Part shown: in pieces, positions 1 through 63,096 of the stretch
Position numbering within the stretch: the stretch's first letter is position 1
Layout: each line of letters opens with the position of its first letter
The notes under the pieces: model-generated
What the model saw: only the letters and a program-made list of their open reading frames with translations
Databases searched by the model: none
Told to the model about the DNA's origin: nothing
Source of the DNA: an uncultured Luminiphilus sp.
Lineage (GTDB): Bacteria; Pseudomonadota; Gammaproteobacteria; Pseudomonadales; Halieaceae
DNA length: 63,096 nucleotides
NCBI GenBank assembly: GCA_905182485.1
Contig: CAJJBO010000007.1
Coordinates: 1 to 63,096 of the forward strand
Direction: 5' to 3'
Translations under genes and position numbers: made by a program

Positions 1-805
1 ATACGAGCGACGCCGTCGTGGCGTTTGCATCTGGAGACCGGTGAGCGGCGGTGGGCGAAGCAGCTTTTGGGCGGCGATGCCTGGAACATGGCGTGCTTCA
101 TAGGAGAGGCGGCCAACTGCCCTGAGGAAGACGGCCCTGATCTCGATATCGGCGCCTCCACCATTTTGTGGTCGGACGGCGATCGCGATTATCTTGCTGG
201 TGGGTCAGAAGAGCGGCGACGTTTACGCGCTGGATCCCGATGAGGACGGTGCCGTGTTGTGGCGCAACAAGGTGGGGCGAGGTGGCTTTCTCGGCGGCGT
301 CCATTGGGGGATGTCCGCTGATACAGAGTCACTCTTCGTGCCCATTGCAGACACCACCATCACAGGGCGGTTCACGGGGAGAGGTCTCTCCGGGCATCCA
401 TGCCCTCGACCCGACCTCGGGCGATCGAAAGTGGTATACGCCCAGCGTGGCTGACTGCGAGGGCAAGTCACCGGCTGCCCATCTGTGATCAAGGCATGTC
501 TGCAGCGATCACCAGCACAGACGGTTTGGTCTTCGCGGGTAGCCTCGACGGTAACCTCAACGTTTACGACAGCGTCTCGGGAGAGATCATCTGGTCGTTC
601 GATACCTTTGGTGACTTTGAGTCGGTGTCAGGCGATATGGCGCTCGGCGGTTCCATCGAATCTGATGGGCCGGTGCTTTACGAAGGGCACTGTGCTCGTG
701 AATTCGGGTTACCAGTTTGGCGCGCGCATGCCGGGCAATGCCTTAATGGTCTTTTCGCGCTATCGCCCTACCGCCACGTTGGCCAAAGGGCAGCATGATG
801 AGTGA
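1..805 (+). pseudogene. PQQ-binding beta-propeller dehydrogenase, C-terminal part, frame-disrupted
   Basis: The 5' part lies outside the window. Conserved quinoprotein text jumps through four reading frames: an opening stretch with ETGERRWAKQ, then LVGQKSGDVYALDP, then GIHALDPTSGDRKWY, then TDGLVFAGSLDGNLNVYD, and finally NSGYQFGARMPGNALMVFSR before a stop at 803-805. The breaks fall near 193, 375-385, 485 and 688, and each shifts the frame by +1, as one extra base would. The repeated W-motif blades and the closing GYQFGARMPGNAL resemble polyvinyl-alcohol-dehydrogenase-type PQQ enzymes, which oxidise alcohols in the periplasm. The stop overlaps the start of the E2 gene, suggesting one operon. 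It is either a decaying gene or an error-rich contig end; no residue here decides between them. Confidence 0.7.
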
Positions 806-2123
806 GCGTTTGGACGCCGTGACGATACCGAAGTGGGGCATCGAGATGACCCACGGCACGATCGTTGCCTGGCACAAAAAGGTGGGGGATACCGTCGCGG
901 CGGGTGAGGACATTGTCGATATCGAAACTGACAAAATCGTCAACAGCTTTGAGGCCCGCACCTCAGGGACTCTGGTGCGGATCTTGGCGGAGATCGGCGC
1001 GGAATTGCCGGTCGGGCAGCTGATTGGTGTCATTGCGCCGGAGTTGGTGCCTGAGGCGGCGGTAGATGCCTTCGTGGCCGCACAAGGTGCCGCCGTCGTC
1101 AAAGCGGCTGTTGGAGGCGCCCGATGCGGCGGCTCTCCCCGCGACCTCGGCGGCGTCTTCCGGCACCGCCGTGAAAATCTCCCCGGCATTGCGTCGCAAG
1201 CTCGAGAGCGCGGGTCTCAATGCGGAACAGGTGACCGGGACCGGGCCCAGGTGGCCGGATTGTCAAAGAAGATGTCGACCGCGCGCTCTGCAGATTCCAG
1301 CGCAGCGTCAGAGACGCAGGCTGCGGGTAAGCCGCTGTCTTCGCAGCAGGCAACCGTGGCGCGAAAGCTCTCTCACGCACAATCAACCTTACCGCTTTAC
1401 CATGTTTCCCTCGATGTTGATGTGGGTGCTGCCATGGCGTCGTTAACTGCGGCGCCTCAAGACGTTGCCGGCACCATCAACGATCTTATTATTGTGGCGG
1501 TGCAGCATGCGCTGGTAGGTCAGCCCGAGCTGAACAAAACCTTCGATGGCGAGCGTATCACCTCGATAACCGGTCAGCCGGTGGGCCTGGCCGTCGCGAC
1601 TGAGAGATCACGTTGTGTATTCGCACCGGTAGTGCAGACTACCGTTGAAACGCCTTTCTGCCGAGCTGGTGAGCTCAAGACCCGCGATCTGATTGGGCGC
1701 GCGCGAGCCGGCCAGATAAAAGCGGAGGATGCCGCTTCCGCTGCGATTACAATCAGCAATCTGGGTATGTATGGCGTGAAAGCTTTCACTGCAATGGTGA
1801 CGCCCCCCCAAGTGATGGTGTTATCAGTCGGCGCGATCCGTCAAGTACCGGCTTTTGATAGCGAAGGGGCCGTGGTCGCGCAGTCGATCATGACGCTGAC
1901 ATTGGGCAGCGACCACCGCGTGATCAATGGCGCTCAGGCGGCCACCTTTTTAGGCGCTATTGCCCAGTGGCTGCAGCAAGGTGCCGTCGTAGGGCGCGCC
2001 TCAACCCTCAGGGCCGATATCGAGTTGCCCGTCACCCGCTTGTGCCGCTTTGAGCGTCATGGCGTTGAAGACATAGTCGACTTCACCCTCTGGGGTGAAA
2101 TAGGTCACCGCGCCTTCTCCTAG
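795..2123 (+). CDS. Dihydrolipoamide acyltransferase (E2), internally frameshifted
   Basis: E2 subunit of a 2-oxoacid dehydrogenase complex. An N-terminal lipoyl domain (residues about 8-80) has the ETDKIVN lipoyl-lysine site at K47. The C-terminal catalytic domain runs from about residue 185 and contains ITISNLGMYGVKAFTAMVTPP and then DHRVINGA. The peripheral subunit-binding domain is not readable in this frame: ISPALRRKLESAGLNAEQ appears in frame +1 and GGRIVKEDVDRAL in frame +2, so three single-base insertions (about 1110-1130, 1249 and 1285) lie in the linker. The usual catalytic HRxxDG reads HRVING (Asp to Asn). The frame also runs about 120 bp into the convergent cupin gene, so the natural stop is probably near 1991. 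No E1 or E3 gene is in the window; these may lie upstream. The 2-oxoacid substrate cannot be told. Confidence 0.8.
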   Translation: MMSERLDAVTIPKWGIEMTHGTIVAWHKKVGDTVAAGEDIVDIETDKIVNSFEARTSGTLVRILAEIGAELPVGQLIGVIAPELVPEAAVDAFVAAQGAAVVKAAVGGARCGGSPRDLGGVFRHRRENLPGIASQARERGSQCGTGDRDRAQVAGLSKKMSTARSADSSAASETQAAGKPLSSQQATVARKLSHAQSTLPLYHVSLDVDVGAAMASLTAAPQDVAGTINDLIIVAVQHALVGQPELNKTFDGERITSITGQPVGLAVATERSRCVFAPVVQTTVETPFCRAGELKTRDLIGRARAGQIKAEDAASAAITISNLGMYGVKAFTAMVTPPQVMVLSVGAIRQVPAFDSEGAVVAQSIMTLTLGSDHRVINGAQAATFLGAIAQWLQQGAVVGRASTLRADIELPVTRLCRFERHGVEDIVDFTLWGEIGHRAFS

Positions 2124-2444
2124 AAAAAGCATTTCGGTCTCGACAACGCAGTGCGCGTCTCGATGTTCCGCAAAGATAGGCTCAAAGCCATAGGTGCCCT
2201 GCGCTGCGGTGCCCACGTCGTAAATTAATTCGCCACTCATGATGAAGAACTGGCCGGTGCCCTCATGGCGATGAGCCTGAAAGCGAGCGCCGGGTTCCAT
2301 GTGGACATACAATGCCCACTGCCCTGTTTTTTCACACAGCCTTAGGATTTTAAATTGTGTGCCACCGCCGACATCTAACCACTCAAGTTCATGGATATTG
2401 GCCAGTAGATCGCCCTCTGGTGTGGTGGTGATACCTGCACTCAT
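2001..2444 (-). CDS. Cupin-domain protein (ChrR-like)
   Basis: A 147-residue single-domain cupin. The metal-binding motif appears as EPGARFQAHRHEGTGQFFIMSGEL (residues about 51-74; H58 and H60 as candidate ligands), followed by a second strand set with FAEHRDAHCVVETEMLFLG. Such cupins bind Fe, Mn or Zn and include small dioxygenases and ChrR-type sensors. The closing region EGAVTYFTPEGEVDYVFNAM resembles proteins annotated as 2,4'-dihydroxyacetophenone dioxygenase-like, but that is only a family hint. It lies 10 bp downstream of the quinoprotein gene in the same direction, so the two are probably co-transcribed. Its 3' end overlaps the overextended E2 frame. Confidence 0.75.
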   Translation of the reverse strand: MSAGITTTPEGDLLANIHELEWLDVGGGTQFKILRLCEKTGQWALYVHMEPGARFQAHRHEGTGQFFIMSGELIYDVGTAAQGTYGFEPIFAEHRDAHCVVETEMLFLGEGAVTYFTPEGEVDYVFNAMTLKAAQAGDGQLDIGPEG

Positions 2445-2454
2445 GTTGCGCCCT

Positions 2455-4512
2455 CTATTTTTTATTGGGCAGTTTAAAAGCGATCAAGTGGTCCCCGGGA
2501 GGCGTGCCCAGTACAGCATGGCCCCCCGCTGCGATCACGACATATTGCGCGCTATCTTCTTGTAGCTGGTAAGTAATGGGTAATCCATGGCCTGAGGTTG
2601 GCAGGCGACCTTTCCACAATTCGTCACCGGTTTGCGTGTCAAACGCCCGCAAGAAGTGATCGGAGGTTGCACCAATAAAAGTGAGGCCGCTCGCTGTCAC
2701 GACCGGCCCGCCCAGGTTCGGTGATCCTTTGATGAACCAAAACGGGAACGGTGCCATGTCTCGCGTGGTGCCGAGGGGAACTTGCCAATCAACGTCGCCA
2801 GTCTGAAGGTCGATAGAAGCGAGGGTACCCCAGGGCGGCGGCGTGCAGGGAATGCCGAGGGGGGATACGAAACCGAGCCATCGGCGGTTGCAATAGGGCG
2901 TACCCTCACCCGGTTCCAAGATAAAGGCCCCCGGTGCAACGGGGTCTGGCCCCGCTTCAGGTCCGCATTCCTCTCGAGGTAACAACTGCAAGATAGTCCC
3001 CATATGCAGCGTGTTGACGATTAACTTTCCTCTGATCGAATCGATTGCTGGCCCCCCCCAATTTTGTCCGCCAAAAGCACTGGGCATGTGTAATGCACCG
3101 TCCGTAGTCGGCGGTGTGAAAGGGCCCTCGTAACGGACTTCTTCAAGCGTATTGGCGCAGGCACCCTTATCCCATGGGGTGAGGCCCCAGAGCAGCTCGT
3201 TATCGCCCGGCAGTTCAAACAGGGATCGGGGCTTGCTTGGAATCGGCTGCGTAGGTGCCGTGAAGTCCCCCGTAACAGCGCCTTGTGGGACTGCCGTCTC
3301 CACGACTGGAAAGAGGGGTTCGCCTGTCTCGCGGTCGAGCAAAAAAACATAGCCCTGTTTGGTCGTTTGCGCGAGCCCAAGAACCGATTCGCCCCCACGC
3401 TCCCAATCGAAAAACGTGGGCTGCGAGGGAACGTCAAAATCCCAAATGTCGTGATGAACGGTTTGAAAATGCCAAGCGACTTCGCCCGTATCGATACGTA
3501 GCGCCACGACAGAGCTGGAGTAATAATCGAGCCCCTCTCGTTGCCCGCCATAATAATCGGGTGAGGTATTGCCGGTTGGAACGTAGACCAGGCCTAATTT
3601 AGGGTCGACAGAGAGAAAGGACCAGGAATTGGTCGTGCCCCGTTGGTATGCTAAATCTGAGGAATGAGCCGTGTCCTGCTGGTAAGCAGGAGGCATCGAT
3701 TCAGCGCCGCTCTCGGCCTTCTCAGTGGAAGCGGCTGAACCTTCCGTAGGGTTGCCCAAGGGCTCCCATGCCCACAATAAATTGCCGGTGAGGAGGTCAT
3801 AAGATCGAATCACTCCGCTCGGTACCTTGGTGGTGATGTTGTCAGCAATCGATCCGCCCGTGATCAAGGCATTGTTGACGATCACAGGGGGGGTGTTGAG
3901 CATATAGAATCCCTCCTGATAAGGCCCGAGACCGACACTGAGATCGAGATTTTTCTTGTCGCCAAACGCGCAGCGATTGCCGGTAAGCGCATCCAACCCG
4001 ACAATACGAGCATCCATAAGAGGGGCGATAACCACGGTGTGGCACATGTCACCCGCTGCAACGCGAGAATCTTGCCACTGGGTCACACCGCGACAGCGGG
4101 GCATGCCAAAACTGTCAAGGTTAATGTCTGGCGTAAAAGACCAGCGTTCCTCCCCGGTGGATGCGTCGACGGCGATAATGCGATTAAAGGGGGTGCAGAT
4201 CACTAGCTGGTCTTCGATCAAGATGGGGGTGGCTTGCCATGAGGATTGCAGCGGTTTCGTTCCCGATAACCCATCGAGAAAATTGTCCCCCTGACGAAAA
4301 TCTCCTGACCGGTGCACCCAAGCAATCTCCAAGTCAGAGACATTGTCGGGCGTAATTTGGGTTGCGGTACTGAAATGACCGCCCCCCTGTCCTCCCCCGG
4401 GTAGTGCCCAGCCGGCCGAGGGCTCTGACAGGGCGTGTGGGGTAAAGCAAGCGATGAGCAATACGGACAGCCCGAATGGTAAGGCTCGTCTCGATTTAAT
4501 TTTTGCGTGCAT
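2455..4512 (-). CDS. Secreted PQQ-dependent dehydrogenase (quinoprotein)
   Basis: A 685-residue quinoprotein with an N-terminal signal peptide (hydrophobic residues 11-29, cleavage probably after ALSEP). The beta-propeller signature recurs: VDASTGEERWSF, YDLLTGNLLWAW, LRIDTGEVAWHFQ, IDLQTGDVDWQVP and FDTQTGDELWKGRLP. HHDIWDFDVPSQP (about 353-365) and the closing PLGTTRDMAPFPFWFIKGSPN, then LGGPVVTASGLTFIGA, are typical of the soluble/membrane glucose-dehydrogenase type of PQQ enzyme. It should oxidise an alcohol, sugar or aldehyde in the periplasm and pass electrons to the respiratory chain. There is no cytochrome c domain. It is the first gene of a leftward pair with the cupin. The frame is intact, unlike the quinoprotein at the window start, to which it is not closely similar. 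Substrate unknown. Confidence 0.88.
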   Translation of the reverse strand: MHAKIKSRRALPFGLSVLLIACFTPHALSEPSAGWALPGGGQGGGHFSTATQITPDNVSDLEIAWVHRSGDFRQGDNFLDGLSGTKPLQSSWQATPILIEDQLVICTPFNRIIAVDASTGEERWSFTPDINLDSFGMPRCRGVTQWQDSRVAAGDMCHTVVIAPLMDARIVGLDALTGNRCAFGDKKNLDLSVGLGPYQEGFYMLNTPPVIVNNALITGGSIADNITTKVPSGVIRSYDLLTGNLLWAWEPLGNPTEGSAASTEKAESGAESMPPAYQQDTAHSSDLAYQRGTTNSWSFLSVDPKLGLVYVPTGNTSPDYYGGQREGLDYYSSSVVALRIDTGEVAWHFQTVHHDIWDFDVPSQPTFFDWERGGESVLGLAQTTKQGYVFLLDRETGEPLFPVVETAVPQGAVTGDFTAPTQPIPSKPRSLFELPGDNELLWGLTPWDKGACANTLEEVRYEGPFTPPTTDGALHMPSAFGGQNWGGPAIDSIRGKLIVNTLHMGTILQLLPREECGPEAGPDPVAPGAFILEPGEGTPYCNRRWLGFVSPLGIPCTPPPWGTLASIDLQTGDVDWQVPLGTTRDMAPFPFWFIKGSPNLGGPVVTASGLTFIGATSDHFLRAFDTQTGDELWKGRLPTSGHGLPITYQLQEDSAQYVVIAAGGHAVLGTPPGDHLIAFKLPNKK

Positions 4513-4545
4513 GATTAGAGCCTTATTTTGGCGATACAGCGGATC

Positions 4546-5142
4546 CTATCGAACCAGTACGGGTGCATCAGACGAGGGACTGACAATATGGTCTGAGCCA
4601 AAAGGCTGTGCGAATCCAGCGGGCAGCTCTTCCGTCATATCCAGTACGGCGGCCAATCGGCCTACCCCGACATAGAGCGCACAATGCATGAGTAGTTCCA
4701 TGACCTCAGCCTCTGTGAATTCATCCTTGAGCTCGGTAAAAAAAGCATCATCAATGGAGAGGTGATCACAAGCGAATCGATCGCCCAATTCGATCGCGAG
4801 TCGCTCTTTATCATTGAGTTGATCGGCTTCGGATGGCGTTTCTAAACTACAAACATCTGCCTCAGTGAGATCACTCGCAGCACGTTGATAGCGAATCGCC
4901 ATGCAGCTGCGGCACTGATTGTGGAAGGCGATACGAAGTCGTAACAGCTCTATCAGGCGTTCCGGTAGTGTGCGATTACTGACTAACGCGGCCCCAAACT
5001 GAAGGGGGCCCATGGCGGCGGCAGGTGCATGCGCTAGCATTCGAGTAATGCCGAGTTCGATGTCACGTGCACCTTCTGCTCCGCTAAAAGATCGCAGCGC
5101 TTTTGGCCACTCTGCAACGGGAACAAAACTGATTCGGCTCAT
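4546..5142 (-). CDS. Carboxymuconolactone decarboxylase/AhpD-family protein
   Basis: A helical CMD/AhpD-fold protein of about 198 residues. The redox-type motif is CRSCMAIRYQRAA (CxxC near residue 85), after the family phrase LPERLIELLRLRIAFHNQC. This fold includes alkylhydroperoxidases and gamma-carboxymuconolactone decarboxylases; the CxxC with downstream RYQ favours the peroxidase-like branch. I chose the second ATG (5142) because GAGGG sits 6 bp before it; the first ATG at 5148 would leave no spacing. It lies upstream of the quinoprotein in the same direction with a 33 bp gap, so an operon CMD protein-quinoprotein-cupin is likely. The precise reaction is not determinable. Confidence 0.82.
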   Translation of the reverse strand: MSRISFVPVAEWPKALRSFSGAEGARDIELGITRMLAHAPAAAMGPLQFGAALVSNRTLPERLIELLRLRIAFHNQCRSCMAIRYQRAASDLTEADVCSLETPSEADQLNDKERLAIELGDRFACDHLSIDDAFFTELKDEFTEAEVMELLMHCALYVGVGRLAAVLDMTEELPAGFAQPFGSDHIVSPSSDAPVLVR

Positions 5143-5246
5143 CGTCATCCCTCAAGTGTTTTGCTGAATGGGTATGCTCGTATTCTAAGTGACTTTCGCC
5201 GGGATGACCCTGAATAACTTGCAGAACTTAAGAGGCCAACAAAACC

Positions 5247-5453
5247 ATGGAGAAACACCGTATGGTTGAGCAGAACGGATTCGATAATGCTTTCACCACC
5301 GATGAGTATCGGCGGCTGCGTCAGCTGCTAGATGAGGACGCGATCCGTAACCTAACGTTGTGCTATTCCCACCACCCAGACCATAGGTATTGCGAGCGTC
5401 TGAGAGGGGTGTTTACGCCCGATATCGTGCGTGAATTTGGCCCCAACGCTTAG
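5247..5453 (+). pseudogene. Remnant of a SnoaL-like (NTF2-fold) protein, N-terminal part only
   Basis: A 68-residue ORF starting in the style of SnoaL-like enzymes: an N-terminal helix, then YRRLRQLLDEDAIRNLTLCY, HHPDHR and LRGVFTPDIVREFGPN. Full-length members are about 130-160 residues, so only the first third is present. The stop is TAG at 5451-5453. I saw no obvious continuation in the short gap before the convergent P450 gene, so it looks like a truncated remnant rather than a frameshift. Expression is doubtful. Confidence 0.45.
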
Positions 5454-5506
5454 TCGACGAGCATTTTCCCGACGACTTTGCCCGTGACTTGCTGTCATGA
5501 CGGCTT

Positions 5507-6751
5507 TTACTTACGTGGCGACCAGCTAATCGGTAGCGTGAGTAAGTTGCGGCCAAATAAGCTCGGTTGATAATACGGTTCGTCACGATCTGGCGTCAGC
5601 CAAAAGTGGTCATAGCGCTGTGTGACTGCTCGAAAGGCGCTGATGATTTCTTGTCGAGCGAGTGCCGCCCCCACGCAAACATGGCGACCCATACCGAAGG
5701 CAAGGTGACCGCCGGGTTTAGGTCGATGAAGATCAATTTGGTCTGGGTTAGCAAACTGTTGTTCATCCCGATTCGCTGCGCCAAAGCGAATATTGAGTAG
5801 CTCGCCCTCGGCGAGTGACACACCACGCAGTATGCTGTCTTTTGCACACCGTCGAAACATACCTTGCGCCGGCGACTCAAGCCTTAAAACCTCCTCCGTC
5901 AGTCGGGGGATTAACGCCGGTTCGGCAACGATCTCGGCTAGCGCGGACGGATCCTCGATCAATAACTTCATACCAGAACCAATCGCAGCGGTCGTGGTTT
6001 CATTGCCCGATGCTAAGAGATCAATCGTGATGATGGTCATCAACTCCTGCATGGTAAAGGCACCACCACTGTTATCTCTATAAGCGATGGCTTCGCTGAT
6101 GAGATCATTTCTGGGTTGTCGCTGTCGCTCTGCCACCATTTCAGCGAAGTACGCCTGCATCTCTACCACGAGTTGCGCACATTCAATGCGGCGCTCTTTA
6201 GAGGCCATCATGCTAAACGGCTCGACAATCGCGTCAGACCAGATTTTGAACTGACTGATATCGGACTGAGGGACACCCAATAAGTCAGCAATCACCATCA
6301 TCGGTAGGGGGTGGGCGAACGCCTGAATAAAATCGACGTCGGTCTCTCCCTCGAGGTCATCCAGTAAAGTCTCGGCAATCTTATCGATCATGGGTGCGGC
6401 TTCCCGCACTCGCTCCGCCGTAAAGAGTTTTTCTAAAAAGCCACGAACGCGCGTTTGGTAAGGGGGATCAGACGTCGAGCATGAGGCGAGCGGCACCCAA
6501 CCGCCCGACTCATAAATAGCGATGATGTCGGGTGCGATGCCGTCGTCTGATAGCGCCATAGGGCTGACGCTGCTGGGGAACGCATCGGGCGCCCTGATGA
6601 TTTCTCGTGCTAGGTCGTACTGAGTCACCAAATGGAAATCCGCCGAGGCCAGCTTATACAGTGGCTCAGTGTCCCGAAGCCGTTTGTACCCAGCGTAGGG
6701 GCACTGCTGCACGGCTGGGTCCATGAGGTCAAAGTCATTCTGATCACTCAT
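5507..6751 (-). CDS. Cytochrome P450
   Basis: A 414-residue soluble bacterial P450, normal length for a class I enzyme. The haem-ligand loop is FGMGRHVCVGAALARQE with the axial Cys at 359. The I-helix reads LLASGNETTTAAIGSG (oxygen-activation E/T pair), the ExxR is EEVLRLES, and a meander follows. It needs a ferredoxin and ferredoxin reductase, and neither is in the window. The ASCSTSDPPYQTRVR stretch, then LEKLFTA, is the usual C-helix heme-propionate region. It lies 37 bp downstream of the acylating aldehyde dehydrogenase in the same direction, so both may serve one oxidative pathway. The substrate (terpene, fatty acid or steroid) cannot be told from sequence. Confidence 0.93.
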   Translation of the reverse strand: MSDQNDFDLMDPAVQQCPYAGYKRLRDTEPLYKLASADFHLVTQYDLAREIIRAPDAFPSSVSPMALSDDGIAPDIIAIYESGGWVPLASCSTSDPPYQTRVRGFLEKLFTAERVREAAPMIDKIAETLLDDLEGETDVDFIQAFAHPLPMMVIADLLGVPQSDISQFKIWSDAIVEPFSMMASKERRIECAQLVVEMQAYFAEMVAERQRQPRNDLISEAIAYRDNSGGAFTMQELMTIITIDLLASGNETTTAAIGSGMKLLIEDPSALAEIVAEPALIPRLTEEVLRLESPAQGMFRRCAKDSILRGVSLAEGELLNIRFGAANRDEQQFANPDQIDLHRPKPGGHLAFGMGRHVCVGAALARQEIISAFRAVTQRYDHFWLTPDRDEPYYQPSLFGRNLLTLPISWSPRK

Positions 6752-6788
6752 TTTCCCTGCCTCCCATGACCTTTTTTGACTGAGTTGG

Positions 6789-8198
6789 CTAACCGAGCTG
6801 GTTAATCACGTCGCCAAAAAGATCCTCATCAGAGGGGATCACCTTAGGCTCGGCGAGCGGTAATGACACCCACGTCTCGTTAATCAGATCTCGCCAAGAA
6901 ATATTATTGTTGGTGCCATTGCCGCCCCAAGATCCGCAGCCGAGCGAGAACGTTTGTCGCATGCCATTCCATACGTTTCCGCTATTGGAGGCCGATTGGG
7001 GCTGATTGACCATTACGCGTGACGTGTAGGTATTCTCGGCCACTTTCATAATATTATGGTCGTCATTCGAATAAATACCGCATGAGTGTCCCTGCCCTTG
7101 ATAGGCCTGAATATGACGCGTTAATTCGATTGCATGATCGATATCTTGGGCGCGATACAGCGCCATGATCACCGATAATTTTTCTCCAGAAAAGGGATGC
7201 TCCGGTCCGTAGCCGTCCTCCAGCACAATAAAAAACTGGACCCCTTCTGGAATAGTGAGACCCGCCATTTGGGCAATCTTTTCGGGAGGCTGCGCCACCA
7301 TGGCCGTATTGATATGTAACTCATCGTCCCACAGGGTATTGCGAAGTGCTGTTTTCTCTTCCGCATTACAAACATATCCCCCTTCTGCTCTGAGCTTATC
7401 GAGCATGGTGTCGTAAATCCCATCCAGCAGAATGACCGAGTTATCTGAGGAGCATGAGGCGGCTAGATCGAGCGTTTTTGAGATCCGGATCTTTTCTGCT
7501 GCGGCATCTAAGTCGGCTGTTTCATCAACGGTGATCACCGCGTTGCCGACGCCGACACCCAAAGCAGGCGTGCCGCTGGAGTATGCGGCGTTAACCATGG
7601 CGCCACCGCCCGTTGCCAGTACCAGATCACACTGTCGCATCAACTCATTGGTCGTTTCGAGGCTGGGTGTCTCGATACCAATGACTAAATCCTCAGGTGC
7701 CCCCATCTTTTTGATCGCTGCACGCATCAGGTCACAGATCTTTTTATTGGTGAGTTTGGCTCTTGGGTGGGGTGCAACAATGATGGAATTGCGCCCTTTA
7801 ACCGCATGGATGCCTTTAATCACTGGCGTCGCTTCAGGATTGGTCGAAGGTGCGAGCGCGCCAATGACACCGAGTGGCTTCGCCAGTACTCTGATATTGC
7901 GCTCCGGGTACTCCTCAATCACGCCAACCGACTTGTCATCAATAATATCGAGCAGCGTGGCGCGAGTTTTGCGCTGAATTTTCAGAAACTTACCGTCGTA
8001 ATTTCCCAGCTGCGTCTCGTCGATAGCAAATTGCGCAACGTCCTCAGCGACGCCCGGTCTGGCGACAGACCACACCATGGCGCGAATTAAGGCGTCAACT
8101 TGCTCTTGAGTGTAGTGCTCGATCTGTTTTTGCGCTGCCCGCGAGCGTGCCACTAAATCTGCAATGAAAGCCTGAGGGTTATCGCTGTCCTGAGACAT
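6789..8198 (-). CDS. CoA-acylating aldehyde dehydrogenase (sulfoacetaldehyde dehydrogenase-like)
   Basis: A 469-residue member of the acylating branch of the aldehyde dehydrogenase superfamily, which converts an aldehyde, CoA and NAD(P)+ to an acyl-CoA. Visible markers are LGVIGALAPSTNPEATPV near residue 110, ATGGGAMVNAAYSSGTPALG in the nucleotide-binding region, and the catalytic Cys in LAASCSSDNSVI (about residue 245). The closing MRQTFSLGCGSWGGNGTNNN, then ISWRDLIN, is characteristic of this branch. Length and pattern resemble SauS-type sulfoacetaldehyde dehydrogenases, but acetaldehyde or propanal are equally possible. A GGCAGGAAC ribosome-binding region precedes the ATG. The gene is divergent from the valine-type operon. 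Confidence 0.85.
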   Translation of the reverse strand: MSQDSDNPQAFIADLVARSRAAQKQIEHYTQEQVDALIRAMVWSVARPGVAEDVAQFAIDETQLGNYDGKFLKIQRKTRATLLDIIDDKSVGVIEEYPERNIRVLAKPLGVIGALAPSTNPEATPVIKGIHAVKGRNSIIVAPHPRAKLTNKKICDLMRAAIKKMGAPEDLVIGIETPSLETTNELMRQCDLVLATGGGAMVNAAYSSGTPALGVGVGNAVITVDETADLDAAAEKIRISKTLDLAASCSSDNSVILLDGIYDTMLDKLRAEGGYVCNAEEKTALRNTLWDDELHINTAMVAQPPEKIAQMAGLTIPEGVQFFIVLEDGYGPEHPFSGEKLSVIMALYRAQDIDHAIELTRHIQAYQGQGHSCGIYSNDDHNIMKVAENTYTSRVMVNQPQSASNSGNVWNGMRQTFSLGCGSWGGNGTNNNISWRDLINETWVSLPLAEPKVIPSDEDLFGDVINQLG

Positions 8199-8356
8199 GG
8201 TTGTTCCTGCCTTTAATAGCTAAAAAATAAGAAGCGATAGGGTAAACTGCACCGCCGTTGCACGCCAGCAGGCATGATGTGGAAAAGTCGGGCTTGGGGC
8301 GTGCCACGTGGGCGATTTACACGCTATCGCGGCGTAGGGTTTGCGAATGAAGGGTT

Positions 8357-8362
8357 TATAAT
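8357..8362 (+). promoter_or_regulatory. Candidate -10 element for the acyl-CoA dehydrogenase operon
   Basis: A perfect TATAAT in the 259 bp gap between divergent genes, about 95 bp before the GTG start at 8458. No convincing -35 hexamer sits 16-18 bp upstream. A CCACGTGG palindrome at 8304-8311 could be a regulator site. Weak evidence. Confidence 0.3.
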
Positions 8363-8457
8363 ACGGCACTCTGGGTGAATTTCAGTGCCAGTGTGATCTG
8401 ATGACTGGGTGACCCGGGCCCATTCGTCTAATTGAGACAATAAGTGGAGAGTCTGCA

Positions 8458-9618
8458 GTGAATTTTGAACTGAACGATGAGCAACAGGCTTATATCGCCA
8501 GTGCTAAAGCGTTCTCAGATAAAGCGCTATCGCCGCATGCAGCGCTATGGGATGCCGAATCCATCTTTCCTAAGGAGGCGTTGCGAGCAGCGGGTGAGCT
8601 AGGGTTTATGGGCATGTACACCCCAGAGTCCGCTGGCGGTTTAGGCATGGGACGCCTTGATGCCAGCCTCATTGTCGAAGAGCTCGCTAAAGGCTGCACC
8701 ACCACTGCGGCTTTTTTGACCATTCACAATATGGCCACCGCCATGATTGGTAAGTATTGTCAGGAATCTGCGGTAGAGGCCTGGTGTCCCGCCTTGGTGA
8801 TGGGGGAAAAACTGGCGTCTTACTGCCTAACCGAGCCGGGTGCGGGTTCAGATGCTGGGAGTCTGCGTACCAGTGCGCAGCAGGACGGCGACGGTTATGT
8901 GGTGAACGGTAGTAAGGTCTTTATTTCTGGCGCCGGTGAAACGGATGTCCTCGTCGTGATGACCCGGACAGGTGACGCGGGACCTAAGGGCGTTACCGCC
9001 TTATTGATTCCTGCGGATGCCGAAGGGGTTCAGTACGGCAAAAAAGAGCACAAGATGGGTTGGAATGCGCAACCCACCAGAATGGTGACTTTTGATAACG
9101 TGCGCGTGCCAATGAGCCATCGTCTTGGCGAAGAGGGCCAGGGGTTTGCTATCGCGATGGAAGGGCTAGACGGCGGCCGCATTAACATTGCAACGTGTTC
9201 GGTCGGTACTGCGCAGCGTGCCATTACGGATGCGACCGCGTATGTCAAAGATCGTAAGCAATTTGATACGGCCATCGCCGAATTTCAGCATACGCAATTT
9301 AAGTTGGCAGATATGCTGACCGATCTAGTGGCGAGCCGACAAATGATCCGATTGGCCGCCAGTAAACTGGATAACAAAGATCCCCAGGCAACCACTTACT
9401 GTGCCATGGCAAAACGCTTTGCCACCGACGCGGGGTTCACTATCTGCAACGATGCCCTGCAGTTACTGGGTGGTTATGGTTACATCAAGGAGTACCCGCT
9501 TGAGCGTTATGTGCGCGACACGAGGGTGCATCAAATACTCGAAGGTACTAATGAAATTATGCGCGTGATTGTCGGTCGAAAGTTATTGATGGACGGCGCA
9601 CTGGAGGTTATTCAATGA
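8458..9618 (+). CDS. Acyl-CoA dehydrogenase (isobutyryl-CoA dehydrogenase-like)
   Basis: A 386-residue FAD-dependent acyl-CoA dehydrogenase. Markers in order: LTEPGAGSDAGSLRT (about 123-137), GSKVFISGAGETDVLVVMTRT, the FAD/dimer segment DRKQFDTAIAEFQHTQFKLAD, and LLGGYGYIKEYPLERYVRDT followed by EGTNEIMRVIVGRKLL at the C terminus. It is followed by genes for the next valine steps, so isobutyryl-CoA to methacrylyl-CoA is the likely reaction, by context. Translation starts at a GTG with GTGGAGAG 7 bp upstream. It overlaps the next start by 4 bp (ATGA), which points to translational coupling. Confidence 0.93.
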   Translation: MNFELNDEQQAYIASAKAFSDKALSPHAALWDAESIFPKEALRAAGELGFMGMYTPESAGGLGMGRLDASLIVEELAKGCTTTAAFLTIHNMATAMIGKYCQESAVEAWCPALVMGEKLASYCLTEPGAGSDAGSLRTSAQQDGDGYVVNGSKVFISGAGETDVLVVMTRTGDAGPKGVTALLIPADAEGVQYGKKEHKMGWNAQPTRMVTFDNVRVPMSHRLGEEGQGFAIAMEGLDGGRINIATCSVGTAQRAITDATAYVKDRKQFDTAIAEFQHTQFKLADMLTDLVASRQMIRLAASKLDNKDPQATTYCAMAKRFATDAGFTICNDALQLLGGYGYIKEYPLERYVRDTRVHQILEGTNEIMRVIVGRKLLMDGALEVIQ

Positions 9619-10403
9619 GCATCAGTCCATCCGAAAAAATCAGAGTGTCAATCGAAGGCAATATTGCCACGATCGTTATTGATAACCCCGGCGCCAACAC
9701 CTGGGATCGTGAGAGCCTGCCCGCCTTGCGACAGGTGATAGAAACACTGAACCAAGAGCCCACTGTCTACGCCCTTGTGCTGACGGGAGCGGGTCAGAAA
9801 TTCTTTTCCGCTGGAGCGGATTTGAATCAGTTTGCGTCTGGGGATGCCGATGTGGCGCGAGCCGTTGGCGAGGCCTTTGGCGAGGCATTTGAGACGCTGG
9901 CTGATTTTCGCGGTGTTTCTATTGCGGCTATTAATGGCTTTGCGATGGGGGGCGGACTTGAAGTGGCACTCGCCTGTGATATTCGTATTGCAGAAGAGCA
10001 GGCGGCCTTAGCGTTACCCGAGGCGCGAGTCGGTTTGTTGCCTTGTGCGGGCGGGACGCAGCGACTGACTCAATTAGTGGGTGAGGGTTGGGCAAAGCGC
10101 ATGATTTTATGTGGTGAGCGCATCGGTGCAGAGCAGGCGCGCACGCTGGGCTTGGTCGAGGAAGTCGTACCGTCAGGAGAATCTCTGGCTGCGGCAACCG
10201 CGTTAGCCGCAAAAGTTGGAAACCAATCGCCCACCTCGGTCGCTGCCTGTAAGCGGTTGATTCACTCTGCGCGCAATGTGGCGATTGCCGACGGGTTGGC
10301 GGCTGAGCGCGACGAATTTGTGGCCCTGTTCTCAACTGAAGATCAGCGTGAGGGTACCAATGCGTTTCTTGAGAAGCGTGAGCCTGAATGGAAAAACCAA
10401 TGA
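9615..10403 (+). CDS. Enoyl-CoA hydratase/isomerase family protein
   Basis: A 262-residue crotonase-fold enzyme. The oxyanion-hole segments are KFFSAGADLNQFASGD (about 56-71) and GFAMGGGLEVALACD (about 107-121), with the family phrase PEARVGLLPCAGGTQRL (about 136-152), which carries the catalytic-glutamate region. It should hydrate a 2-enoyl-CoA. In this operon that is most likely methacrylyl-CoA to 3-hydroxyisobutyryl-CoA. It overlaps both neighbours by 4 bp, so it is translationally coupled in the middle of the operon. Confidence 0.92.
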   Translation: MSISPSEKIRVSIEGNIATIVIDNPGANTWDRESLPALRQVIETLNQEPTVYALVLTGAGQKFFSAGADLNQFASGDADVARAVGEAFGEAFETLADFRGVSIAAINGFAMGGGLEVALACDIRIAEEQAALALPEARVGLLPCAGGTQRLTQLVGEGWAKRMILCGERIGAEQARTLGLVEEVVPSGESLAAATALAAKVGNQSPTSVAACKRLIHSARNVAIADGLAAERDEFVALFSTEDQREGTNAFLEKREPEWKNQ

Positions 10404-11506
10404 CAGAGAGTGTCATTGTCACGGAGCATTCGTCTGGTGAATGGGTGGTTGGCCAGCTAACGCTCAATGTAGAGAAAACGCTGAACTCGTTGACCCGTGA
10501 AATGGTCGATATCATTAGTGATCAATTAGCGCATTGGGCCACCAATGAGCAGGTTGTGGCAGTGCTGATTGATGGCGCGGGAGAGAAGGCTTTTTGCGCA
10601 GGTGGAGATGTTCAGGCACTCCGTAATTCCTCTTTGGAAACGCCGGGCGGCCCCTGTGATTATGCTGAGCATTTCTTTGCTCGCGAGTACCGCATGAATT
10701 ATCTGCTGCATACTTATGCCAAGCCTCTCATTTGTTGGGGACATGGTGTGGTCATGGGCGGGGGTCTCGGGATTCTCGCTGGGTGTCGTTACCGCGTTGT
10801 GAGTGAGCGCACGCGCATCGGTATGCCGGAAATCACCATTGCGTTGTTCCCCGATGTGGGAGGCAGTTGGTTCCTTAACCAGATGCAAGGGCATATCGGT
10901 CGATTTCTCGCACTCACGTCGTCTCACATTAATGCGGCGGACGCGCTCTTTTGCGGTTTAGGCAGTCACTTTCTATCTAACGAGCAGAAGCCAGCGCTGT
11001 TAAGTCGCCTGACTGAGCAAGATTGGAGTGCGAGTGGCGAGCACAATCAGGATCTCGTTGCAGCACTCTTGACCGACATGACGCCTAGTGGCGCGCTACC
11101 GGAGGCGCAGATAGAACCGCATCTGGAGACCATTAATGCGTGGATGTCGGGTAGCGATCTGATCGAGATTCATGAACGAGTAGCGGCTTGGGCAGGTGAC
11201 GACACGTGGCTATCGAAGGCCCAAAACGGGTTATTGCAAGGCTCTCCGCTGGCCGCCGCCTGGATCTTTAAGCAGCTCAATCAGAGCCAAGACGCCGGCT
11301 TGCGTGAGGTCTTTGAGTCAGAATTAATTTTGGGCTGCAATATCATGCGCCACCCAGAGTTTGCGGAGGGTGTCCGCGCGCTGTTGGTGGACAAAGATCG
11401 CAACCCTGTATGGACCTACCCCGATTTAAGGTCAGTGCCTGATGACGTGGTCGAACCTTTTTTTGTGGCGCCTGCAGACATGCCAGCGCTGGGATTACCG
11501 GAGTAA
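10400..11506 (+). CDS. 3-hydroxyisobutyryl-CoA hydrolase (crotonase family)
   Basis: A crotonase-superfamily protein of about 368 residues, longer than simple hydratases and the usual HIBCH length. Signatures are KAFCAGGDVQALRNSS, then the family-specific AEHFFAREYRMNYLLHTYAKP and ICWGHGVVMGGGLGILAG, and MPEITIALFPDVGGSWFLNQM. These match enzymes that cleave CoA from 3-hydroxyisobutyryl-CoA in valine breakdown. I prefer the ATG at 10400, which forms an ATGA overlap with the preceding stop, over the ATG at 10388. It is followed after 3 bp by mmsB. Confidence 0.9.
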   Translation: MTESVIVTEHSSGEWVVGQLTLNVEKTLNSLTREMVDIISDQLAHWATNEQVVAVLIDGAGEKAFCAGGDVQALRNSSLETPGGPCDYAEHFFAREYRMNYLLHTYAKPLICWGHGVVMGGGLGILAGCRYRVVSERTRIGMPEITIALFPDVGGSWFLNQMQGHIGRFLALTSSHINAADALFCGLGSHFLSNEQKPALLSRLTEQDWSASGEHNQDLVAALLTDMTPSGALPEAQIEPHLETINAWMSGSDLIEIHERVAAWAGDDTWLSKAQNGLLQGSPLAAAWIFKQLNQSQDAGLREVFESELILGCNIMRHPEFAEGVRALLVDKDRNPVWTYPDLRSVPDDVVEPFFVAPADMPALGLPE

Positions 11507-11509
11507 ATC

Positions 11510-12406
11510 ATGGCACAGATTGCATTTTTAGGGCTTGGCAATATGGGTGGCCCCATGGCCAAAAACCTGATTGCTGCGGGGCATACACTCACTGTGTTCG
11601 ACCTGGTTGCCGAGGCGTGTGCGGCGCTCGCCGCCGAGGGTGCTTCAGTCGCCACATCAGCGCTGGATGCCGTATCAGATGCCGACGTGATCATCAGTAT
11701 GTTGCCCGCAGGTAAGCATGTCGCGAGTACGTTTTTGGGTGAGAGCGGTTTGCTGGCGCAGGTGCCAACCGATACGTTGATATTGGACGCGAGCACGATC
11801 GATGCCACTACGGCGCGTGAAGTCGGCGAAGCTGCCGCTAAACTTGGGATCGACTTTATGGATACCCCGGTTTCTGGCGGTGTGGCTGCAGCCACTGCTG
11901 GCACGCTGGCCTTTATGTGTGGCGGCAGTGAGTCTGCATTCGAGCGAGCCAGGGTCATACTGGCTGGCATGGGGAGTGCCGAGAAGATTTTTCATGCCGG
12001 GCCAGCGGGTGCGGGGCAGGTCGCAAAGGCGGCAAACAATATGCTGTTGGCGATCCATATGATCGGCACCTGTGAGGCGCTCGCTATGGGCGAGGCGCAT
12101 GGGCTAGACCCCGCAGTGCTGTCGAATATCATGAAGGCCAGTTCCGGCAACAATTGGTCACTACAGGTTTACAATCCATGGCCAGATGTCATGGAAGGTG
12201 TCCCCTCAAGTAACCAATACCGGCCGGGATTTATGGTTGACCTCATGGTGAAAGATCTCGGCTTGGCCTGCGAAGTCGCGGAGAGTTGTGAGTTGGACAA
12301 TCAGATGGGCAAACAGGCAATGGCGACTTTTTCTTCGCATCAGGCCCAAGGCAATGGTGATCGAGATTTCTCATCCATAGTAGAGTGGGTAAAAGCTCAG
12401 CACTGA
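11510..12406 (+). CDS. mmsB: 3-hydroxyisobutyrate dehydrogenase
   Basis: A 298-residue beta-hydroxyacid dehydrogenase that oxidises 3-hydroxyisobutyrate to methylmalonate semialdehyde with NAD+. The dinucleotide-binding motif GLGNMGGPMAKNLIAAGH lies at residues 7-24. The substrate signature DTPVSGGVAAATAGTLAFMC sits at about 119-138, and the catalytic lysine in GAGQVAKAANNMLLAI. It closes the set of four valine steps begun at 8458. The next enzyme, methylmalonate-semialdehyde dehydrogenase (mmsA), is not in the window. The following gene begins 10 bp downstream on the same strand. Confidence 0.94.
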   Translation: MAQIAFLGLGNMGGPMAKNLIAAGHTLTVFDLVAEACAALAAEGASVATSALDAVSDADVIISMLPAGKHVASTFLGESGLLAQVPTDTLILDASTIDATTAREVGEAAAKLGIDFMDTPVSGGVAAATAGTLAFMCGGSESAFERARVILAGMGSAEKIFHAGPAGAGQVAKAANNMLLAIHMIGTCEALAMGEAHGLDPAVLSNIMKASSGNNWSLQVYNPWPDVMEGVPSSNQYRPGFMVDLMVKDLGLACEVAESCELDNQMGKQAMATFSSHQAQGNGDRDFSSIVEWVKAQH

Positions 12407-12416
12407 GGAGGGTAAT

Positions 12417-13388
12417 TTGGAGTTAGATCGGCCTTTCTTACGGTTACCCTTCCTCTTTGGCGCCGGTCGCCTTGGTGAGGAGGCGCAAGCCTTACCGGAG
12501 GCCGCGTGGTTGCCTCACCCGTCCGGACTCGAGGGCAATACTGCGGTGCCGCTGGTTTCCATTAATGGCGAGTTAAAAGACGGCTTTGATGGCCAGATGG
12601 CGCCAACCCCCTACCTACTTGATGCGCCCTACCTGCTTCAGGTGGTCGCAAGCTTTAATGAAGTGGTGGCACGCAGCCGACTCATGCGGCTGGCACCGGG
12701 TGCGGTGGTGCAAGAGCACGTCGACTTTAACTATCACTGGTACAGCCGCGTGCGCATCCATGTGCCGATTATTACCGAGCCCACTGTCCGCTTTTTTTGC
12801 GGGGCAGACGAAGTCCATATGGCAGCCGGTGAGGCGTGGTTATTTGACTCGTGGCGGCGGCATCGGGTCATTAATGGAAGCGCTGATGAGCGCATTCATC
12901 TGGTGATTGATATCGCGGGTTCCGCTGCATTTTGGCAAATGGTGCGGCAGGTGCAAAGATCAGAAGTCCCCATGACGCCTCAGGTAACAGCCTTCGAGCC
13001 TGATCTGAAACCTGAACTGATCACCGAGCGGTTTCCGTTTGCACCGATTATGGCACCGGGTGAAATGTCTGCCATCGTGGCTGAGCTGCTGGATGATTGT
13101 CGCGCAAATCCAGCCAATGACCCGCACATGCTCAATTATTACCACGACGTATTGTTCGATTTGGTACACGACTGGCGCAGGCAGTGGTCTTTATATGGCC
13201 TGACACCTGAGGGCATCGCGGGCTACCAGGGTCTTTTGCAACGGACGCGGTCCGCTTTACAAGAAAACCCAAGGATATTGGTCACGCAGTCGAACAACGT
13301 GGGCATCAACCCCATTATTGTTCAGCGTGTTTTAGGCGCTGCCCTGCAGCCGCGGCGTGCCGCAGAGTTTGTTACGGGTCGTAGCTGA
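12417..13388 (+). CDS. Aspartyl/asparaginyl beta-hydroxylase-like dioxygenase
   Basis: A 323-residue protein with an Asp_Arg_Hydrox-type double-stranded beta-helix in its N-terminal half. The metal/2-oxoglutarate region reads EHVDFNYHWYSRVRIHVPI (H101, D103, R113, H115) and the distal site is FDSWRRHRVINGS (H149), then RIHLVID. It should be a non-haem iron, 2-oxoglutarate-dependent hydroxylase. The C-terminal 150 residues are a helical region seen in bacterial homologues that neighbour sulfotransferases. The start is TTG with GAGGAGGG 5-12 bp upstream; no in-frame ATG is near. It follows mmsB closely, and its last 17 bp overlap the convergent sulfotransferase. The target may be a peptide or small molecule. 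Confidence 0.75.
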   Translation: MELDRPFLRLPFLFGAGRLGEEAQALPEAAWLPHPSGLEGNTAVPLVSINGELKDGFDGQMAPTPYLLDAPYLLQVVASFNEVVARSRLMRLAPGAVVQEHVDFNYHWYSRVRIHVPIITEPTVRFFCGADEVHMAAGEAWLFDSWRRHRVINGSADERIHLVIDIAGSAAFWQMVRQVQRSEVPMTPQVTAFEPDLKPELITERFPFAPIMAPGEMSAIVAELLDDCRANPANDPHMLNYYHDVLFDLVHDWRRQWSLYGLTPEGIAGYQGLLQRTRSALQENPRILVTQSNNVGINPIIVQRVLGAALQPRRAAEFVTGRS

Positions 13389-13998
13389 ACGTCTCAAAGT
13401 CATCCGCGTACATTTCGGTCAGTGTTTCCCGCAGTTCATCATCAAGAACCTCATGATGTTGCCTGTGTTTGGAGCTGTTTTTGCGTGACAGCGGCACCGC
13501 CGGCAGCGATAACGTTTGGCAGATATGATCACAGTCACTTTGTAACGACTCATAGCGACCGACAAAGTCTAGCTTTATCGAGCCAGAGTGTTCACAAGTG
13601 AGCAAGTCGCTTTGGGTCGCGACCAGCACGCGTTTACGAAAGGGTGCGCGGGTCAGTGCTCGCTTCATCCATGCAGTGGGGTCGTCTTGATAACTGGGGT
13701 CAGTGCGAGCTAAAAAGGCACACACTGAGACAAACCGATCGAAGGGATGTCGCACGAAGGCAAAGGTAAAGTACTGCGCTAGTGTCTCTTCGGGGATCAC
13801 CCTCGCCAGTTGCCGATATGCCACATGCCCGTGGTTAATGGCGGCGATTTCGGGCAGTGGCGACAATTGTTGGCCATAACGCAGTTGTTGTTCCCAGTCC
13901 TCTGTACCCAGATGGGGTCGAAATACCTCCCGTATCGCGTGAGTGCCGGTTTTGGGAATGGCAAAGAATACAAATTGCTGAGAAGGGGAGAAAATCAT
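13372..13998 (-). CDS. Sulfotransferase family 2 domain protein
   Basis: A 208-residue PAPS-dependent sulfotransferase. The 5'-phosphosulfate loop is FFAIPKTGTHAIREVF (residues about 11-26). The 3'-phosphate site is FAFVRHPFDRFVSVCAFLAR (about 88-107). These resemble the carbohydrate sulfotransferase (family 2) branch. The start lies 5 bp after the stop of the TPR-linked sulfotransferase, so both belong to one leftward operon. The 3' end overlaps the convergent hydroxylase. The acceptor is unknown; surface glycans are plausible. Confidence 0.85.
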   Translation of the reverse strand: MIFSPSQQFVFFAIPKTGTHAIREVFRPHLGTEDWEQQLRYGQQLSPLPEIAAINHGHVAYRQLARVIPEETLAQYFTFAFVRHPFDRFVSVCAFLARTDPSYQDDPTAWMKRALTRAPFRKRVLVATQSDLLTCEHSGSIKLDFVGRYESLQSDCDHICQTLSLPAVPLSRKNSSKHRQHHEVLDDELRETLTEMYADDFETFSYDP

Positions 13999-14003
13999 AC
14001 GGC

Positions 14004-14882
14004 TTATGTCACACCGTAGGTCGACAGTATCTCTTCGCCCAATGCGGATTTAAGTGGCTCAAGATGATGCTCAAAGTGTCGCCACTGATCTAGCCCAGAG
14101 CGATAGATGGGCTGCCTGACTTGCTCCGCGCTCGGTGTTCTGATCGTTCGTTCCGTCTTATGAAAATTCAAACAGGCGTCCTCAAACGGCAGCCCGCAGA
14201 ACGCCAGAATTCGTTTTACTTGACCCTCAAGATCATCTACCACGTCCTCGTGGTGAACCCGCAAAATGAACCCCGGCAGTACCGTATCCCAATGCGCCAT
14301 CAGCTGAGTGTATTGCTTGTAATAGCTGCCGATCTCGGTCAACCCATAAGAAAACTCCTGTCCTTCACCCCACAGCTGCTTGTAGCCACTGAAACAGCAG
14401 GACATGGGGTGACGTCGCGCATCGATAACTTTGGCATTGGGGAGAATGAGTTTGATTAAACCGATATGGAAAAAGTTATTGGGCATTTTGTCGATGAAGA
14501 ACGGTGCATTGCCGCGATAAACACGTGTTTGCTCTATGAATTGCTCTCCGAACTGAGTGAAGAGTGGCGTGTCCAGTTCTCCCAGTATTTTGGGGTAGCG
14601 AGGCTCGGTTGCACCCGCCTCGTCTCGGCCTCTAAGTCGTTTAGCGAGGTCCAAAATGTTATGGAGCTCCATCGTGCCATCGACCTGAGAATGCGATGCC
14701 AGAATTTGCTCGAGCAGCGTGGATCCGGCCCTAGGTAGACCGACGATAAAGATAGGGTCAGGTGAATCTGTTCCAGTGGGACCGAGACGCTCAAATAGTG
14801 CCTCGGTGCAGACGTCAATCTGCGCTGTGATGCGTTGGAATCGTGGTAACATACATCCATTTGCTCCTAAGCACCAGCTCAA
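14004..14882 (-). CDS. Sulfotransferase domain, C-terminal half of a TPR-sulfotransferase
   Basis: The 292-residue frame has its 5'-PSB loop at PIFIVGLPRAGSTLLEQILA (about 43-62) and the 3'-phosphate-type segment VIDARRHPMSCCFSGYKQLW, then a helical C terminus with FHKTERTIRTPSAEQVRQPI. The family normally carries N-terminal TPRs on the same chain. Just upstream, matching pieces occur in other frames: LENSGLVDAAFEYIL and EQMDVCYHDSN, then ITAQIDVCTEALF. Several indels between about 14,840 and 14,965 therefore separate it from the TPR gene. The apparent first residues (MSWCLGANG) are thus probably not real. It should transfer sulfate from PAPS, probably at the membrane or in the cytoplasm. Confidence 0.85.
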   Translation of the reverse strand: MSWCLGANGCMLPRFQRITAQIDVCTEALFERLGPTGTDSPDPIFIVGLPRAGSTLLEQILASHSQVDGTMELHNILDLAKRLRGRDEAGATEPRYPKILGELDTPLFTQFGEQFIEQTRVYRGNAPFFIDKMPNNFFHIGLIKLILPNAKVIDARRHPMSCCFSGYKQLWGEGQEFSYGLTEIGSYYKQYTQLMAHWDTVLPGFILRVHHEDVVDDLEGQVKRILAFCGLPFEDACLNFHKTERTIRTPSAEQVRQPIYRSGLDQWRHFEHHLEPLKSALGEEILSTYGVT

Positions 14883-14891
14883 AGGATATAC

Positions 14892-15995
14892 TCAAATGCT
14901 GCATCGACTAGACCAGAGTTTTCCAGCAGTTCCAGAGGCAAAACAAATCTGAATGCGATCAACACCCCCAATCGAGGCAGATTGCTCAAGTGCTTTCATT
15001 TGGGCTATTTGTGGGTCATCAAACCGATAGGATTTGGTATTGGCTAGGCTCCAATAGGCGTCGCCATGATCTGGCTTGATGGTCGAACTCTCTTTAAATG
15101 CCGTGATGGCGGCGACCTTATCTCCGTTCGCATTATAGATGTGGCCTTGGTTAATGGGGATGTGGTGATCGGTTGGGTGAGTCTCTCGAAGCGCTTGATA
15201 CAGGTGCTCAGCCTCTTCTGTCTGCCCGACCGCAAAACAAGCTGCCGCGTAAGCCTTTTTAATTTGATCATCGTCTTTAGGTTGTTGCCGCCATAACGCG
15301 GCTGCCAAGTCATAGGCAGAATGAAAGCGCTGACGCCGCATCATGACGTGGAAGAGCTGAATGGCAGCAGCCACATTGTCAGGTTCTAACTGATGCAGTG
15401 TCTCTAATAAGAACTGCGCCTCGTCCAAGATGTTTTTTCGTGTCAGCACCTCTGACAGCAATCTCATGCCTTCCGCGTGAGTCTTGTTATCTCGTAAAAA
15501 GTATTTACACAGACGCTCCGCATCGTTGAGCTGATTTTGCGATAAGTAACTCATCACCGTTCTCAGCTCCTGCGGTAAAGACTTGAGAAAGGCGATTTGT
15601 TGCTCTGTGATCTCTTGCTTTTCGGGAGCGAAACGTTGTTGAAGTGGCGCGAGCAGCTCCCAGCATGCGAGCAGAGACCCGTCTAGCGTTACCGCTGCTT
15701 CGGCTGCCTCCAACGCTTTTTGAGGTAAATTGATACTGAGACAATTGACGGCTATTTCTTGATGGGCTCGAGCCATATCGGGGAAGCGCGCGGTGAGATC
15801 AGAAAGCGTTTGCAGCGCCTTGGCAGCGTTACCACTGAGCCGATAACGCAGTGCACTCAAGTAGGCGAGGTTAGGGTCGCTTGCAAAGTCCACCAGCAGC
15901 TGCTCAATTAGGATGCCCGCCTCGTCCAGCGCACCATTGGCGAGCTTTGTCTGGATTGTTTCGAGGGCAGGCGACGGGGCGCTAGGGTCAGTCAT
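14892..15995 (-). CDS. TPR-repeat half of a TPR-sulfotransferase
   Basis: A frame of about 367 residues built of tetratricopeptide repeats. Examples are LANGALDEAGILIEQLLVDF, PNLAYLSALRYRLSGNAAKA and HIPINQGHIYNANGDKVAAI, then FKESSTIKPDHGDAYWSLAN. The conserved chain should continue after VDRIQICFA, but here the frame drifts into a stop. The next conserved residues appear one frame over, leading to the sulfotransferase domain. TPR plus sulfotransferase together would be about 665 residues, the usual length. I prefer the ATG at 15995 because the upstream in-frame ATG at 16010 falls in the T-tract of the receptor gene's terminator. Confidence 0.8.
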   Translation of the reverse strand: MTDPSAPSPALETIQTKLANGALDEAGILIEQLLVDFASDPNLAYLSALRYRLSGNAAKALQTLSDLTARFPDMARAHQEIAVNCLSINLPQKALEAAEAAVTLDGSLLACWELLAPLQQRFAPEKQEITEQQIAFLKSLPQELRTVMSYLSQNQLNDAERLCKYFLRDNKTHAEGMRLLSEVLTRKNILDEAQFLLETLHQLEPDNVAAAIQLFHVMMRRQRFHSAYDLAAALWRQQPKDDDQIKKAYAAACFAVGQTEEAEHLYQALRETHPTDHHIPINQGHIYNANGDKVAAITAFKESSTIKPDHGDAYWSLANTKSYRFDDPQIAQMKALEQSASIGGVDRIQICFASGTAGKLWSSRCSI

Positions 15996-16008
15996 CAAAT
16001 TGTGTCCC

Positions 16009-16039
16009 AAAAAAAAGGGCGATCAGGTGATCGCCCTTT
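16009..16039 (-). terminator. Rho-independent terminator of the TonB receptor gene
   Basis: Perfect 12 bp inverted repeat, AAAGGGCGATCA / TGATCGCCCTTT with a 2 bp loop (16014-16039). On the minus strand it is followed by a run of eight T. It sits 21 bp after the stop of the receptor gene and separates it from the TPR gene. Confidence 0.9.
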
Positions 16040-16059
16040 GATTATTGCTGCAGGCTTTC

Positions 16060-18891
16060 TTAGAAAGAATACCCGAAACGTAAGCCCAAGGTGCGTGGAC
16101 GCATCATGCTGGATTCAGGGGTGAATTTACCAGCCGTTTGCACAACATAACCTTCTTCTGACGTGACGTTATTAACAAAGACTTCTGCTGTCCAGTTCTC
16201 TCGTGCGTAGCCCAAGCCAATATTCATGGTGGTTGCCGCATCATTGACATAGCGCGAGTTGGAAGGGATGTTGCCATTTGATGTGGCCACCGTACCAAAA
16301 GTGCCGCCTTCGTTCTGAATGCTGACACCGGGATCATTGCCATATGCGAGGTTATGAGTGTCAGTCATAAACTCGGCACTTCCGACGATACCCGTGACAG
16401 TTTCACCGCGGTAGACCAGTGCGGCATTTACCCAGGCGTTGCCATTCATGATGTCAAAGTCGTAACGCGCACGAAGATTACCAGAGAAGCTGGGCGCCAG
16501 CGGCAACTCAGATCCCTTGGGCACACTGACTCCTTGGAGCTGATCGTTAATGCGTGTTAACTCGGTGTCGAGAATACTCGCCGCACCTGACAGAGTGAGT
16601 CGGCCTGTGACTGCCCACATAAAGTCAACGTCCAGACCGCGCGTTTCGGCGTCACCGACGTTCTCGAGGAAGACCAAGAACGCAACGTTAGACGGATCGA
16701 ACCGGGCTACCTGCAGATCAGTGATCTCGGTGCTGTAGATGCTGGCATTGAGTCGCAGGGTATTGTCAAAAAGCTCTGACTTGATTCCTAGCTCCATGTT
16801 CTCCAGTTCATCGGTGGTCGCCACTGCGGGGACTACGTAGCCCTCGTAGATGCCGCTTTGGTTGCTCGCCAACTGCCCGGCGTTCCGGTTTTGAGCGGCG
16901 GGTCGATAGCCCTCTGAATACACACCGTAAAGCATGATGTCGTCATTGATTCTCCAATCCAGAGAGAATCGAATGATCGTATCGTCTTCTTCGGTGACGC
17001 CGCTGCTGTTGATGCTGGAAATATCAAGCCGACCTTCTTTAATCGCTTGCAGCGTGGCTGCATTACTGCCGCCGCCTCGAAACATTTCCTTCGCGCTGCC
17101 GCCATAGGTTTCTGCTGCGCCGGGATAGTTGAGAAGGCCTAGGAACTGATCGTCCGAGAGACTCCCTGCGTTGTAGGCGCCGAGAGCTGTAAAGCGATCG
17201 GTTGGACTATTACTGAAGCGGTTGCTATTACAGAATCCGTCTGCTGCGCCGCCGCCGCCGTTACCACCGTACCGGCACCCAAAGGAGAAGTTCGATGCGC
17301 CTTGGAGTTGCGTCTCGAGATCATACTTTCGAGCGCCAAGGGTGGCGGTGAGATTATCGGTAATATCGAAGGCTAACTGACCGAAAAACGCGAGTTCTTC
17401 CTCGGTTCGAGTGTAATCGTTATAGAAAGTGGTCAGTGGCCCGGTGGGACCGACTTGATTGGTTCCCGCTACCCCCGGGATTGTCTCGTTTGCCAGCTGA
17501 TAGGGCGATTGAGCGCCCGCGCCATAATACTGGACCTGAAAATCGCTGAAGGCATCACCACTTGAATAGTATTGGAACTCACCCAGCGTCTTGGTTTCTA
17601 CGTCGCTGAAGTACACCCCTGCCATCACTCTCCAGCGACGATCCGGATCGGTGCTGATTCTCAGCTCGTGGGTGGTGCGTTCGTTGGTCGTGGTATCCGA
17701 GTACCTTTTTCGAGGATCGAAGCAGGTGTTCTGGTTTGAGGGTCCGGGAGCAGCGTAAATGTTGCCGCTACACAGGTAGTAGGTAATGTAGCCGCCACCG
17801 TTGTTGTAGTGGGTATAGTCGATGACCGAATCGATTTCTCGATCCAAATAGCCACCGGCATAGACAATATCAAGTCCGGCAACCCGTCCCTCAAGGGTCA
17901 ATGTGGTGAGGTCAAACTCATCCACATTACTTTCAGGCTCAAACTTGGCTGACTTGTCGTCGCCTAGGCTGGGATCGATCAGAAATGATCCTTCGACATC
18001 AAGCTTCTGAGATGAGTGCTGGACAAGGACACTCCAGTCATCAGACACGTCCCACTTAACGCCCACGCGGAAGCCCGTATAGGTTGCTTCGTTCCAATCG
18101 TCTTTCACTTCTTCCGAGTTGCTGACGCTATTCACGACGGTGTCGGGGAAGTTTCTGAAGTAAGGGCCGTAACCGATTGAGTTGCGGTCGATAACGGGTC
18201 CTGACGGGGTGAACGTAGAAGCGGTGTTGTCGATCCAGCCGCCCTGGCGGTTGTTATAACCCACCGCGCGAATGGCTAGGCTGTCACCGATGGGCATGTT
18301 GATCATGCCTTCTACGTTGCTACTGGTATCGCCGCCATGGGTCGATGACATGCCGACATCGACTCGACCTTGCATTTCACCGATAACGGGCTTGTTGGTG
18401 ATCATACGCATGTTGCCCGCCTGCGAGCTGGCACCAAACAGGGTGCCTTGTGGGCCCGCCAGTACCTCAATGCGCTCTAGGTCGGCTGCGTAGACGTCCA
18501 GGTTTCGTCCGCCAAAAGAAATCGGCGTCTCGTCGAGGTAGAGTGCTACGCCTGGCGCAGAGCCCTGAGCGGAGGAGACGGTGACTGATCCCTGCTCTGT
18601 TGCCGAGCCCCGAATGTAGATTTCACGCATGCCGGGTGCATTACCTGCATCGACTACGTTGGGTAGAAAGTTGACGTATTCGTCAAAGGTCATGATGCCT
18701 TGCTCGCGCATGGAGTCACCCGACAGGGCGTTCACGGAGATTGGCACATCTTGCAGGCTCTCAGCCTGCTTGGTCGCGGTCACAACAACTTCTTCGAGTT
18801 GCGCGTTAACGGGGCTAGAAACTAATGGTAGGAGCGCAAAACCAAGCGCAGCGGCGAGAGGTGTGCGTTGAAAACGTTGGGGATGAGACAT
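16060..18891 (-). CDS. TonB-dependent outer-membrane receptor
   Basis: 943 residues, a full-length receptor. A signal peptide (AAALGFALLPLVSSPVNAQ) is followed directly by a TonB-box-like LEEVVVTATKQ, and then the plug domain (VPISVNALSGDSMREQG; LERIEVLAGPQGTLFGA near residue 145). The barrel carries typical strands and ends in LGLRFGYSF with a terminal aromatic. It belongs to the large proteobacterial group without a close siderophore signature, so uptake of a hydrophobic or oligomeric organic compound is as likely as iron. It is transcribed alone, has its own terminator, and is divergent from the BCCT transporter. Confidence 0.95.
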   Translation of the reverse strand: MSHPQRFQRTPLAAALGFALLPLVSSPVNAQLEEVVVTATKQAESLQDVPISVNALSGDSMREQGIMTFDEYVNFLPNVVDAGNAPGMREIYIRGSATEQGSVTVSSAQGSAPGVALYLDETPISFGGRNLDVYAADLERIEVLAGPQGTLFGASSQAGNMRMITNKPVIGEMQGRVDVGMSSTHGGDTSSNVEGMINMPIGDSLAIRAVGYNNRQGGWIDNTASTFTPSGPVIDRNSIGYGPYFRNFPDTVVNSVSNSEEVKDDWNEATYTGFRVGVKWDVSDDWSVLVQHSSQKLDVEGSFLIDPSLGDDKSAKFEPESNVDEFDLTTLTLEGRVAGLDIVYAGGYLDREIDSVIDYTHYNNGGGYITYYLCSGNIYAAPGPSNQNTCFDPRKRYSDTTTNERTTHELRISTDPDRRWRVMAGVYFSDVETKTLGEFQYYSSGDAFSDFQVQYYGAGAQSPYQLANETIPGVAGTNQVGPTGPLTTFYNDYTRTEEELAFFGQLAFDITDNLTATLGARKYDLETQLQGASNFSFGCRYGGNGGGGAADGFCNSNRFSNSPTDRFTALGAYNAGSLSDDQFLGLLNYPGAAETYGGSAKEMFRGGGSNAATLQAIKEGRLDISSINSSGVTEEDDTIIRFSLDWRINDDIMLYGVYSEGYRPAAQNRNAGQLASNQSGIYEGYVVPAVATTDELENMELGIKSELFDNTLRLNASIYSTEITDLQVARFDPSNVAFLVFLENVGDAETRGLDVDFMWAVTGRLTLSGAASILDTELTRINDQLQGVSVPKGSELPLAPSFSGNLRARYDFDIMNGNAWVNAALVYRGETVTGIVGSAEFMTDTHNLAYGNDPGVSIQNEGGTFGTVATSNGNIPSNSRYVNDAATTMNIGLGYARENWTAEVFVNNVTSEEGYVVQTAGKFTPESSMMRPRTLGLRFGYSF

Positions 18892-19215
18892 ACTGGTTCC
18901 CTTTTTAAAGTGACAGGAGAATTGCTATATTGCTTTTATAATCGTCATAAAAGCCTACCTTTTATCGCCGCGGCCTGCAAATGCCGATCCTTGTTTGCAA
19001 CAAGTAATTTTGGGGCGTTTGCCGTCTCCCAAGCTGAGCAGAGCGGATTACGGCTCCAATGGGCTCAAGGGGGACGGATTTGGCTCATCGGCGAGCCTGT
19101 GAGGCCGGTCTGGCTATTATCAGGATCAACTGGTGTGGGTGCGCTGTTGGACTGATCGGGCCGCGGATTATCGATCATCGGTTACACTACGGCCAGTGAC
19201 TCCAGAAATTGACTT
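18892..19215. other. Intergenic region between divergent receptor and BCCT genes
   Basis: 324 bp. It must hold promoters for both divergent genes, but I could not pick a convincing -35/-10 pair. A stretch rich in A/T lies next to the receptor start (TTGCTATATTGCTTTTATAA, 18922-18941). A 95-codon open frame crosses it, but it overlaps the receptor gene and has no protein-like pattern; I regard it as chance. No repeat or RNA was seen. Confidence 0.5.
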
Positions 19216-21183
19216 ATGACGCGTTCAGCTCGCTCCGAATTTTCGATTGATCCTGCCGTTTTCTACCCCGCGCTGGTGCTGTTAGCCATCGGCGTTGTGG
19301 CTGTGGTGACGATGCCGGGAGACGGTGTCGCGGTGTTCGCGGATTTGCAGGCCGCGATCGTTCAAGCGGCAAGCTGGTTTTATGTGCTGGTGATTGCCCT
19401 CATGGCTGTGATGGTGCTGGTGTTATCGGTTTCTCGCTACGGCGATATCAAGCTGGGCCCGGATCACATCGAACCCGATTATGGGTTTTTATCTTGGTTC
19501 TCTATGTTATTCGCCGCCGGTGTCGGCGTCGGGCTGTTGTTTTACGGGGTCGCTGAGCCGGTATTGCACTTTTTATCGCCTCCGGTTGGCGAGGGAGGCA
19601 CTGAGGCCGCCGCCGCGGGGGGTATGCAGCTCACCTATTTGCACTGGGGCTTTAATGCGTGGGCTACTTATGCAGCAGTCGCCATGGTGCTCGCGTACTT
19701 TTCTTATCGGCATAATTTGCCGTTAACACTCCGATCGGCCTTTTATCCCCTGATCGGTGACCGAATCTATGGGCCAATAGGTGCCTCGGTCGATGTTTTC
19801 GCGGTGATTTGTACCACTTGTGGTATCTCGGTGAGCCTAGGTTTAGGCGTGTTACAGATCAACACGGGGCTCAATTATCTCTTTGGTGTCGCAATAGACG
19901 CCTGGATTCAGGTGTTACTGATTTTCGCCACCATGGCTGTGGCCACGGTGTCAGTGATCATGGGGTTGGACTCAGGTATCAAACGACTGTCTGAGATTAA
20001 TACCGTCTTGGCCGTCTCGCTGCTGCTACTGATTTTATTCGCTGGGCCGACGGCACTGCTTTTGTCCGGAACACTGCAAAACTTTGGTGGCTACATCGCC
20101 AGTGTGGTGCCGAGAACCTTTGATCTCTATGTGTACGCTCCCACTAACTGGTTGGGAGACTGGACTATTTTCTACTGGGGGTGGTGGATTAGTTGGACCC
20201 CCTTTGTCGGCATTTTTGTGGCGCGTATCTCCAGAGGAAGGACCATTCGTGAGTTTTTGATTGGCGTGACCGTAGTACCGACATTGTTTGTGTGTTTGTG
20301 GTTGGGCGTGCTGGGTGGCAGCGGTATTGACCTAATTTTAAATCAGGGCGTGACGGAACTCGGTGATGCGATTTTAGATAATGATTTGCGGCTATTCCGG
20401 TTCCTCGAGTTTTTACCGGCGACCGAGCTGCTGAGCATGATTTGCCTTGGCATGATCGTCATTTTCTTTGTTACCTCGGCCGATAGCGGCGCGATGGTGC
20501 TGAATATGCTCAGCGCGCACGGCCGGGACGATACGCCCGCGCTGCAGCGATCAATTTGGACGTTAGTGATTGCCATTACAGCGTCGGTGCTTTTGCTCGG
20601 CGGCGGCCTTCAGGCGCTGCAGGCTGCCACCATTGCGAGTGCGTTGCCCTTTGCGATCGCATTGCTGGGCGCTTTTTGGGGTTTTGCCAAGTCGATTAGG
20701 GTCGATGGCGCCAAGCGCCAGGCAGTGTCGACACCGGCACCACCGCCCGCACAGGCGCAACAATGGCGTGAGCGGTTGAACAATCTCTTCGAATACCCCG
20801 CTGACTCAGCGGTCCGGGCATTTCAGAAAAATACAGTGGTGCCCGCGATGCAGGCCTTTACCGCTGAGCTGGCGGGTCATGGCGTCGATGCAGTCGTGGT
20901 CAATGAGGCAGATCAAGGCGCTCGACTTGAGGTCTATCACGGTAACGAAGTGGATTTTGTCTATGCCGTACAGGAGCGCAGTCACTCGTTACCGGACGCC
21001 TCTATTGCAGCCAAAGATCAAGTTGACGCCATTGTTGATGGCAGTTTTTCCCGCGCAGAAGTGCATCTTGCGGAAGGGGGACAGGACTACGATGTGATGG
21101 GCTGGTCGGAGGAACAGATCATTGTCGATATCCTGAATCAGTACGAGGATCATTTGCACTTTCTGCACACGGTACGATCCTGA
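19216..21183 (+). CDS. BCCT-family (betaine/choline/carnitine) transporter
   Basis: A 655-residue inner-membrane transporter with about 12 hydrophobic segments. The BCCT signatures are GFLSWFSMLFAAGVGVGLLF, YGVAEPVLHF and the tryptophan motif IFYWGWWISWTPFVGIFVAR, then ISRGRTIREF. The residues after about 505 form a soluble C-terminal domain (about 150 residues) like the regulatory tails of BetT-type proteins. It should import a quaternary ammonium compound or related zwitterion, driven by an ion or proton gradient. The glycine-rich unwound helix reads CTTCGISVSLGLG rather than the classical betaine motif, so the substrate may not be betaine. It is monocistronic between a divergent receptor and a convergent protease. 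Confidence 0.93.
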   Translation: MTRSARSEFSIDPAVFYPALVLLAIGVVAVVTMPGDGVAVFADLQAAIVQAASWFYVLVIALMAVMVLVLSVSRYGDIKLGPDHIEPDYGFLSWFSMLFAAGVGVGLLFYGVAEPVLHFLSPPVGEGGTEAAAAGGMQLTYLHWGFNAWATYAAVAMVLAYFSYRHNLPLTLRSAFYPLIGDRIYGPIGASVDVFAVICTTCGISVSLGLGVLQINTGLNYLFGVAIDAWIQVLLIFATMAVATVSVIMGLDSGIKRLSEINTVLAVSLLLLILFAGPTALLLSGTLQNFGGYIASVVPRTFDLYVYAPTNWLGDWTIFYWGWWISWTPFVGIFVARISRGRTIREFLIGVTVVPTLFVCLWLGVLGGSGIDLILNQGVTELGDAILDNDLRLFRFLEFLPATELLSMICLGMIVIFFVTSADSGAMVLNMLSAHGRDDTPALQRSIWTLVIAITASVLLLGGGLQALQAATIASALPFAIALLGAFWGFAKSIRVDGAKRQAVSTPAPPPAQAQQWRERLNNLFEYPADSAVRAFQKNTVVPAMQAFTAELAGHGVDAVVVNEADQGARLEVYHGNEVDFVYAVQERSHSLPDASIAAKDQVDAIVDGSFSRAEVHLAEGGQDYDVMGWSEEQIIVDILNQYEDHLHFLHTVRS

Positions 21184-21189
21184 ATCCTG

Positions 21190-22026
21190 TCACTGCACGA
21201 TCGTGACAGGATGAATGGCCGCTTTCTTGCGGTTGGGGTTCACGCGAAGCATCTCTGGAATCATGGTATTGAGTGCTGCCTGCCGATTCTCAGGTGCTGG
21301 GTGCGTACTCAAAAACTCGGCAGGGCGCTTGTCATCGAGGTCCCCCATCTTTTGCCATAGCGTCACCGCAGCCTCGGGATCAAAACCCGCTTTAGTGGCT
21401 AACGACATGCCCATCACATCTGCTTCACTCTCTGCTGTGCGGCTATTGGGCAGGGTAAGTGCCACATTAGCTGCCATTGCGGCGCCGGCCATCGCGGCAC
21501 CACTGTTGTCCGAGGCAGCGCCAAAGATCGCGACCCCCAGCGTCGTTGCCATCGCGCGCGACATGCGCTCGGCCGTGTGATTCGCTAGCGCATGGGATAT
21601 TTCGTGGCCCATTATCTGAGCAAATTCATCATCGGTTAACTCAAGCTTGTCGAATAGCCCGGTGTAAGCGGCCATGCGGCCGCCTGCCATGCACCAAGCA
21701 TTGACCGTATCGGGGTCATCAACAATCGCAACGCTCCATTTCCAGTTTGCGCTTTCAGGGAATTCAGACACGGCGACAGACACCAATCGGCCGGTGATAC
21801 GCGCCACTCGCGCCACGATTAAGGGGTCGTCGACAAGTTTGTCTTCATCATCAAGTTGACGCACGGTACTGAGGTACGCGGTTTCTGATTCGATGATCGC
21901 GGCATCCGGGGAAATCAAGATGAACTGGTTGCGGCCGGTTGGGCTCGTGCTGCAGCTGACCAGCAGCACAAGACAGCTGACAAGCCATAGGTATTGGTAA
22001 AGAAAGCATCGAGACGCGTTTGTCAT
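21190..22026 (-). CDS. M48-family metalloprotease lipoprotein
   Basis: A periplasmic, membrane-anchored zinc protease (YggG/LoiP-like). From the chosen start, a lipoprotein signal with lipobox LLVSC ends at about Cys25. The zinc site is GHEISHALANHTAERMS (HExxH at about 141-145), with the third ligand in RTAESEADVMGM. The TGRNQFILISP segment after the lipobox is typical of the family. I chose the ATG at 22026; the frame is open 15 codons further upstream, but that extension would bury the signal peptide. The role is probably outer-membrane protein quality control. It lies about 100 bp downstream of gpsA in the same direction. Confidence 0.9.
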   Translation of the reverse strand: MTNASRCFLYQYLWLVSCLVLLVSCSTSPTGRNQFILISPDAAIIESETAYLSTVRQLDDEDKLVDDPLIVARVARITGRLVSVAVSEFPESANWKWSVAIVDDPDTVNAWCMAGGRMAAYTGLFDKLELTDDEFAQIMGHEISHALANHTAERMSRAMATTLGVAIFGAASDNSGAAMAGAAMAANVALTLPNSRTAESEADVMGMSLATKAGFDPEAAVTLWQKMGDLDDKRPAEFLSTHPAPENRQAALNTMIPEMLRVNPNRKKAAIHPVTIVQ

Positions 22027-22127
22027 GAGCATTACTCTCACAGCGGCTATAGACCCCTGAAGCCTAGCCAAAACCCGCCGGGGTGACTATGGCATTTCTC
22101 ACAACTTAAACAAGCGATGCCCAAGGA

Positions 22128-23143
22128 CTACCCCGGTTCGGATTCTTCGCCTGCGATCACCCGTAAAAGGCCTTTATAGACCCCGCGCGCGTTGGATTCG
22201 CCGATGATGACGCGGTAAACGTCTTCGCTGATGGGTAAGCTAATATCCTTTTCGCGCGCTAACTCAATGACGGTTGGCGCGCTTTTGACGCCCTCTGCCA
22301 CCATATGCATGCTGCTGATGATCTCGTCAATGGGTCGCCCTCTCGCTAATTCCATACCCACATGGCGGTTTCTACTTTGTGGGCTGGTGCACGTGTGCGA
22401 TCATATCGCCCATGCCGGCGAGGCCTGAAAACGTGTTGGCGTCGCCGCCGAGTGCCCTGCCGAGTCTGCTCATCTCCGCCAGAGCCACGCGTGATCAGCG
22501 CCGCACGCGTATTATCACCCGCGCCAAGCCCGTCGCCCATTCCCACCGCAATAGCGATGATATTTTTGAGCACGCCGCCCAACTCACATCCGATCACGTC
22601 GCGATTGGTATACACCCGGAACAGCCCAGCATTCAGCACCGGTTGCAATCGGAGAGCGGCCTCGTGTTGTGCCAGCGCCAGTACACTTGCTGCCGCCTGA
22701 CCAGTGACGATTTCTTTCGCGAGATTGGGCCCCGTCAATACCCCCGGGATATTAGTGGGCGCTATTTCTGCGATGATTTGAGTCATGCGCATGCGGCTGC
22801 CTTTTTCTAGCCCTTTGCTGAGGCTGATGACCGGGATGTGCTTGGGTAATTGAGCAAGTGCGCTGGCCAGAACTTCCCGAAAATGACTGCTGGGCACTGC
22901 AATCAGTACGGCATCTGCTTCAGAAACCGCCGACTGGATATTCTCGGTCGCGGTCAGCTTTGGATGCAACGCGGCATCCTCTAAATACCGGTGATTGCGA
23001 TGCTCATGATTGACTTGATCTACGATCGTCGGATCGCGCGCCCACAACACGGTCTGGCAGTTACGACTGATCACGGAGGCGGTGGTGGTTCCCCACGAGC
23101 CACCGCCAAGCACGGCGATTTTAGATGGTTTCACGTGCGACAT
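22128..23143 (-). CDS. gpsA: NAD(P)-dependent glycerol-3-phosphate dehydrogenase, frameshifted twice
   Basis: Reduces DHAP to sn-glycerol 3-phosphate, the head of phospholipids. The N-terminal frame shows AVLGGGSWGTTTASVISRN (NAD binding), the family pieces LSKGLEKGSRMRMTQII and GPNLAKEIVTGQAAASVLA, and then ELGGVLKNIIAIAVGMGDGL with the catalytic-lysine region. After ALITRG the frame is lost. LAEMSRLGRALGGDANTFSG, then LAGMGDMIA, continues in the next frame, and TCTSPQSRNRHVGMELARG in a third, which runs to the stop. One extra base near 22,484 and one near 22,396 explain both breaks. The total length (about 338) is normal. It overlaps the 3' end of plsB by 23 bp. Confidence 0.92.
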
Positions 23144-25479
23144 CCCTTAGGGTATTTCCACCCCGCTCGGCGATACTCAGAGCCCTGATGACCTCAAGAC
23201 GCCTGATTAAATGATTTAGATCGTTCGCATATTGGGCCAGACCCTCGTCCGAATCGGCTCCACCGCGGTTCATTAATGCTTTCCACGAATTGGCGAATAA
23301 CAGCTTTCCGATAGACGCTTCACTACTGATGCGCCGCTGTAAGTATGCCTGCTTGCCAAAGCTCATGCACAGGTCTACGAAAGCCGCTTGATCCCCGTTG
23401 ATGGTGTTAGCCTCTCTCATCAAGACGTCAGCCCCAATGCTATAAGCCTCGGCAAAAACTGTCAGCGCAACGTGACCGAGTTTAGGTGCCAGCGCATTGA
23501 GTATCTTCCTGCTATTTTCTGCGTTTTCGCACAGTTGATTCTGCCAATCCGGCACCTCGAGACAGAGCTCCTCATTAATCTGAGTTTCGAAAGCTTGGCT
23601 ATCAGGGTAGAAAAATTCGAATTTGAACAGATCGCGGAGTGCTCGCACTTCACGCCAAAAACAAGCGAGCGCGGTTTCTTCTTTTGACTTTTCGCTGACG
23701 GCGAGTAAGGCGACTTCTGCGACGGCCCGACTCAGGAAAAAATGAACAATGGTATTGCGGTAAAAGCTGGCAATCGGTGCTTGGCCATCGGCAATACCGT
23801 AGACCGTTTCTGGTCCGCCATCAAAAGCCGTAATGATCCCCTCTTTGATCATATTGCTCAGTAGGCTTTGCATGTCATCGGCAAAATGTAAGTTAAAGTC
23901 GGGGGATAACCGAACGCTCCTGCTGGTTGCCCACTGGGTCATGACGGTGACATCACGAATAATTTCAGCCTCTGTCAACGCACGAGGAAACGCACCTAAT
24001 AGTGACGTGGATACGACTGCTGGAAAGGTCGCTGGTGTCACGCGATTGGCCTCTACGGCTACCTGAAACGCAATTTTTGAAATGGCGAGTTGGTCACTCG
24101 GGTCTGGCGCGATCGGTAAGCAGACGGGTTGCCCAAAGTCGACATGGATACGGCCCATGGGGCGAGCGAGGCTGCGCAAATAGCGGATTAGCCAGCCAAT
24201 TGACTCAGGCGCCTTTGGCGTGCCGGATTGCTCCCGCGCGTACTCTTCTGCGTCGCGAATTAAATCGTAAGACACGGAGACAGGGATAATGTGGATATCC
24301 TGAGATCCCGCATGATGCGCCCCTTCCAGCACATATTTCAGTAGTCCGTACTTTGGCGGCATGAGCTTGCCGAGGCGAGACCGCGTCCCCTCGAATGACC
24401 ACGTCATCGGAAAGCGCTTCTCCATTAAATACCCAATATATTGCTTGAGGCTGAGCTTGTAGATTTCATTGTCTTGAAAACTGCGACGGATAAAATGCCG
24501 CCTGCGCGCCGCAATAAGAAACCGAGGTATTCCGGACATTTAAGTTGCACCGCCAAAAAACTGCGGCATGGGAAAGTTATTATCAAATAATATTTTGGGC
24601 ACCACGAATCCGTCGATATAGGTTTTGTGTGTCCAAAGTAGTGCCGATGGATACTGCCGGACAATTTGTCGCACCCGCTCGACATCCTCGGCGGTCGTAC
24701 TGAAGTGTTCTGTCGTAGCCCAATCCCAAGCAGATCCGCAGACCTTTGCCCAGACATCGAGCCAAAAGCGCGTCGGAATAGAAATCATTTCTTTGAGGTA
24801 CTGATTCGCTTCCGCCCGAACGACTTTAGTGGATCTCTCTGACTCATTTGCGATGCTGCGGAGTCCTGCTTTGAATGACAAGTTATGACGGAGGCTCTGT
24901 CGTACATAGCGCGGCACTTTGTATCGTCCACCGATCAGTTGGCGCTCTGCGATGTCGAGTACCACCGCCGCTTGGCGAGCCACAAAAACCGCAAAATCTT
25001 CAGGCTGTTGTGCCGCCAATACACCCGTTTTCCGATGAAAGCGGTCGCCAAGGTCTTGTGAAGATCCTGGTTCTCCTGATGTGAGATGGATGCGTTCGGG
25101 ATGTCGATGGGCGACATAGCGCGCCAGCCAGTTAGGGGGTCGTCGCTCACCGCCACTGATTAAATCTGCCAGTTGAGGGCCGCTTCGCGTTTCCCGTTTT
25201 GGATTGACCCAGGAGACTCCTTAGGGGGGCTACATAGGCATCGGGATGCGCTGCTAATGCCTCAGCGAGCGCGTGAACGATGAGCGCTCTACGGTCATTC
25301 CTTAGATTCAGACATAAAATAACCGCTGATCGCGATGATCCCTCGTTTGCTGTAATCCATCGTGTGAGCAACTGCTGCTCGTAACCGCGCGATGTATCGA
25401 GGAGAAAAATAATAGGCGAGTGGGGGGTGGGCCAAGGGCTTCGCTCAAGCTGTGTTTGCAACCGCGTCGCTTGTGACAC
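23121..25479 (-). CDS. plsB: Glycerol-3-phosphate acyltransferase (PlsB, actinobacterial PlsB2-like), frameshifted
   Basis: Acylates sn-glycerol 3-phosphate at position 1, at the inner membrane. About 786 residues when joined, the size of mycobacterial PlsB2. Recognisable pieces: IIFLLDTSRGYEQQLLTRWI at the N terminus, RQLIGGRYKVPRYV, LLWTHKTYIDGFVVPKIL (H-x4-D, block I), KRFPMTWSFEGTRSRLGKL (block III), HIIPVSVSYD (block IV) and FYRNTIVHFFLSRAVAEVAL. Breaks lie near 25,220 (one extra base), 24,545 and 24,500; between the last two, LGFLLRRAGG is readable in a third frame. Block II is IRRSFQDNEIYKL. It starts immediately after the HAD-acyltransferase stop and overlaps gpsA, so all three form one operon. 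Confidence 0.88.
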
Positions 25480-27114
25480 TCAGTGTCTCGTCGCCTCGGG
25501 GGCATCACTGTTTTGCTCCCGTGTTGCCTGACTACTTTTAATGACGCGCGCCTGAAGCGCTTGCTCGGGATGATTGTCGCCAGCGTTTGTTTTTCGACCG
25601 GGACGTTGTCGATTTGTTTGACCACGGACTTCCGGTTTTAAGTCGTCGGGCGTGTGTTCTTCAAGCGCGAGGGTTTCCTCAACCGACAATTCGGGTTGTG
25701 CCAAAGCGCGCAAAAACGTATTGCGAACGTCTGTTACGTGCGTCTGCAATGTTTCTGTGGTCCAGTCGCTGGTGTCAATCGGGGGTAGTACATCGACATG
25801 CACCGTGCCACTGCGAAAGATGCGATCACCCTTGGGCGAAATGTCGTGAGAGTTGTGAATCACCACCGGCACAATGGGGACGCCAGACTGCATCGCCATG
25901 TGAAAGCCCCCTTTTTTAAAGGCGCCTAATTTCCTCGTCGGTGCGCGCGTCCCCTCTGGTGCAATCACCAGACTCTTTCGCTCTTCTCGCAAGGCGTGGA
26001 CTAATGGTTTCATGGTCTCAATGGCGGCGGTTCGATCACTGCGGTCAATAAAAACCACACCGGCGGCACCCATTAGCGGGCCAATAAACGGCATGTTTTT
26101 CAGCTCCCGTTTACCAACCCCCACAATATCCCGGCGGACTAGGCTCGCCATGATTAACATATCGGCATTACTTTGGTGGTTGAACATGAAAATAGCGGGC
26201 CGATGATTCCATAGGTGCTCTCTTCCGCGAACATCGAGGTCCAAGCCAATCAATGCGCTGGCTGTCTCAGCGAAGAGGGAGATGGAAAAATTGATCGAGT
26301 CTCGGCGTGAACCACTCAGCGCGTAGAGTGGGAGCCCCAGTAAAAAGCTCCCTATTAATGAGCCAGTCGCGGCGAGTGAGCGAAAAATTTGGCTGCCTGA
26401 GGCGTTGCCTCGGCTGGTGAAATGAGCGGCTGTCCAGCCCCGCTCTCTCGCAATGACGCGGAGTTGGCGACTTCCGTTGAGGACCACAGGATGTCCGACT
26501 GCTTCCAGTAGCTCGATGTCATCGGTACTGTCGCTGTAAAAAAAACAGTCGTTTAGGGTGCTCTTTTTGGCCTCGGTAAATGTCTCGGCGGCCAGTACCT
26601 TGCCATCGCCAAAGCAGGTCGGTTGAACCACTCTGCCAGTGAACTGGCCATCGATGACCTCAAGGTCTGAGGAGTAGACATCGTCTATGCCTAAATCTTT
26701 GGCGGCGGGGCGTACCTGATAGGGAGTGGCAGAGCTCACAATGGCGATGCTGTGGCCCTTAGCGCGGTGCGCTTCAATCAGTTGGCGGGCTTCGGGATAG
26801 ATTAATCGCGCAATGGCCCTGCGAAATAGGCGTTCACTGTTGGCAATATAGTCCGCCTCAGGTCGACCCGCTAGGTATTGGGCATGGACCGCCATGAAGG
26901 CAGAAAAACCCAGTGACCCCAAACCAAAGCGCGTCGCCGCTTGGGTCAATTGCGCTACGTCTGCGGGAGAGAGTTCTCCTCGTACAATCTGGTCCTTGAG
27001 AAAAGCGCTGGCCGAATAGCCTGAAATAATGGTGCCATCAAAGTCAAACAGCGCACAGATCTGTGGACCGTCGTGAGAATCAGCAATATTCTGCAATAGC
27101 TTTACAATCGCCAC
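25480..27114 (-). CDS. HAD-IB phosphatase / 1-acylglycerol-3-phosphate acyltransferase fusion
   Basis: A 544-residue two-domain protein. Residues 20-225 are a HAD hydrolase: FDFDGTII (D24, D26), SIAIVSSATPYQVRP, KKSTLNDC and FFYSDSTDDIELLEAVGHPV. Residues about 285-480 are a PlsC-type acyltransferase: NHQSNAD (H313, D318), FIDRSDR, PEGTRAPT (387-394) and a VPIVPVVIHN strand. A hydrophobic stretch (about 250-265) lies between the domains. The C-terminal 60 residues are charged and look disordered. It should make phosphatidate from lysophosphatidate; the HAD partner may dephosphorylate a lipid or serine phosphate. The mycobacterial plsC homologue has the same fusion and also neighbours plsB2. 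It is the first gene of the operon. Confidence 0.9.
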   Translation of the reverse strand: MAIVKLLQNIADSHDGPQICALFDFDGTIISGYSASAFLKDQIVRGELSPADVAQLTQAATRFGLGSLGFSAFMAVHAQYLAGRPEADYIANSERLFRRAIARLIYPEARQLIEAHRAKGHSIAIVSSATPYQVRPAAKDLGIDDVYSSDLEVIDGQFTGRVVQPTCFGDGKVLAAETFTEAKKSTLNDCFFYSDSTDDIELLEAVGHPVVLNGSRQLRVIARERGWTAAHFTSRGNASGSQIFRSLAATGSLIGSFLLGLPLYALSGSRRDSINFSISLFAETASALIGLDLDVRGREHLWNHRPAIFMFNHQSNADMLIMASLVRRDIVGVGKRELKNMPFIGPLMGAAGVVFIDRSDRTAAIETMKPLVHALREERKSLVIAPEGTRAPTRKLGAFKKGGFHMAMQSGVPIVPVVIHNSHDISPKGDRIFRSGTVHVDVLPPIDTSDWTTETLQTHVTDVRNTFLRALAQPELSVEETLALEEHTPDDLKPEVRGQTNRQRPGRKTNAGDNHPEQALQARVIKSSQATREQNSDAPEATRH

Positions 27115-27504
27115 TGGGTACCTGCCTTCGCGCCTTTTAGCGCCGCATACGTTTCAGACTCTACACCGTGGCCGCTCACAGCACCAAACGTAAAAAACGC
27201 AAAAACTGCGGCCGCCGTCCCGATGCCAAGTTAGTCGTGGTACGTCAAAATAAGCTAACTGGCCTTACTGGGACGCTACGATGTTAAGTTGAACGATCAA
27301 CAGACTGGATTGCTTGAGCGTCTCGGTTAATTCATCATGTTAAGCACCAATGACTGCCTTACGACGCGCTAAGGGGGATATCCTTGAGTCAGCGGTACTC
27401 GTCTTGTATCGATTGGACACCTTTTGCGACCGGTTTTTGCCGGTCAGACGGCCTCTATCGCGACAGCCAGTCATCAGTGCGACAGCCAGGCATGAGGAGT
27501 TGAG
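27115..27504. other. 390 bp intergenic region between divergent lipid operon and Coq4-like gene
   Basis: No protein-like frame. It contains a small hairpin, GACCGG-TTTTTG-CCGGTC (27428-27445), and the direct repeats described separately just before the Coq4-like start. It should carry promoters for both directions, but no clear hexamers were identified. Confidence 0.5.
27460..27489 (+). repeat. Two direct repeats GCGACAGCCAG upstream of the Coq4-like gene
   Basis: An exact 11 bp sequence occurs at 27460-27470 and 27479-27489, 19 bp apart, ending 15 bp before the ATG at 27505. The second copy runs into the GAGGAG ribosome-binding site region. The spacing of nearly two helical turns fits a regulator binding in tandem on one DNA face, but chance duplication is possible. 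Confidence 0.4.
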
Positions 27505-28251
27505 ATGACAAAGTGGATAACAGCCTTGATGAGCCGTCGCGTGAAGCCCCTTGTCGCTTGGCGTGCGGTGCGCAGATTGTTGGCTGACCCTGATGATACA
27601 ACGCAGGTGTTTAGCATTATCGAAGCGTTGAAGGGCGATAGTCTGAGTAAGGCAACTCGGCGCCTCCGCGCGAGTGAGGACGGTCGCAGACTGTTGCAAA
27701 CCAAGCCCGATATTGTCAGCAAACTGAATGACCGTGCTTGGCTGTTGAGTCTGCCTGCAGGCAGTGTGGGCAGAACCTATTATGATTTTGTACACGGTGA
27801 AAATTTATCAGCGGATGGATTGATTTCATCCAGCGACGCGGTCTCTCGCTCTGAGGCTTACCGCGGACTTTCCGACGATGAGGTTTGGTTAGCTGATCGT
27901 TTGCGGGATATTCATGACTTGCAGCACGTGATGACGGGTTACGGCAGAGATCCAGTGGGTGAGGTGAGCTTGTTATCTTTTATGACCACCCAAAACCCGA
28001 ATCGGGGCATCCGCTTTATTGTCTGGATTGCGACTCTACAATATCTGCGGCAAGTCCCGCAGTTTGATATCAGAACACTGATTCGCGAGGGTGCAGCGAT
28101 CGCGCGGCAAGCGCACTGGATGCCGGCAATTGATTGGGAAGAGAAACTCCCGCAGCCGCTGAGTGCTGTCAGAGCCGAGCTGGGGTTCCAGCCTCCCATT
28201 GGATATCAACGGTTGCGCGACCAGGCACCCCAGTTGCTGCTCGCGGCGTAA
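27505..28251 (+). CDS. Coq4-family protein
   Basis: 248 residues with the Coq4 zinc/metal signature RDIHDLQHVMTGYGRDPVGE (residues about 134-153; the HDxxH-x10-E arrangement). Eukaryotic COQ4 binds a divalent metal and acts in ubiquinone ring assembly. Bacterial members are common in alpha- and gammaproteobacteria, mostly uncharacterised, and can sit near lipid or terpenoid genes. The N-terminal half is helical with FIIEALKGDSLSKATRRL-like segments. GAGGAG lies 9 bp before the ATG. The gene is divergent from the phosphatidate operon and followed by two acyl-CoA dehydrogenases. Confidence 0.85.
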   Translation: MTKWITALMSRRVKPLVAWRAVRRLLADPDDTTQVFSIIEALKGDSLSKATRRLRASEDGRRLLQTKPDIVSKLNDRAWLLSLPAGSVGRTYYDFVHGENLSADGLISSSDAVSRSEAYRGLSDDEVWLADRLRDIHDLQHVMTGYGRDPVGEVSLLSFMTTQNPNRGIRFIVWIATLQYLRQVPQFDIRTLIREGAAIARQAHWMPAIDWEEKLPQPLSAVRAELGFQPPIGYQRLRDQAPQLLLAA

Positions 28252-28360
28252 TACTGCGAAAGTAGCTTGGCTGGGCTCGAGCCGACGCACTGCCGGTGGG
28301 CTAAGGGATCAGTGCGAGTTCTGCTACTCTAGAGCCATTATTTCTTTTGGCGCCGGTGCA

Positions 28361-29479
28361 ATGAATTTCGAGTTTTCAGAGGAACAGCATCTGCTGCGCG
28401 ACCAAGCGCGAGCACTCCTCGCGGAGTTCTGTCCTACCGACACGGTCAGAGCGGTGCTCGACAGTGATAACGAGTGGGATCAATCCCTGTGGGAGCGTGT
28501 GGCGGATATGGGCTGGACTGCCACGGTCATTCCTGAGGCCTATGGCGGATTAGGTCTCAGTCATTACGAATTGGCGATTCTTGCGGAGGAAATGGGCCGT
28601 TCGGTCGCGCCACTACCTTTCAGTAGTTCTGTTTATCTCGCCAGCGAGGCGATTTTGGCGTTTGGTTCTGAAGGCCAGAAATCGGAGTGGCTCCCGAAGC
28701 TGGCCAGTGGTGAATGTGTCGGCACGGTGGCGATGTGGGAGCGGCCCGGTGCATTGGCATTAGAGCAGTTAGCCACGCGCCGGTTGGGCGATACGGTCAG
28801 TGGGGTTAAGTCTCCGGTGCCAGATGCTGGCGTGGCCGACGTGGTGGTGGTACTGGCGCACTCAGACGCGGGTTTAGAGGCCTGCCTTGTGCCAATGGAT
28901 CAAGCCGGTGTGCAGCAGCAATGTGTCATGACGCTCGATGGCAGTCGAGGCCACAGCACCCTGACATTGGATAATGCGCAGGCAGAGGTACTGGGTCACA
29001 ACACGATTGAACCCAGTGCTTGGGAACGTTTGATAGATGGTGCTGCGGTGATGTTTGCTTGGGAGCAACTTGGTGTTGCTGAATCGGCGCTGACACAAGC
29101 GCGAGACTATGCGCTGCAGCGATTCGCCTTTGGCAGGGCGATTGGTTCGTATCAGGCCATTAAGCACAAATTGGCGGCAATGTACGTCAAAAATACGCTG
29201 GCGCGCAGCAATGCTTATTATGGTGTCTGGGCGCTGGCCGAGAACAGTGCTGACCTTCCTTTGGCCGCCGCGACCGCACGCGTAGCTGGCATTCAAGCGG
29301 CGGCCTTCGCGGCAGAAGAGAACATACAAACGCATGGTGGGATGGGTTTTACCTGGGAGTTTGATTGTCACTTTTATTACCGCCGCGCCAAGTTGTTAAG
29401 TTTGGTCATCGGCAGCGAAGCGGTATGGCAAGACAGGCTGGTTTCTGGCTTGACGCATCAACCCACTGTTGCAATGTGA
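28361..29479 (+). CDS. Acyl-CoA dehydrogenase family protein
   Basis: A 372-residue acyl-CoA dehydrogenase fold. It opens with MNFEFSEEQHLLRDQARALL and has the WTATVIPEAYGGLGLSHYEL segment. The FAD-binding LQRFAFGRAIGSYQAIKHKL lies at about 250-269, and IQTHGGMGFTWEFDCHFYYR near the C terminus. The usual substrate-loop motif (TEPGAGSD) is not present; the region reads TVAMWERPGALALEQ. It may therefore be the degenerate partner of a heteromeric pair with the next gene, as in FadE-type alpha2beta2 enzymes for steroid or isoprenoid side chains. The open frame extends upstream to 28163, but the ATG at 28361 begins the conserved N terminus. Confidence 0.88.
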   Translation: MNFEFSEEQHLLRDQARALLAEFCPTDTVRAVLDSDNEWDQSLWERVADMGWTATVIPEAYGGLGLSHYELAILAEEMGRSVAPLPFSSSVYLASEAILAFGSEGQKSEWLPKLASGECVGTVAMWERPGALALEQLATRRLGDTVSGVKSPVPDAGVADVVVVLAHSDAGLEACLVPMDQAGVQQQCVMTLDGSRGHSTLTLDNAQAEVLGHNTIEPSAWERLIDGAAVMFAWEQLGVAESALTQARDYALQRFAFGRAIGSYQAIKHKLAAMYVKNTLARSNAYYGVWALAENSADLPLAAATARVAGIQAAAFAAEENIQTHGGMGFTWEFDCHFYYRRAKLLSLVIGSEAVWQDRLVSGLTHQPTVAM

Positions 29480-29489
29480 GGTAGGGAGC

Positions 29490-30695
29490 ATGGATTTCAA
29501 CGACACCCCAGCAGAGGCCCGTTTTCGTGAAGAAGCGGTGACTTGGTTAAGCCATAACGTGCCCACTGATGATGCTTTTTGGGCACTGACGCCGTTAGAA
29601 CAGGCAAAGCTGTGGCAAAAGCGGAAATATGACGATGGCTGGGCCTGTCTGGGATGGGCTACTGAATTTGGAGGCCGCGGTGCGTCCCCCATTGAGGAGG
29701 TGATCTGGCGACAAGAAGAGGCACGCTATGAGCTGCCCACCAATTTTTTTCTGATCGGGCAGGGCATGATTGGGCCGACGCTCATGGCTTGGGCGACCGC
29801 AGACGATAAGGCGCGTTATTTACCGCCACTAGCCAGCGGCGAGGAGGTCTGGTGCCAATTATTTTCTGAGCCTGCCGGGGGTTCCGATTTGGCGGCATTG
29901 CGAACGCGGGCTGAGCCTGACGGTGATGATTGGATAATCAATGGCCAGAAAATTTGGACGTCGGGTGCGCATTACGCCGACTATGGGGTAATTGTTGTTC
30001 GCACCGACCCAACGCTGCCCAAGCACAAAGGCCTCAGTTACTTTTATATCGATATGAGAGCGCCTGGTGTAGAGATCAAACCGATTAAACAGTTGACGGG
30101 CGATGCGGACTTTAATGAGGTGTACTTCACTGATGTCCGGGTATCCGATCGGCAACGGCTCGGTGAAGTCGGGCAGGGTTGGCAGGTCGCTTTAACCACC
30201 CTGATGAATGAGCGCGCAGCGATCGGCGGTGGGATTGGCAAGATGGATGTTGATTTAGCCATTGCCATCGCGCAAGACGTTGAGCTTGATGGGCAGCCCG
30301 CCATCGATAATGCCGCGGTGCGGACGCGGATAGCCGATTGGTATGTTCAGGAAGCCGGTTTGAAATACACGGGCTATCGGTCTTTGACCGCATTGTCTCG
30401 AGGGGCCCTTCCCGGCCCTGAAAATTCGATTGGTAAGTTGGTGGGCGCACCCAAAATGCAGGCAATGGCCTCGTTCCTGATGGATTTGTTAGGGGCCAGT
30501 GGTGCTATTACTGATGAGGCACTGGCCGTTAAAGCGGGCATTATTCAGCGTGCCTATATGGGAGCACCGGGCATGCGTATTGCCGGGGGTACCGACGAGA
30601 TCATGGCCAATATCATTGCCGAACGGGTACTGGGCTTGCCTCAGGAGCCCCGATTGGATAAGGGCATTCCTTTTACCGACGTGCCGACGGGTTAA
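29490..30695 (+). CDS. Acyl-CoA dehydrogenase family protein (partner subunit)
   Basis: 401 residues from the ATG at 29490, which has GTAGGGAG just upstream. Family markers are FSEPAGGSDLAALRTRAEPD (substrate/FAD loop), WIINGQKIWTSGAHYADYGV, FNEVYFTDVRV, and the C-terminal AGGTDEIMANIIAERVLGLP in place of the EGT motif of short-chain enzymes. This pattern is that of long-chain or steroid-type FadE proteins. It begins 10 bp after the preceding acyl-CoA dehydrogenase, so both are co-translated and may form one mixed enzyme. The substrate is unknown; a bulky acyl-CoA is plausible. Confidence 0.9.
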   Translation: MDFNDTPAEARFREEAVTWLSHNVPTDDAFWALTPLEQAKLWQKRKYDDGWACLGWATEFGGRGASPIEEVIWRQEEARYELPTNFFLIGQGMIGPTLMAWATADDKARYLPPLASGEEVWCQLFSEPAGGSDLAALRTRAEPDGDDWIINGQKIWTSGAHYADYGVIVVRTDPTLPKHKGLSYFYIDMRAPGVEIKPIKQLTGDADFNEVYFTDVRVSDRQRLGEVGQGWQVALTTLMNERAAIGGGIGKMDVDLAIAIAQDVELDGQPAIDNAAVRTRIADWYVQEAGLKYTGYRSLTALSRGALPGPENSIGKLVGAPKMQAMASFLMDLLGASGAITDEALAVKAGIIQRAYMGAPGMRIAGGTDEIMANIIAERVLGLPQEPRLDKGIPFTDVPTG

Positions 30696-30737
30696 GCCAG
30701 ATCGCCCGCAACCCTGAGAACCTTTTTTGGCGCAGAC

Positions 30738-31856
30738 ATGGTGAGTAAAGGCGCGGCCACCGAACGGTCTCACACAGTGATAGAGCGCGACCCTGCCAAT
30801 ACAGCGCCTGCTGAGGCGGGTCTCACGCAGTTCGACCAGCAATCTGGCTCACGTATGTTACGCATATCGATCGCCTTTGCTTGGATGTTAGCCGGTGCAA
30901 CCCTGGCTTCTGCCCTACTCGGATCGGGGTCTCCGCTGTCAACTGCGCTAGCGTCATTGTGGTTCGTGGTCTTATCGGTTTTTTTACTGGTATGGCCAAA
31001 GATGAACTTGTTTTGGCACCGCTGTGTTGCACTGACAATGTTGACCTTGTTAATCCTACGGTGGTCCTTATCTTGGATCATAGCGCCCCCCGCTGACGCC
31101 ATGATCGGGATTCTGTTCGGCCTCCTCTACACACCGATATTGGTGATGGTGACGTCGCTGTTGTGGGCGCATTACAGTCTTGCTATTGGCGTGACTATCG
31201 GCAGTGTTATGGGCGTGATCGCTATCGTTGGGAGTCGCCGGGACGCGCTGTCCGATGCTTATCTCAGCGATTGGCGATTGGGGCTGATGATTGCTGGCGC
31301 TTACAGTTTATTCGCTTGGCTACTGAGTATTTGGGCTGGTGAGCGTGCTGAGTTGCGGCGCACTACAGAGTGCGTTGAGCGTCTCCATGAAGCGTCAAAT
31401 ACCGATACCTTGACGGGGATTGCTAATCGTCGCGTTGCAGAGCGCAGTTTACAGGTGTTTGCAGCGGGGGATCGTCGATACGCCGTCATGATGATCGATA
31501 TCGACCACTTCAAATTGGTTAATGATCACCATGGGCATGATATGGGTGACCGCATTCTTCAAAGAGTGGCTGAGATTTTGACTGCCCGCATGAGGCCTCA
31601 GGATACTGTGGCCAGGTGGGGCGGTGAGGAGTTTTTGGTGATTGCGGAGAGTGTGACGCGCGATGAGGCAGCCATCATTGCTGAATCCTTAAGAAGTTTA
31701 GTGGAAGTCGGTACGCAAGAAGTACTGTCGACAACCATCAGCATTGGTGTGGTGCACAGTAATGTGGGACGGGGCACTGAGCAAATGCTAAAGCGAGCAG
31801 ATGAAGCATTGTACGCGGCTAAAAATTCAGGTCGTAACCGCGCCATTACGCTGTAA
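30738..31856 (+). CDS. Membrane-bound diguanylate cyclase (GGDEF)
   Basis: 372 residues. Six or so hydrophobic segments span about 40-205, then a short linker and a GGDEF domain (about 212-372). The active site reads GGEEF (295-299). The inhibitory I-site RPQD lies exactly five residues before it, so product inhibition is expected. SNTDTLTGIANRR and MIDIDHFKLVNDHHGHDMGD carry metal- and substrate-binding residues. It synthesises cyclic di-GMP in response to an unknown membrane signal. The gene begins about 40 bp after the acyl-CoA dehydrogenase pair. Confidence 0.93.
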   Translation: MVSKGAATERSHTVIERDPANTAPAEAGLTQFDQQSGSRMLRISIAFAWMLAGATLASALLGSGSPLSTALASLWFVVLSVFLLVWPKMNLFWHRCVALTMLTLLILRWSLSWIIAPPADAMIGILFGLLYTPILVMVTSLLWAHYSLAIGVTIGSVMGVIAIVGSRRDALSDAYLSDWRLGLMIAGAYSLFAWLLSIWAGERAELRRTTECVERLHEASNTDTLTGIANRRVAERSLQVFAAGDRRYAVMMIDIDHFKLVNDHHGHDMGDRILQRVAEILTARMRPQDTVARWGGEEFLVIAESVTRDEAAIIAESLRSLVEVGTQEVLSTTISIGVVHSNVGRGTEQMLKRADEALYAAKNSGRNRAITL

Positions 31857-31869
31857 AGCAAACCGGTTG

Positions 31870-32328
31870 TCAGTTGTTTATTTCTAGGCTGAATTTTAAA
31901 AAGACCTCGTCGAGCTGGTAGCCGAGTTCTTTGTAAAGTTGCTGGCCAGCGGTATTGCTGCCTGCTGTTTCAAGATCGATTCTTGCAGCGCCCTGTGCTG
32001 TCGCCCAGTGACGTGCGGCTTCCATCAAGGATCGACCGATGCCGCCACGTCGGGCATGATCACAGACGTATAAATCATAAAGTACAAAATAGTTGACCAG
32101 ATCTACAGAGCAAAGCGCCGGGTAGAGTTGTGTGAAACCCTGTATGCCGGCGTTCGTTTCTGCCACAAAAATGACCGAACGGCCCAGCCTCAAATTCGTG
32201 TCGAGCCAGGCTCTTGCTGCGACTTGATCAGGAACGCATTCATAAAACTGTCGATATTGGTCGAATAATATGACCAACGAGTCGAGGTCATCGGTGGTGG
32301 CCATTCGACAATCACAGGGTAAAGTCAT
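31870..32328 (-). CDS. GNAT-family N-acetyltransferase
   Basis: About 152 residues. The acetyl-CoA loop is VCDHARRGGIGRSLMEAARHW (R/Q-x-x-G-x-G/A type). The usual upstream strands are LVNYFVLYDLYV and downstream GAARIDLETAGSNTAGQQLYKELGY. I chose the ATG at 32328, which has AAGGA 10 bp upstream, over the GTG at 32355. It acetylates an unknown amine. It is convergent with the diguanylate cyclase gene. Confidence 0.85.
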   Translation of the reverse strand: MTLPCDCRMATTDDLDSLVILFDQYRQFYECVPDQVAARAWLDTNLRLGRSVIFVAETNAGIQGFTQLYPALCSVDLVNYFVLYDLYVCDHARRGGIGRSLMEAARHWATAQGAARIDLETAGSNTAGQQLYKELGYQLDEVFLKFSLEINN

Positions 32329-32696
32329 AGGGAGATATTCCTTATCGAGCGTCACGCTAATTTATCGCGCTTCGGTGCAATCTGACAAAGTGTCGCTGGA
32401 CTGTACCTGGCTTTTATCTGAATGAGCGGTGAGTCTTTGTGTTGGGCTGGTCTGATTGTGCTCAGGGAGCTGACTTCTGCAGCCACTGAACAGCCGTTTA
32501 TACCGTTGTCGCCCTCTTTGCCGTCCCACTTGAGTGTCCGCCGCTTGAGGTTGGTCGTCAACGATGAGGCATCGTCCCAGTTTCTGAATAATGCAATCGA
32601 CTGTCACTTATTCACTGTAACTGTCGCTTATTGCACCTTGAGAGTGGCATAAAGGCCGCTACAATCAACGTTATAACGGATTTAGTGTTTTTCATT
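32329..32696. other. Intergenic region between GNAT and desaturase genes
   Basis: About 370 bp between divergent genes. Open frames of 69-81 codons exist on both strands but have no conserved pattern, ribosome-binding site or domain. The stretch CTGTCACTTATTCACTGT then AACTGTCGCTTATTGCA (about 32598-32633) repeats the unit ACTGTC[AG]CTTATT twice and could be a tandem regulator site upstream of the desaturase. Confidence 0.4.
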
Positions 32697-33542
32697 ATGG
32701 TTAGCAACGAGCAAGAAGCACAGCAAGTTGTCATAAGACACATTGGCGGATTTGCCTGGCCTACTGCCGTGATATGTGCTGTTGGCTGGCTGGTGTATCT
32801 CGCCTGTCTGCGCAATTTGCTAATCGATCCATCGTTTTCTCTGTGGACCGTGGCGGGGATCAGCTTTTGCGCTTATGCGCTGTATACGCCAGTTCACGAC
32901 GCAGTGCATGGCGCGGTGACAGGCATGAGCATAGACCGGCGATGGATGAACGAGTGGATAGGGTACTTGGCAGCTCATGTGTTGGGGGTGTCATTTGTTG
33001 CACACCGTCGGAGCCATTTGCAGCACCATCGTGCCACGAACCATCCCACAGACGATCCCGATCAAACTTTTGCTGCCAGTAATTTCCCGCAGCTGGTTGC
33101 TGTGTGGTTAAAAGGAATACCCAAAGAGTGGGTTTTTGCGCTGAAGTTCGAGCACTTTACGGCGGCCGAGCGGCGCACGGTTCGTCTTGAGTATCTGGCG
33201 ATCCTGATCACTCGCGGCCTGTTGTTGCTGTTTTGTGCTGACCTGGGTGTGACCGTCATGACCTTGATACTGGGGTACGTGGTGGGAAACGCAGTACTGG
33301 TCAGCCTATTTGCTTGGTCGGTCCACCACCCGCACTCTGAGCAAGCGCGTATGAAGACCACCACGGTGTACCAAGCGCGTGCGGGTCTCGATACCCTCAT
33401 GACATGGCTCTGGGGCTATCAGAACTATCATGCCATTCACCACCTTTACCCGAAGGTGCCCTTCTTTCGTTATCGGTCACTGTATCGAGCGCTAGAGCCC
33501 TACCTGCTTAAGAGCGGCGTGCCGGTGAGACGACTGCTCTAG
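32697..33542 (+). CDS. Fatty-acid desaturase / carotenoid hydroxylase-type membrane di-iron protein
   Basis: 281 residues from the ATG at 32697. The three histidine clusters of the membrane di-iron family are visible: HDAVHGAV, HRRSHLQHH and YHAIHHLYPKVPF, with an additional SVHHPH. Four hydrophobic segments flank them. The arrangement and size match beta-carotene hydroxylase/ketolase-like and short acyl desaturase-like proteins; the closing RYRSLYRALEP is seen in the desaturase branch. It uses O2 at the membrane with an electron donor not found here. Whether lipid or carotenoid is the substrate cannot be decided. Confidence 0.85.
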   Translation: MVSNEQEAQQVVIRHIGGFAWPTAVICAVGWLVYLACLRNLLIDPSFSLWTVAGISFCAYALYTPVHDAVHGAVTGMSIDRRWMNEWIGYLAAHVLGVSFVAHRRSHLQHHRATNHPTDDPDQTFAASNFPQLVAVWLKGIPKEWVFALKFEHFTAAERRTVRLEYLAILITRGLLLLFCADLGVTVMTLILGYVVGNAVLVSLFAWSVHHPHSEQARMKTTTVYQARAGLDTLMTWLWGYQNYHAIHHLYPKVPFFRYRSLYRALEPYLLKSGVPVRRLL

Positions 33543-33743
33543 GTACGCTAGTGACGCCGTTTGCCGCACTCGCGCACAAACAGTCCATGAACAACTTCCC
33601 CCTGCTCATTCGTTTGCTCAAGGCCCTTGGCCTGTGGCATGCCGCTGGTCGTGACATTGCCACTTGAAAAGTGCATATTTGTTTTATCCACTTGGATAGC
33701 TGGTCGCGTGGTGTGGCCGGCTGACAAAAACAGGAGAGGCGTT

Positions 33744-34448
33744 ATGAGTAAAGCAATGCGTTGGATTGTTGTGTGCTGTTTGGCAGGATTTACTGGCATG
33801 GTGTCTGCCGAGCGATTGGAGGCTTTCCGTTGGCAAGCTAATTCCTCGTCGCCGGCAGGTTTGGTGCAGGGCATGATGACTGCGGCAAAGATGCATGAGA
33901 AATACGGTGCGCAAGTAGGCATTTATCGCATGGATGTAGGTGGATCGGGCTATCCAACCTTCGATTACATCCTACGCTGGGATTCAGCTGAAGCGTGGGC
34001 GAAAACAAAAGAAACGAACACTAACGAAGAGTGGCAGGCCTTTTGGGAGCAAGCCGCTGCATCACCCTCCGGTACCCTGCTGTACTCCCTTGAAGGTTTA
34101 AATTGGGATGCGTCAGCTAAAGCGGCAGATTTTGCCCAAGACGGTCCTTACCGCGCTTATGTTTGGCAGCCTAATGCCGGCAAAGCGGCCGCAGTCTATG
34201 CCGCGTTTTCAAGAGCTAAGGAAATGCATACGGCGATGGGTGCCAAAGTCAGCATTTATAACGAAGGCGTGGGCGGCACAGGTAAAGTGCACTATGTCAT
34301 GTCCTTTGACGACTGGGCAGAGATGGCCGCCTTCGGCGATAAGGTCGCAGCTAGCGAGGAATTTCGCTTTTTACAGGCTGCCGCAGCAGGCGCTGCAACC
34401 CCCATCGGCTCTATCCAAGGCGAGCCCCTTTATTACACGGGTCAATAG
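33744..34448 (+). CDS. Secreted protein with two dimeric alpha/beta-barrel-like repeats
   Basis: 234 residues. A signal peptide (WIVVCCLAGFTGMVSAE) is followed by two similar halves of about 100 residues. Compare the first-half AAKMHEKYGAQVGIYRMDVG with the second-half AKEMHTAMGAKVSIYNEGVG, each followed by a Y/H-Y-x-[LM] strand and a W-rich helix. Each half resembles a ferredoxin-like dimeric barrel (ABM/EthD-type) domain. No catalytic residue is recognised. The start at 33744 has AGGAGAG 7 bp upstream. It is followed, after a hairpin, by a secreted AhpD-like gene that may share its transcript. Confidence 0.72.
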   Translation: MSKAMRWIVVCCLAGFTGMVSAERLEAFRWQANSSSPAGLVQGMMTAAKMHEKYGAQVGIYRMDVGGSGYPTFDYILRWDSAEAWAKTKETNTNEEWQAFWEQAAASPSGTLLYSLEGLNWDASAKAADFAQDGPYRAYVWQPNAGKAAAVYAAFSRAKEMHTAMGAKVSIYNEGVGGTGKVHYVMSFDDWAEMAAFGDKVAASEEFRFLQAAAAGAATPIGSIQGEPLYYTGQ

Positions 34449-34463
34449 CACTTAGGGTGAGAT

Positions 34464-34489
34464 TGGCGCCTCGTCTTTTTGGGGCGCCA
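34464..34489 (+). terminator. Hairpin between the two secreted-protein genes
   Basis: TGGCGCC (34464-34470) pairs perfectly with GGCGCCA (34483-34489) around a T-rich 12-base loop. No T-tract follows, so it is better read as an mRNA-stabilising or attenuating hairpin 16 bp after the stop of the first gene. Confidence 0.4.
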
Positions 34490-34522
34490 TCATTGAACTT
34501 AACAACCTATAGGAGTTAAACG

Positions 34523-34915
34523 ATGCGATTGTTATTGGCAGCATGCCTATTTCTTTTCACTGCGACGGTTTTTGCAGAAGACGCGGTACGAGAGGTCAAA
34601 ACCGCTAATCCCTTTATTGTATTGCACCCTGAATCCCAACAAGCCGCGGCTGCTGCGTATTACGAAGCGGTTGAAAAAAACGTGTTTAACGGCGCTATTC
34701 CACTCAAGCACGCCCAGCTTGCGGCTATCTCAGCATCGGTCGCGATGAAGTGTGTTTATTGCATTCCGGCACATGCGGCTTTTGCCCGAGCAGCCGGTGC
34801 GACTGAGGAAGAGATTAAGACGGCAGTGGCGATTGCCGCCGATGTCGCGCTGAACAGTTCTATGCTCTATGGCAGTCAGTTCGATATGGATACCTTCATG
34901 AAAATGTTTGAGTGA
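34523..34915 (+). CDS. Secreted AhpD/CMD-family protein with CxxC
   Basis: 130 residues. A signal peptide (LLLAACLFLFTATVFAED) precedes a single CMD-like domain with AISASVAMKCVYCIPAHAAF (CxxC about 76-79, conserved His about 83) and GATEEEIKTAVAIAADVALN. AhpD-like proteins reduce peroxides using the Cys pair and a proton relay. Most are cytoplasmic; this one is predicted to be exported, which is unusual. AGGAG lies 7 bp before the ATG. A GC-rich hairpin (CCCCTC/GAGGGG, 34931-34947) follows the stop. Confidence 0.82.
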   Translation: MRLLLAACLFLFTATVFAEDAVREVKTANPFIVLHPESQQAAAAAYYEAVEKNVFNGAIPLKHAQLAAISASVAMKCVYCIPAHAAFARAAGATEEEIKTAVAIAADVALNSSMLYGSQFDMDTFMKMFE

Positions 34916-35035
34916 CTGAATGGTTGCGTCCCCCTCTTTATGAGGGGCCTCAGAGATCCTTAACGATATGGCCGATATTCGTCAGTATGAGCATGGCTTT
35001 ACGATGAACTGCAGTGTCGTCTTCGCAGCGAGCAG

Positions 35036-35437
35036 TTAATTGAACCTTGGGGCTGGTATCGGCTCAGATGCCAGCCCCTGCAGTTTCCGCGCCAGTAAGT
35101 GCTCAAAAACGGTGAAATCACCGTCGCACCCGGCCAATTGATCCTTGGAGATCAGTATGTCGACACTGCCGTTGGTGTCCATCGCGATACAGGGCAGTGA
35201 CCCGCTGACGTGGGCGAGCACATGATGTGGCACCTCATCTCTGTGCAGCCAAGTGAGCTGCGTCGTAGCACCTTGTTGCTGTCGCCAAGCGCGTTTCCCG
35301 GCTGGATGCCATCCGTGCGAGAGGTCACACAGGGCACAGTCGGCTCGCCCTAAAAACTTATCAACGAGATAGCGCAGCTCGCCCGCTAACGAACCGTCCG
35401 CGTCATAAATTGCGTAGAGCGAGCACTCAGTTATCAC
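35036..35437 (-). CDS. Conserved hypothetical protein with CALCDLSHG motif
   Basis: 133 residues, soluble. The N-terminal third reads YAIYDADGSLAGELRYLVDK and FLGRADCALCDLSHG, a CxxC followed by D and H that looks metal- or disulfide-forming. The rest has VPHHVLAHVSGSLPCIAMD. I recall similar small uncharacterised proteins in proteobacteria and actinobacteria but no function. The start is GTG; AAAGGA lies about 10 bp upstream. It is divergent from the GST gene, with a palindrome in between. Confidence 0.6.
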   Translation of the reverse strand: MITECSLYAIYDADGSLAGELRYLVDKFLGRADCALCDLSHGWHPAGKRAWRQQQGATTQLTWLHRDEVPHHVLAHVSGSLPCIAMDTNGSVDILISKDQLAGCDGDFTVFEHLLARKLQGLASEPIPAPRFN

Positions 35438-35558
35438 GCCATAAATCCTTTAAACCGACACTTATACAGTGTTATACCCGATTTTCTTAAAAACAGATCT
35501 TAGGCGTTCGAAATGGACTTTTCGACTCTAGGGTTTCTCTGGCGCGGAATGACAACAC

Positions 35559-35578
35559 TATGAGCACCAGTGCTCATA
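35559..35578. promoter_or_regulatory. 20 bp palindrome, candidate regulator operator
   Basis: TATGAGCAC-CA-GTGCTCATA: a perfect 9 bp inverted repeat with a 2 bp centre, between the divergent hypothetical gene (35437) and the GST gene (35690). Size and symmetry fit a TetR- or MarR-type operator. No regulator gene is adjacent. Confidence 0.5.
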
Positions 35579-35689
35579 CGATCACCGCTTACGCAGAAGT
35601 GAGTCGCTTTAACGTCAGTAAAGAGGAGGCGGGTTCGACCTGCTTTCAGCTTTTAAAAAGTAGCGCGAGCCTATCGCAAGGAGACCTGA

Positions 35690-36322
35690 TTGAAACTCTA
35701 TACTGTACCGCTTGCTCCTAATCCAACGCGTGTCACGCTCTATCTTGCTGAGCGTCGGGCACAGGGTGCCGATATCCCCGTTGAACCCGTGGTGGTGAAC
35801 ACCCTGAAGGGGCGCCATCGAGAGCCTGAGCACTTAGCGCGCAATTCGTTCGGGACTTTACCAGTATTAGAGTTGGATTCAGGCGCGTATGTGACAGAAT
35901 CGCTGTCGATTATCGACTACTTCGAAGCGGCGTTTCCCGCAGCCTGCTTGTTACCTTCTGATCCGGAGCCGTTAGCGTACGCCCGCAATATTGAACGCAC
36001 GCTAGAAATGCGCGTCACCCATGATCTGGCCGCGTGGGTGCATGCGACAAAATCTCCGCTGGGCTACGAGGCGAATGCTGAGCACGCGGCAGCGTTGGTT
36101 GCACGCATGCAGCCCGGGTTCGATTATGCGGAGACGTTACTGGCTGATGGGCGGGCTTTTTTGACGGGTAGTGACCCCAGTATTGCCGACTGCACGCTGG
36201 CCGCTTTTTTCCAGTTTATGCGCTACACCGGGTTAGATCTGATCGCCGAGCGAGAGCAACTGTGTCGCTGGGATACCGGCTATCGGTCTCGCCCCGAAGT
36301 TGAAGACTGCTTTTTGATGTAG
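35690..36322 (+). CDS. Glutathione S-transferase family protein
   Basis: 210 residues. The N-terminal thioredoxin-like domain begins KLYTVPLAPNPTRVTLYLAE, has the cis-Pro segment FGTLPVLELDSGAYVTESLSI (residues about 59-79) and ends YFEAAFP. The helical C-terminal domain contains FLTGSDPSIADCTLAAFFQF, the conserved N-capping Asp region. The start is TTG with AAGGAGA 5 bp upstream; there is no in-frame ATG close by. It conjugates or isomerises electrophiles with glutathione; the substrate is unknown. It is convergent with the oxidoreductase at 36338. Confidence 0.9.
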   Translation: MKLYTVPLAPNPTRVTLYLAERRAQGADIPVEPVVVNTLKGRHREPEHLARNSFGTLPVLELDSGAYVTESLSIIDYFEAAFPAACLLPSDPEPLAYARNIERTLEMRVTHDLAAWVHATKSPLGYEANAEHAAALVARMQPGFDYAETLLADGRAFLTGSDPSIADCTLAAFFQFMRYTGLDLIAEREQLCRWDTGYRSRPEVEDCFLM

Positions 36323-36337
36323 GCGCCACTGCTCAGA

Positions 36338-39300
36338 TCATGACGCAGTATGCTGCTCTCCAGTCCACAACAGGACGTCACTCTGGCCTTTAGCGCGACT
36401 CAGCGTGTCGCGGAGCCGCGCTCGATTGCGCACATAGTCAGCGCGTGTTCGCTCCCGCACTGGACCGAAGCCTCGCAGTGCACTGGGGAGCTGAGCCAGC
36501 TCGCCGGCGCTGGCATAATTATCCGCCTGTAATCGGCTTAGGATGAGCGCAATATCAGCCCGGAAGCGATCGAGATCCTGCCGCGCTAAGCGTCGCTCCT
36601 CGGTCCAAGCAAATGGGTCCAGCCATGTATTTCTAATCGAGCGTAGCCGACTGAGGAGCTGAAAAATATTCAGCATCCAGGCACCGAAAACCTGTTTTTG
36701 GATACGACCCGTCTGTGCATCGCGTCGGCTCAGCAAGGGCGGAGCCAAGTGGAAAGCTAGCCGATAGCCAGGTTCAAATTGGCTGTCGAGCTGCGCGCGA
36801 TACTCGGGTGCGGTGTATAAGCGCGCCACCTCGTATTCATCTTTAATTGCGGTCAGGCGATACAGTTGTTCCGCCACCGATCGAGTGATCGATTCGGCTT
36901 GCTCTGCATGGGGATCGACCGCCCTAACCCTCTCAACCTCTTGCCGATAGTGTTCGGCAAGTCGCGCAGATTGATACCGAGTCAGACGCTGCATTCGGTC
37001 ATCCATTAACGCTTCGATGGTTGGGGTATCCGCTTGTTCTGATCCTGACGATGGCAGCATTGCCAAAACGCGATCGGGCCAGACAGCATAGCGTCGCCCC
37101 ATTAGCAGTGCCTTTTGGTTCGCGGCGGTCGATTTGCCATTGAGTTCAATGGCCGCCTCTAGTGCTGCGGCACTGACTGGAATTTTCCCTTGCTGAAAGG
37201 CGACCCCTAATAAGAAAAGATTGACATACAGTGAGTCACCCAACAGCTGTTCTGCAATCTGAGTGGCATTGACGAACACCACATTGGTGGCGCCTGTTTG
37301 TTCTTCAATGTGAGCGCGCATGGTTGCGGTAGGTAATTCAGCATCAGGGTTGTGGATGAAGGCAGCGGTAGGCAGTGCTGCATCATTAATGATCGCATGC
37401 GTTCGGCCAATTGCCGTTTTACCCATCGTATCGTAACCAGTGCTAACGACTAGATCGCAGCCCAGCAGTAGGTCGGCTTCCCCCGCAGGCACCCTGACCG
37501 CTTTGATATCCTCCTGCTGCTGCGCGATGCGAACGTGACTCACTACAGCGCCAAATTTCTGTGCTAAGCCGCTCTGATTGAGGGTGGCACACCCTTTCTT
37601 TTCGATGTGGGCGGCCATCGCAATGAGTGCTGTCACCGTCAGCACGCCAGTACCACCAACGCCAGAAACGACGGTATTCCAAGGCCGAGTGAGATCGGGT
37701 AGCGACACCGCTGGAAGCGGCTCAAACAGTATTTCGATGTTATCTTCTGCGGTTCGTTGCTTGGGCACGGCGTTAAGCACTGACACGAAGCTGGGGCAGA
37801 AGCCCTTGACGCAGCTGTAGTCTAGGTTGCAACTGTGTTGATCAATTTGGCGCTTGCGGCCCAGTGGAGTTGCTTTGGGTAAGACCGATAGACAATTAGA
37901 CTGTGCGCTACAGTCTCCACAACCCTCGCAAATTTCCTCGTGAATAACGACCCGGCGCGGACGGCTGTTCAACCCCGTCTTTTTACGCTTACGGCGTTTC
38001 TCCGCAGCACAAGCTTGCTGATAAATCAGGACTGAACAACCTGAGTAATCTCGTAATGCTTTTTGTAACGTATCGAGTTCGTCGCGATGGTGAAGCGAGA
38101 AGCCTGCCACGCCTGAAAATTGCCCTCGGTATTGATCGGGTTGATCCGAGACTAAAGCAATGCGTTCGACGCCCTCTCCACTGAGCTGCTGAACTAAGTG
38201 ACTGATTGATAGCGCACCATCAATGGGTTGGCCTCCGGTCATCGCCACCGCTTCGTTAAAGAGAATTTTATAGGTGATATTGGCTTCAGCTGCGACGGCA
38301 GCACGGATCGCCAAGACTCCAGAATGAAAATACGTACCATCCCCTAAGTTCTGAAAGACATGTTGCCTGTCGGTAAAGGGTGCTTGCCCTAACCACGTAG
38401 CCCCCTCGCCACCCATTTGTGTGAACGTTTGTGTGGGTCGGTCATCCATCCAGGTCGCCATGTAATGGCACCCGATGCCACCCATTGCATGACTCCCTTC
38501 GGGCACTTTTGTTGAGGTGTTGTGTGGACAGCCAGAGCAAAAATGCGGTGCTCTTTGGGTCTGTGTCTGAACATTGTGGAGCGAGCGCTCTTTTTGTCGA
38601 ATCCAGGCGATCCGAGATGTGAGCGCCTCACTTGAAAAAAAGCGTTGTAGCCGGCTGGCAATCGCCAGAGCGACGATGGCAGGCGACAGCTCGCCCGTGT
38701 TGGGTAGCAGATCGACACCGCGTTCATCGAATTCGCCCACGACTGCCGGTCGTGCCGCAACAGGGTAATTGTAAAGTTGAGACGTGAGTTGATCCTCAAT
38801 GACGGAGCGTTTTTCTTCGACAACGAGAATTTCTTCCAGTCCCTCCGCGAACTGATGGGTACTTTGTGGCTCTAATGGCCACGGCATACCCACCTTGAAG
38901 ACACGAATCCCAATATGAGCGGCGAGCTTGGCATCAATCCCCATATCATCCAGCGCTTGGATGACATCCAGATAAGCCTTGCCCGACGTGATAATGCCCA
39001 GCCGCGGATGGGCGCTATCCAGCATCACTTTGTTCAACTCATTAGCATAGGCAAACTCTCGCGCTGCATAGATCTTGTATTTGTTAAGCCGTTTTTCTTG
39101 CTCCATAGGGGAGTCTGGCCAGCGAGCGTGCACACCGTCGGTGGGTAAGTTGAACGTTTCGGGTATCTGAATGCTGACTCGTCCGGGGTTAATGTCTGCA
39201 GAGATGGCTGAATCCATATTTTCGGTAATGGCTTTAAATCCAACCCAGCAGCCACAGTAACGCGAGAGCTCCCATCCATAGATACCCAGATCTAGCACTT

Positions 39301-39855
39301 CTTGCACGTCCGCCGGTGCAAGCACGGGTATGGATGCGCCGATAAACATATGCTCTGATTGATGGGGTAGCGTGGAGGATTTGCAGGCGTGATCGTCGCC
39401 TGCAACTGCCAGCACACCGCCAAAGCGACTCGTTCCAAAGGCATTGGCGTGCTTTAAAACATCCATGCTCCGATCGACGCCCGGGCCTTTGCCGTACCAC
39501 AGGCCAAACACGCCGTCATACCGCGCGCCCGAGAACAGATTGGTTTGTTGGCTTCCCCACACTGCGGTGGCAGCGAGGTCTTCGTTAATACCCGGCTGAA
39601 AATGTATCTGGTGAGCGTTTCAGATAGTGCTTGGGCAGCTTGCCACATGGCCTGGTCGACGCCACCGAGTGGACTACCGCGATAACCCGATACAAATCCG
39701 GCGGTGTTGAGGCCGCGGGTGGCATCACGCTGCTGCTGCAACATGGGCAATCTCACTAATGCTTCGACGCCGGTCATATAGGCGCGTGACTGCTCAAGGG
39801 TATATTTGTCCTCGAGTGAAACCGCTCGAAGTCGCTGCGATGGTGCCTGTTTCAT
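36338..39855 (-). CDS. Fused indolepyruvate:ferredoxin oxidoreductase (one frameshift)
   Basis: About 1172 residues joined, the size of single-chain aerobic IORs, which decarboxylate aryl- or branched-chain 2-oxoacids to acyl-CoA. The N-terminal frame begins MKQAPSQRLRAVSLEDKYTL with GYRGSPLGGVDQAMWQAAQ. The next frame carries FQPGINEDLAATAVWGSQQT and the KGPGVDRSMD thiamine-domain region. Then come the TPP-binding GCPHNTSTKVPEGS and MGGEGATWLGQAPF, Fe-S cysteines in CEGCGDCSAQSNC and CSCVKGFCPSF-like text, and the gamma domain GVGGTGVLTVTALIAMAA. The break near 39,615 fits loss of one base. It is divergent from an Lrp/AsnC gene that probably controls it. Confidence 0.9.
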
Positions 39856-39896
39856 GCCATTTGCTCGTCAATCACACGGCATTATTGTGCGATACC

Positions 39897-39951
39897 CGAA
39901 TAGAAAAGGTTATTCGATCTATGGCGCATTACCCGGAAATATGAAATATTT
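39897..39951. promoter_or_regulatory. Inverted repeats in the IOR-Lrp intergenic region, candidate Lrp sites
   Basis: Two short inverted repeats lie in the 132 bp gap: CGAATA-8-TATTCG (39897-39916) and AAATAT-GAA-ATATTT (39937-39951). The region is AT-rich against its neighbours. Lrp/AsnC proteins bind such AT-rich dyads, usually in arrays, and the divergent regulator starts 36 bp later. Confidence 0.45.
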
Positions 39952-39987
39952 AGCCACAATTAAGCAAAATTAACGGCCAAATTAGTT

Positions 39988-40482
39988 ATGTATTTGCAGA
40001 AAATTGACATAAAGATCCTATCGGTCTTGCAGCATGATGCTGCTATTTCCACCAGTGATCTTGCCCAACAGGTTCATTTATCGCAGTCGCCCTGTTGGCG
40101 GAGAGTTAACAAGCTGGAGGAGGCTGGGTTTATCAATCGACGGGTGGCCGTACTTGATCGTGCCAAGCTAGGATTAGAGGTGGTGGTGTTTGCGACCGTC
40201 AATTTGAATCAAATTGGCAAACAAAATCTGCTCGAATTTGAGCGCAGTGTGGAACGGCTTCCTGAGGTAGTGGAGTGTTACACCATGGCGGGTATCTGGG
40301 ATTACGTTTTAAAAATTGTGTGTCGCGATATCCGTCACTACGAGGACTTTGTCCGCAATACGTTGTCCGCGTCTGATGCGATTAGGGAGCTGCATTCCCA
40401 CATTGCGGTGACAGAGATTAAGAATACGACAGAGCTGCCGCTGAATGCGCAGGTGGATACCGAAGATCAATCACGCGTCTGA
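39988..40482 (+). CDS. Lrp/AsnC-family transcriptional regulator
   Basis: 164 residues. The N-terminal winged helix-turn-helix reads IDIKILSVLQHDAAISTSDL, then AQQVHLSQSPCWRRVNKLEE and AGFINRRVAVLD, nearly canonical. The C-terminal RAM (ligand-binding) domain has LPEVVECYTMAGIWDYVLKI and ends with IRELHSHIAVTEIKNTTELP. It senses an amino acid or related small molecule. Position and divergent orientation point to the IOR gene as its main target and fit regulation of aromatic or branched-chain amino acid breakdown. Confidence 0.93.
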   Translation: MYLQKIDIKILSVLQHDAAISTSDLAQQVHLSQSPCWRRVNKLEEAGFINRRVAVLDRAKLGLEVVVFATVNLNQIGKQNLLEFERSVERLPEVVECYTMAGIWDYVLKIVCRDIRHYEDFVRNTLSASDAIRELHSHIAVTEIKNTTELPLNAQVDTEDQSRV

Positions 40483-40502
40483 GTAAGATCGGCACCTGTT
40501 TT

Positions 40503-42513
40503 TCACAACGTATTCGCGACTTGATATCCCTCATGGGTGGCCGCCATCAGAGAGCGTGGCGCGCGGCAGTCTCCAATGGGGATCACTTCTAGGCCATTGG
40601 CAAGCAGTGGCGTGAGCAAGTGTTGATTGGGAACTCGGCTACTGGCATGCACCACTGTGACGACATCACTGAGTTCACTGATCCGATCGTTATAGACATT
40701 TTTCATGATCAGTTGACCCTCCTCCAAGCCATCTAACGAGTCGGGTTCGACATGGCAGATCAGCTCTATGTCATGATCGAACAAGCGCTGAAGAATATTT
40801 TGGCGATTGACCAGTGAGACATCATTCGCAATACGTTCTCGTGATGTGACGAGGGTAATCTGATCAAAACGAGTCGCCATTTGCAGGGCGACCGCATAGG
40901 TCATCTCGGTGTGGTCGTGGTCTACCAATACGGCTCGGCCTGGCGATCGTCCGATGCCGTCAATCAGGCTTTGTCCCATTTCTCGGAGGCTAGGAATCAG
41001 CCCCATTGTGGCCCAATCATCCGTGAGCCAAACGGGTTGCGATGCTCGTGCGCCCGTTGCCAGTAACACCACATCAGGGTTGAGCGCCAATACGTCTTCT
41101 GATTCTGCTTGCCGGTTCAATACAAAGCGCACGCCTGCCTGCTGGGCCATAAGGTACTGGTAGTCGTAGACGCTTGAGAGATTCTCTCCCCCGGGTAGTT
41201 GAGCATGAAGCCGAGTCTTGCCTCCCACTTGATCGACATTGCCGACTACCGTGACGCGATGCCCTCGCTGCGCCGCCGTATGCGCTGCTTCCAGTGCCGA
41301 TACGCCTGTTCCCACCACTACTACATGGCGTTGGTGTTTGGCCGATACTGGCTTTTCATGATGTTCGTCAGGATCGCCTACACGCGGGTTGTTGTCACAG
41401 GCTAGAGCGCCGGCCTCGATAATATTGCGCCAGCAGCTATTACACGACACGCAGTAACGGATGTTGTTGGCGTTGCCTGAGGCGGCTTTGTTAGGAAAGG
41501 CTGCATCCGTAATCAGCGGCCGTCCGAGAAAGACTACGTCTGCTGTGCCATCGTTGAGCGCCATTTCACATTCGTTAGGATCAGTGAGATAGCCAATAGC
41601 ACCGGTGTGGATTGTAGGGTGCTCGGCACGAAGCCGTTGAATATCCCCTAGGTAGGGGTGACGAGCCCCAGTTGCATCGGGTAAGTGCTGGTAGAGCGAT
41701 CGTGCGTGCGCCCCCCAAACCCAGGTCCACAAGTCAAAGTGATCTGAGTGTTCTGCCAGCACGCCATTTATGGCCGAGGCCATCGGCAGGTCGATGCCGC
41801 CAGCGACACCATCTTCACCGGGTAATTTCAGCGCGATCACAAAGGCTCGACCACAGGTACCGCGTATTGTTGAGATCAGCTCAGTGAGAAAGCGAGTACG
41901 ATTGCGCAGATCACCGCCATAGTCATCGGTTCGCATATTCGACCAAGGCGACAAAAACTGATGAAATAAATGACCATGCCCAGCCGAAATTTCGACGCCG
42001 GTGAAGCCGGCGCGCTGGAGTCGACGAGCCCCCTCCGCCCATTCGTCAATGAGCTGGCGGATCTCACTAGTCGATAGCACTCGCGGCACTGTCCAGCTGA
42101 GATCATCAGGCAGCGCTGAGGCGCCAATTGCGTCATTATTCCGGCCAATCGACCGATGTCCGCGACCTGAATCTTGAAGCTGCCCCCAAATATGGGCACC
42201 CTTCATTCGCCACCACCTCAACGACGCGTTGTAGATCATCGAACCCCTTGTCGTCCCAGCATCGCAGTCGCGACCCTTCGCGCTGAGTATGGGTGACCGC
42301 AATCGGTTCTGTCACAATTGCTGCTACGCCACCTGCTGCTCTAGCGCGATAATAATTAAGCAGTCGCTCAGTCGGCCGGCTTTCGGAGACATATTGGGTG
42401 ACGATAGCTGCGTGGATCAATCGGTTGCGCAGCGTGACGCCCCCCAGATCAAGTGGACTGAAGAGCGCAGGGAAATGTTCGTTAAGCAGTGTCACGACAA
42501 CGAGATGGCTCAC
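40503..42513 (-). CDS. NADH:flavin oxidoreductase, 2,4-dienoyl-CoA reductase/TMADH type (one frameshift)
   Basis: About 670 residues joined. An N-terminal FMN barrel (FSPLDLGGVTLRNRLIHAAI in one frame; GAHIWGQLQDSGRGH and AGFTGVEISAGHGHLFHQFL in the next) is followed by the 4Fe-4S site CVSCNSCWRNIIEAGALACD, and then an FAD/NAD domain with VVGTGVSALEAAHTAAQRGH and VVLLATGARASQP. It should reduce an enoyl-type substrate or demethylate an amine. One extra base near 42,200 (GGGT for GGT) explains the break. HGHLFHQFLSP replaces the more usual HGYLLHQFLSP. It is convergent with the Lrp gene. Confidence 0.9.
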
Positions 42514-42678
42514 AACAGGATTGGACCAGTCGACACCATTGTGCCTGCGGCCGTCAACTATGATCTGTGGAGTATCGTCAATGATTGCTGGGGACCTATC
42601 CGCTAGCCTTTCAAAAGCCCGTGCCCTCGAGAGGGGATTGTGTATGCTGTGGAACCGTCACCATGTAGAGGCCGTTTT

Positions 42679-42990
42679 ATGACCACCATCGTCGTCTTGT
42701 TTAATTTATTGCCCGACACAGACCCGCTGGCTTACGAAAATTGGGCAAAAACCGTAGACATCCCCAATGTGCGCCGCTTGCCTGGTTGCAGCGATTTTCG
42801 GGTCCTCAAAGTGAGTGGTTTATTAGGCTCAGATGAAGCGCCACCCTACGCGTACTCAGAGATCATTGAGGTCGACGACATGGCGCCGTTCGGCGAGGCA
42901 GTGGGGAGCGAGGCAATGCAAGCGGTGGCGGCACAGTTTCAAGCGTTTGCGAAGGACCCCGTGTTCATGGTCTCGGAGTCGCTCGACTGA
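42679..42990 (+). CDS. REDY-like protein HapK family
   Basis: 103 residues from the ATG at 42679. Pattern: TTIVVLFNLLPDTDPLAYEN, WAKTVDIPNVRRLPGCSDFR and VLKVSGLLGSDEAPPYAYSE, a small ferredoxin-like alpha/beta barrel. I recognise it as the family named after HapK of a prodigiosin cluster; members outside that cluster are common near catabolic genes and have no proven activity. The longer frame from 42640 has no ribosome-binding site advantage. It stands alone on the plus strand at the left edge of the catabolic island. Confidence 0.75.
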   Translation: MTTIVVLFNLLPDTDPLAYENWAKTVDIPNVRRLPGCSDFRVLKVSGLLGSDEAPPYAYSEIIEVDDMAPFGEAVGSEAMQAVAAQFQAFAKDPVFMVSESLD

Positions 42991-43176
42991 GCTTGATCAG
43001 CCTCATCCCCTAGCCCGGCCTGACCCCTGTAACTGGCCCCTGATAACAGACCGTTGTGACTGCTCCCAATAACGTGCACCGATGTTGGCTCCGATAGAGG
43101 CAGTCACCCTGCAGAGGAGGATGCCCCAGCGCTCCGCAGGTGTTACCAGACGAGCCGCCAAACAGGGCGGGTTAGG

Positions 43177-44206
43177 TTAAACGGTCAGGTCGGGTTGCCC
43201 CACCTCAACCATGCGGACGCCAACGTTATTGCCGAGATACAAATCGGCTAATGCGTCTGGCAGCGTCTCGATGCCGCGTGAAATATCTTCCACTGGATTC
43301 AGCGCGCCTTCGCGCACCCAGGTTGCCAGTTGGTGAAGGCACTGCGGGTAACTGTCTTCGTAATCAAAGACGAAGAACCCTTCCATTTTCGCATCTTGGC
43401 GGCCGAGGTTTTGCAGGTTGATAAAGTGGTGTTTGTCTTCCGCTTCAATCAAATACTCAGAGATTGAACCGCAAATCACGATGCGCGCTCGCCGTCTCAG
43501 CCGCGCCAGTACATTGTCTAGTAGGGCGCCCCCAACGTTATCAAAGTAGAGGTCGATACCCTCTGGGAACAGCGTATTTAAAGCGAGGTCGACGTCATCA
43601 TTTTTGTAGTCGATCACGTGATCGTAGGCCATATCGTGCCGAAGTCGGGCACATTTTTCTGGCCCGCCAGCGATCCCGACCACTTCGTTAGCGCCCAGCG
43701 CTTTGGCAATTTCTGCGACGTGACTGCCCACCCCACCGGCCGCACCCGAGACGAGAATGCGATCGGTGGCAGCAACCCCTCCGATATCGCGAACCCCAAC
43801 CAGCGCGGTAATACCCGATAACGAGACGGCACCGATACCATGGGAGATCGGCAAGTCGGTGGGCAGTAAGAAAGGCGCGGGACGATCTGAGCCATCAATG
43901 AGCGCATATTCTTGCCACCCGAGACGAGCTTGCACAATTGCCCCCATGGGCAGTGAATCACAGGTTGCTCTCAATGATTTGCGCGACGCCACGACCCGGC
44001 ATCACGGTGCCCAGTGCGAGGGGCGATTCAAACTCGGTCTCGTTGCGCATGTAACGCAACATCACAGGTGCGACCCCGAGATAAAGGGTTTTTGCGACGG
44101 CTTTACCGGGTTGGAGTGCTGGGATCGGCGCATCGGTGAGCGAAAAGTGTGATCGGTCAGGGATGCCGTCGGGCCTTGCGGCTAGGCGCCATTGTTTTTG
44201 CATCAT
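43177..44206 (-). CDS. Zinc-free NADP-dependent MDR oxidoreductase (prostaglandin/curcumin reductase-like), one frameshift
   Basis: About 342 residues joined. The N-terminal frame reads MMQKQWRLAARPDGIPDRSHF and VMPGRGVAQIIESN. The second frame continues CDSLPMGAIVQARLGWQEYA, then ILVSGAAGGVGSHVAEIAKA (NADP loop) and VDLYFDNVGGALLDNVL-type text. Extra C near 43,963 (CCT for CT) accounts for the break. The family reduces alpha,beta-unsaturated ketones. It is the last gene of the leftward operon that starts at 46938, after a 102 bp gap. Confidence 0.88.
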
Positions 44207-44308
44207 CTTTTATTGGTATCCATTAATGATTGACTGGCCCAATAGATCTATACACGCTCAGAAAGCGTTGCTCGATGATCAACTGTGTGATTAGTGCGCG
44301 TATATCGC

Positions 44309-44824
44309 TCAGTTTAAGCCTGATGGCGCGGGCCAAGTCACATCGGGTGTTGATTGGTCAATATCAGCAGCGATTTTCCACTGGCCGTCTTGTCTTTTAT
44401 AGACCAGTAGCGAGCGCCCCGCTTCTTTATACAGCGCGCCGGTCGTCTTGTCGGTCGCTTTAAGCCAGTACTTGCTAATGATGTAAGCGATATCACCATG
44501 CGTCTCACGCAATTCATAGTCGAGTTCAAAGGTGGCCTCGGCCTTGCCAATACGCTGCGCAAAATAGTCTCGGATCGTATCAATACCAAAGAGCGCAGGC
44601 TGTCCGTGGAGCGCCACAATGGCGTCTTCGACATAGAGTGTCATGAGGCCATCCAAGTCTGCTTGCTCGTAATAGTGTGCCCACTTGCCCCCTTCTGCGG
44701 CGATTTCGGTTTCGAAGTCACTCAATGCCATCGGTGATGACAGTAGGGCGGCGAGCAAGGCTATAGCCCCTAGCCTGAGCTGCAAAAATAAAACGCGTGA
44801 TGCAGTGCCGCGGTGACCCATCAT
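44309..44824 (-). CDS. Exported SnoaL/NTF2-fold protein
   Basis: 171 residues. An N-terminal signal or anchor (LGAIALLAALLSSPMALSD) precedes an NTF2-like domain: WAHYYEQADLDGLMTLYVED, GIDTIRDYFAQRIG and GRSLLVYKRQDGQWKIAADI. This is the SgcJ/DUF4440-like pattern, a cone-shaped cavity used by many enzymes and binding proteins. No catalytic residue can be assigned. Its start overlaps the stop of the upstream membrane-protein gene by 4 bp (ATGA), indicating coupling. Confidence 0.8.
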   Translation of the reverse strand: MMGHRGTASRVLFLQLRLGAIALLAALLSSPMALSDFETEIAAEGGKWAHYYEQADLDGLMTLYVEDAIVALHGQPALFGIDTIRDYFAQRIGKAEATFELDYELRETHGDIAYIISKYWLKATDKTTGALYKEAGRSLLVYKRQDGQWKIAADIDQSTPDVTWPAPSGLN

Positions 44825-45468
44825 TTGAACACCCCCAGCGCGGCGGCGATTAACGCAAACGCATAAATCGCTAAGACGGCGATATAGACCGGTGACAGAG
44901 CACGTTGATAAGCCGCATTCAGCTCGGCGTCATCAGGGGTTGCCCCCAATGCCAGAAAAATATCCACGGCTGGCTTGAAAAACAGGTCAAGCGCAACCCC
45001 GGCGCAAAAAATGGCACCGACAGCGAGTATCTTCAACGCCAGCCAGTCAGGCGTCGTGGTGCTAGTCAGCAAGTAAATACCGACTGCGCTGACGCCGAGT
45101 GCCAGGATTAAGTTGAGACCCCAGTTAATTTTTGCTGACTGCTCTTGGACTGTAGGGTCGGGTGAGAGGAATCCGCGCCATAAAATCACCAGCCAGATGG
45201 CGGCAAACGCCCACATGCCGCCCAATACACTATCAGACAGATTGAGCCAGCCACTGGCATTCGCCAGTTGACATCCTGAGGGCATAATTAAGGTTAGGGC
45301 AGATCTTGGGAGTCTGTCTAGCACCATGCCGAGTTGCAATACAGTTTGGCGTGTCTCAATGCTTAGGGTGGTTTTTTCAGACCATCGAGCAGCGATAAAA
45401 ACCCCTACGTCTGTGCCCACCCAAAAGACAAGCAACAGAATATGTAGATATAGCCACAAAGATGTCAT
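44821..45468 (-). CDS. Four- to six-helix membrane protein, paralogue A
   Basis: 215 residues with six hydrophobic stretches. The N terminus reads LYLHILLLVFWVGTDVGVFI, then ETRQTVLQLGMVLDRLPRSA and LIMPSGCQL. The proteins encoded at 52393-53043 and 57317-57997 share the pattern [LV]H[IV]LxLV[FY]W[VL]GxDxG and the E-x-RQT and D-x-x-PR positions. The first helix carries a conserved His and Trp. The overall look recalls CopD/DUF2269-like proteins, but I do not recognise a proven family. It sits between the 94-residue protein and the NTF2 protein in one operon. Confidence 0.72.
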   Translation of the reverse strand: MTSLWLYLHILLLVFWVGTDVGVFIAARWSEKTTLSIETRQTVLQLGMVLDRLPRSALTLIMPSGCQLANASGWLNLSDSVLGGMWAFAAIWLVILWRGFLSPDPTVQEQSAKINWGLNLILALGVSAVGIYLLTSTTTPDWLALKILAVGAIFCAGVALDLFFKPAVDIFLALGATPDDAELNAAYQRALSPVYIAVLAIYAFALIAAALGVFK

Positions 45469-45481
45469 GCGTTACCTCTCG

Positions 45482-45766
45482 TTATTGTTCTGTAATGTTC
45501 GCGCCAGATTCCAGCACGTCTTTGATCAGTTGTATTCGCGCCTGTGCCCATTCGTTGTCCTGTGATTCGCTCGGCTCGAATGTTTGCAGCGCGTCATCGG
45601 AGAGCGTGCCCGACTCAATGAGTAGCGATTCCAGCGCTTTGACCCGCTCGTTGAGCACCGAATGCTCTGTCATTAAACGAACGATAATTGCTAGAAGACG
45701 ATCCACTTCAGGGTCTTTGAAAAAGGCGGGTCGCCCCGCTTTGACGGTTTTCTTGTCATGACTCAT
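45482..45766 (-). CDS. Small conserved hypothetical protein, coiled-coil-like
   Basis: 94 residues, hydrophilic. It begins with a basic stretch (KKTVKAGRPAFFKDPEVDRL), followed by a long amphipathic helix with heptad-like hydrophobics, LLAIIVRLMTEHSVLNERVK then ALESLLIESGTL. I do not recognise a function; it may be an accessory or scaffold to the methyltransferase. Its ATG overlaps the methyltransferase stop by 4 bp, so it is translationally coupled. The membrane protein follows after 13 bp. Confidence 0.65.
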   Translation of the reverse strand: MSHDKKTVKAGRPAFFKDPEVDRLLAIIVRLMTEHSVLNERVKALESLLIESGTLSDDALQTFEPSESQDNEWAQARIQLIKDVLESGANITEQ

Positions 45767-46938
45767 ACCGACAGGCTCTTTTGCGCGCCAAAGGCATACC
45801 AGGTGATCGTATCTGATAGGCGCCCAGTGTCGCCGTCAAAGGAGGCGTCTGCGATGGCTGTTTCCGCGAACTCAGTCTCACTCACGTAGGTGAAACGCGG
45901 CATCGTCGCCTGAAAAAAATCGTCAGCCTTAAAGCCAGCATCAGTGCATAAGCGTTGGTAGCTCAAATCGCGGAACTCTTTATAGAAGGGCTCGTTGTTA
46001 TAAAAACCATCCCAGTCCAGATAAAACGCGTCATAGGCGCTGATCGCATCGTTCGGAGGTAGCTCCATATTGATGAGGATTCCACCTGGCTTGAGCACCC
46101 GGTGTGCCTCAGCAAAAAACGCCTTGATCATAGAAGTGGGTAATTCATGAAGAAACATAGAGGAAAAGACCACATCAACGCTCTTGTCTTCATAAGGGAG
46201 CGCATCGCAACCGGCTTGCCGAAAATGAATGGCGACACCCAGAGCCTCTGCTCGCGCATGCCCGTACTCTAGGCACGACGTGGCGACATCGAGACCATGT
46301 ACCTCGGCACTGGGAAAGGCTTGCTTCCACGGGAGCGTGTTGTGCCCGATGGTGCAGCCGACATCGACGATGAGATCTGGGTTGAGATTCGACCATTTGA
46401 GACGAGTAAAGTTCGCCATCGAATGACCAATGTCATCTAGGTTTTGACCCATCACACCAAAGGAGAAGACATCCAAGCCGTTGTCATAGATGATCCCCGC
46501 TGCGGTGTCATGATCCTCTCCGCCTTGATAGTTGCCTGGCATCAGATGGACGTCCATCTCTCTTGCATAGGCCGGCAGTGAGATCGTTGAATCGAGGGTT
46601 AAGGAGCCGCTTGCTTTTACCGGCGACTCGCTCTGGTGCTTATTGAGCGATTGAGGGTCATTCTCGATGGCTCGTAAGACGGATTGCCAAACTAATTCTT
46701 GAGTGGCACAGCGCAGACTGGAATACCATTTGAAAAGACCACGTTCTTTAAGGAACTGGTGCACCGCCTCGCCCGAGTCATGATTCTGGTTGGCGGCTGT
46801 CCGCGCCGCCTCGTAGTCAGCATGCATCTGGCCTGCCAGATCAGTGAGTACCCAAGCCCGCATTGACGAGGTAAAGCGTTCTCGGGCGCGCTGATCTAAA
46901 TTTTTTTTGAGTGAGAGCGAGTGTTGTAAACCGGCCAT
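45763..46938 (-). CDS. SAM-dependent methyltransferase with N-terminal extension
   Basis: 391 residues. The class I methyltransferase core starts near 185: motif I PDLIVDVGCTIGHNTLPWKQ, then AEVHGLDVATSCLEYGHAR, YEDKSVDVVFSSMFLHELP and AHRVLKPGGILINMELPP. The first 180 residues are mostly helical, with a W-rich segment (FLKERGLFKWYSSLRCATQE) that I do not recognise; it may bind the substrate. It is the first gene of a five-gene leftward operon and divergent from a TonB receptor. The methyl acceptor is probably a small molecule handled by the same pathway. Confidence 0.82.
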   Translation of the reverse strand: MAGLQHSLSLKKNLDQRARERFTSSMRAWVLTDLAGQMHADYEAARTAANQNHDSGEAVHQFLKERGLFKWYSSLRCATQELVWQSVLRAIENDPQSLNKHQSESPVKASGSLTLDSTISLPAYAREMDVHLMPGNYQGGEDHDTAAGIIYDNGLDVFSFGVMGQNLDDIGHSMANFTRLKWSNLNPDLIVDVGCTIGHNTLPWKQAFPSAEVHGLDVATSCLEYGHARAEALGVAIHFRQAGCDALPYEDKSVDVVFSSMFLHELPTSMIKAFFAEAHRVLKPGGILINMELPPNDAISAYDAFYLDWDGFYNNEPFYKEFRDLSYQRLCTDAGFKADDFFQATMPRFTYVSETEFAETAIADASFDGDTGRLSDTITWYAFGAQKSLSV

Positions 46939-47050
46939 GATGTGCCCCTAGGTGATGACTGCTGTCTTCGTGCTGTCGTGCGTTGTTCGCACAGAGCGCG
47001 ATTCGACGTTTTTTGACCCTCTGGATAGCCTTGCTAAATCAATCGCGATA

Positions 47051-47076
47051 ATGCTATACCAATATAACAATAGCAT
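47051..47076. promoter_or_regulatory. Inverted repeat in the methyltransferase-receptor intergenic region
   Basis: ATGCTAT (47051-47057) and ATAGCAT (47070-47076), an exact 7 bp inverted repeat around 12 bp of AT-rich sequence, centred about 65 bp before the receptor ATG and 125 bp from the methyltransferase start. A good candidate operator for the divergent pair. It differs from the TATATCAT motif near the GntR gene. Confidence 0.5.
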
Positions 47077-47127
47077 GGTGTTTGATTCAGGCGCCGTAAA
47101 ACCGATGCATTTCAGGGGGATCCACAG

Positions 47128-49282
47128 ATGCAAATTAGTGTGAAACACACCTATCTACCCGCAATACTGTCAGCGGCTGTCGCGGCAACCATACCCACCA
47201 CGACCTTTGCGCAGTTGGAAGAAGTGCTCGTTACGGCTGAGAGACGCGAAGCCTCAGTGCAGGACGTGCCGATTGCGGTGAGTGCTTATAACGAAGACAT
47301 GATCGACAAATTACAAATTGATGACACGCTCGATTTGATTAATGTCGTTCCTAATATGTTTGGCGGCAACAACACCGGTCTGGGTACGGCCAATATGTAC
47401 TACCTGCGAGCGCAGGGTAATGACGAATCCATTTCGACTTTTGACCCACCCGTGGGCACTTATGTCGATGACGTCTATATCACACGCCAGAACGTCAACA
47501 ACGTGGCCCTGTTCGATGTGGAGCGTATTGAGGTATTGCGAGGCCCGCAAGGCACGCTGTACGGACGTAACACCACCGGTGGCGCGATCAGCGTGGTGAT
47601 GAAGAAGCCTTCCGATACGATGCAAGGTTACGTTGAGGCAGGTGTGGGCAATTGGGGCAAGACCTTGTTGCGCGGCAGTATTGATTTGCCGCTGAGTGAA
47701 AATGTCTTGACCAAGTTTTCCGCCTATTACGTGGATACCGACGGTTACCTTGAAAATCGTACCGATGGCAAAGACTATAACGAGGCAGATCTCACAGGCA
47801 TTCGCGCGGCATTGCGTTGGCTAATCTCGGATTCGATGACCTGGGATATTGCAGTGGATGGTGGAAAGTCAGAAGTAGCCAATATCCACGGTTTCTTGGA
47901 TGGTGACGTCGGCGGCGCTGTCCGTTCTGGGTGACGGGCTACCAATGGGCGGTGGTATGTCTGACTACGGCAACGAGGTCGACACCCTCAACATCACCTC
48001 CAATCTGGCGTGGGATGCCATGGGCGGTACGGCTAACCTGATTTTGGGTGCGCGCTCTATCGAGCAAGACTTTCTGCTGAATTTCCCTTTCTCGCTCGAT
48101 TTCTTCCCGGACTTTTTCATCATCGATAACCAGGGCGAGCACGATATGTACTCGGCTGAGTTGAAATGGTCTGGCGATATTATGGACGGGCGAGGGTTCT
48201 TACAGACTGGCGTTTACTACATGGACGAGGAGAACGAGGTAGATTTCGTGGATTATCTTGATCTCGGCGCTGTCGGGGTTCCTGTTCCGCCTTCTACCGC
48301 GTTCACTACGCTTGCCGATCGAGTACTGAGTAATACCACAGAGAGCTTCGCGGTCTACGCTCAAGCTGATATTCAAATCGGCGAGAACGGCACGCTGACA
48401 TTAGGTGCGCGTTACACCGACGAAGAAAAGACAGTGGACTTTCAGGGTACGGTGACTTCTGCGGGAATGGTGGCTGCCGGGATTCCGCTCTCGCAGAGCG
48501 AGCAGGAAATCACGCCACGTGTTGCCTACGCGCACAAATTCTCTGACAGCATGATGATGTATGTATCGGCCACCAATGGCTTTAAGTCGGGCGGCTGGAA
48601 TGCGCGGGGATCAAGTTCCGCAGCATTACAAGCTTTTGCGCCAGAGACTATTTGGTCTTATGAGTTGGGCATGCGCGCTGATTGGATGGACGGACGACTC
48701 AGGACCAACGTCACAGCGTTCTATTCTGACCTTGAGGACCTACAAACAACAGCCGCTACCCCCGATGGGCAGTTCTTAACAACTAATGCTGGTGGCTTAG
48801 AGGTGCCCGGGATTGAGGCGGAAATCACAGCGTTGCCCACCGATAACTGGCAGATCTTTGCTGCGCTCGGTTGGCAGAACGCCGAATATCAGCAATTACC
48901 GGGTGGGTGTGTCACACCTAATGCTTCTCTGGCAGCTTATGACGCGAACTGTAATATCGCCGAACCCAAGCGTAGCCCCCATCAAACTTACACCGTGGGG
49001 ACGTCAGCCGATTTCACTGTTGGCGCTCTGACACTGACGCCAAATGTGATGGTGCGCTATTTAGGTGCTCAGTACCCTGCAACGCGCAACCAGGGCTATG
49101 ATGGCTCAGTGACTTTAATCAATGCGGGGGTCAAGCTGTCAACCGCCGACTCACAGTGGGAACTCAATTTGGAATGCAAGAACTGTGGCGATAAGGTCTA
49201 CACACAGTCTTTCTTGTTTACGAGCTACTACAACCTACCCATGACGTATCAGGCGACGTTGAAGTATCGCTTTGGCGGATAA
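47128..49282 (+). CDS. TonB-dependent outer-membrane receptor (one frameshift)
   Basis: About 717 residues joined, normal for the small TonB-dependent receptor class. A signal peptide ending TTFAQ and the TonB-box-like LEEVLVTAERREASVQDVPI start the plug (VERIEVLRGPQGTLYGRNT near residue 130). The first frame ends at 47934 shortly after SEVANIHGFLDGDVGGAV; the barrel continues in frame +1 with GDGLPMGGGMSDYGNEVDTL and ends YQATLKYRFGG. The break lies near 47,925 and fits one inserted base. It is likely the outer-membrane entry point for the substrate of the island. A bidirectional terminator follows. Confidence 0.92.
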
Positions 49283-49319
49283 TAGAAGGTAAGCACCGCG
49301 ACAGAGCGCGCGGAAGATC

Positions 49320-49355
49320 AAAAAAGCCCGGTCGCAAATTACACCGGGCTTTTTT
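49320..49355. terminator. Bidirectional rho-independent terminator
   Basis: AAAAAAGCCCGGT (49320-49332) pairs with ACCGGGCTTTTT (49343-49354) around a 10-base loop, with A- and T-tracts on both sides. It serves the receptor gene (38 bp after its stop) and possibly the convergent SDR gene. Confidence 0.9.
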
Positions 49356-49444
49356 GTGAGTGGTGTTATACGCGCTGCGACTTTAAGTAAATGGTCAGTC
49401 TGATAGGGTGACAGGCGGCGCGACGGCGCTTCAGAAAGGGGTCC

Positions 49445-50263
49445 CTAGTGCATCTCCTCACCGCCACTGACGTTAATCGCCTCTCCGGTAATGAAGCTGG
49501 CGTCATCGGAGGCTAAAAAAGCACACATCGCAGCGGTGTCACCGGCCTGACCGATCCGCTGCAGAGGGATGCGCGCCGACATTTCTTCAAGATACGCCTC
49601 CTCGGTCATGCCTTTGAAGGCAGAAAAATACGCATTTTGCGCACCACCCAATGCCGTGGTGACATGGTTTGGACACACCGCATTCACGGTGACGCCTGCA
49701 GCGCCATAGTCGATTGCGGCGGTGCGGGTCAGGCCAATGACGCCGTGCTTTGCTGCGCAGTAAGGCGCCATGTGAGGAAACCCCGACTTGGCTGCTTGAC
49801 TGGCGATATTGATGATGCGGCCGCCGCGGCCAGCCGCTTCCATATGTTTGGCCGCTGCTTGCGTGCAATAAAATACGCCGCTGAGCGTGACATCGATGAC
49901 GAGGCTCCATTCTGCGGGGGCTACCTCGCGGCTGTGTTTCATGACGAATCCAATGCCGGCATTATTGACCAGCACGTCTAAACGGCCAAAGCGAGCGATG
50001 ACCTTGTCAAATAAAGTGGCTACTGAGTCTGGCGAGCGGACGTCGCAGGGAAGGCATAGCACGTTTACCCCTTTTGATTTGAGCCCCGCTGCTACGGATT
50101 CCATATCGGTAGAGCTGGCGAGATGACGATCACTGCTGTCCCCAACATCGGTCACGACGACGTTATAGCCGTCGTTAGCAAAGCGCAGCAGGATCGCTTC
50201 ACCTAATCCGCCATGTCGGCCAGAACCGGTGCAGACCACTACTTTTTGCGTATTTTCGTCCAT
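49445..50263 (-). CDS. Short-chain dehydrogenase/reductase
   Basis: 272 residues from the ATG at 50263, with AAGGAA 7 bp upstream; the frame extends a further 26 codons but without conserved text. The NAD(P) loop is CTGSGRHGGLGEAILLRF, then VNNAGIGFVMKHSREVAPAE and the catalytic Ser and YxxxK in IASQAAKSGFPHMAPYCAAK. The C terminus has LASDDASFITGEAINVSGGE. It oxidises or reduces a hydroxyl/keto group. It is 87 bp downstream of the MFS gene on the same strand. Confidence 0.92.
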   Translation of the reverse strand: MDENTQKVVVCTGSGRHGGLGEAILLRFANDGYNVVVTDVGDSSDRHLASSTDMESVAAGLKSKGVNVLCLPCDVRSPDSVATLFDKVIARFGRLDVLVNNAGIGFVMKHSREVAPAEWSLVIDVTLSGVFYCTQAAAKHMEAAGRGGRIINIASQAAKSGFPHMAPYCAAKHGVIGLTRTAAIDYGAAGVTVNAVCPNHVTTALGGAQNAYFSAFKGMTEEAYLEEMSARIPLQRIGQAGDTAAMCAFLASDDASFITGEAINVSGGEEMH

Positions 50264-50350
50264 GATGATTCCTTTGTTAAGGCGGCGGTGCGGGGTATTC
50301 ATGACCGTTTGCGCCGATGTCCTCGCAATAGGCAGCTGCACCAGCGAGGC

Positions 50351-51556
50351 TTATGGGCCCTCGAAAGATGAGCGCTTTTGCGATTCGAGCGCACGGGGAT
50401 GTGTTAAATACCAGCATCCCACAAAACCAAGGCCTGCTCCGCTAAAGCAGATCATGACCATCCAGGGCTGATATTCATAGGCGAGCGCACCCAGATAAGA
50501 AAATAAAGCCGCCATGCTCATGCCCACAGCGCTTGAAAGCCCCGCGGCACTGCCACTGTACTTTGGGATGGCGTTGACGGAGCCATAAAGCGTGGCCGGC
50601 GTGAGAATGCCCGAGAGCAGCATAGAACAGGCAACGGGGGCTAATATGCCGACCAGTGTGAGACCGCTGAATAACAGGAGCGCGGGTGCAGACAGAGACA
50701 CTACTAGCATTGCCATCACCGCCGCTCTTTGCCAAGTGGGTGTCCCCATCTTGGCAGAATGACTGATTAAAAATGAGCCCACTACGTAGGTGAGCGATAG
50801 GACACCCCATACCCCCCCGAAAGTGGTCATCGACATACCAAATTGTTGATTGAATAGTGCGCCGCCGGTGGATAGCAGCGTAAAAAACATGCCTTGAATA
50901 AAACCAAAGGCACAAGCGTGTCCCCAAAAGACGCTCGACCCCAGGAGTGATCGATATCCCCGTAGCGTGACACGTTGTTCTTGCCGCACCTCAGCAGGCT
51001 CCTTGGGTATCGATTTGAGACACCAGAAGAGCAGCAACAGGCCTAGTGCGGCCATTAAGGCAAACACTGAAGCAATGCCGCCGTTTGTGGCCAGCAGACC
51101 GCCCAGTACTGGTGCAATGACCGGCGTAAAGCCCATCGCCGCGGTGAGCAATGCAAAAGCTTTTAGGGCTTCGTCTGGCGCCAAATGGTCTCTGATCATG
51201 CTGCGCGCGATGACTGTACCGGCACCTACCCCAGCCGCTTGTAAAAATCGCAGCGCAATCATTTGTTGGAGTGTGGTTGCCAGCATCAGGGCAGCGCTTG
51301 AGACGACAAAGAGCGTGAACCCACTGAGTAAAACGGGCCGCTTGCCGAGGCGGTCAGCCAGCATGCCAACAAGCGGTTGGCTAATAGCCAAACCGATCAC
51401 ATAGATTGAGATAAGGTATTGGAGGTCGCTGATATTGCGATCAAACGAGACACTCAGCAGTGGTATGAGCGGCACCATGATGACCACCCCAAAGGGCGAT
51501 AAACTGCTGATGGCCGCCAATAGCCAACGAGATATAGTGAGACCAGAATGAGTCAC
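50351..51556 (-). CDS. MFS transporter (Bcr/CflA drug-resistance type)
   Basis: 401 residues, 12 hydrophobic segments. The loop 2-3 signature is QPLVGMLADRLGKRPVLLSG. The loop after helix 4 reads RFLQAAGVGAGTVIARSMIR, diagnostic of the Bcr/CflA (DHA1) branch, and DHLAPDEALKAFALLTAAMG follows. It exports or, in catabolic islands, may import a small organic compound using the proton gradient. It is divergent from the unknown protein at 51635. Confidence 0.9.
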   Translation of the reverse strand: MTHSGLTISRWLLAAISSLSPFGVVIMVPLIPLLSVSFDRNISDLQYLISIYVIGLAISQPLVGMLADRLGKRPVLLSGFTLFVVSSAALMLATTLQQMIALRFLQAAGVGAGTVIARSMIRDHLAPDEALKAFALLTAAMGFTPVIAPVLGGLLATNGGIASVFALMAALGLLLLFWCLKSIPKEPAEVRQEQRVTLRGYRSLLGSSVFWGHACAFGFIQGMFFTLLSTGGALFNQQFGMSMTTFGGVWGVLSLTYVVGSFLISHSAKMGTPTWQRAAVMAMLVVSLSAPALLLFSGLTLVGILAPVACSMLLSGILTPATLYGSVNAIPKYSGSAAGLSSAVGMSMAALFSYLGALAYEYQPWMVMICFSGAGLGFVGCWYLTHPRALESQKRSSFEGP

Positions 51557-51634
51557 GTCATTGCTCGAGTAATCGGTTGATTTGAAGTACTACAGTCGCG
51601 GTTATAACACGGGACAGCGTGCAAGGGAGGAGTG

Positions 51635-52396
51635 ATGAGTCATAGTTATAGCGGTGTCATTCGATACACCAGCCAACAGCATGGCCGTATTGGCCAAGCC
51701 CGGGGTCGAGAGCAGTTTGTCATTACGCTCAACGATGACGGGTCTCGATCACTTCGTAGCCATGTGATTATTCAGGATCCGCCGATGGTAGAGCGCGATG
51801 TGGTACTCAGTGTTGATTCATCGCTTCGAGACGAGCTCGAACAAAAGTCACGGGAGTGGGAGACGATCGTGAAGATCGGAGCCCTATTTATTTGTGATGA
51901 GCACCGTATTTATGGCTCGGGTCGGACGATTGAGGGGGAGGATTTTCAGGACTGCTGGGAGGGTAACGCGGCAGCCACTTTTTTTGTGACGCACCCGATT
52001 CAGGCAGATGCATGGTTATTGGGTGGGTTAGGGTTTGGGGCGGATCCTGACCACCGCCAAATCAGTCACTTTCCCACCTGTTCATTGGATCATCGGGGTG
52101 CATCGGGCCCCCGGTTGGTGGTTCATGAGCCGCCGCTCGATATCTTTTTTCTGGGTGAGGAAGACATCACGATTGAAGCCGGACTATTTACTGCCCTGCA
52201 TTTCTGTTATGGCGATCCCGCTATTGATCCCGAGGGCAGTAATCAGGCGGGAGGTCATCCTCGGTATCATGTATGGACCTCGTCCGACGGCAATTTTATT
52301 GTGTTGAGAGCGCAGGTAGATGGGTATATGCAAACGCGATATGAGCTCGCGTCGCTTGCGCAGGGCCCTTCGGGTACGGTGCCACAGTGGGGTTAG
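51635..52396 (+). CDS. Unrecognised conserved protein, paralogue 1
   Basis: 253 residues from the ATG at 51635, with GGGAGG 4 bp upstream. Predominantly beta. It shares its whole layout with the protein encoded at 53945-54673. Both begin with SGVIRYTSQQHGRIGQARGR / RGVIEYTSRKPERMGETRGR. Both have a central DHRGA(S/T)GP segment, then an L/F-x-(F/Y)-(F/V)-GEE-x-I strand, and end with a YHVWTSSDGNFIVLRAQVDG / GYMQTRYEL-like closing pair. I do not know the family; the shape recalls DUF3108-like secreted beta proteins, but no signal peptide is seen. The 3' end overlaps the convergent membrane gene by 4 bp. Confidence 0.65.
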   Translation: MSHSYSGVIRYTSQQHGRIGQARGREQFVITLNDDGSRSLRSHVIIQDPPMVERDVVLSVDSSLRDELEQKSREWETIVKIGALFICDEHRIYGSGRTIEGEDFQDCWEGNAAATFFVTHPIQADAWLLGGLGFGADPDHRQISHFPTCSLDHRGASGPRLVVHEPPLDIFFLGEEDITIEAGLFTALHFCYGDPAIDPEGSNQAGGHPRYHVWTSSDGNFIVLRAQVDGYMQTRYELASLAQGPSGTVPQWG

Positions 52397-53043
52397 AACG
52401 TGACCACGTGTAATCCAAGCGCAGTATTGACAAAAAGACCGACCCAAATCACCCAGACATAACGGCGCACGACGCCCATGTGCATGATCATCGCCGCATT
52501 TTTCTCATCGGTCGGGCCATCAGTGATCATACTGGCATAGGCGATCGCGAAGGGTTTGAGTGCGAAGCGGACGACAATCCCGCAGGCGACGAGCGTTGCA
52601 AAGATCATTATTTTAAGTGCCAGCCATCCTGGCAAGCCGATCGTAAAAGCGTATCCACCGACACCCAGTAGCCCGCCGACCACGGCAAAGCGTAAGCGGA
52701 GGTCCCACTGGGTCAGCGAAGGAAAACGCTGACCGACCGAACTGTGAATGGCGGCGACCAACGCCACCCAGACCATCACCACTAGCCAGCCGATGAGTGC
52801 GGTGCCTTCGGGTAACAGCCCAGGCCAGCGCAAGCTACTGAGATGAAATCCAGAGCCTAAAATGAGCGGCATTGCTAAGCGCGGACCCATGTCGCATTCC
52901 ATCAGAATGTTGAAAGCGGTTTGGCGCGACTCCACACCGAGCTCGCTGCGTAGCACGTGTCGGCTCGATAAAAACGTGCCCAGATCGCCTCCAAGCCAAT
53001 AGACTAGCGCTAACACGTGGACATACAGCACAACGTTATACAT
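52393..53043 (-). CDS. Small membrane protein, paralogue B
   Basis: 216 residues, about five hydrophobic segments. N terminus YVHVLALVYWLGGDLGTFLS, then SRQTAFNILMECDMGPRLAM and LGSGFHL. It aligns best with paralogue A (44821-45468), sharing E-SRQT, D-x-x-PR-x-A and SG-x-x-L, and more distantly with paralogue C. The first helix holds a conserved H, W and GGD. It is the last gene of a leftward operon after the VOC gene, with a 9 bp gap. Function unknown; a role in electron transfer or transport at the membrane is a guess. Confidence 0.72.
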   Translation of the reverse strand: MYNVVLYVHVLALVYWLGGDLGTFLSSRHVLRSELGVESRQTAFNILMECDMGPRLAMPLILGSGFHLSSLRWPGLLPEGTALIGWLVVMVWVALVAAIHSSVGQRFPSLTQWDLRLRFAVVGGLLGVGGYAFTIGLPGWLALKIMIFATLVACGIVVRFALKPFAIAYASMITDGPTDEKNAAMIMHMGVVRRYVWVIWVGLFVNTALGLHVVTF

Positions 53044-53052
53044 GGGCGTCTC

Positions 53053-53895
53053 TCAATGGTGGGGGCAAAGCCACAGAATACGTTCGCCATCTGGCGTGGC
53101 GATGTCATAGCAATGAAGGTGTTCAGTGATGACGGCAGGCGCCGTTGCCATACCCTCTGGAGGGGGCGTGTTGCGCCTGATGGATAACGAGTGCCATCCA
53201 CAGGGTGCTTGTTCACCCACAACAGCGGGCCGCTCGATCCATTGATCGAGTTCAAAGAGTTGCCCAGGGCTGAGCGCAATCGGAGCGATTGCATGGCGGT
53301 GGTCCTCATCGAGCCCATTGCTGCGCGATAAAATCGAGACCCGTGCAGGCATTGCCGAGGGGGCTGCGCAGCCAAGCAACCGGGCATAAAAATCAATGGA
53401 TGTCTCAATAGCGGTCACCGCATTGATCATGACAAAGCACTGATTCACTTGCTGGGTCGCTGTCGGCAAGATAAATCCTGGCACCTCACCGGATATCTCT
53501 GTGAAGTAAATCAACTCTCCGGCAGGTCCTGCGACCTGCATTGCACGAATGTGCTCTGAGAACGACAACGCAGCCGGCGGGTTCAATAGCGAAAACGCGG
53601 GGGGTAGGTCGGCAAAAAGTGCGTCTAGATCTTTGACGAGTACTTCCATTGCCGCCCATCCAGGTGCTGCGAAGGGGGTGGGAACATCACCATCCCATTC
53701 GATGAACGTCAGGGTTTGATAGGGTTCTTGCGACATGAGAATCGTGTGATTGGGGCAGGCTGTGAGCATGGGATCTGTCAGTGCGATGGCAGCGGCACTG
53801 TCCGTGCTGAAGGGCGCGTCTTGATAGCCGAGGGCATGGTAAGCGGCCACTGCGTCACTCAGCCTCGGGACTCGCAGAGCCATATTCTCAATCAC
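53053..53895 (-). CDS. Two-domain VOC-family protein, paralogue 1
   Basis: 280 residues. Two vicinal-oxygen-chelate modules: the first (to about 130) starts IENMALRVPRLSDAVAAYHA and ends AGPAGELIYFTEI. The second starts NQCFVMINAVTAIETSIDFY and ends TEHLHCYDIATPDGERILWL. The family includes glyoxalases, extradiol dioxygenases and lyases; candidate metal ligands occur (E in LIYFTE, H in EHLHC), but a full set is not clear. The start is a GTG at 53895; an in-frame stop lies nine codons upstream. The protein encoded at 62217-62939 is a shorter relative. Confidence 0.78.
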   Translation of the reverse strand: MIENMALRVPRLSDAVAAYHALGYQDAPFSTDSAAAIALTDPMLTACPNHTILMSQEPYQTLTFIEWDGDVPTPFAAPGWAAMEVLVKDLDALFADLPPAFSLLNPPAALSFSEHIRAMQVAGPAGELIYFTEISGEVPGFILPTATQQVNQCFVMINAVTAIETSIDFYARLLGCAAPSAMPARVSILSRSNGLDEDHRHAIAPIALSPGQLFELDQWIERPAVVGEQAPCGWHSLSIRRNTPPPEGMATAPAVITEHLHCYDIATPDGERILWLCPHH

Positions 53896-53944
53896 GACTG
53901 ACTGATCATCGCGATCGGCCTAGCTGCACGAGCCACACGAGCCG

Positions 53945-54673
53945 TCATGGTGTTTCCTCAATAGTGACTTCGGTGAGCTCGTAGTGGGTTTGCATATAAC
54001 CCTCTGCACTGGCCCGCAAGAGGAGGTAGTCATCATCGGCGGTGCACCAAACGTCATAGGGGGGATGCTCTTCGGGCAGGTTACCAGCGGTGCCTGTGAC
54101 CTGGAAGTGCCGGGCTTGGAAGATGCCGGCTGCGACTTCGATCTGCTCCTCGCCGACGTACACTAAATCAAATGAGGTGACAAAAAAGAACGGGCCAGTG
54201 GCGCCGCGGTGATCGGGTGACGTCAGGAACACATTGTTTAGCGAATGAACGCCTGGGCCTTGTTCGAGCGGGTATAGGCGCATTAACAGGGCGTCTCCCA
54301 CAATGGGATGGCTTTGTAGCCACCCTACTTTGCCGTCTGTTTCTAATTCTTGGCTAATGCGCCCATCGCGTGCGTTAAAGGTTTCACACTCTGCATAGCC
54401 TTTTGCAAAGCGCATCCAGCCTGACCCCTCAAATTGTCCGCCTACCGACAAGCGCACAGAGCAATCAATAGGGCTAGAATCTGCATGGTGCAGCGCAATA
54501 CAAACGTCGCGAGTGACTTTTGGTGCATCGTCAATCTCGCAATGAGCCAGTAGTACGTCGACGCCATCGGGCTGACAAGTCAGCGTAAAAGCTTCTCTTC
54601 CGCGGGTTTCACCCATGCGTTCCGGTTTTCTGCTGGTGTATTCAATTACGCCTCGGATAAGCTTGTGCCCCAT
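53945..54673 (-). CDS. Unrecognised conserved protein, paralogue 2
   Basis: 242 residues from the ATG at 54673, chosen because AAGGGG lies 6 bp upstream and because it then matches the N terminus of the paralogue at 51635. Sequence landmarks are GVIEYTSRKPERMGETRGRE, LTSPDHRGATGPFFFVTSFD, LVYVGEEQIEVAAGIFQARH and YDVWCTADDDYLLLRASAEG. The ARHF strand followed by PPYDVW and GYMQTHYEL is shared with paralogue 1. It looks like a beta-sheet ligand-binding protein, not an enzyme with visible catalytic residues. It is the first gene of the leftward operon and divergent from the amidohydrolase operon. Confidence 0.65.
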   Translation of the reverse strand: MGHKLIRGVIEYTSRKPERMGETRGREAFTLTCQPDGVDVLLAHCEIDDAPKVTRDVCIALHHADSSPIDCSVRLSVGGQFEGSGWMRFAKGYAECETFNARDGRISQELETDGKVGWLQSHPIVGDALLMRLYPLEQGPGVHSLNNVFLTSPDHRGATGPFFFVTSFDLVYVGEEQIEVAAGIFQARHFQVTGTAGNLPEEHPPYDVWCTADDDYLLLRASAEGYMQTHYELTEVTIEETP

Positions 54674-54732
54674 GTGAACCCCTTTTGATCTGTCGTGACG
54701 CAACCCTGCTCGCCAGATCTTGCTATGTATTA

Positions 54733-54758
54733 ATGATATGTTTTTATATCATGATGCT
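54733..54758. promoter_or_regulatory. Inverted repeat with TATATCATGATGCT, candidate GntR operator
   Basis: ATGATAT (54733-54739) and ATATCAT (54746-54752) form a 7 bp inverted repeat with a 6 bp spacer. The right arm extends to TATATCATGATGCT (54745-54758), which matches 13 of 14 bases at 58133. It lies in the 112 bp gap between divergent operons. Confidence 0.55.
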
Positions 54759-54785
54759 CTGCACTTCAGCAAAACAGGAACAGTA

Positions 54786-55457
54786 ATGGAAACCAGCGAC
54801 CTGACCGCGCGACAGATTTTTCGACAGCTCCAGGAAAACCCCAGCCGTGCCCGCTTTGGCTTTGGCCAAAAAGCCATATTGGTGAATATCGACCTGCAAA
54901 AGGCTTACACACGGACCGACCGTTTTAAGACGGCGTACGAAACCGATCCTAATCAGCTGCAATATGTGAATGATTTAGCGGGCGCTTTTCACGCACTGGG
55001 CTGGCCTGTTGTCTGGACTCACGTCGCTTTTATGGCGTCCGGTGAGGACTGCGGTATCTGGGGCACCCGCACTGATACGCCAGACTCCCTGCAGAATATT
55101 AAATTTGGTTCGGAGCGCGCCGAATTTGATGATCGGCTTCAGATTGATGCTGAGCGTGATGTGATCTACTGCAAGAAAATGCCCTCCGCTTTTTTTGAGA
55201 CGGCGTTGCAGTCCTTATGTGTCTGGCATCAAGTTGATACAGTTGTTATGACGGGTGGTTCGACCAGTGGCTGCATTCGGGCGACGGCTGTGGATTCTTT
55301 GTCTCGAGGATATCGCACCATAGTGCCTGAGGAGTGTGTCGCTGATAAGCACGAGAGTTACCACTTTGCTAACTTAACGGATCTGGCGATTAAGTATGCT
55401 GACGTGATGGGAGTGGATGAGGTGCTAGATTGGCTGTCGCAGCAGGAGCGCTCGTGA
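54786..55457 (+). CDS. Isochorismatase-family amidohydrolase
   Basis: 223 residues from the ATG at 54786. The cysteine-hydrolase triad is complete: D36 in LVNIDLQKAYT, K131 in CKKMPSAFFET and C163 in TGGSTSGCIRATAVDSLSRG. This is the N-carbamoylsarcosine amidase/RutB/NicF type (TSGCIRAT), which removes ammonia from an amide or ureido group. It starts the only plus-strand operon of the island core. The next gene begins within its stop codon (GTGA). The candidate regulator site lies about 30 bp upstream of its start. Confidence 0.9.
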   Translation: METSDLTARQIFRQLQENPSRARFGFGQKAILVNIDLQKAYTRTDRFKTAYETDPNQLQYVNDLAGAFHALGWPVVWTHVAFMASGEDCGIWGTRTDTPDSLQNIKFGSERAEFDDRLQIDAERDVIYCKKMPSAFFETALQSLCVWHQVDTVVMTGGSTSGCIRATAVDSLSRGYRTIVPEECVADKHESYHFANLTDLAIKYADVMGVDEVLDWLSQQERS

Positions 55458-56380
55458 CCGAGATAGCACAATTTTCGGAGCTCTCCCTCTACAATTACAG
55501 CCCCTACGATGAGCGGCCTAAAATCGTGTGGCCAAACGGTGCGCGTTTGGCGTTTTGGGTGGCGCCTAATATAGAGTTTTACGAGCTCAATCCCCCGACC
55601 AATCCTCACCGTCAGCCATGGCCTCACCCTTATCCGCCAGTGCCGGGTTACAGTATTCGAGATTACGGTAATCGCGTCGGTCATCAGCGGCAAATGGCCT
55701 TGCTCGACAAATATGGCGTGCGCGGGTCTATTAGCCTGTCAGCCGCACTGTGCGAGCATCATCCCGAAATTATCGCCTTGTGCGCCGAGCGAAACTGGGA
55801 ATTTTTCAGTCATGGGATTTACAACACGCGCTATACCTATGGTCTGACAGAGGACCAAGAGCGCGAGATGATTGAAGACGCCATGGACACGATTGAGCGC
55901 GCCGTGGGTCAGCGCCCAGCAGGTTATCTGGCGCCAGCTTTGTCTCACTCAAATCACACGATTGATCTCTTTGCCGAGGCGGGCGGCTTGTATACTTGTG
56001 ATCTATTCCATGATGATCAACCGACATGGGTGAATACGCGATCTGGTAAACCGTTTGTCTCCATTCCCTATTCTTTAGAACTCAATGACACCATTGCTTA
56101 TGTGGTACAAAAGAGGGAGCCGCGCCGTTACGGTGAGAGCATCCGTCTGGCATTTGATCAGTTGTATGCTGAGGGTGCTGACAGTGGCACGGTGATGTGC
56201 ATCCCCACACACAATTATCAGGTGAGCTGCCCTCACCGTTTGCGCGCCTTTGAAGAGGCACTCGAATACATCACCGGTCATAGTGATGTTTGGGTCACCA
56301 CCGGTCGAGAGATTGCCGACTACACAATCGCCTATGGTCGACAGCAATTAGAGGGCAGTGCGGTGGTGCCATCAGCATGA
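55454..56380 (+). CDS. Polysaccharide deacetylase-fold hydrolase (PuuE/imidase-like), paralogue 1
   Basis: 308 residues from the GTG at 55454, which overlaps the previous stop (GTGA) and has AGGAG 5 bp upstream. The NodB-like barrel shows PKIVWPNGARLAFWVAPNIE, YSIRDYGNRVGHQRQMALLD, EFFSHGIYNTRYTYGLTEDQ, GYLAPALSHSNHTIDLFAEA and CIPTHNYQVSCPHRLRAFEE. This pattern belongs to the PuuE allantoinase and cyclic-imide-hydrolase branch, which opens cyclic amides, rather than to chitin deacetylases. In this operon a cyclic nitrogen compound is the likely substrate. The next gene overlaps by 4 bp. Confidence 0.85.
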   Translation: MTEIAQFSELSLYNYSPYDERPKIVWPNGARLAFWVAPNIEFYELNPPTNPHRQPWPHPYPPVPGYSIRDYGNRVGHQRQMALLDKYGVRGSISLSAALCEHHPEIIALCAERNWEFFSHGIYNTRYTYGLTEDQEREMIEDAMDTIERAVGQRPAGYLAPALSHSNHTIDLFAEAGGLYTCDLFHDDQPTWVNTRSGKPFVSIPYSLELNDTIAYVVQKREPRRYGESIRLAFDQLYAEGADSGTVMCIPTHNYQVSCPHRLRAFEEALEYITGHSDVWVTTGREIADYTIAYGRQQLEGSAVVPSA

Positions 56381-57303
56381 GCGACGAGTTACTGTCTTAT
56401 CCACAGCGTCACTATGGCATGGACCATGATCGTTATCGGTGGTCCATGCTGCAAGACCGGGCCCCCATCGTATGGCCTGACAATAAGCCGTTAGCACTTT
56501 GGATAAACATCGCTGTTCAGCATTTCCCGCTTTCGGGAGACAAGCCCATGGTCGCGCCACCCGGGGCGCTGACCATGCCCTACCCGGACCTGCGGCATTA
56601 CACCCTGCGCGATTATGGTAATCGAGTCGGTATTTTCAGAATAATGACATTAATGCAGCAGTATCAGGCGACACCCTCGGTGGCGATTTCAGGTGCTTTA
56701 GCACTGCGTTACCCGAGGCTGATGGAGCGGCTGTCAGCGACCGGCTACGAATGGCTGGGTCATGGTTGGAACATGCTGTGTATGCATGCCGGTGACATTG
56801 ATATTGCAACAGAGTCTGAATGGATTGCGCAAACCCGTGAGGCGCTCGAGGCATTTACCGATCAGCCCTTGAAAGGCTGGTTGAGTCCTGGGCGCAGTCA
56901 AACTGCCAATACGCCTGAGCTGCTGATGCGCAATGGATTTAGCTATCAATGCGATTGGGTGAACGACGAGTTGCCCTACCCGTTTAAAACGGATGAAGGT
57001 GACATGACGTGCCTGCCTTCGTGCTTGGAACTCGATGATGTCTTTGTCCTGACACAAAATCTGCACAGTGAAGAGAGTTTTGTCCAACAGGTGAGTGATG
57101 CGGCAGATTTACTGATTGAAGAAGGCCAAAAGCAGGCGGGCCGATTGCTGGCGCTGAATCTGCACCCTTGGCTAGTGGGTCAACCTCACCGTGTGTCTGC
57201 CGTGAAAAACTTGCTCGAAGCGCTTTTGGTGGAGCGGAGTGACGCCATTTGGCATGCGTCACCCAGCTCGATTGTTGACGCCGCAATCGATCAGATTGAC
57301 TAG
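56377..57303 (+). CDS. Polysaccharide deacetylase-fold hydrolase (PuuE/imidase-like), paralogue 2
   Basis: 308 residues from the ATG at 56377 (ATGA overlap with the preceding stop). Same layout as its neighbour: APIVWPDNKPLALWINIAVQ, YTLRDYGNRVGIFRIMTLMQ, EWLGHGWNMLCMHAGDIDIA, GWLSPGRSQTANTPELLMRN and LNLHPWLVGQPHRVSAVKNL. Catalytic-region residues differ from paralogue 1: LSPGRSQT replaces LAPALSHS, and LHPWLVGQP replaces THNYQVSCP. The two therefore probably have different roles or form a mixed oligomer. It ends the three-gene operon, 13 bp before the convergent membrane-protein gene. Confidence 0.85.
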   Translation: MSDELLSYPQRHYGMDHDRYRWSMLQDRAPIVWPDNKPLALWINIAVQHFPLSGDKPMVAPPGALTMPYPDLRHYTLRDYGNRVGIFRIMTLMQQYQATPSVAISGALALRYPRLMERLSATGYEWLGHGWNMLCMHAGDIDIATESEWIAQTREALEAFTDQPLKGWLSPGRSQTANTPELLMRNGFSYQCDWVNDELPYPFKTDEGDMTCLPSCLELDDVFVLTQNLHSEESFVQQVSDAADLLIEEGQKQAGRLLALNLHPWLVGQPHRVSAVKNLLEALLVERSDAIWHASPSSIVDAAIDQID

Positions 57304-57316
57304 TGAGGTGCCAGCC

Positions 57317-57997
57317 TTAGATCGCTTTGGTTGCACCAAAGAAGGCAACCGAGGCGATTGTTACCCAATAACAGTAGGCCAGTCGTTTGCCCACGACTAA
57401 GCTTTTCTCTAACTGATCTTCAGCGGCTTGATTGGGGCCTTCGGCTAGCACTCTGAACAGGGTTGTCCACTCGCGCATAATAAAGCGCAACTTGAGGCCG
57501 ATCATGAGCGTGACGCTATAGAGCAGAATCTTGATGGTGAACCAATATTGCATCGGGCCCACGTTGAAGGGCCCGTAGCCCATCAGCGAGCTAATGGATG
57601 CAATGACCATGATGGGAATCAAGACAAAACGGACGCGCTCATCCCACAGCGTCAACTGGATGCCGCGATCGGTTTCGCGATAAACATAGGCAGAAACACA
57701 GAGTGTCAGCCAGCCGATCGCCAAGAGCCACACCGCCACCAGAAAGCCGCCACCGAAAGGCTGAACGCCCCATAAATGGCCCATGTGTAGCCCGAGAGGC
57801 AGCAGGCTAATAATGCCAATGCGCGCGAGAATATCGATGTTATAGGCTGTCTGCATGTGCCGGCGGCGCTCTTCCATCGACAGCTTGCGATTGATCACGT
57901 GGGTTGACGTATTGAAGACACCCCATTCGCCACCGAGCCAATACACCATCGCAAGGATGTGCAGCCAGCGCAGCACCGCTAATTCAGTTACTCCCAT
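57317..57997 (-). CDS. Small membrane protein, paralogue C
   Basis: 226 residues with about six hydrophobic stretches. The N terminus LRWLHILAMVYWLGGEWGVF matches paralogues A and B in the first helix (H-x-L-x-x-V-Y-W-L-G-G). SMEERRRHMQTAYNIDILAR corresponds to the E-x-R-Q-T...D-x-x-x-R segment. It is the most distant of the three. Its position between convergent hydrolase and divergent GntR gene suggests regulation with the regulator itself. Function unknown. Confidence 0.72.
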   Translation of the reverse strand: MGVTELAVLRWLHILAMVYWLGGEWGVFNTSTHVINRKLSMEERRRHMQTAYNIDILARIGIISLLPLGLHMGHLWGVQPFGGGFLVAVWLLAIGWLTLCVSAYVYRETDRGIQLTLWDERVRFVLIPIMVIASISSLMGYGPFNVGPMQYWFTIKILLYSVTLMIGLKLRFIMREWTTLFRVLAEGPNQAAEDQLEKSLVVGKRLAYCYWVTIASVAFFGATKAI

Positions 57998-58020
57998 TAC
58001 CCTTTCCTAGCGTCTAAAGA

Positions 58021-58164
58021 TATATCATTATAACTTAATCAGTCTCTGAGTGGTTTTTTGCCCCCATTAGTGAGGGTGGGGCCAAGATCCGGTCGTATGA
58101 TACTGACTGAATAGGTATTACACCTAATTTGTTATATCATTATGCTTAATGCATTGATCTTGGC
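58021..58164. promoter_or_regulatory. Repeated candidate GntR operators and long inverted repeat
   Basis: The 185 bp gap between the divergent paralogue C and GntR genes has two near-identical direct copies: TATATCATTATAACTTAAT (58021-58039) and TATATCATTATGCTTAAT (58133-58150), about 112 bp apart. A separate exact 9 bp inverted repeat, GCCAAGATC (58081-58089) and GATCTTGGC (58156-58164), brackets the second copy. The first copy is close to the membrane gene start and the second close to the GntR start, as for autoregulation in both directions. Confidence 0.6.
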
Positions 58165-58182
58165 ATAGCGAGAGTTTAGCGA

Positions 58183-58953
58183 ATGGAAGAAGTCTTTAGC
58201 GCACACGTTGTCGGTCAGCTATCAAAGCAGTCGCCCACGCCGTTGTACCATCAGCTATTCTCGTTACTGAAGTCGCGCATTTTGGACGGTACGCTTGCTT
58301 ATGGTACGCGATTACCCCCTGAGGAACGCTTGGCGGACATTTTCAGTGTGTCGCGGATTACCGCTAAGCGTGCGATGGACGATTTATCCAAAGACGCCCT
58401 CGTGGAGCGCCGCCGGGGTCGCGGTACTCACGTCATTTACCAATACAGCCCGCGACCCGTTCAAGCGCCATTGACCGGTATGTTGCAAGAAATTGAGAGT
58501 ATGGCGCGGAACTCGGTAGCGCAGATTCTCGACTTTGGTATCCGCATCCCCCCGCAGAAGATTCGCGAAGATCTTAGACTCGCAGAGGGCGAAACGGTCC
58601 TACATTTACTCCGAGTCCGTGAGCGGGACGGTATGAGGTTTGGTCACTACACCAGTTGGACAGCAGGGGTCAAAATGCCCGCTGATCCTGCCATTTTTGA
58701 AAATACGCCTCGACTGAGTTACTTCCGCCAGCAAGGTCTAGAGGTGAGTCACGTCACGCAAATGTTGTCTGCCGTCTCGGCTGACGCCTCGGTGGCCGCT
58801 GCACTGGATGTTGTTGAAGGCAGTCCATTATTGAGTTTGACCCGTCGTTCTTATCAAAAGACCGGCGCTGAAGCAGAGCAAATCATGGATTTTCTGGAGG
58901 TGCTCTACAATCCCGAGCACTTCCAATATTCGATGGATCTCACGCTTGACTGA
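58183..58953 (+). CDS. GntR-family transcriptional regulator (HutC type, UTRA domain)
   Basis: 256 residues. The winged HTH spans about 15-85: PLYHQLFSLLKSRILDGTLA, LPPEERLADIFSVSRITAKR and AMDDLSKDALVERRRGRGTH. The UTRA ligand-binding domain follows from about 105 and includes ILDFGIRIPPQKIREDLRLA and VLHLLRVRERDGMRFGHYTS. HutC-type regulators usually repress catabolic operons and are released by a pathway intermediate. Candidate operators with TATATCAT occur before this gene, the divergent membrane gene and the amidohydrolase operon. It is convergent with the carbon-nitrogen hydrolase gene. Confidence 0.92.
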   Translation: MEEVFSAHVVGQLSKQSPTPLYHQLFSLLKSRILDGTLAYGTRLPPEERLADIFSVSRITAKRAMDDLSKDALVERRRGRGTHVIYQYSPRPVQAPLTGMLQEIESMARNSVAQILDFGIRIPPQKIREDLRLAEGETVLHLLRVRERDGMRFGHYTSWTAGVKMPADPAIFENTPRLSYFRQQGLEVSHVTQMLSAVSADASVAAALDVVEGSPLLSLTRRSYQKTGAEAEQIMDFLEVLYNPEHFQYSMDLTLD

Positions 58954-58957
58954 GGCT

Positions 58958-60007
58958 TTAGATAACCCCTCTTTTTTTTAATCGCTCAATGGCCGCTGTT
59001 TGCTGACTCATAAAATGGGAACGTTCAGGTGTGACAATATCGCCTGTTTCAGAAATCAAATTATCCTCTGGGTAAAAGTCATCCTGTTCGTAAGTCGATT
59101 TAAAGAGTGATAAGCGTTGCCGTGCCAGTAGGTTGGTCATAGCGGGTTTGGATCTCGCTTCACGGAGGCGCGCTATGTCAATCATAGCGTGTGCCACCAT
59201 TGATTCTCCCGTGTAGGCTTCCGTGACGACTTGACCCTTAAAATCCACCACTTGAGAATGCCCTTGAGTGGAATTTTGTGGGACGGGGGAATGATGAATG
59301 GCAGAAGTATTACTTGAAATGACGTAACACATGTTTTCGTAGGCACGCGCACATTTGGCGATATTTTTAGGCGTCGGCCGCGGACTACCCACTTCGCTAG
59401 AGGAATGGAGAATCACTTCTGCGCCGCGTGTGGCCAATGCCCGTGTGACTTCGGGGTAGAGTATTTCTTCTGATGCCACGCAGGCCAGCCTACCCAAAGG
59501 TGTTTCCACCACTGGAAAGAGCGCGTCGGCGCCGTACACCTCAATGTACTGCGAGAGGACATCGTGGGGGGTGGGCGCGAACATCGATATGAGACGGCGG
59601 TAGCGAAGAATGACCTCGCCCGAATCGTTAATGATAAAACTGGTTTGGAAATAAAGGTCAGGGAAGTGAGGGTCAAGCTCGTATGCATTACCCGACAGAT
59701 AGACCCCACGCGTTTTAGCAATCTCGCCCATACGCTGGTATTCAGCACCATCCATTTCGATACAGGCCTTAGTGCGCCACTCGGCGATACTCTCGCCCAT
59801 GGGGAAGCTGGTCAGGAAGTACTCGGGAAGCACGACTAGTTTTAGGGTATCGCCACTAAAGGTACCAATAAAAGCTTTGCTACCCGCGATTGCTTCGTCT
59901 ACGTGGTCTAACGTTTTTGAAATGGCATCGTCAACGGACCCCCGATCGGGGAGCGCGTTAATTGCCGTACAATCCAGTTGTAATGCTAGGGCAGAATAAG
60001 GTGTCAC
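58958..60007 (-). CDS. Carbon-nitrogen hydrolase (nitrilase superfamily)
   Basis: 349 residues. The catalytic Glu is E62 in LVVLPEYFLTSFP and the nucleophile C176 in LGRLACVASEEILYPE. The position that normally carries the catalytic Lys (YRK) reads YRRL, with Arg at 138, in LRYRRLISMFAPTPHDV. The overall pattern resembles aliphatic amidase or N-carbamoyl amino acid hydrolase relatives. It should cleave an amide, nitrile or carbamoyl group. The start is GTG with GGAG about 9 bp upstream. It follows the DUF1330 gene by 6 bp and is the last gene of the leftward operon. Confidence 0.85.
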   Translation of the reverse strand: MTPYSALALQLDCTAINALPDRGSVDDAISKTLDHVDEAIAGSKAFIGTFSGDTLKLVVLPEYFLTSFPMGESIAEWRTKACIEMDGAEYQRMGEIAKTRGVYLSGNAYELDPHFPDLYFQTSFIINDSGEVILRYRRLISMFAPTPHDVLSQYIEVYGADALFPVVETPLGRLACVASEEILYPEVTRALATRGAEVILHSSSEVGSPRPTPKNIAKCARAYENMCYVISSNTSAIHHSPVPQNSTQGHSQVVDFKGQVVTEAYTGESMVAHAMIDIARLREARSKPAMTNLLARQRLSLFKSTYEQDDFYPEDNLISETGDIVTPERSHFMSQQTAAIERLKKRGVI

Positions 60008-60013
60008 GCTACA

Positions 60014-60319
60014 TTACTCCAAAGGTGTTTGTTGCAATCCCTCGACCAACATGACGCGAAATGTCCCTGTACCTTCTCGGAGTGGTTTTGCGGCAGCATA
60101 GGCGTCGCTGTGCCAAAACGCGTTAGCCTGTTCGGCAGAGGGCCAACGGTGCATGACCAGGCGTGTGCCACCCCATTCTCCTTCAAGGGCATTCTGTTGC
60201 CCACCCAGGACTAAATACTCACCGCCGTGTTTGGCCACAATATCGGGCACTACACGGGCGTAGGCGGCGAACTTTTCGGGGTCATGAATTTCGGCTTCAA
60301 CGATTATATAGGCGGTCAT
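60014..60319 (-). CDS. DUF1330 family protein
   Basis: 101 residues, a complete small alpha/beta-barrel: TAYIIVEAEIHDPEKFAAYA, RVVPDIVAKHGGEYLVLGGQ and MHRWPSAEQANAFWHSDAYA, closing with FRVMLVEGL. DUF1330 proteins have unknown activity and are frequent beside catabolic genes. It is cotranscribed with the carbon-nitrogen hydrolase (6 bp gap). Upstream lies a 17 bp dyad that could control this pair. Confidence 0.85.
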   Translation of the reverse strand: MTAYIIVEAEIHDPEKFAAYARVVPDIVAKHGGEYLVLGGQQNALEGEWGGTRLVMHRWPSAEQANAFWHSDAYAAAKPLREGTGTFRVMLVEGLQQTPLE

Positions 60320-60341
60320 CGCGTCACACTGCTAGCGTTAT

Positions 60342-60358
60342 TATTGTGCGTCACAATA
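60342..60358. promoter_or_regulatory. Inverted repeat upstream of the DUF1330 gene
   Basis: TATTGTG-CGT-CACAATA: an exact 7 bp inverted repeat with a 3 bp centre, about 25-40 bp before the DUF1330 start on the minus strand. This is a typical operator geometry. It does not match the TATATCAT motif, so a second regulator may act here. Confidence 0.5.
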
Positions 60359-60438
60359 TAACATGCCATGGGAGGTGTGCTGTCCGGCATCGCCGCAATG
60401 GGCGCTCGATGAGGCGCCTGAGGATGGCGATGCTGTTA

Positions 60439-62004
60439 TCAGGATAAACCCAGCACGCCAGGGTTCATGATCCCATCGGGGTCAAGAGAAGCCTTGATGC
60501 CTAGGATTAAATCGCGTGCGGCGGGCTTCAGCGCGTCTTGATAATGGTAGGCCTTCCCCAGTTGTAAGTGGCTGGCACCTTCCCGAGATAGCACGTCAAT
60601 CACCGCGCTTTTTACTTTTTGCACCGCTTCCCACGCGTTGGGTACCGCATCAAACTGATGGAGTCGTGCCAGATGATCTGATTCGAGAGAATGTTTATGC
60701 AGTGCATTCAATGCATCGGGCCAAAAAAAGACCGGCTCTAACACCGTAATTTGTTCGCTCACAACCGCTATCAGGTAACCGGTCTCAATATTGAACTGCG
60801 CTAATAGTGCTTGGTGGTCAGCATAGACCGACTCAATGGCAGCCAGCACCGCTTCGCCGCGAGAGTGAGGGACGAGTCCATGCACGGGCAACCATCGCTC
60901 ACCTTCTGCTCCGACCATATTATTGACTGGCCCGAAGGGATTAGCCGCAAGAATGCGCGGAATGCTGTCGGGTAGCTCTGTGCCCCCTTCTGCAGCACAG
61001 ATGGCGCGAATACGGTCGGCTTGAAAGGCGGTTTCCTCGTCTGTGCGTCCTTCACTGATGGTAAACATGGCCCACTCAACGTCATCCATAAACCGACGAC
61101 CTGATAGTGCAATTTTCGCGCTTTGTTTGAGCTTGCCTACAAGACTGGACTCCGCTTTAACAACGCCAGAGAGCTGTTGCGCGTCGGCGGCGAGACTGGC
61201 TCGTTTCATGCGCTGTTTTTGCAGGTAGGGGTCGAAGCCAAAGCATTCAGTGGTCAAGGACTCCCGAGAAATTTGCGCCATCGCGCGCAACATGGGTCCA
61301 GATGTTTCAAAAGCGAAGCTGGTGTAGCTTTTTGAACCAGCCAGCGGGACCAACGGCAGTGTGGCTCTTACTTTGATACCCAAGGCGCCACAATCACTGG
61401 CAAATAAGCCTGTGAGATCTGGGCCGAAATGTCGGGTAAAGGGTGCGGCGTGGCGTTGGCTTGCTGAGCCAGTTTCGATTAATTCCCCCTTGCCGGTGAC
61501 CACGCTCAGCGACAGCACATTGTCAGCGGCCGTGCCGTGCTGGCCGCTTCCCCAAAAAATACTGTTTTGAGAAAGCCCACCGCCTACCGTAGCAAAACGC
61601 CCTGATAGCGTCCCCCAATAGGGTGTGCGGACACCCAAGGGAGCCAGCGCTTCATAGAGCGCTTGCCAGCTACAGCCGGTTTCGACGGTAACGTAACGAT
61701 CCTCTAGATTGATCTCAACAATGGCGTTCATGCTGGTGATGTCCACTAATAGACTGTCTGGCGCCGTGGCGAGATAACCACTGGTGTAACTCATTCCGCC
61801 ACCGCGCGTCACGATGGGCGTACCGCGTTCCCGGCACGCACGCACCAGCGCTTGAACTTCTTCGATGTTGCGCGGCGTGACGACGGCGCAGACCTTTGGG
61901 CCCAACGTAAAAACGTCTTGCGAGTAGAGGGCGATTTGTTCTGGATCCGTCTGAATGATTTCCGTGGGCAGTAATTGTTCGATAGTGGATACCACTGCGT
62001 TCAT
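60439..62004 (-). CDS. FAD-linked oxidase (PCMH/VAO type)
   Basis: 521 residues from the ATG at 62004, with GGAGG 7 bp upstream; an open frame of 33 more codons lies ahead but lacks family text. The FAD-binding domain reads ALVRACRERGTPIVTRGGGM, then SYTSGYLATAPDSLLVDITS, YWGTLSGRFATVGGGLSQNS and GKGELIETGSA. The C terminus has LILGIKASLDPDGIMNPGVL, the usual D-P-x-x-x-x-N-P-G-x-L end. It belongs to the D-lactate dehydrogenase/VAO fold and oxidises a 2-hydroxy acid, alcohol or ring. No His/Cys covalent-flavin site is obvious. It is the first gene of the leftward operon. Confidence 0.88.
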   Translation of the reverse strand: MNAVVSTIEQLLPTEIIQTDPEQIALYSQDVFTLGPKVCAVVTPRNIEEVQALVRACRERGTPIVTRGGGMSYTSGYLATAPDSLLVDITSMNAIVEINLEDRYVTVETGCSWQALYEALAPLGVRTPYWGTLSGRFATVGGGLSQNSIFWGSGQHGTAADNVLSLSVVTGKGELIETGSASQRHAAPFTRHFGPDLTGLFASDCGALGIKVRATLPLVPLAGSKSYTSFAFETSGPMLRAMAQISRESLTTECFGFDPYLQKQRMKRASLAADAQQLSGVVKAESSLVGKLKQSAKIALSGRRFMDDVEWAMFTISEGRTDEETAFQADRIRAICAAEGGTELPDSIPRILAANPFGPVNNMVGAEGERWLPVHGLVPHSRGEAVLAAIESVYADHQALLAQFNIETGYLIAVVSEQITVLEPVFFWPDALNALHKHSLESDHLARLHQFDAVPNAWEAVQKVKSAVIDVLSREGASHLQLGKAYHYQDALKPAARDLILGIKASLDPDGIMNPGVLGLS

Positions 62005-62216
62005 ATTGTGCCTCCGGATCAAAGCCGTTTTGCCAAACGAAAAGGGTAGCAGAGGCCGCAACAATTGGCGTGCCTCATCATATGTCGGCCTAATAAATAG
62101 CATATTCTCCGAACGAGGGCATTAGATAGTGTGGCCCCGACAAGTTGCTAAGCCGCTATCAACTCCCCGTCATGATCACGGTATGATGCAAATCGGTTGG
62201 ACTCTGAGGTATCCGT

Positions 62217-62939
62217 ATGCGATCGCAGGGGTTTTCGCACGTGGTGATCACTACTGCTCACACGCGAGTGCTGGGCGGATTTTTTGCGGCACTGGGTTGG
62301 CACTCGCTGACGGTCGATTTAATGTCAGAGGCTTTGGCATTTTGGGGTGTTGAGCCAAGTGAGACTCCGGCGATGCGCTGGATACCGCCCTCCAATGCCT
62401 GTGAGGTATTACTGCTACCGACGCCACAAGAGGTGCCAGTACTGCGCCCGGTAGACTGTGCTGTCACCACTCCGGGAGGCCTTTTCGATATCAATATGCG
62501 GACCGTCGATAGCGACTGGTCCCACGACTTTTTGCAATGCCATGGATGGCAGCCTTTGGTTGATCCGGTAGCGTGGCAATTCGGTGATATCGAGACCAAA
62601 GAGGGGCTTTATATTCAAGAAGATGGCATCGTGCTGGCTGTCATGGAGCGGCTGCAACCACCGTTGCCAACGGTCGCATTCGATCGTATGAGTGATGTTT
62701 TTAATGCCACGCAGATGGTACGCAATGTCGATCAGACGGTCGCCTTTTTGAAACATCTGAACTTCGAGCGTTTTATCCAGCATCACGGTCCGCTCCCCGG
62801 TGCGGGGCCAAAGGTGCTGCAATTGGAGCGTCGTCCAGCAGATACCGGTGACATCGAGCTCGCTATTTTGCATCCAGAGGCGTGTATGGAGGGCTCTCTC
62901 GAGTTGTCGAGGTCCTGCATCACCCCATTGAGCGGCTAA
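62217..62939 (+). CDS. Two-domain VOC-family protein, paralogue 2
   Basis: 240 residues. The first VOC module begins FSHVVITTAHTRVLGGFFAA and LGWHSLTVDL; the second begins SDVFNATQMVRNVDQTVAFL and has KHLNFERFIQHHGPL. The middle has GGLFDINMRTVDSD and IETKEGLYIQEDG. It is shorter than the protein at 53053-53895 but shares the two-module layout. No complete metal-ligand set is visible, so activity is unclear. The ATG at 62217 has TGAGGT about 6 bp upstream. It is divergent from the FAD oxidase, so both may answer the same signal. Confidence 0.7.
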   Translation: MRSQGFSHVVITTAHTRVLGGFFAALGWHSLTVDLMSEALAFWGVEPSETPAMRWIPPSNACEVLLLPTPQEVPVLRPVDCAVTTPGGLFDINMRTVDSDWSHDFLQCHGWQPLVDPVAWQFGDIETKEGLYIQEDGIVLAVMERLQPPLPTVAFDRMSDVFNATQMVRNVDQTVAFLKHLNFERFIQHHGPLPGAGPKVLQLERRPADTGDIELAILHPEACMEGSLELSRSCITPLSG

Positions 62940-63096
62940 TGGTTCCACCTGGTGGTGGGCGAGGCTTACGATCGCTCTGTCTCCCTAGGTTGATGATGTG
63001 GAGTCCTGTTATGAGGGGTTAGTGGCGAGTCAGTGGTCTGAGCCGAATCATTCACCCGCTCGCCCTGCGTGCACTGCCCGGTGTGCTGAGCACACT

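Follow-up and report, generated by a model that had tools for sequence, protein, structure and literature searches.

The window, a 63,096-nucleotide stretch of DNA from an uncultured Luminiphilus sp., carries a core set of three overlapping genes that encode an isochorismatase-type amidase (ISO; positions 54720-55457, plus strand), a PuuE-like NodB-fold hydrolase (NodB1; 55430-56380, plus) and a second, more divergent NodB-fold protein (NodB2; 56290-57303, plus). Overlaps of 4 nucleotides join ISO to NodB1 (GTG at 55454 overlapping the ISO stop, GTGA) and NodB1 to NodB2 (ATG at 56377 overlapping the NodB1 stop, ATGA). The original prediction of an isochorismatase-type amidohydrolase with an intact D/K/C triad was borne out, as ISO passed the gathering score of the isochorismatase family (PF00857; 98.2 bits) and its D58, K152 and C185 showed at least 97% conservation across 79 sequences in an alignment. 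Conservation of ISO started at M23 (about 54786). The closest solved relatives were amidases of the N-carbamoylsarcosine amidohydrolase/NicF-RutB type, which share the D-K-C triad, with N-carbamoylsarcosine amidohydrolase 26st as the best PDB match (2.2e-28). Assignment of ISO as RutB (23.9 bits versus an equivalog cut-off of 378) or as biuret amidohydrolase (25 versus 370 bits) was rejected, and we propose that it is a putative half-amide (maleamate-type) amidase.

The two predicted NodB-fold hydrolases were also confirmed by Pfam, with 34.0 and 23.8 bits against a gathering score of 23.1 for the NodB/polysaccharide deacetylase superfamily (PF01522). Both aligned with PuuE allantoinase over 220 to 250 residues (NodB1 with 3cl6, 1e-30; NodB2 with 1z7a, 3.7e-25), but their TIGR03212 scores of 121.3 and 104.2 bits were far below the curated score of 424.6, and neither was accepted as PuuE, from which the triad also differs in its tandem NodB pair adjoining an amidase. 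PuuE opens a cyclic amide, as does bacterial cyclic imide hydrolase, another NodB-fold enzyme, which is likened to the triad here by its general description. NodB1 is proposed as the putative opener of an imide ring. Because the NodB2 consensus in an alignment of relatives has Gln at the position of the conserved Glu49 of NodB1, ring opening by both NodB proteins is unproven.

Several flanking genes named in the original prediction were confirmed by Pfam. These encode a methyltransferase (45763-46938, minus; PF13649, 77 bits), with homologues (77 to 79%) at the same place in loci L008, L009, L010 and L012, an SDR oxidoreductase (49445-50341, minus; PF13561, 196 bits), an MFS carrier (50351-51556, minus; PF07690, 148 bits), a HutC-type GntR/UTRA regulator (58183-58953, plus; PF00392 and PF07702), a nitrilase-type carbon-nitrogen hydrolase (58958-60007, minus; PF00795, 109 bits), with homologues in 20 of the best 80 of 150 relatives, and a FAD-linked oxidase/dehydrogenase (60439-62103, minus; FAD_binding_4, PF01565, 2.2e-34) that was 37% alike to a FAD oxidoreductase encoded with the triad on pJE1. 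The predicted TonB-dependent receptor (47128-49282, plus; PF07715 and PF00593) and MDR-type dehydrogenase (43177-44194, minus; PF00107, 72.9 bits) have the expected domains, but each is split over two frames (47128-47934 and 47900-49282 for the receptor; the second at 43967-44194 for the dehydrogenase). Of the two predicted VOC proteins, one could be confirmed in the stretch by its structural model, a two-module VOC fold with no Pfam match (53053-53895, minus; pLDDT 91.7; Foldseek matches to glyoxalase/dioxygenases); a second VOC relative begins just beyond the window end (L102:3127-4053). U51 (51632-52396, plus) and its paralogue U53 (53945-54703, minus; about 32% identity), both without a Pfam match, appear not to be VOC proteins, the predicted U53 model resembling DUF1849/LolA-type half-barrels instead; from this model, U53 may possibly bind a lipophilic ligand. 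Three membrane paralogues are present, at 44821-45468 (beside a SnoaL-type protein, both within 44309-45468, minus), 52393-53043 (minus) and 57317-57997 (minus). The latter two had no Pfam match above cut-off and were about 30% alike over their length (L082), and homologues of the last occurred in 17 of the best 80 loci. The stretch also carries a HapK (REDY-like) gene (within 42640-44194, plus; PF11639, 33.7 bits), an OYE-type enzyme split over two frames (40503-42513), a DUF1330 protein (60014-60319, minus; PF07045, 2.8e-29) and the first part (62217-62939, plus; no Pfam match) of a protein of about 313 amino acids that continues in another frame past 62939.

The predicted island of about 20 kb was thus partly confirmed and was not the whole set: the proposed catabolic cluster is about 28 kb long and reaches approximately C7:70.8 kb on the same contig, the window holding one part of it. 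Past the window end lie LeuC, LeuD, CaiB, MDR, HMGL and aldehyde dehydrogenase genes, of which LeuC, LeuD, CaiB and HMGL (an HMGL-like match of 54 bits) are present as pieces downstream of the triad. The metagenome-assembled genome (MAG) is 70% complete, and several frames are broken within the stretch and beyond. Broken frames would suit a chance or decaying collection of genes with no shared function, an explanation that we regard as very improbable and that is already contradicted by order and content conserved over many genera and plasmids, as well as by LeuC and the TonB receptor each being in one frame in relatives (the receptor in six Luminiphilus-type loci).

Conservation of the neighborhood had been named beforehand as a test that could refute the original prediction, and its outcome did not do so. 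Among the best 80 of 150 relatives, the amidase adjoined NodB1 in 79 loci and NodB2 was kept in 78, the exceptions being contig ends. The triad was found in gamma-, beta- and alphaproteobacteria, in many genera and on plasmids, and since its gene order was preserved in essentially every relative examined, it is more than a chance association. Of these 80 loci, 22 were of the Halomonas type and not independent of one another, and 47 had full flanks. Within 10 kb of the triad, LeuC of an aconitase-type LeuC/LeuD pair occurred in 34 of the 47 full-flank loci and was lacking in 13, and a PrpB/PEPM-like lyase occurred in 31; GntR/UTRA relatives were near the triad in 38. LeuC was also absent among the annotated neighbors of a Comamonas plasmid triad. 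The order on pJE1 was HMGL-ISO-NodB1-NodB2-LeuC-LeuD-ICL/PEPM lyase. The carbon-carbon cleavage module beside the triad varied (PrpB-like; CaiB with HMGL; or CaiB with MaoC of the mesaconyl-CoA hydratase family and a CitE-like protein), and all alternatives fit a 2-methylmalate-type bond.

The recurrence of LeuC/LeuD and lyases beside the triad fits a substituted maleimide that is opened, deamidated, hydrated and cleaved. From gene content, order, conservation and linkage we infer each reaction and the substrate as follows. NodB1, perhaps in complex with NodB2, would open the ring of a cyclic imide derived from substituted maleic acid, and the isochorismatase-type amidase would free the half-amide nitrogen as ammonia. 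A LeuCD-type hydratase would then convert the (alkyl)maleate to an (alkyl)malate, which would be cleaved to pyruvate and an acid or acyl-CoA by CaiB and an HMGL-type lyase in the window's lineage and by a PrpB-like lyase elsewhere. With such partners, the released acid would have an outlet, and the ring carbon would probably enter central metabolism. The earlier proposal of NodB-type ring opening followed by deamidation in an undescribed island thus gained support from the conserved triad and its LeuCD and lyase partners, and we judge the logic from imide to diacid to pyruvate to be probable. A hydantoin or ureide route, with NodB1 as a hydantoinase/allantoinase and ISO as an N-carbamoyl amino-acid amidase, would agree with the nearest characterized relatives (PuuE allantoinase and N-carbamoylsarcosine amidase) and with a divergent triad that adjoins hydantoinase A/B genes. 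Nevertheless, its amino acid product does not suit LeuCD and malate-type lyases, and the PuuE, RutB and biuret hydrolase scores are far under their cut-offs; we consider it improbable. Triads of 46 to 56% identity (Terrarubrum, Salipiger) adjoin amidases and hydantoinases, indicating that the substrate may vary among the more distant triads.

The B. plantarii plasmid locus (L085) carries beside the triad genes for a glutaryl-CoA dehydrogenase (GCDH), a CoA-transferase-like protein, ETF-like subunits, a LeuD/DmdB-type subunit, LeuC, a PrpB-like lyase and GntR. Among solved structures, those of GCDH are nearest to it and outscore other acyl-CoA dehydrogenases by a wide margin (3gnc, 1.8e-220, 735 bits); one entry called just "acyl-CoA dehydrogenase" scored 584 bits, and the best clearly otherwise-named entry, acyl-CoA oxidase 4, scored 237. 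The CoA-transferase-like protein was closest to succinate-glutarate CoA-transferase (NF052585; 542 bits over full length, below the curated score of 750; next family, 318). GCDH relatives (70 to 71%) immediately precede ISO in L020 and L033, and that of L073 lies beside ISO in divergent orientation; each of these loci has LeuC of the L085 type. The small subunit passed the LeuD/DmdB family (TIGR02087; 143.5 bits versus a curated score of 108.95), and the pJE1 lyase matched, among others, dimethylmalate lyase 3fa3. Lower nicotinate fermentation uses dimethylmaleate hydratase (DmdAB) and 2,3-dimethylmalate lyase; the triad clusters share these families but place the hydratase/lyase step after an imide-opening triad. 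A PrpB-like lyase, at 277 bits under the PrpB cut-off of 354, is shared with the 2-methylcitrate cycle (PrpB/AcnD), from which the clusters differ in their imide input and CoA-dependent variants. By analogy, that chemistry, one carbon longer, would yield pyruvate and glutarate, the products expected of hematinic acid, the type case, with its methyl and carboxyethyl substituents. The aconitase-type and ICL-type partners would also serve an isonicotinate/citrazinate-type route, in which ring opening of a glutarimide carboxylate yields tricarballylate, which a TcuA-like flavoenzyme converts to cis-aconitate before isocitrate-like cleavage. In Halomonas and B. plantarii, a FAD_binding_2 protein adjoining the triad has some likeness to the flavocytochrome c/TcuA families, with scores under every cut-off listed. 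This route leaves the GCDH, the glutarate CoA-transferase-like protein and the RCCR and chlorophyllase-like genes described below unexplained; no relevant paper was found in the literature searched, and we think it unlikely to apply.

Of the best 80 loci, 8 had a relative of red chlorophyll catabolite reductase (RCCR) no more than 10 kb from the triad; the linkage was seen in two lineages, Halieaceae and Microbulbifer. In the four of these loci scanned, L019, L035, L063 and L075, PF06405 scored 48.3, 57.3, 58.0 and 70.7 bits against a gathering score of 24.9, and a profile matched plant RCCR best (3agb, 2.5e-18; bilin reductase, 2.2e-6). Across 140 family genomes PF06405 exceeded its cut-off in 10, and NodB1 was present in 9 of these versus 21 of the 130 without RCCR (P = 2.8e-6); co-occurrence also held by genus (P = 0.007) and in a class sample (P = 0.04), tests of which neither fully removes shared ancestry. 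In three of the nine genomes with both, RCCR and NodB1 were on different contigs or 0.9 Mb apart, and G041, G383 and G479 had RCCR without NodB1. Halieaceae loci also contain a Rieske oxygenase and a protein of the chlorophyllase family. The chlorophyllase family (PF07224; gathering score, 26) was matched in three scanned loci (L075, 49.4; L052, 46.7; L071, 32.6 bits), and triad-linked members ranked 1, 3, 4, 12 and 29 among the best 30 family-wide matches checked; since such matches occur widely, in 89 of 140 genomes at E = 0.001 and in 50 with scores over the cut-off, membership by itself is weak evidence of function. A single Rieske enzyme was scanned, that of L035; its domain matches were Rieske, VanA_C and KshA_C, and a PAO domain did not appear at thresholds up to E = 0.5. 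The loci thus share RCCR relatives with the plant PAO/phyllobilin pathway but have a Rieske enzyme of the VanA_C type; to our knowledge, plants do not mineralize the rings by an imide-opening route. The Staygreen Mg-dechelatase (PF12638) had no match in 140 genomes, where the controls gave no signal either. The flanks of Microbulbifer loci with RCCR contained no Rieske or chlorophyllase relative. PF06405 had no match in the window's MAG, where controls were likewise silent although the profile matched in the family survey, nor in other sampled genomes of its genus, so that the chlorophyll link of the window is by association with its relatives.

RCCR was not within the flanks of 72 of the 80 loci, including all 22 Halomonas-type loci. 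In the latter a TRAP transporter (DctP, DctM and DctQ confirmed in L034) accompanies the triad, and no relative of the Rieske or chlorophyllase-family genes of the other clusters was seen. These data would suit general scavenging of small cyclic imides of varied origin (citraconimide, maleimide, succinimide), with RCCR and chlorophyllase-like genes nearby incidentally in Halieaceae and Microbulbifer. Against this somewhat unlikely reading are the RCCR linkage in two lineages and the GCDH of several clusters, which would suit a carboxyethyl side chain. Because of the L085 GCDH and CoA-transferase-like genes and the RCCR linkage, tetrapyrrole fragments such as hematinic acid are suggested instead. 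Hematinic acid has been found in leaves, in a study that itself detected no maleimides but cites the occurrence of both maleimides and hematinic acid in lake sediments and senescent leaves (PMC7318184).

Comparative evidence narrows the substrate, which the original prediction did not name, to cyclic imides of substituted maleates that probably derive from tetrapyrroles, the likeliest natural substrates being maleimides from oxidized chlorophyll, bilins or heme. We give the tetrapyrrole origin an even chance, and the overall explanation from sequence, an imide-opening cluster with tetrapyrrole-derived maleimides as likely substrates, would be about equally well placed. A whole chlorophyll-mineralizing route in Halioglobus, Pseudohalioglobus, Microbulbifer and relatives, with its lower half in the window's Luminiphilus, is put forward tentatively, with odds somewhat against it. 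Chlorophyllase-like ester cleavage, Rieske opening of the macrocycle and reduction by the bacterial RCCR would yield monopyrrolic imides, which the triad would open before final cleavage to pyruvate and glutarate or other acids. We know of no described bacterial enzymes that consume pyrrole rings and return their nitrogen, and among the matches listed from the literature searched, no described bacterial pathway for opening tetrapyrrole-derived imides was found. Yearly production and degradation of chlorophyll are on the scale of 10^12 kg (PMC7318184). A small, mobile and diagnostic gene set would make bacterial consumption of pyrrole rings testable, as it gives names to the enzymes and to carriers that can be cultured, together with a class of candidate substrates and the products to be expected.

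The original prediction that a nitrogen-containing ring compound is broken down by an undescribed catabolic island was supported, in that the triad formed by the isochorismatase-type amidase gene (ISO) and two consecutive NodB-fold genes (NodB1 and NodB2; window 54720-57303, forward strand) was conserved, along with its partners, across relatives. Neighbourhoods were counted in the best 80 of 150 relatives, the nearest named ones being Luminiphilus and Halieaceae MAGs; ISO was adjacent in 79 and NodB2 in 78 of these 80 loci, all three misses falling at contig ends. This conservation ruled out a chance collection of genes. The triad was carried by Halieaceae, Halomonas-type genera, Microbulbifer, Alteromonas, Rhodocyclaceae and others, and was plasmid borne in Sphingomonas, Sphingobium, Comamonas, Burkholderia, Acidiphilium and Salipiger. 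Four-base overlaps join ISO to NodB1 (GTGA) and NodB1 to NodB2 (ATGA), and the ISO residues D58, K152 and C185 were kept in at least 97% of 79 sequences. With the 14 Luminiphilus-type loci excluded, identity to the window's proteins across the remaining 66 loci was 70 to 83% (median, 75%) for NodB1 and 30 to 53% (median, 47%) for NodB2, the NodB2 minimum coming from a truncated locus. Both NodB proteins matched PuuE-like structures but scored far under the allantoinase cut-off; hydantoin and RutB readings were rejected on scores far below the cut-offs. Since the NodB2 consensus has Gln at the position of NodB1 Glu49, NodB2 may be a partner instead of a second catalyst.

Neighbour clusters were made de novo, with Pfam identity taken from one to four members of each and the remaining members assigned by BLAST community. 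Within the 47 loci that had at least 9 kb on each side, the partners were the aconitase-type hydratase subunits LeuC (34 loci) and LeuD (28), a PEP-mutase/ICL-type lyase (31), CaiB (17), an HMGL-type lyase (10) and a GntR regulator (38). LeuC was found in 21 of 21 Halomonas-type, 5 of 5 Luminiphilus-type and 8 of the 21 remaining loci. On plasmid pJE1 the gene order was HMGL, ISO, NodB1, NodB2, LeuC, LeuD and ICL/PEPM lyase. A further set, seen in Alteromonas lipolytica (L070) and four Microbulbifer loci, comprised CaiB, acyl-CoA dehydrogenase, a CitE-like lyase and MaoC from the mesaconyl-CoA hydratase family, and Halomonas-type loci carried a TRAP transporter (DctP, DctM and DctQ by Pfam in L034). 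Dimethylmaleate hydratase with dimethylmalate lyase, and the methylcitrate cycle, offer precedents in family chemistry, from which we infer that these partner sets fit hydration and cleavage of a substituted maleate. The triad would yield the substituted maleate, and hydration followed by cleavage of this product would give pyruvate plus another acid; judged from sequence, this imide-to-pyruvate logic is likely.

Hematinic acid processed in this way would end as pyruvate and glutarate, a prediction made after the annotation of a Burkholderia plantarii plasmid with acyl-CoA dehydrogenase, CaiB and ETF genes had been seen. The acyl-CoA dehydrogenase of that plasmid is a glutaryl-CoA dehydrogenase (GCDH; 735 bits to 3gnc), and its CaiB protein was nearest to succinate-glutarate CoA-transferase at 542 bits, which did not reach the cut-off of 750, with the next family at 318. 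Together with the triad, genes for ETF-like subunits, a LeuD/DmdB-type subunit and a PrpB-like lyase fill out the cassette, which is flanked by two insertion-sequence genes. This compact version of the pathway lies at 18.9 to 34.7 kb of plasmid p1 (L130), which is typed as conjugative; Sphingomonas pJE1 and Sphingobium pTomTYG65b carry near-identical cassettes (97 to 100% for most proteins compared). GCDH relatives (70 to 71%) were found directly upstream of ISO in loci L020 and L033 and divergently beside ISO in L073, all three with the same LeuC type as the B. plantarii cassette (54 to 56%); locus L040 had a GCDH relative at 50%, without that LeuC type.

A relative of red chlorophyll catabolite reductase (RCCR; PF06405) was a recurring neighbour, present in 8 of the 80 loci (four from Microbulbifer, and L035, L043, L052 and L075). 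All four members scanned exceeded the gathering score (48 to 71 bits versus 24.9), and a profile built from six relatives placed plant RCCR first (2.5e-18), followed by bilin reductase (2.2e-6) and HY2 (0.068). L035, L043, L052 and L075 each have a Rieske gene, the one scanned being of the VanA_C type and not of the type of PAO, the plant Rieske oxygenase; three of the four have a chlorophyllase-family hydrolase. L071 has the Rieske gene and such a hydrolase, with no RCCR within its flank. The searched flanks of the four Microbulbifer RCCR loci held neither a Rieske nor a chlorophyllase-family relative, and relatives of these clusters' RCCR, Rieske and chlorophyllase genes were not found in any of the 22 Halomonas-type loci. 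All five Rieske-bearing loci contained both the PrpB-like and the CaiB-HMGL routes, as would be expected if several different ring fragments were processed. The chlorophyllase family alone was rejected as a marker, being unspecific (matches in 89 of 140 genomes); when the 30 best hits only were compared with the listed places of NodB1 and RCCR, the cluster-linked hits ranked 1, 3, 4, 12 and 29. A Staygreen search gave no match, and its controls were silent. Near RCCR in L075, two conserved proteins without a Pfam match were seen (5746-6744 and 6816-7787), one with a GHSAGG lipase-like motif and the other with an apparent internal repeat.

Among 140 family genomes, RCCR was found in 10 and NodB1 in 30; NodB1 was present in 9 of the 10 genomes with RCCR versus 21 of the 130 without it (P = 2.8e-6 by genome and 0.007 by genus, with ancestry not fully accounted for in either test). 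In the nine genomes with both, the two genes lay 6.5 to 11 kb apart in five, 49 kb apart in one, and on other contigs or far apart in three. A class-wide sample had little power, with RCCR in 3 of 369 genomes, NodB1 in 5 of 369 (own genome counted) and both in one, on different contigs. Genome G048, on the contig of L021, carries within about 65 kb an RCCR module and a window-type module with FAD4, DUF1330, NIT, GntR, mem57, the triad, LeuCD, CaiB and HMGL. RCCR also occurs in genomes without NodB1 (G041, G383 and G479). At L126, L125 and L128, in NodB1-less genomes, its companions were either a Rieske gene plus a hydrolase-like one (c123) or a relative from the chlorophyllase family, and thus the upper, RCCR-containing module may be a separate unit. 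Since RCCR had no match in the window's MAG or in any sampled congener, the tetrapyrrole reading for Luminiphilus rests on relatives. We put a tetrapyrrole origin of the substrate at about an even chance.

As to substrate supply, passages of PMC7318184 list hematinic acid as one of the products to which chlorophyll is degraded in leaves, cite the occurrence of maleimides and of hematinic acid in senescent leaves and in lake sediments, and report that maleimides were not detected in the study's own leaf samples. In passages of PMC10151467, RCCRs serve as an outgroup to bilin reductases, and no chlorophyll-catabolic cluster is described. Among mostly non-subscription papers, bioRxiv preprints excluded, no study linking cyclic imides to isochorismatase and polysaccharide deacetylase was found. 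No bacterial pathway of this kind appeared among the matches listed on maleimides, hematinic acid, RCCR clusters or chlorophyll breakdown (few subscription papers), nor among those on dimethylmaleate hydratase, imidases/maleamate, citrazinate or bilirubin.

The window covers bases 1 to 63096 of a 152,770-base contig, in a MAG of 2.17 Mb and 70% completeness. The island exceeds the window: past 63 kb the contig holds a second VOC relative, LeuC, LeuD, CaiB, MDR, an HMGL-type lyase (one piece of which matched Pfam at 54 bits) and an aldehyde dehydrogenase. It probably starts somewhere past an AsnC regulator and a DUF6537/POR-domain oxidoreductase gene (1074 amino acids; window 36338-39562) directly upstream; this oxidoreductase is of the indolepyruvate ferredoxin oxidoreductase kind. 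Pfam and profile scans bore out most of the genes originally named. From its structural model, one VOC-fold protein could be confirmed within the stretch, where two had been named. Two paralogues without a Pfam match (U53 and U51) have, from a model of one of the pair, a half-barrel, DUF1849/LolA-like fold; Foldseek and VIA matches to the U53 model point to this fold alone and to no function. Frame splits affect the genes for the TonB receptor, the OYE-type enzyme and the MDR; broken genes, in two or three frames each, lie at window 40503-42513, 43177-44194, 47128-49282 and 62217 to the end and, past the window, at 4152-7372 and 8523-9424 of L102. Unlike in the window's cluster, the TonB receptor and LeuC have a single frame in Luminiphilus-type relatives. 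The breaks represent assembly indels or decay; a homopolymer origin was rejected, as seven of the eight break places scanned had no run of six or more. HapK, of a REDY-like family known from the prodigiosin cluster, occurs in the window's cluster and also in L019, L022, L029, L032, L063, L070 and L076 (Microbulbifer, Alteromonas-type and one Rubrivivax-labelled genome), where it adjoins an SDR close to the triad.

Divergent triads had other partners. The Comamonas triad (NodB1, 61% identity) had no LeuCD among its annotated neighbours, and the distant triads of Salipiger (56%) and Terrarubrum (46%) had amidase, hydantoinase or nitrilase genes in place of LeuCD; therefore, the wider triad family probably serves several substrates. 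On Salipiger, Terrarubrum and Thioclava plasmids (L087, L090 and L091), divergent triads or ISO stood with amidase, hydantoinase A/B, nitrilase or asparaginase genes, neighbourhoods that suggest other substrates. For the island itself, the best specific reading of its predicted function is the opening and mineralisation of tetrapyrrole-derived maleimides.
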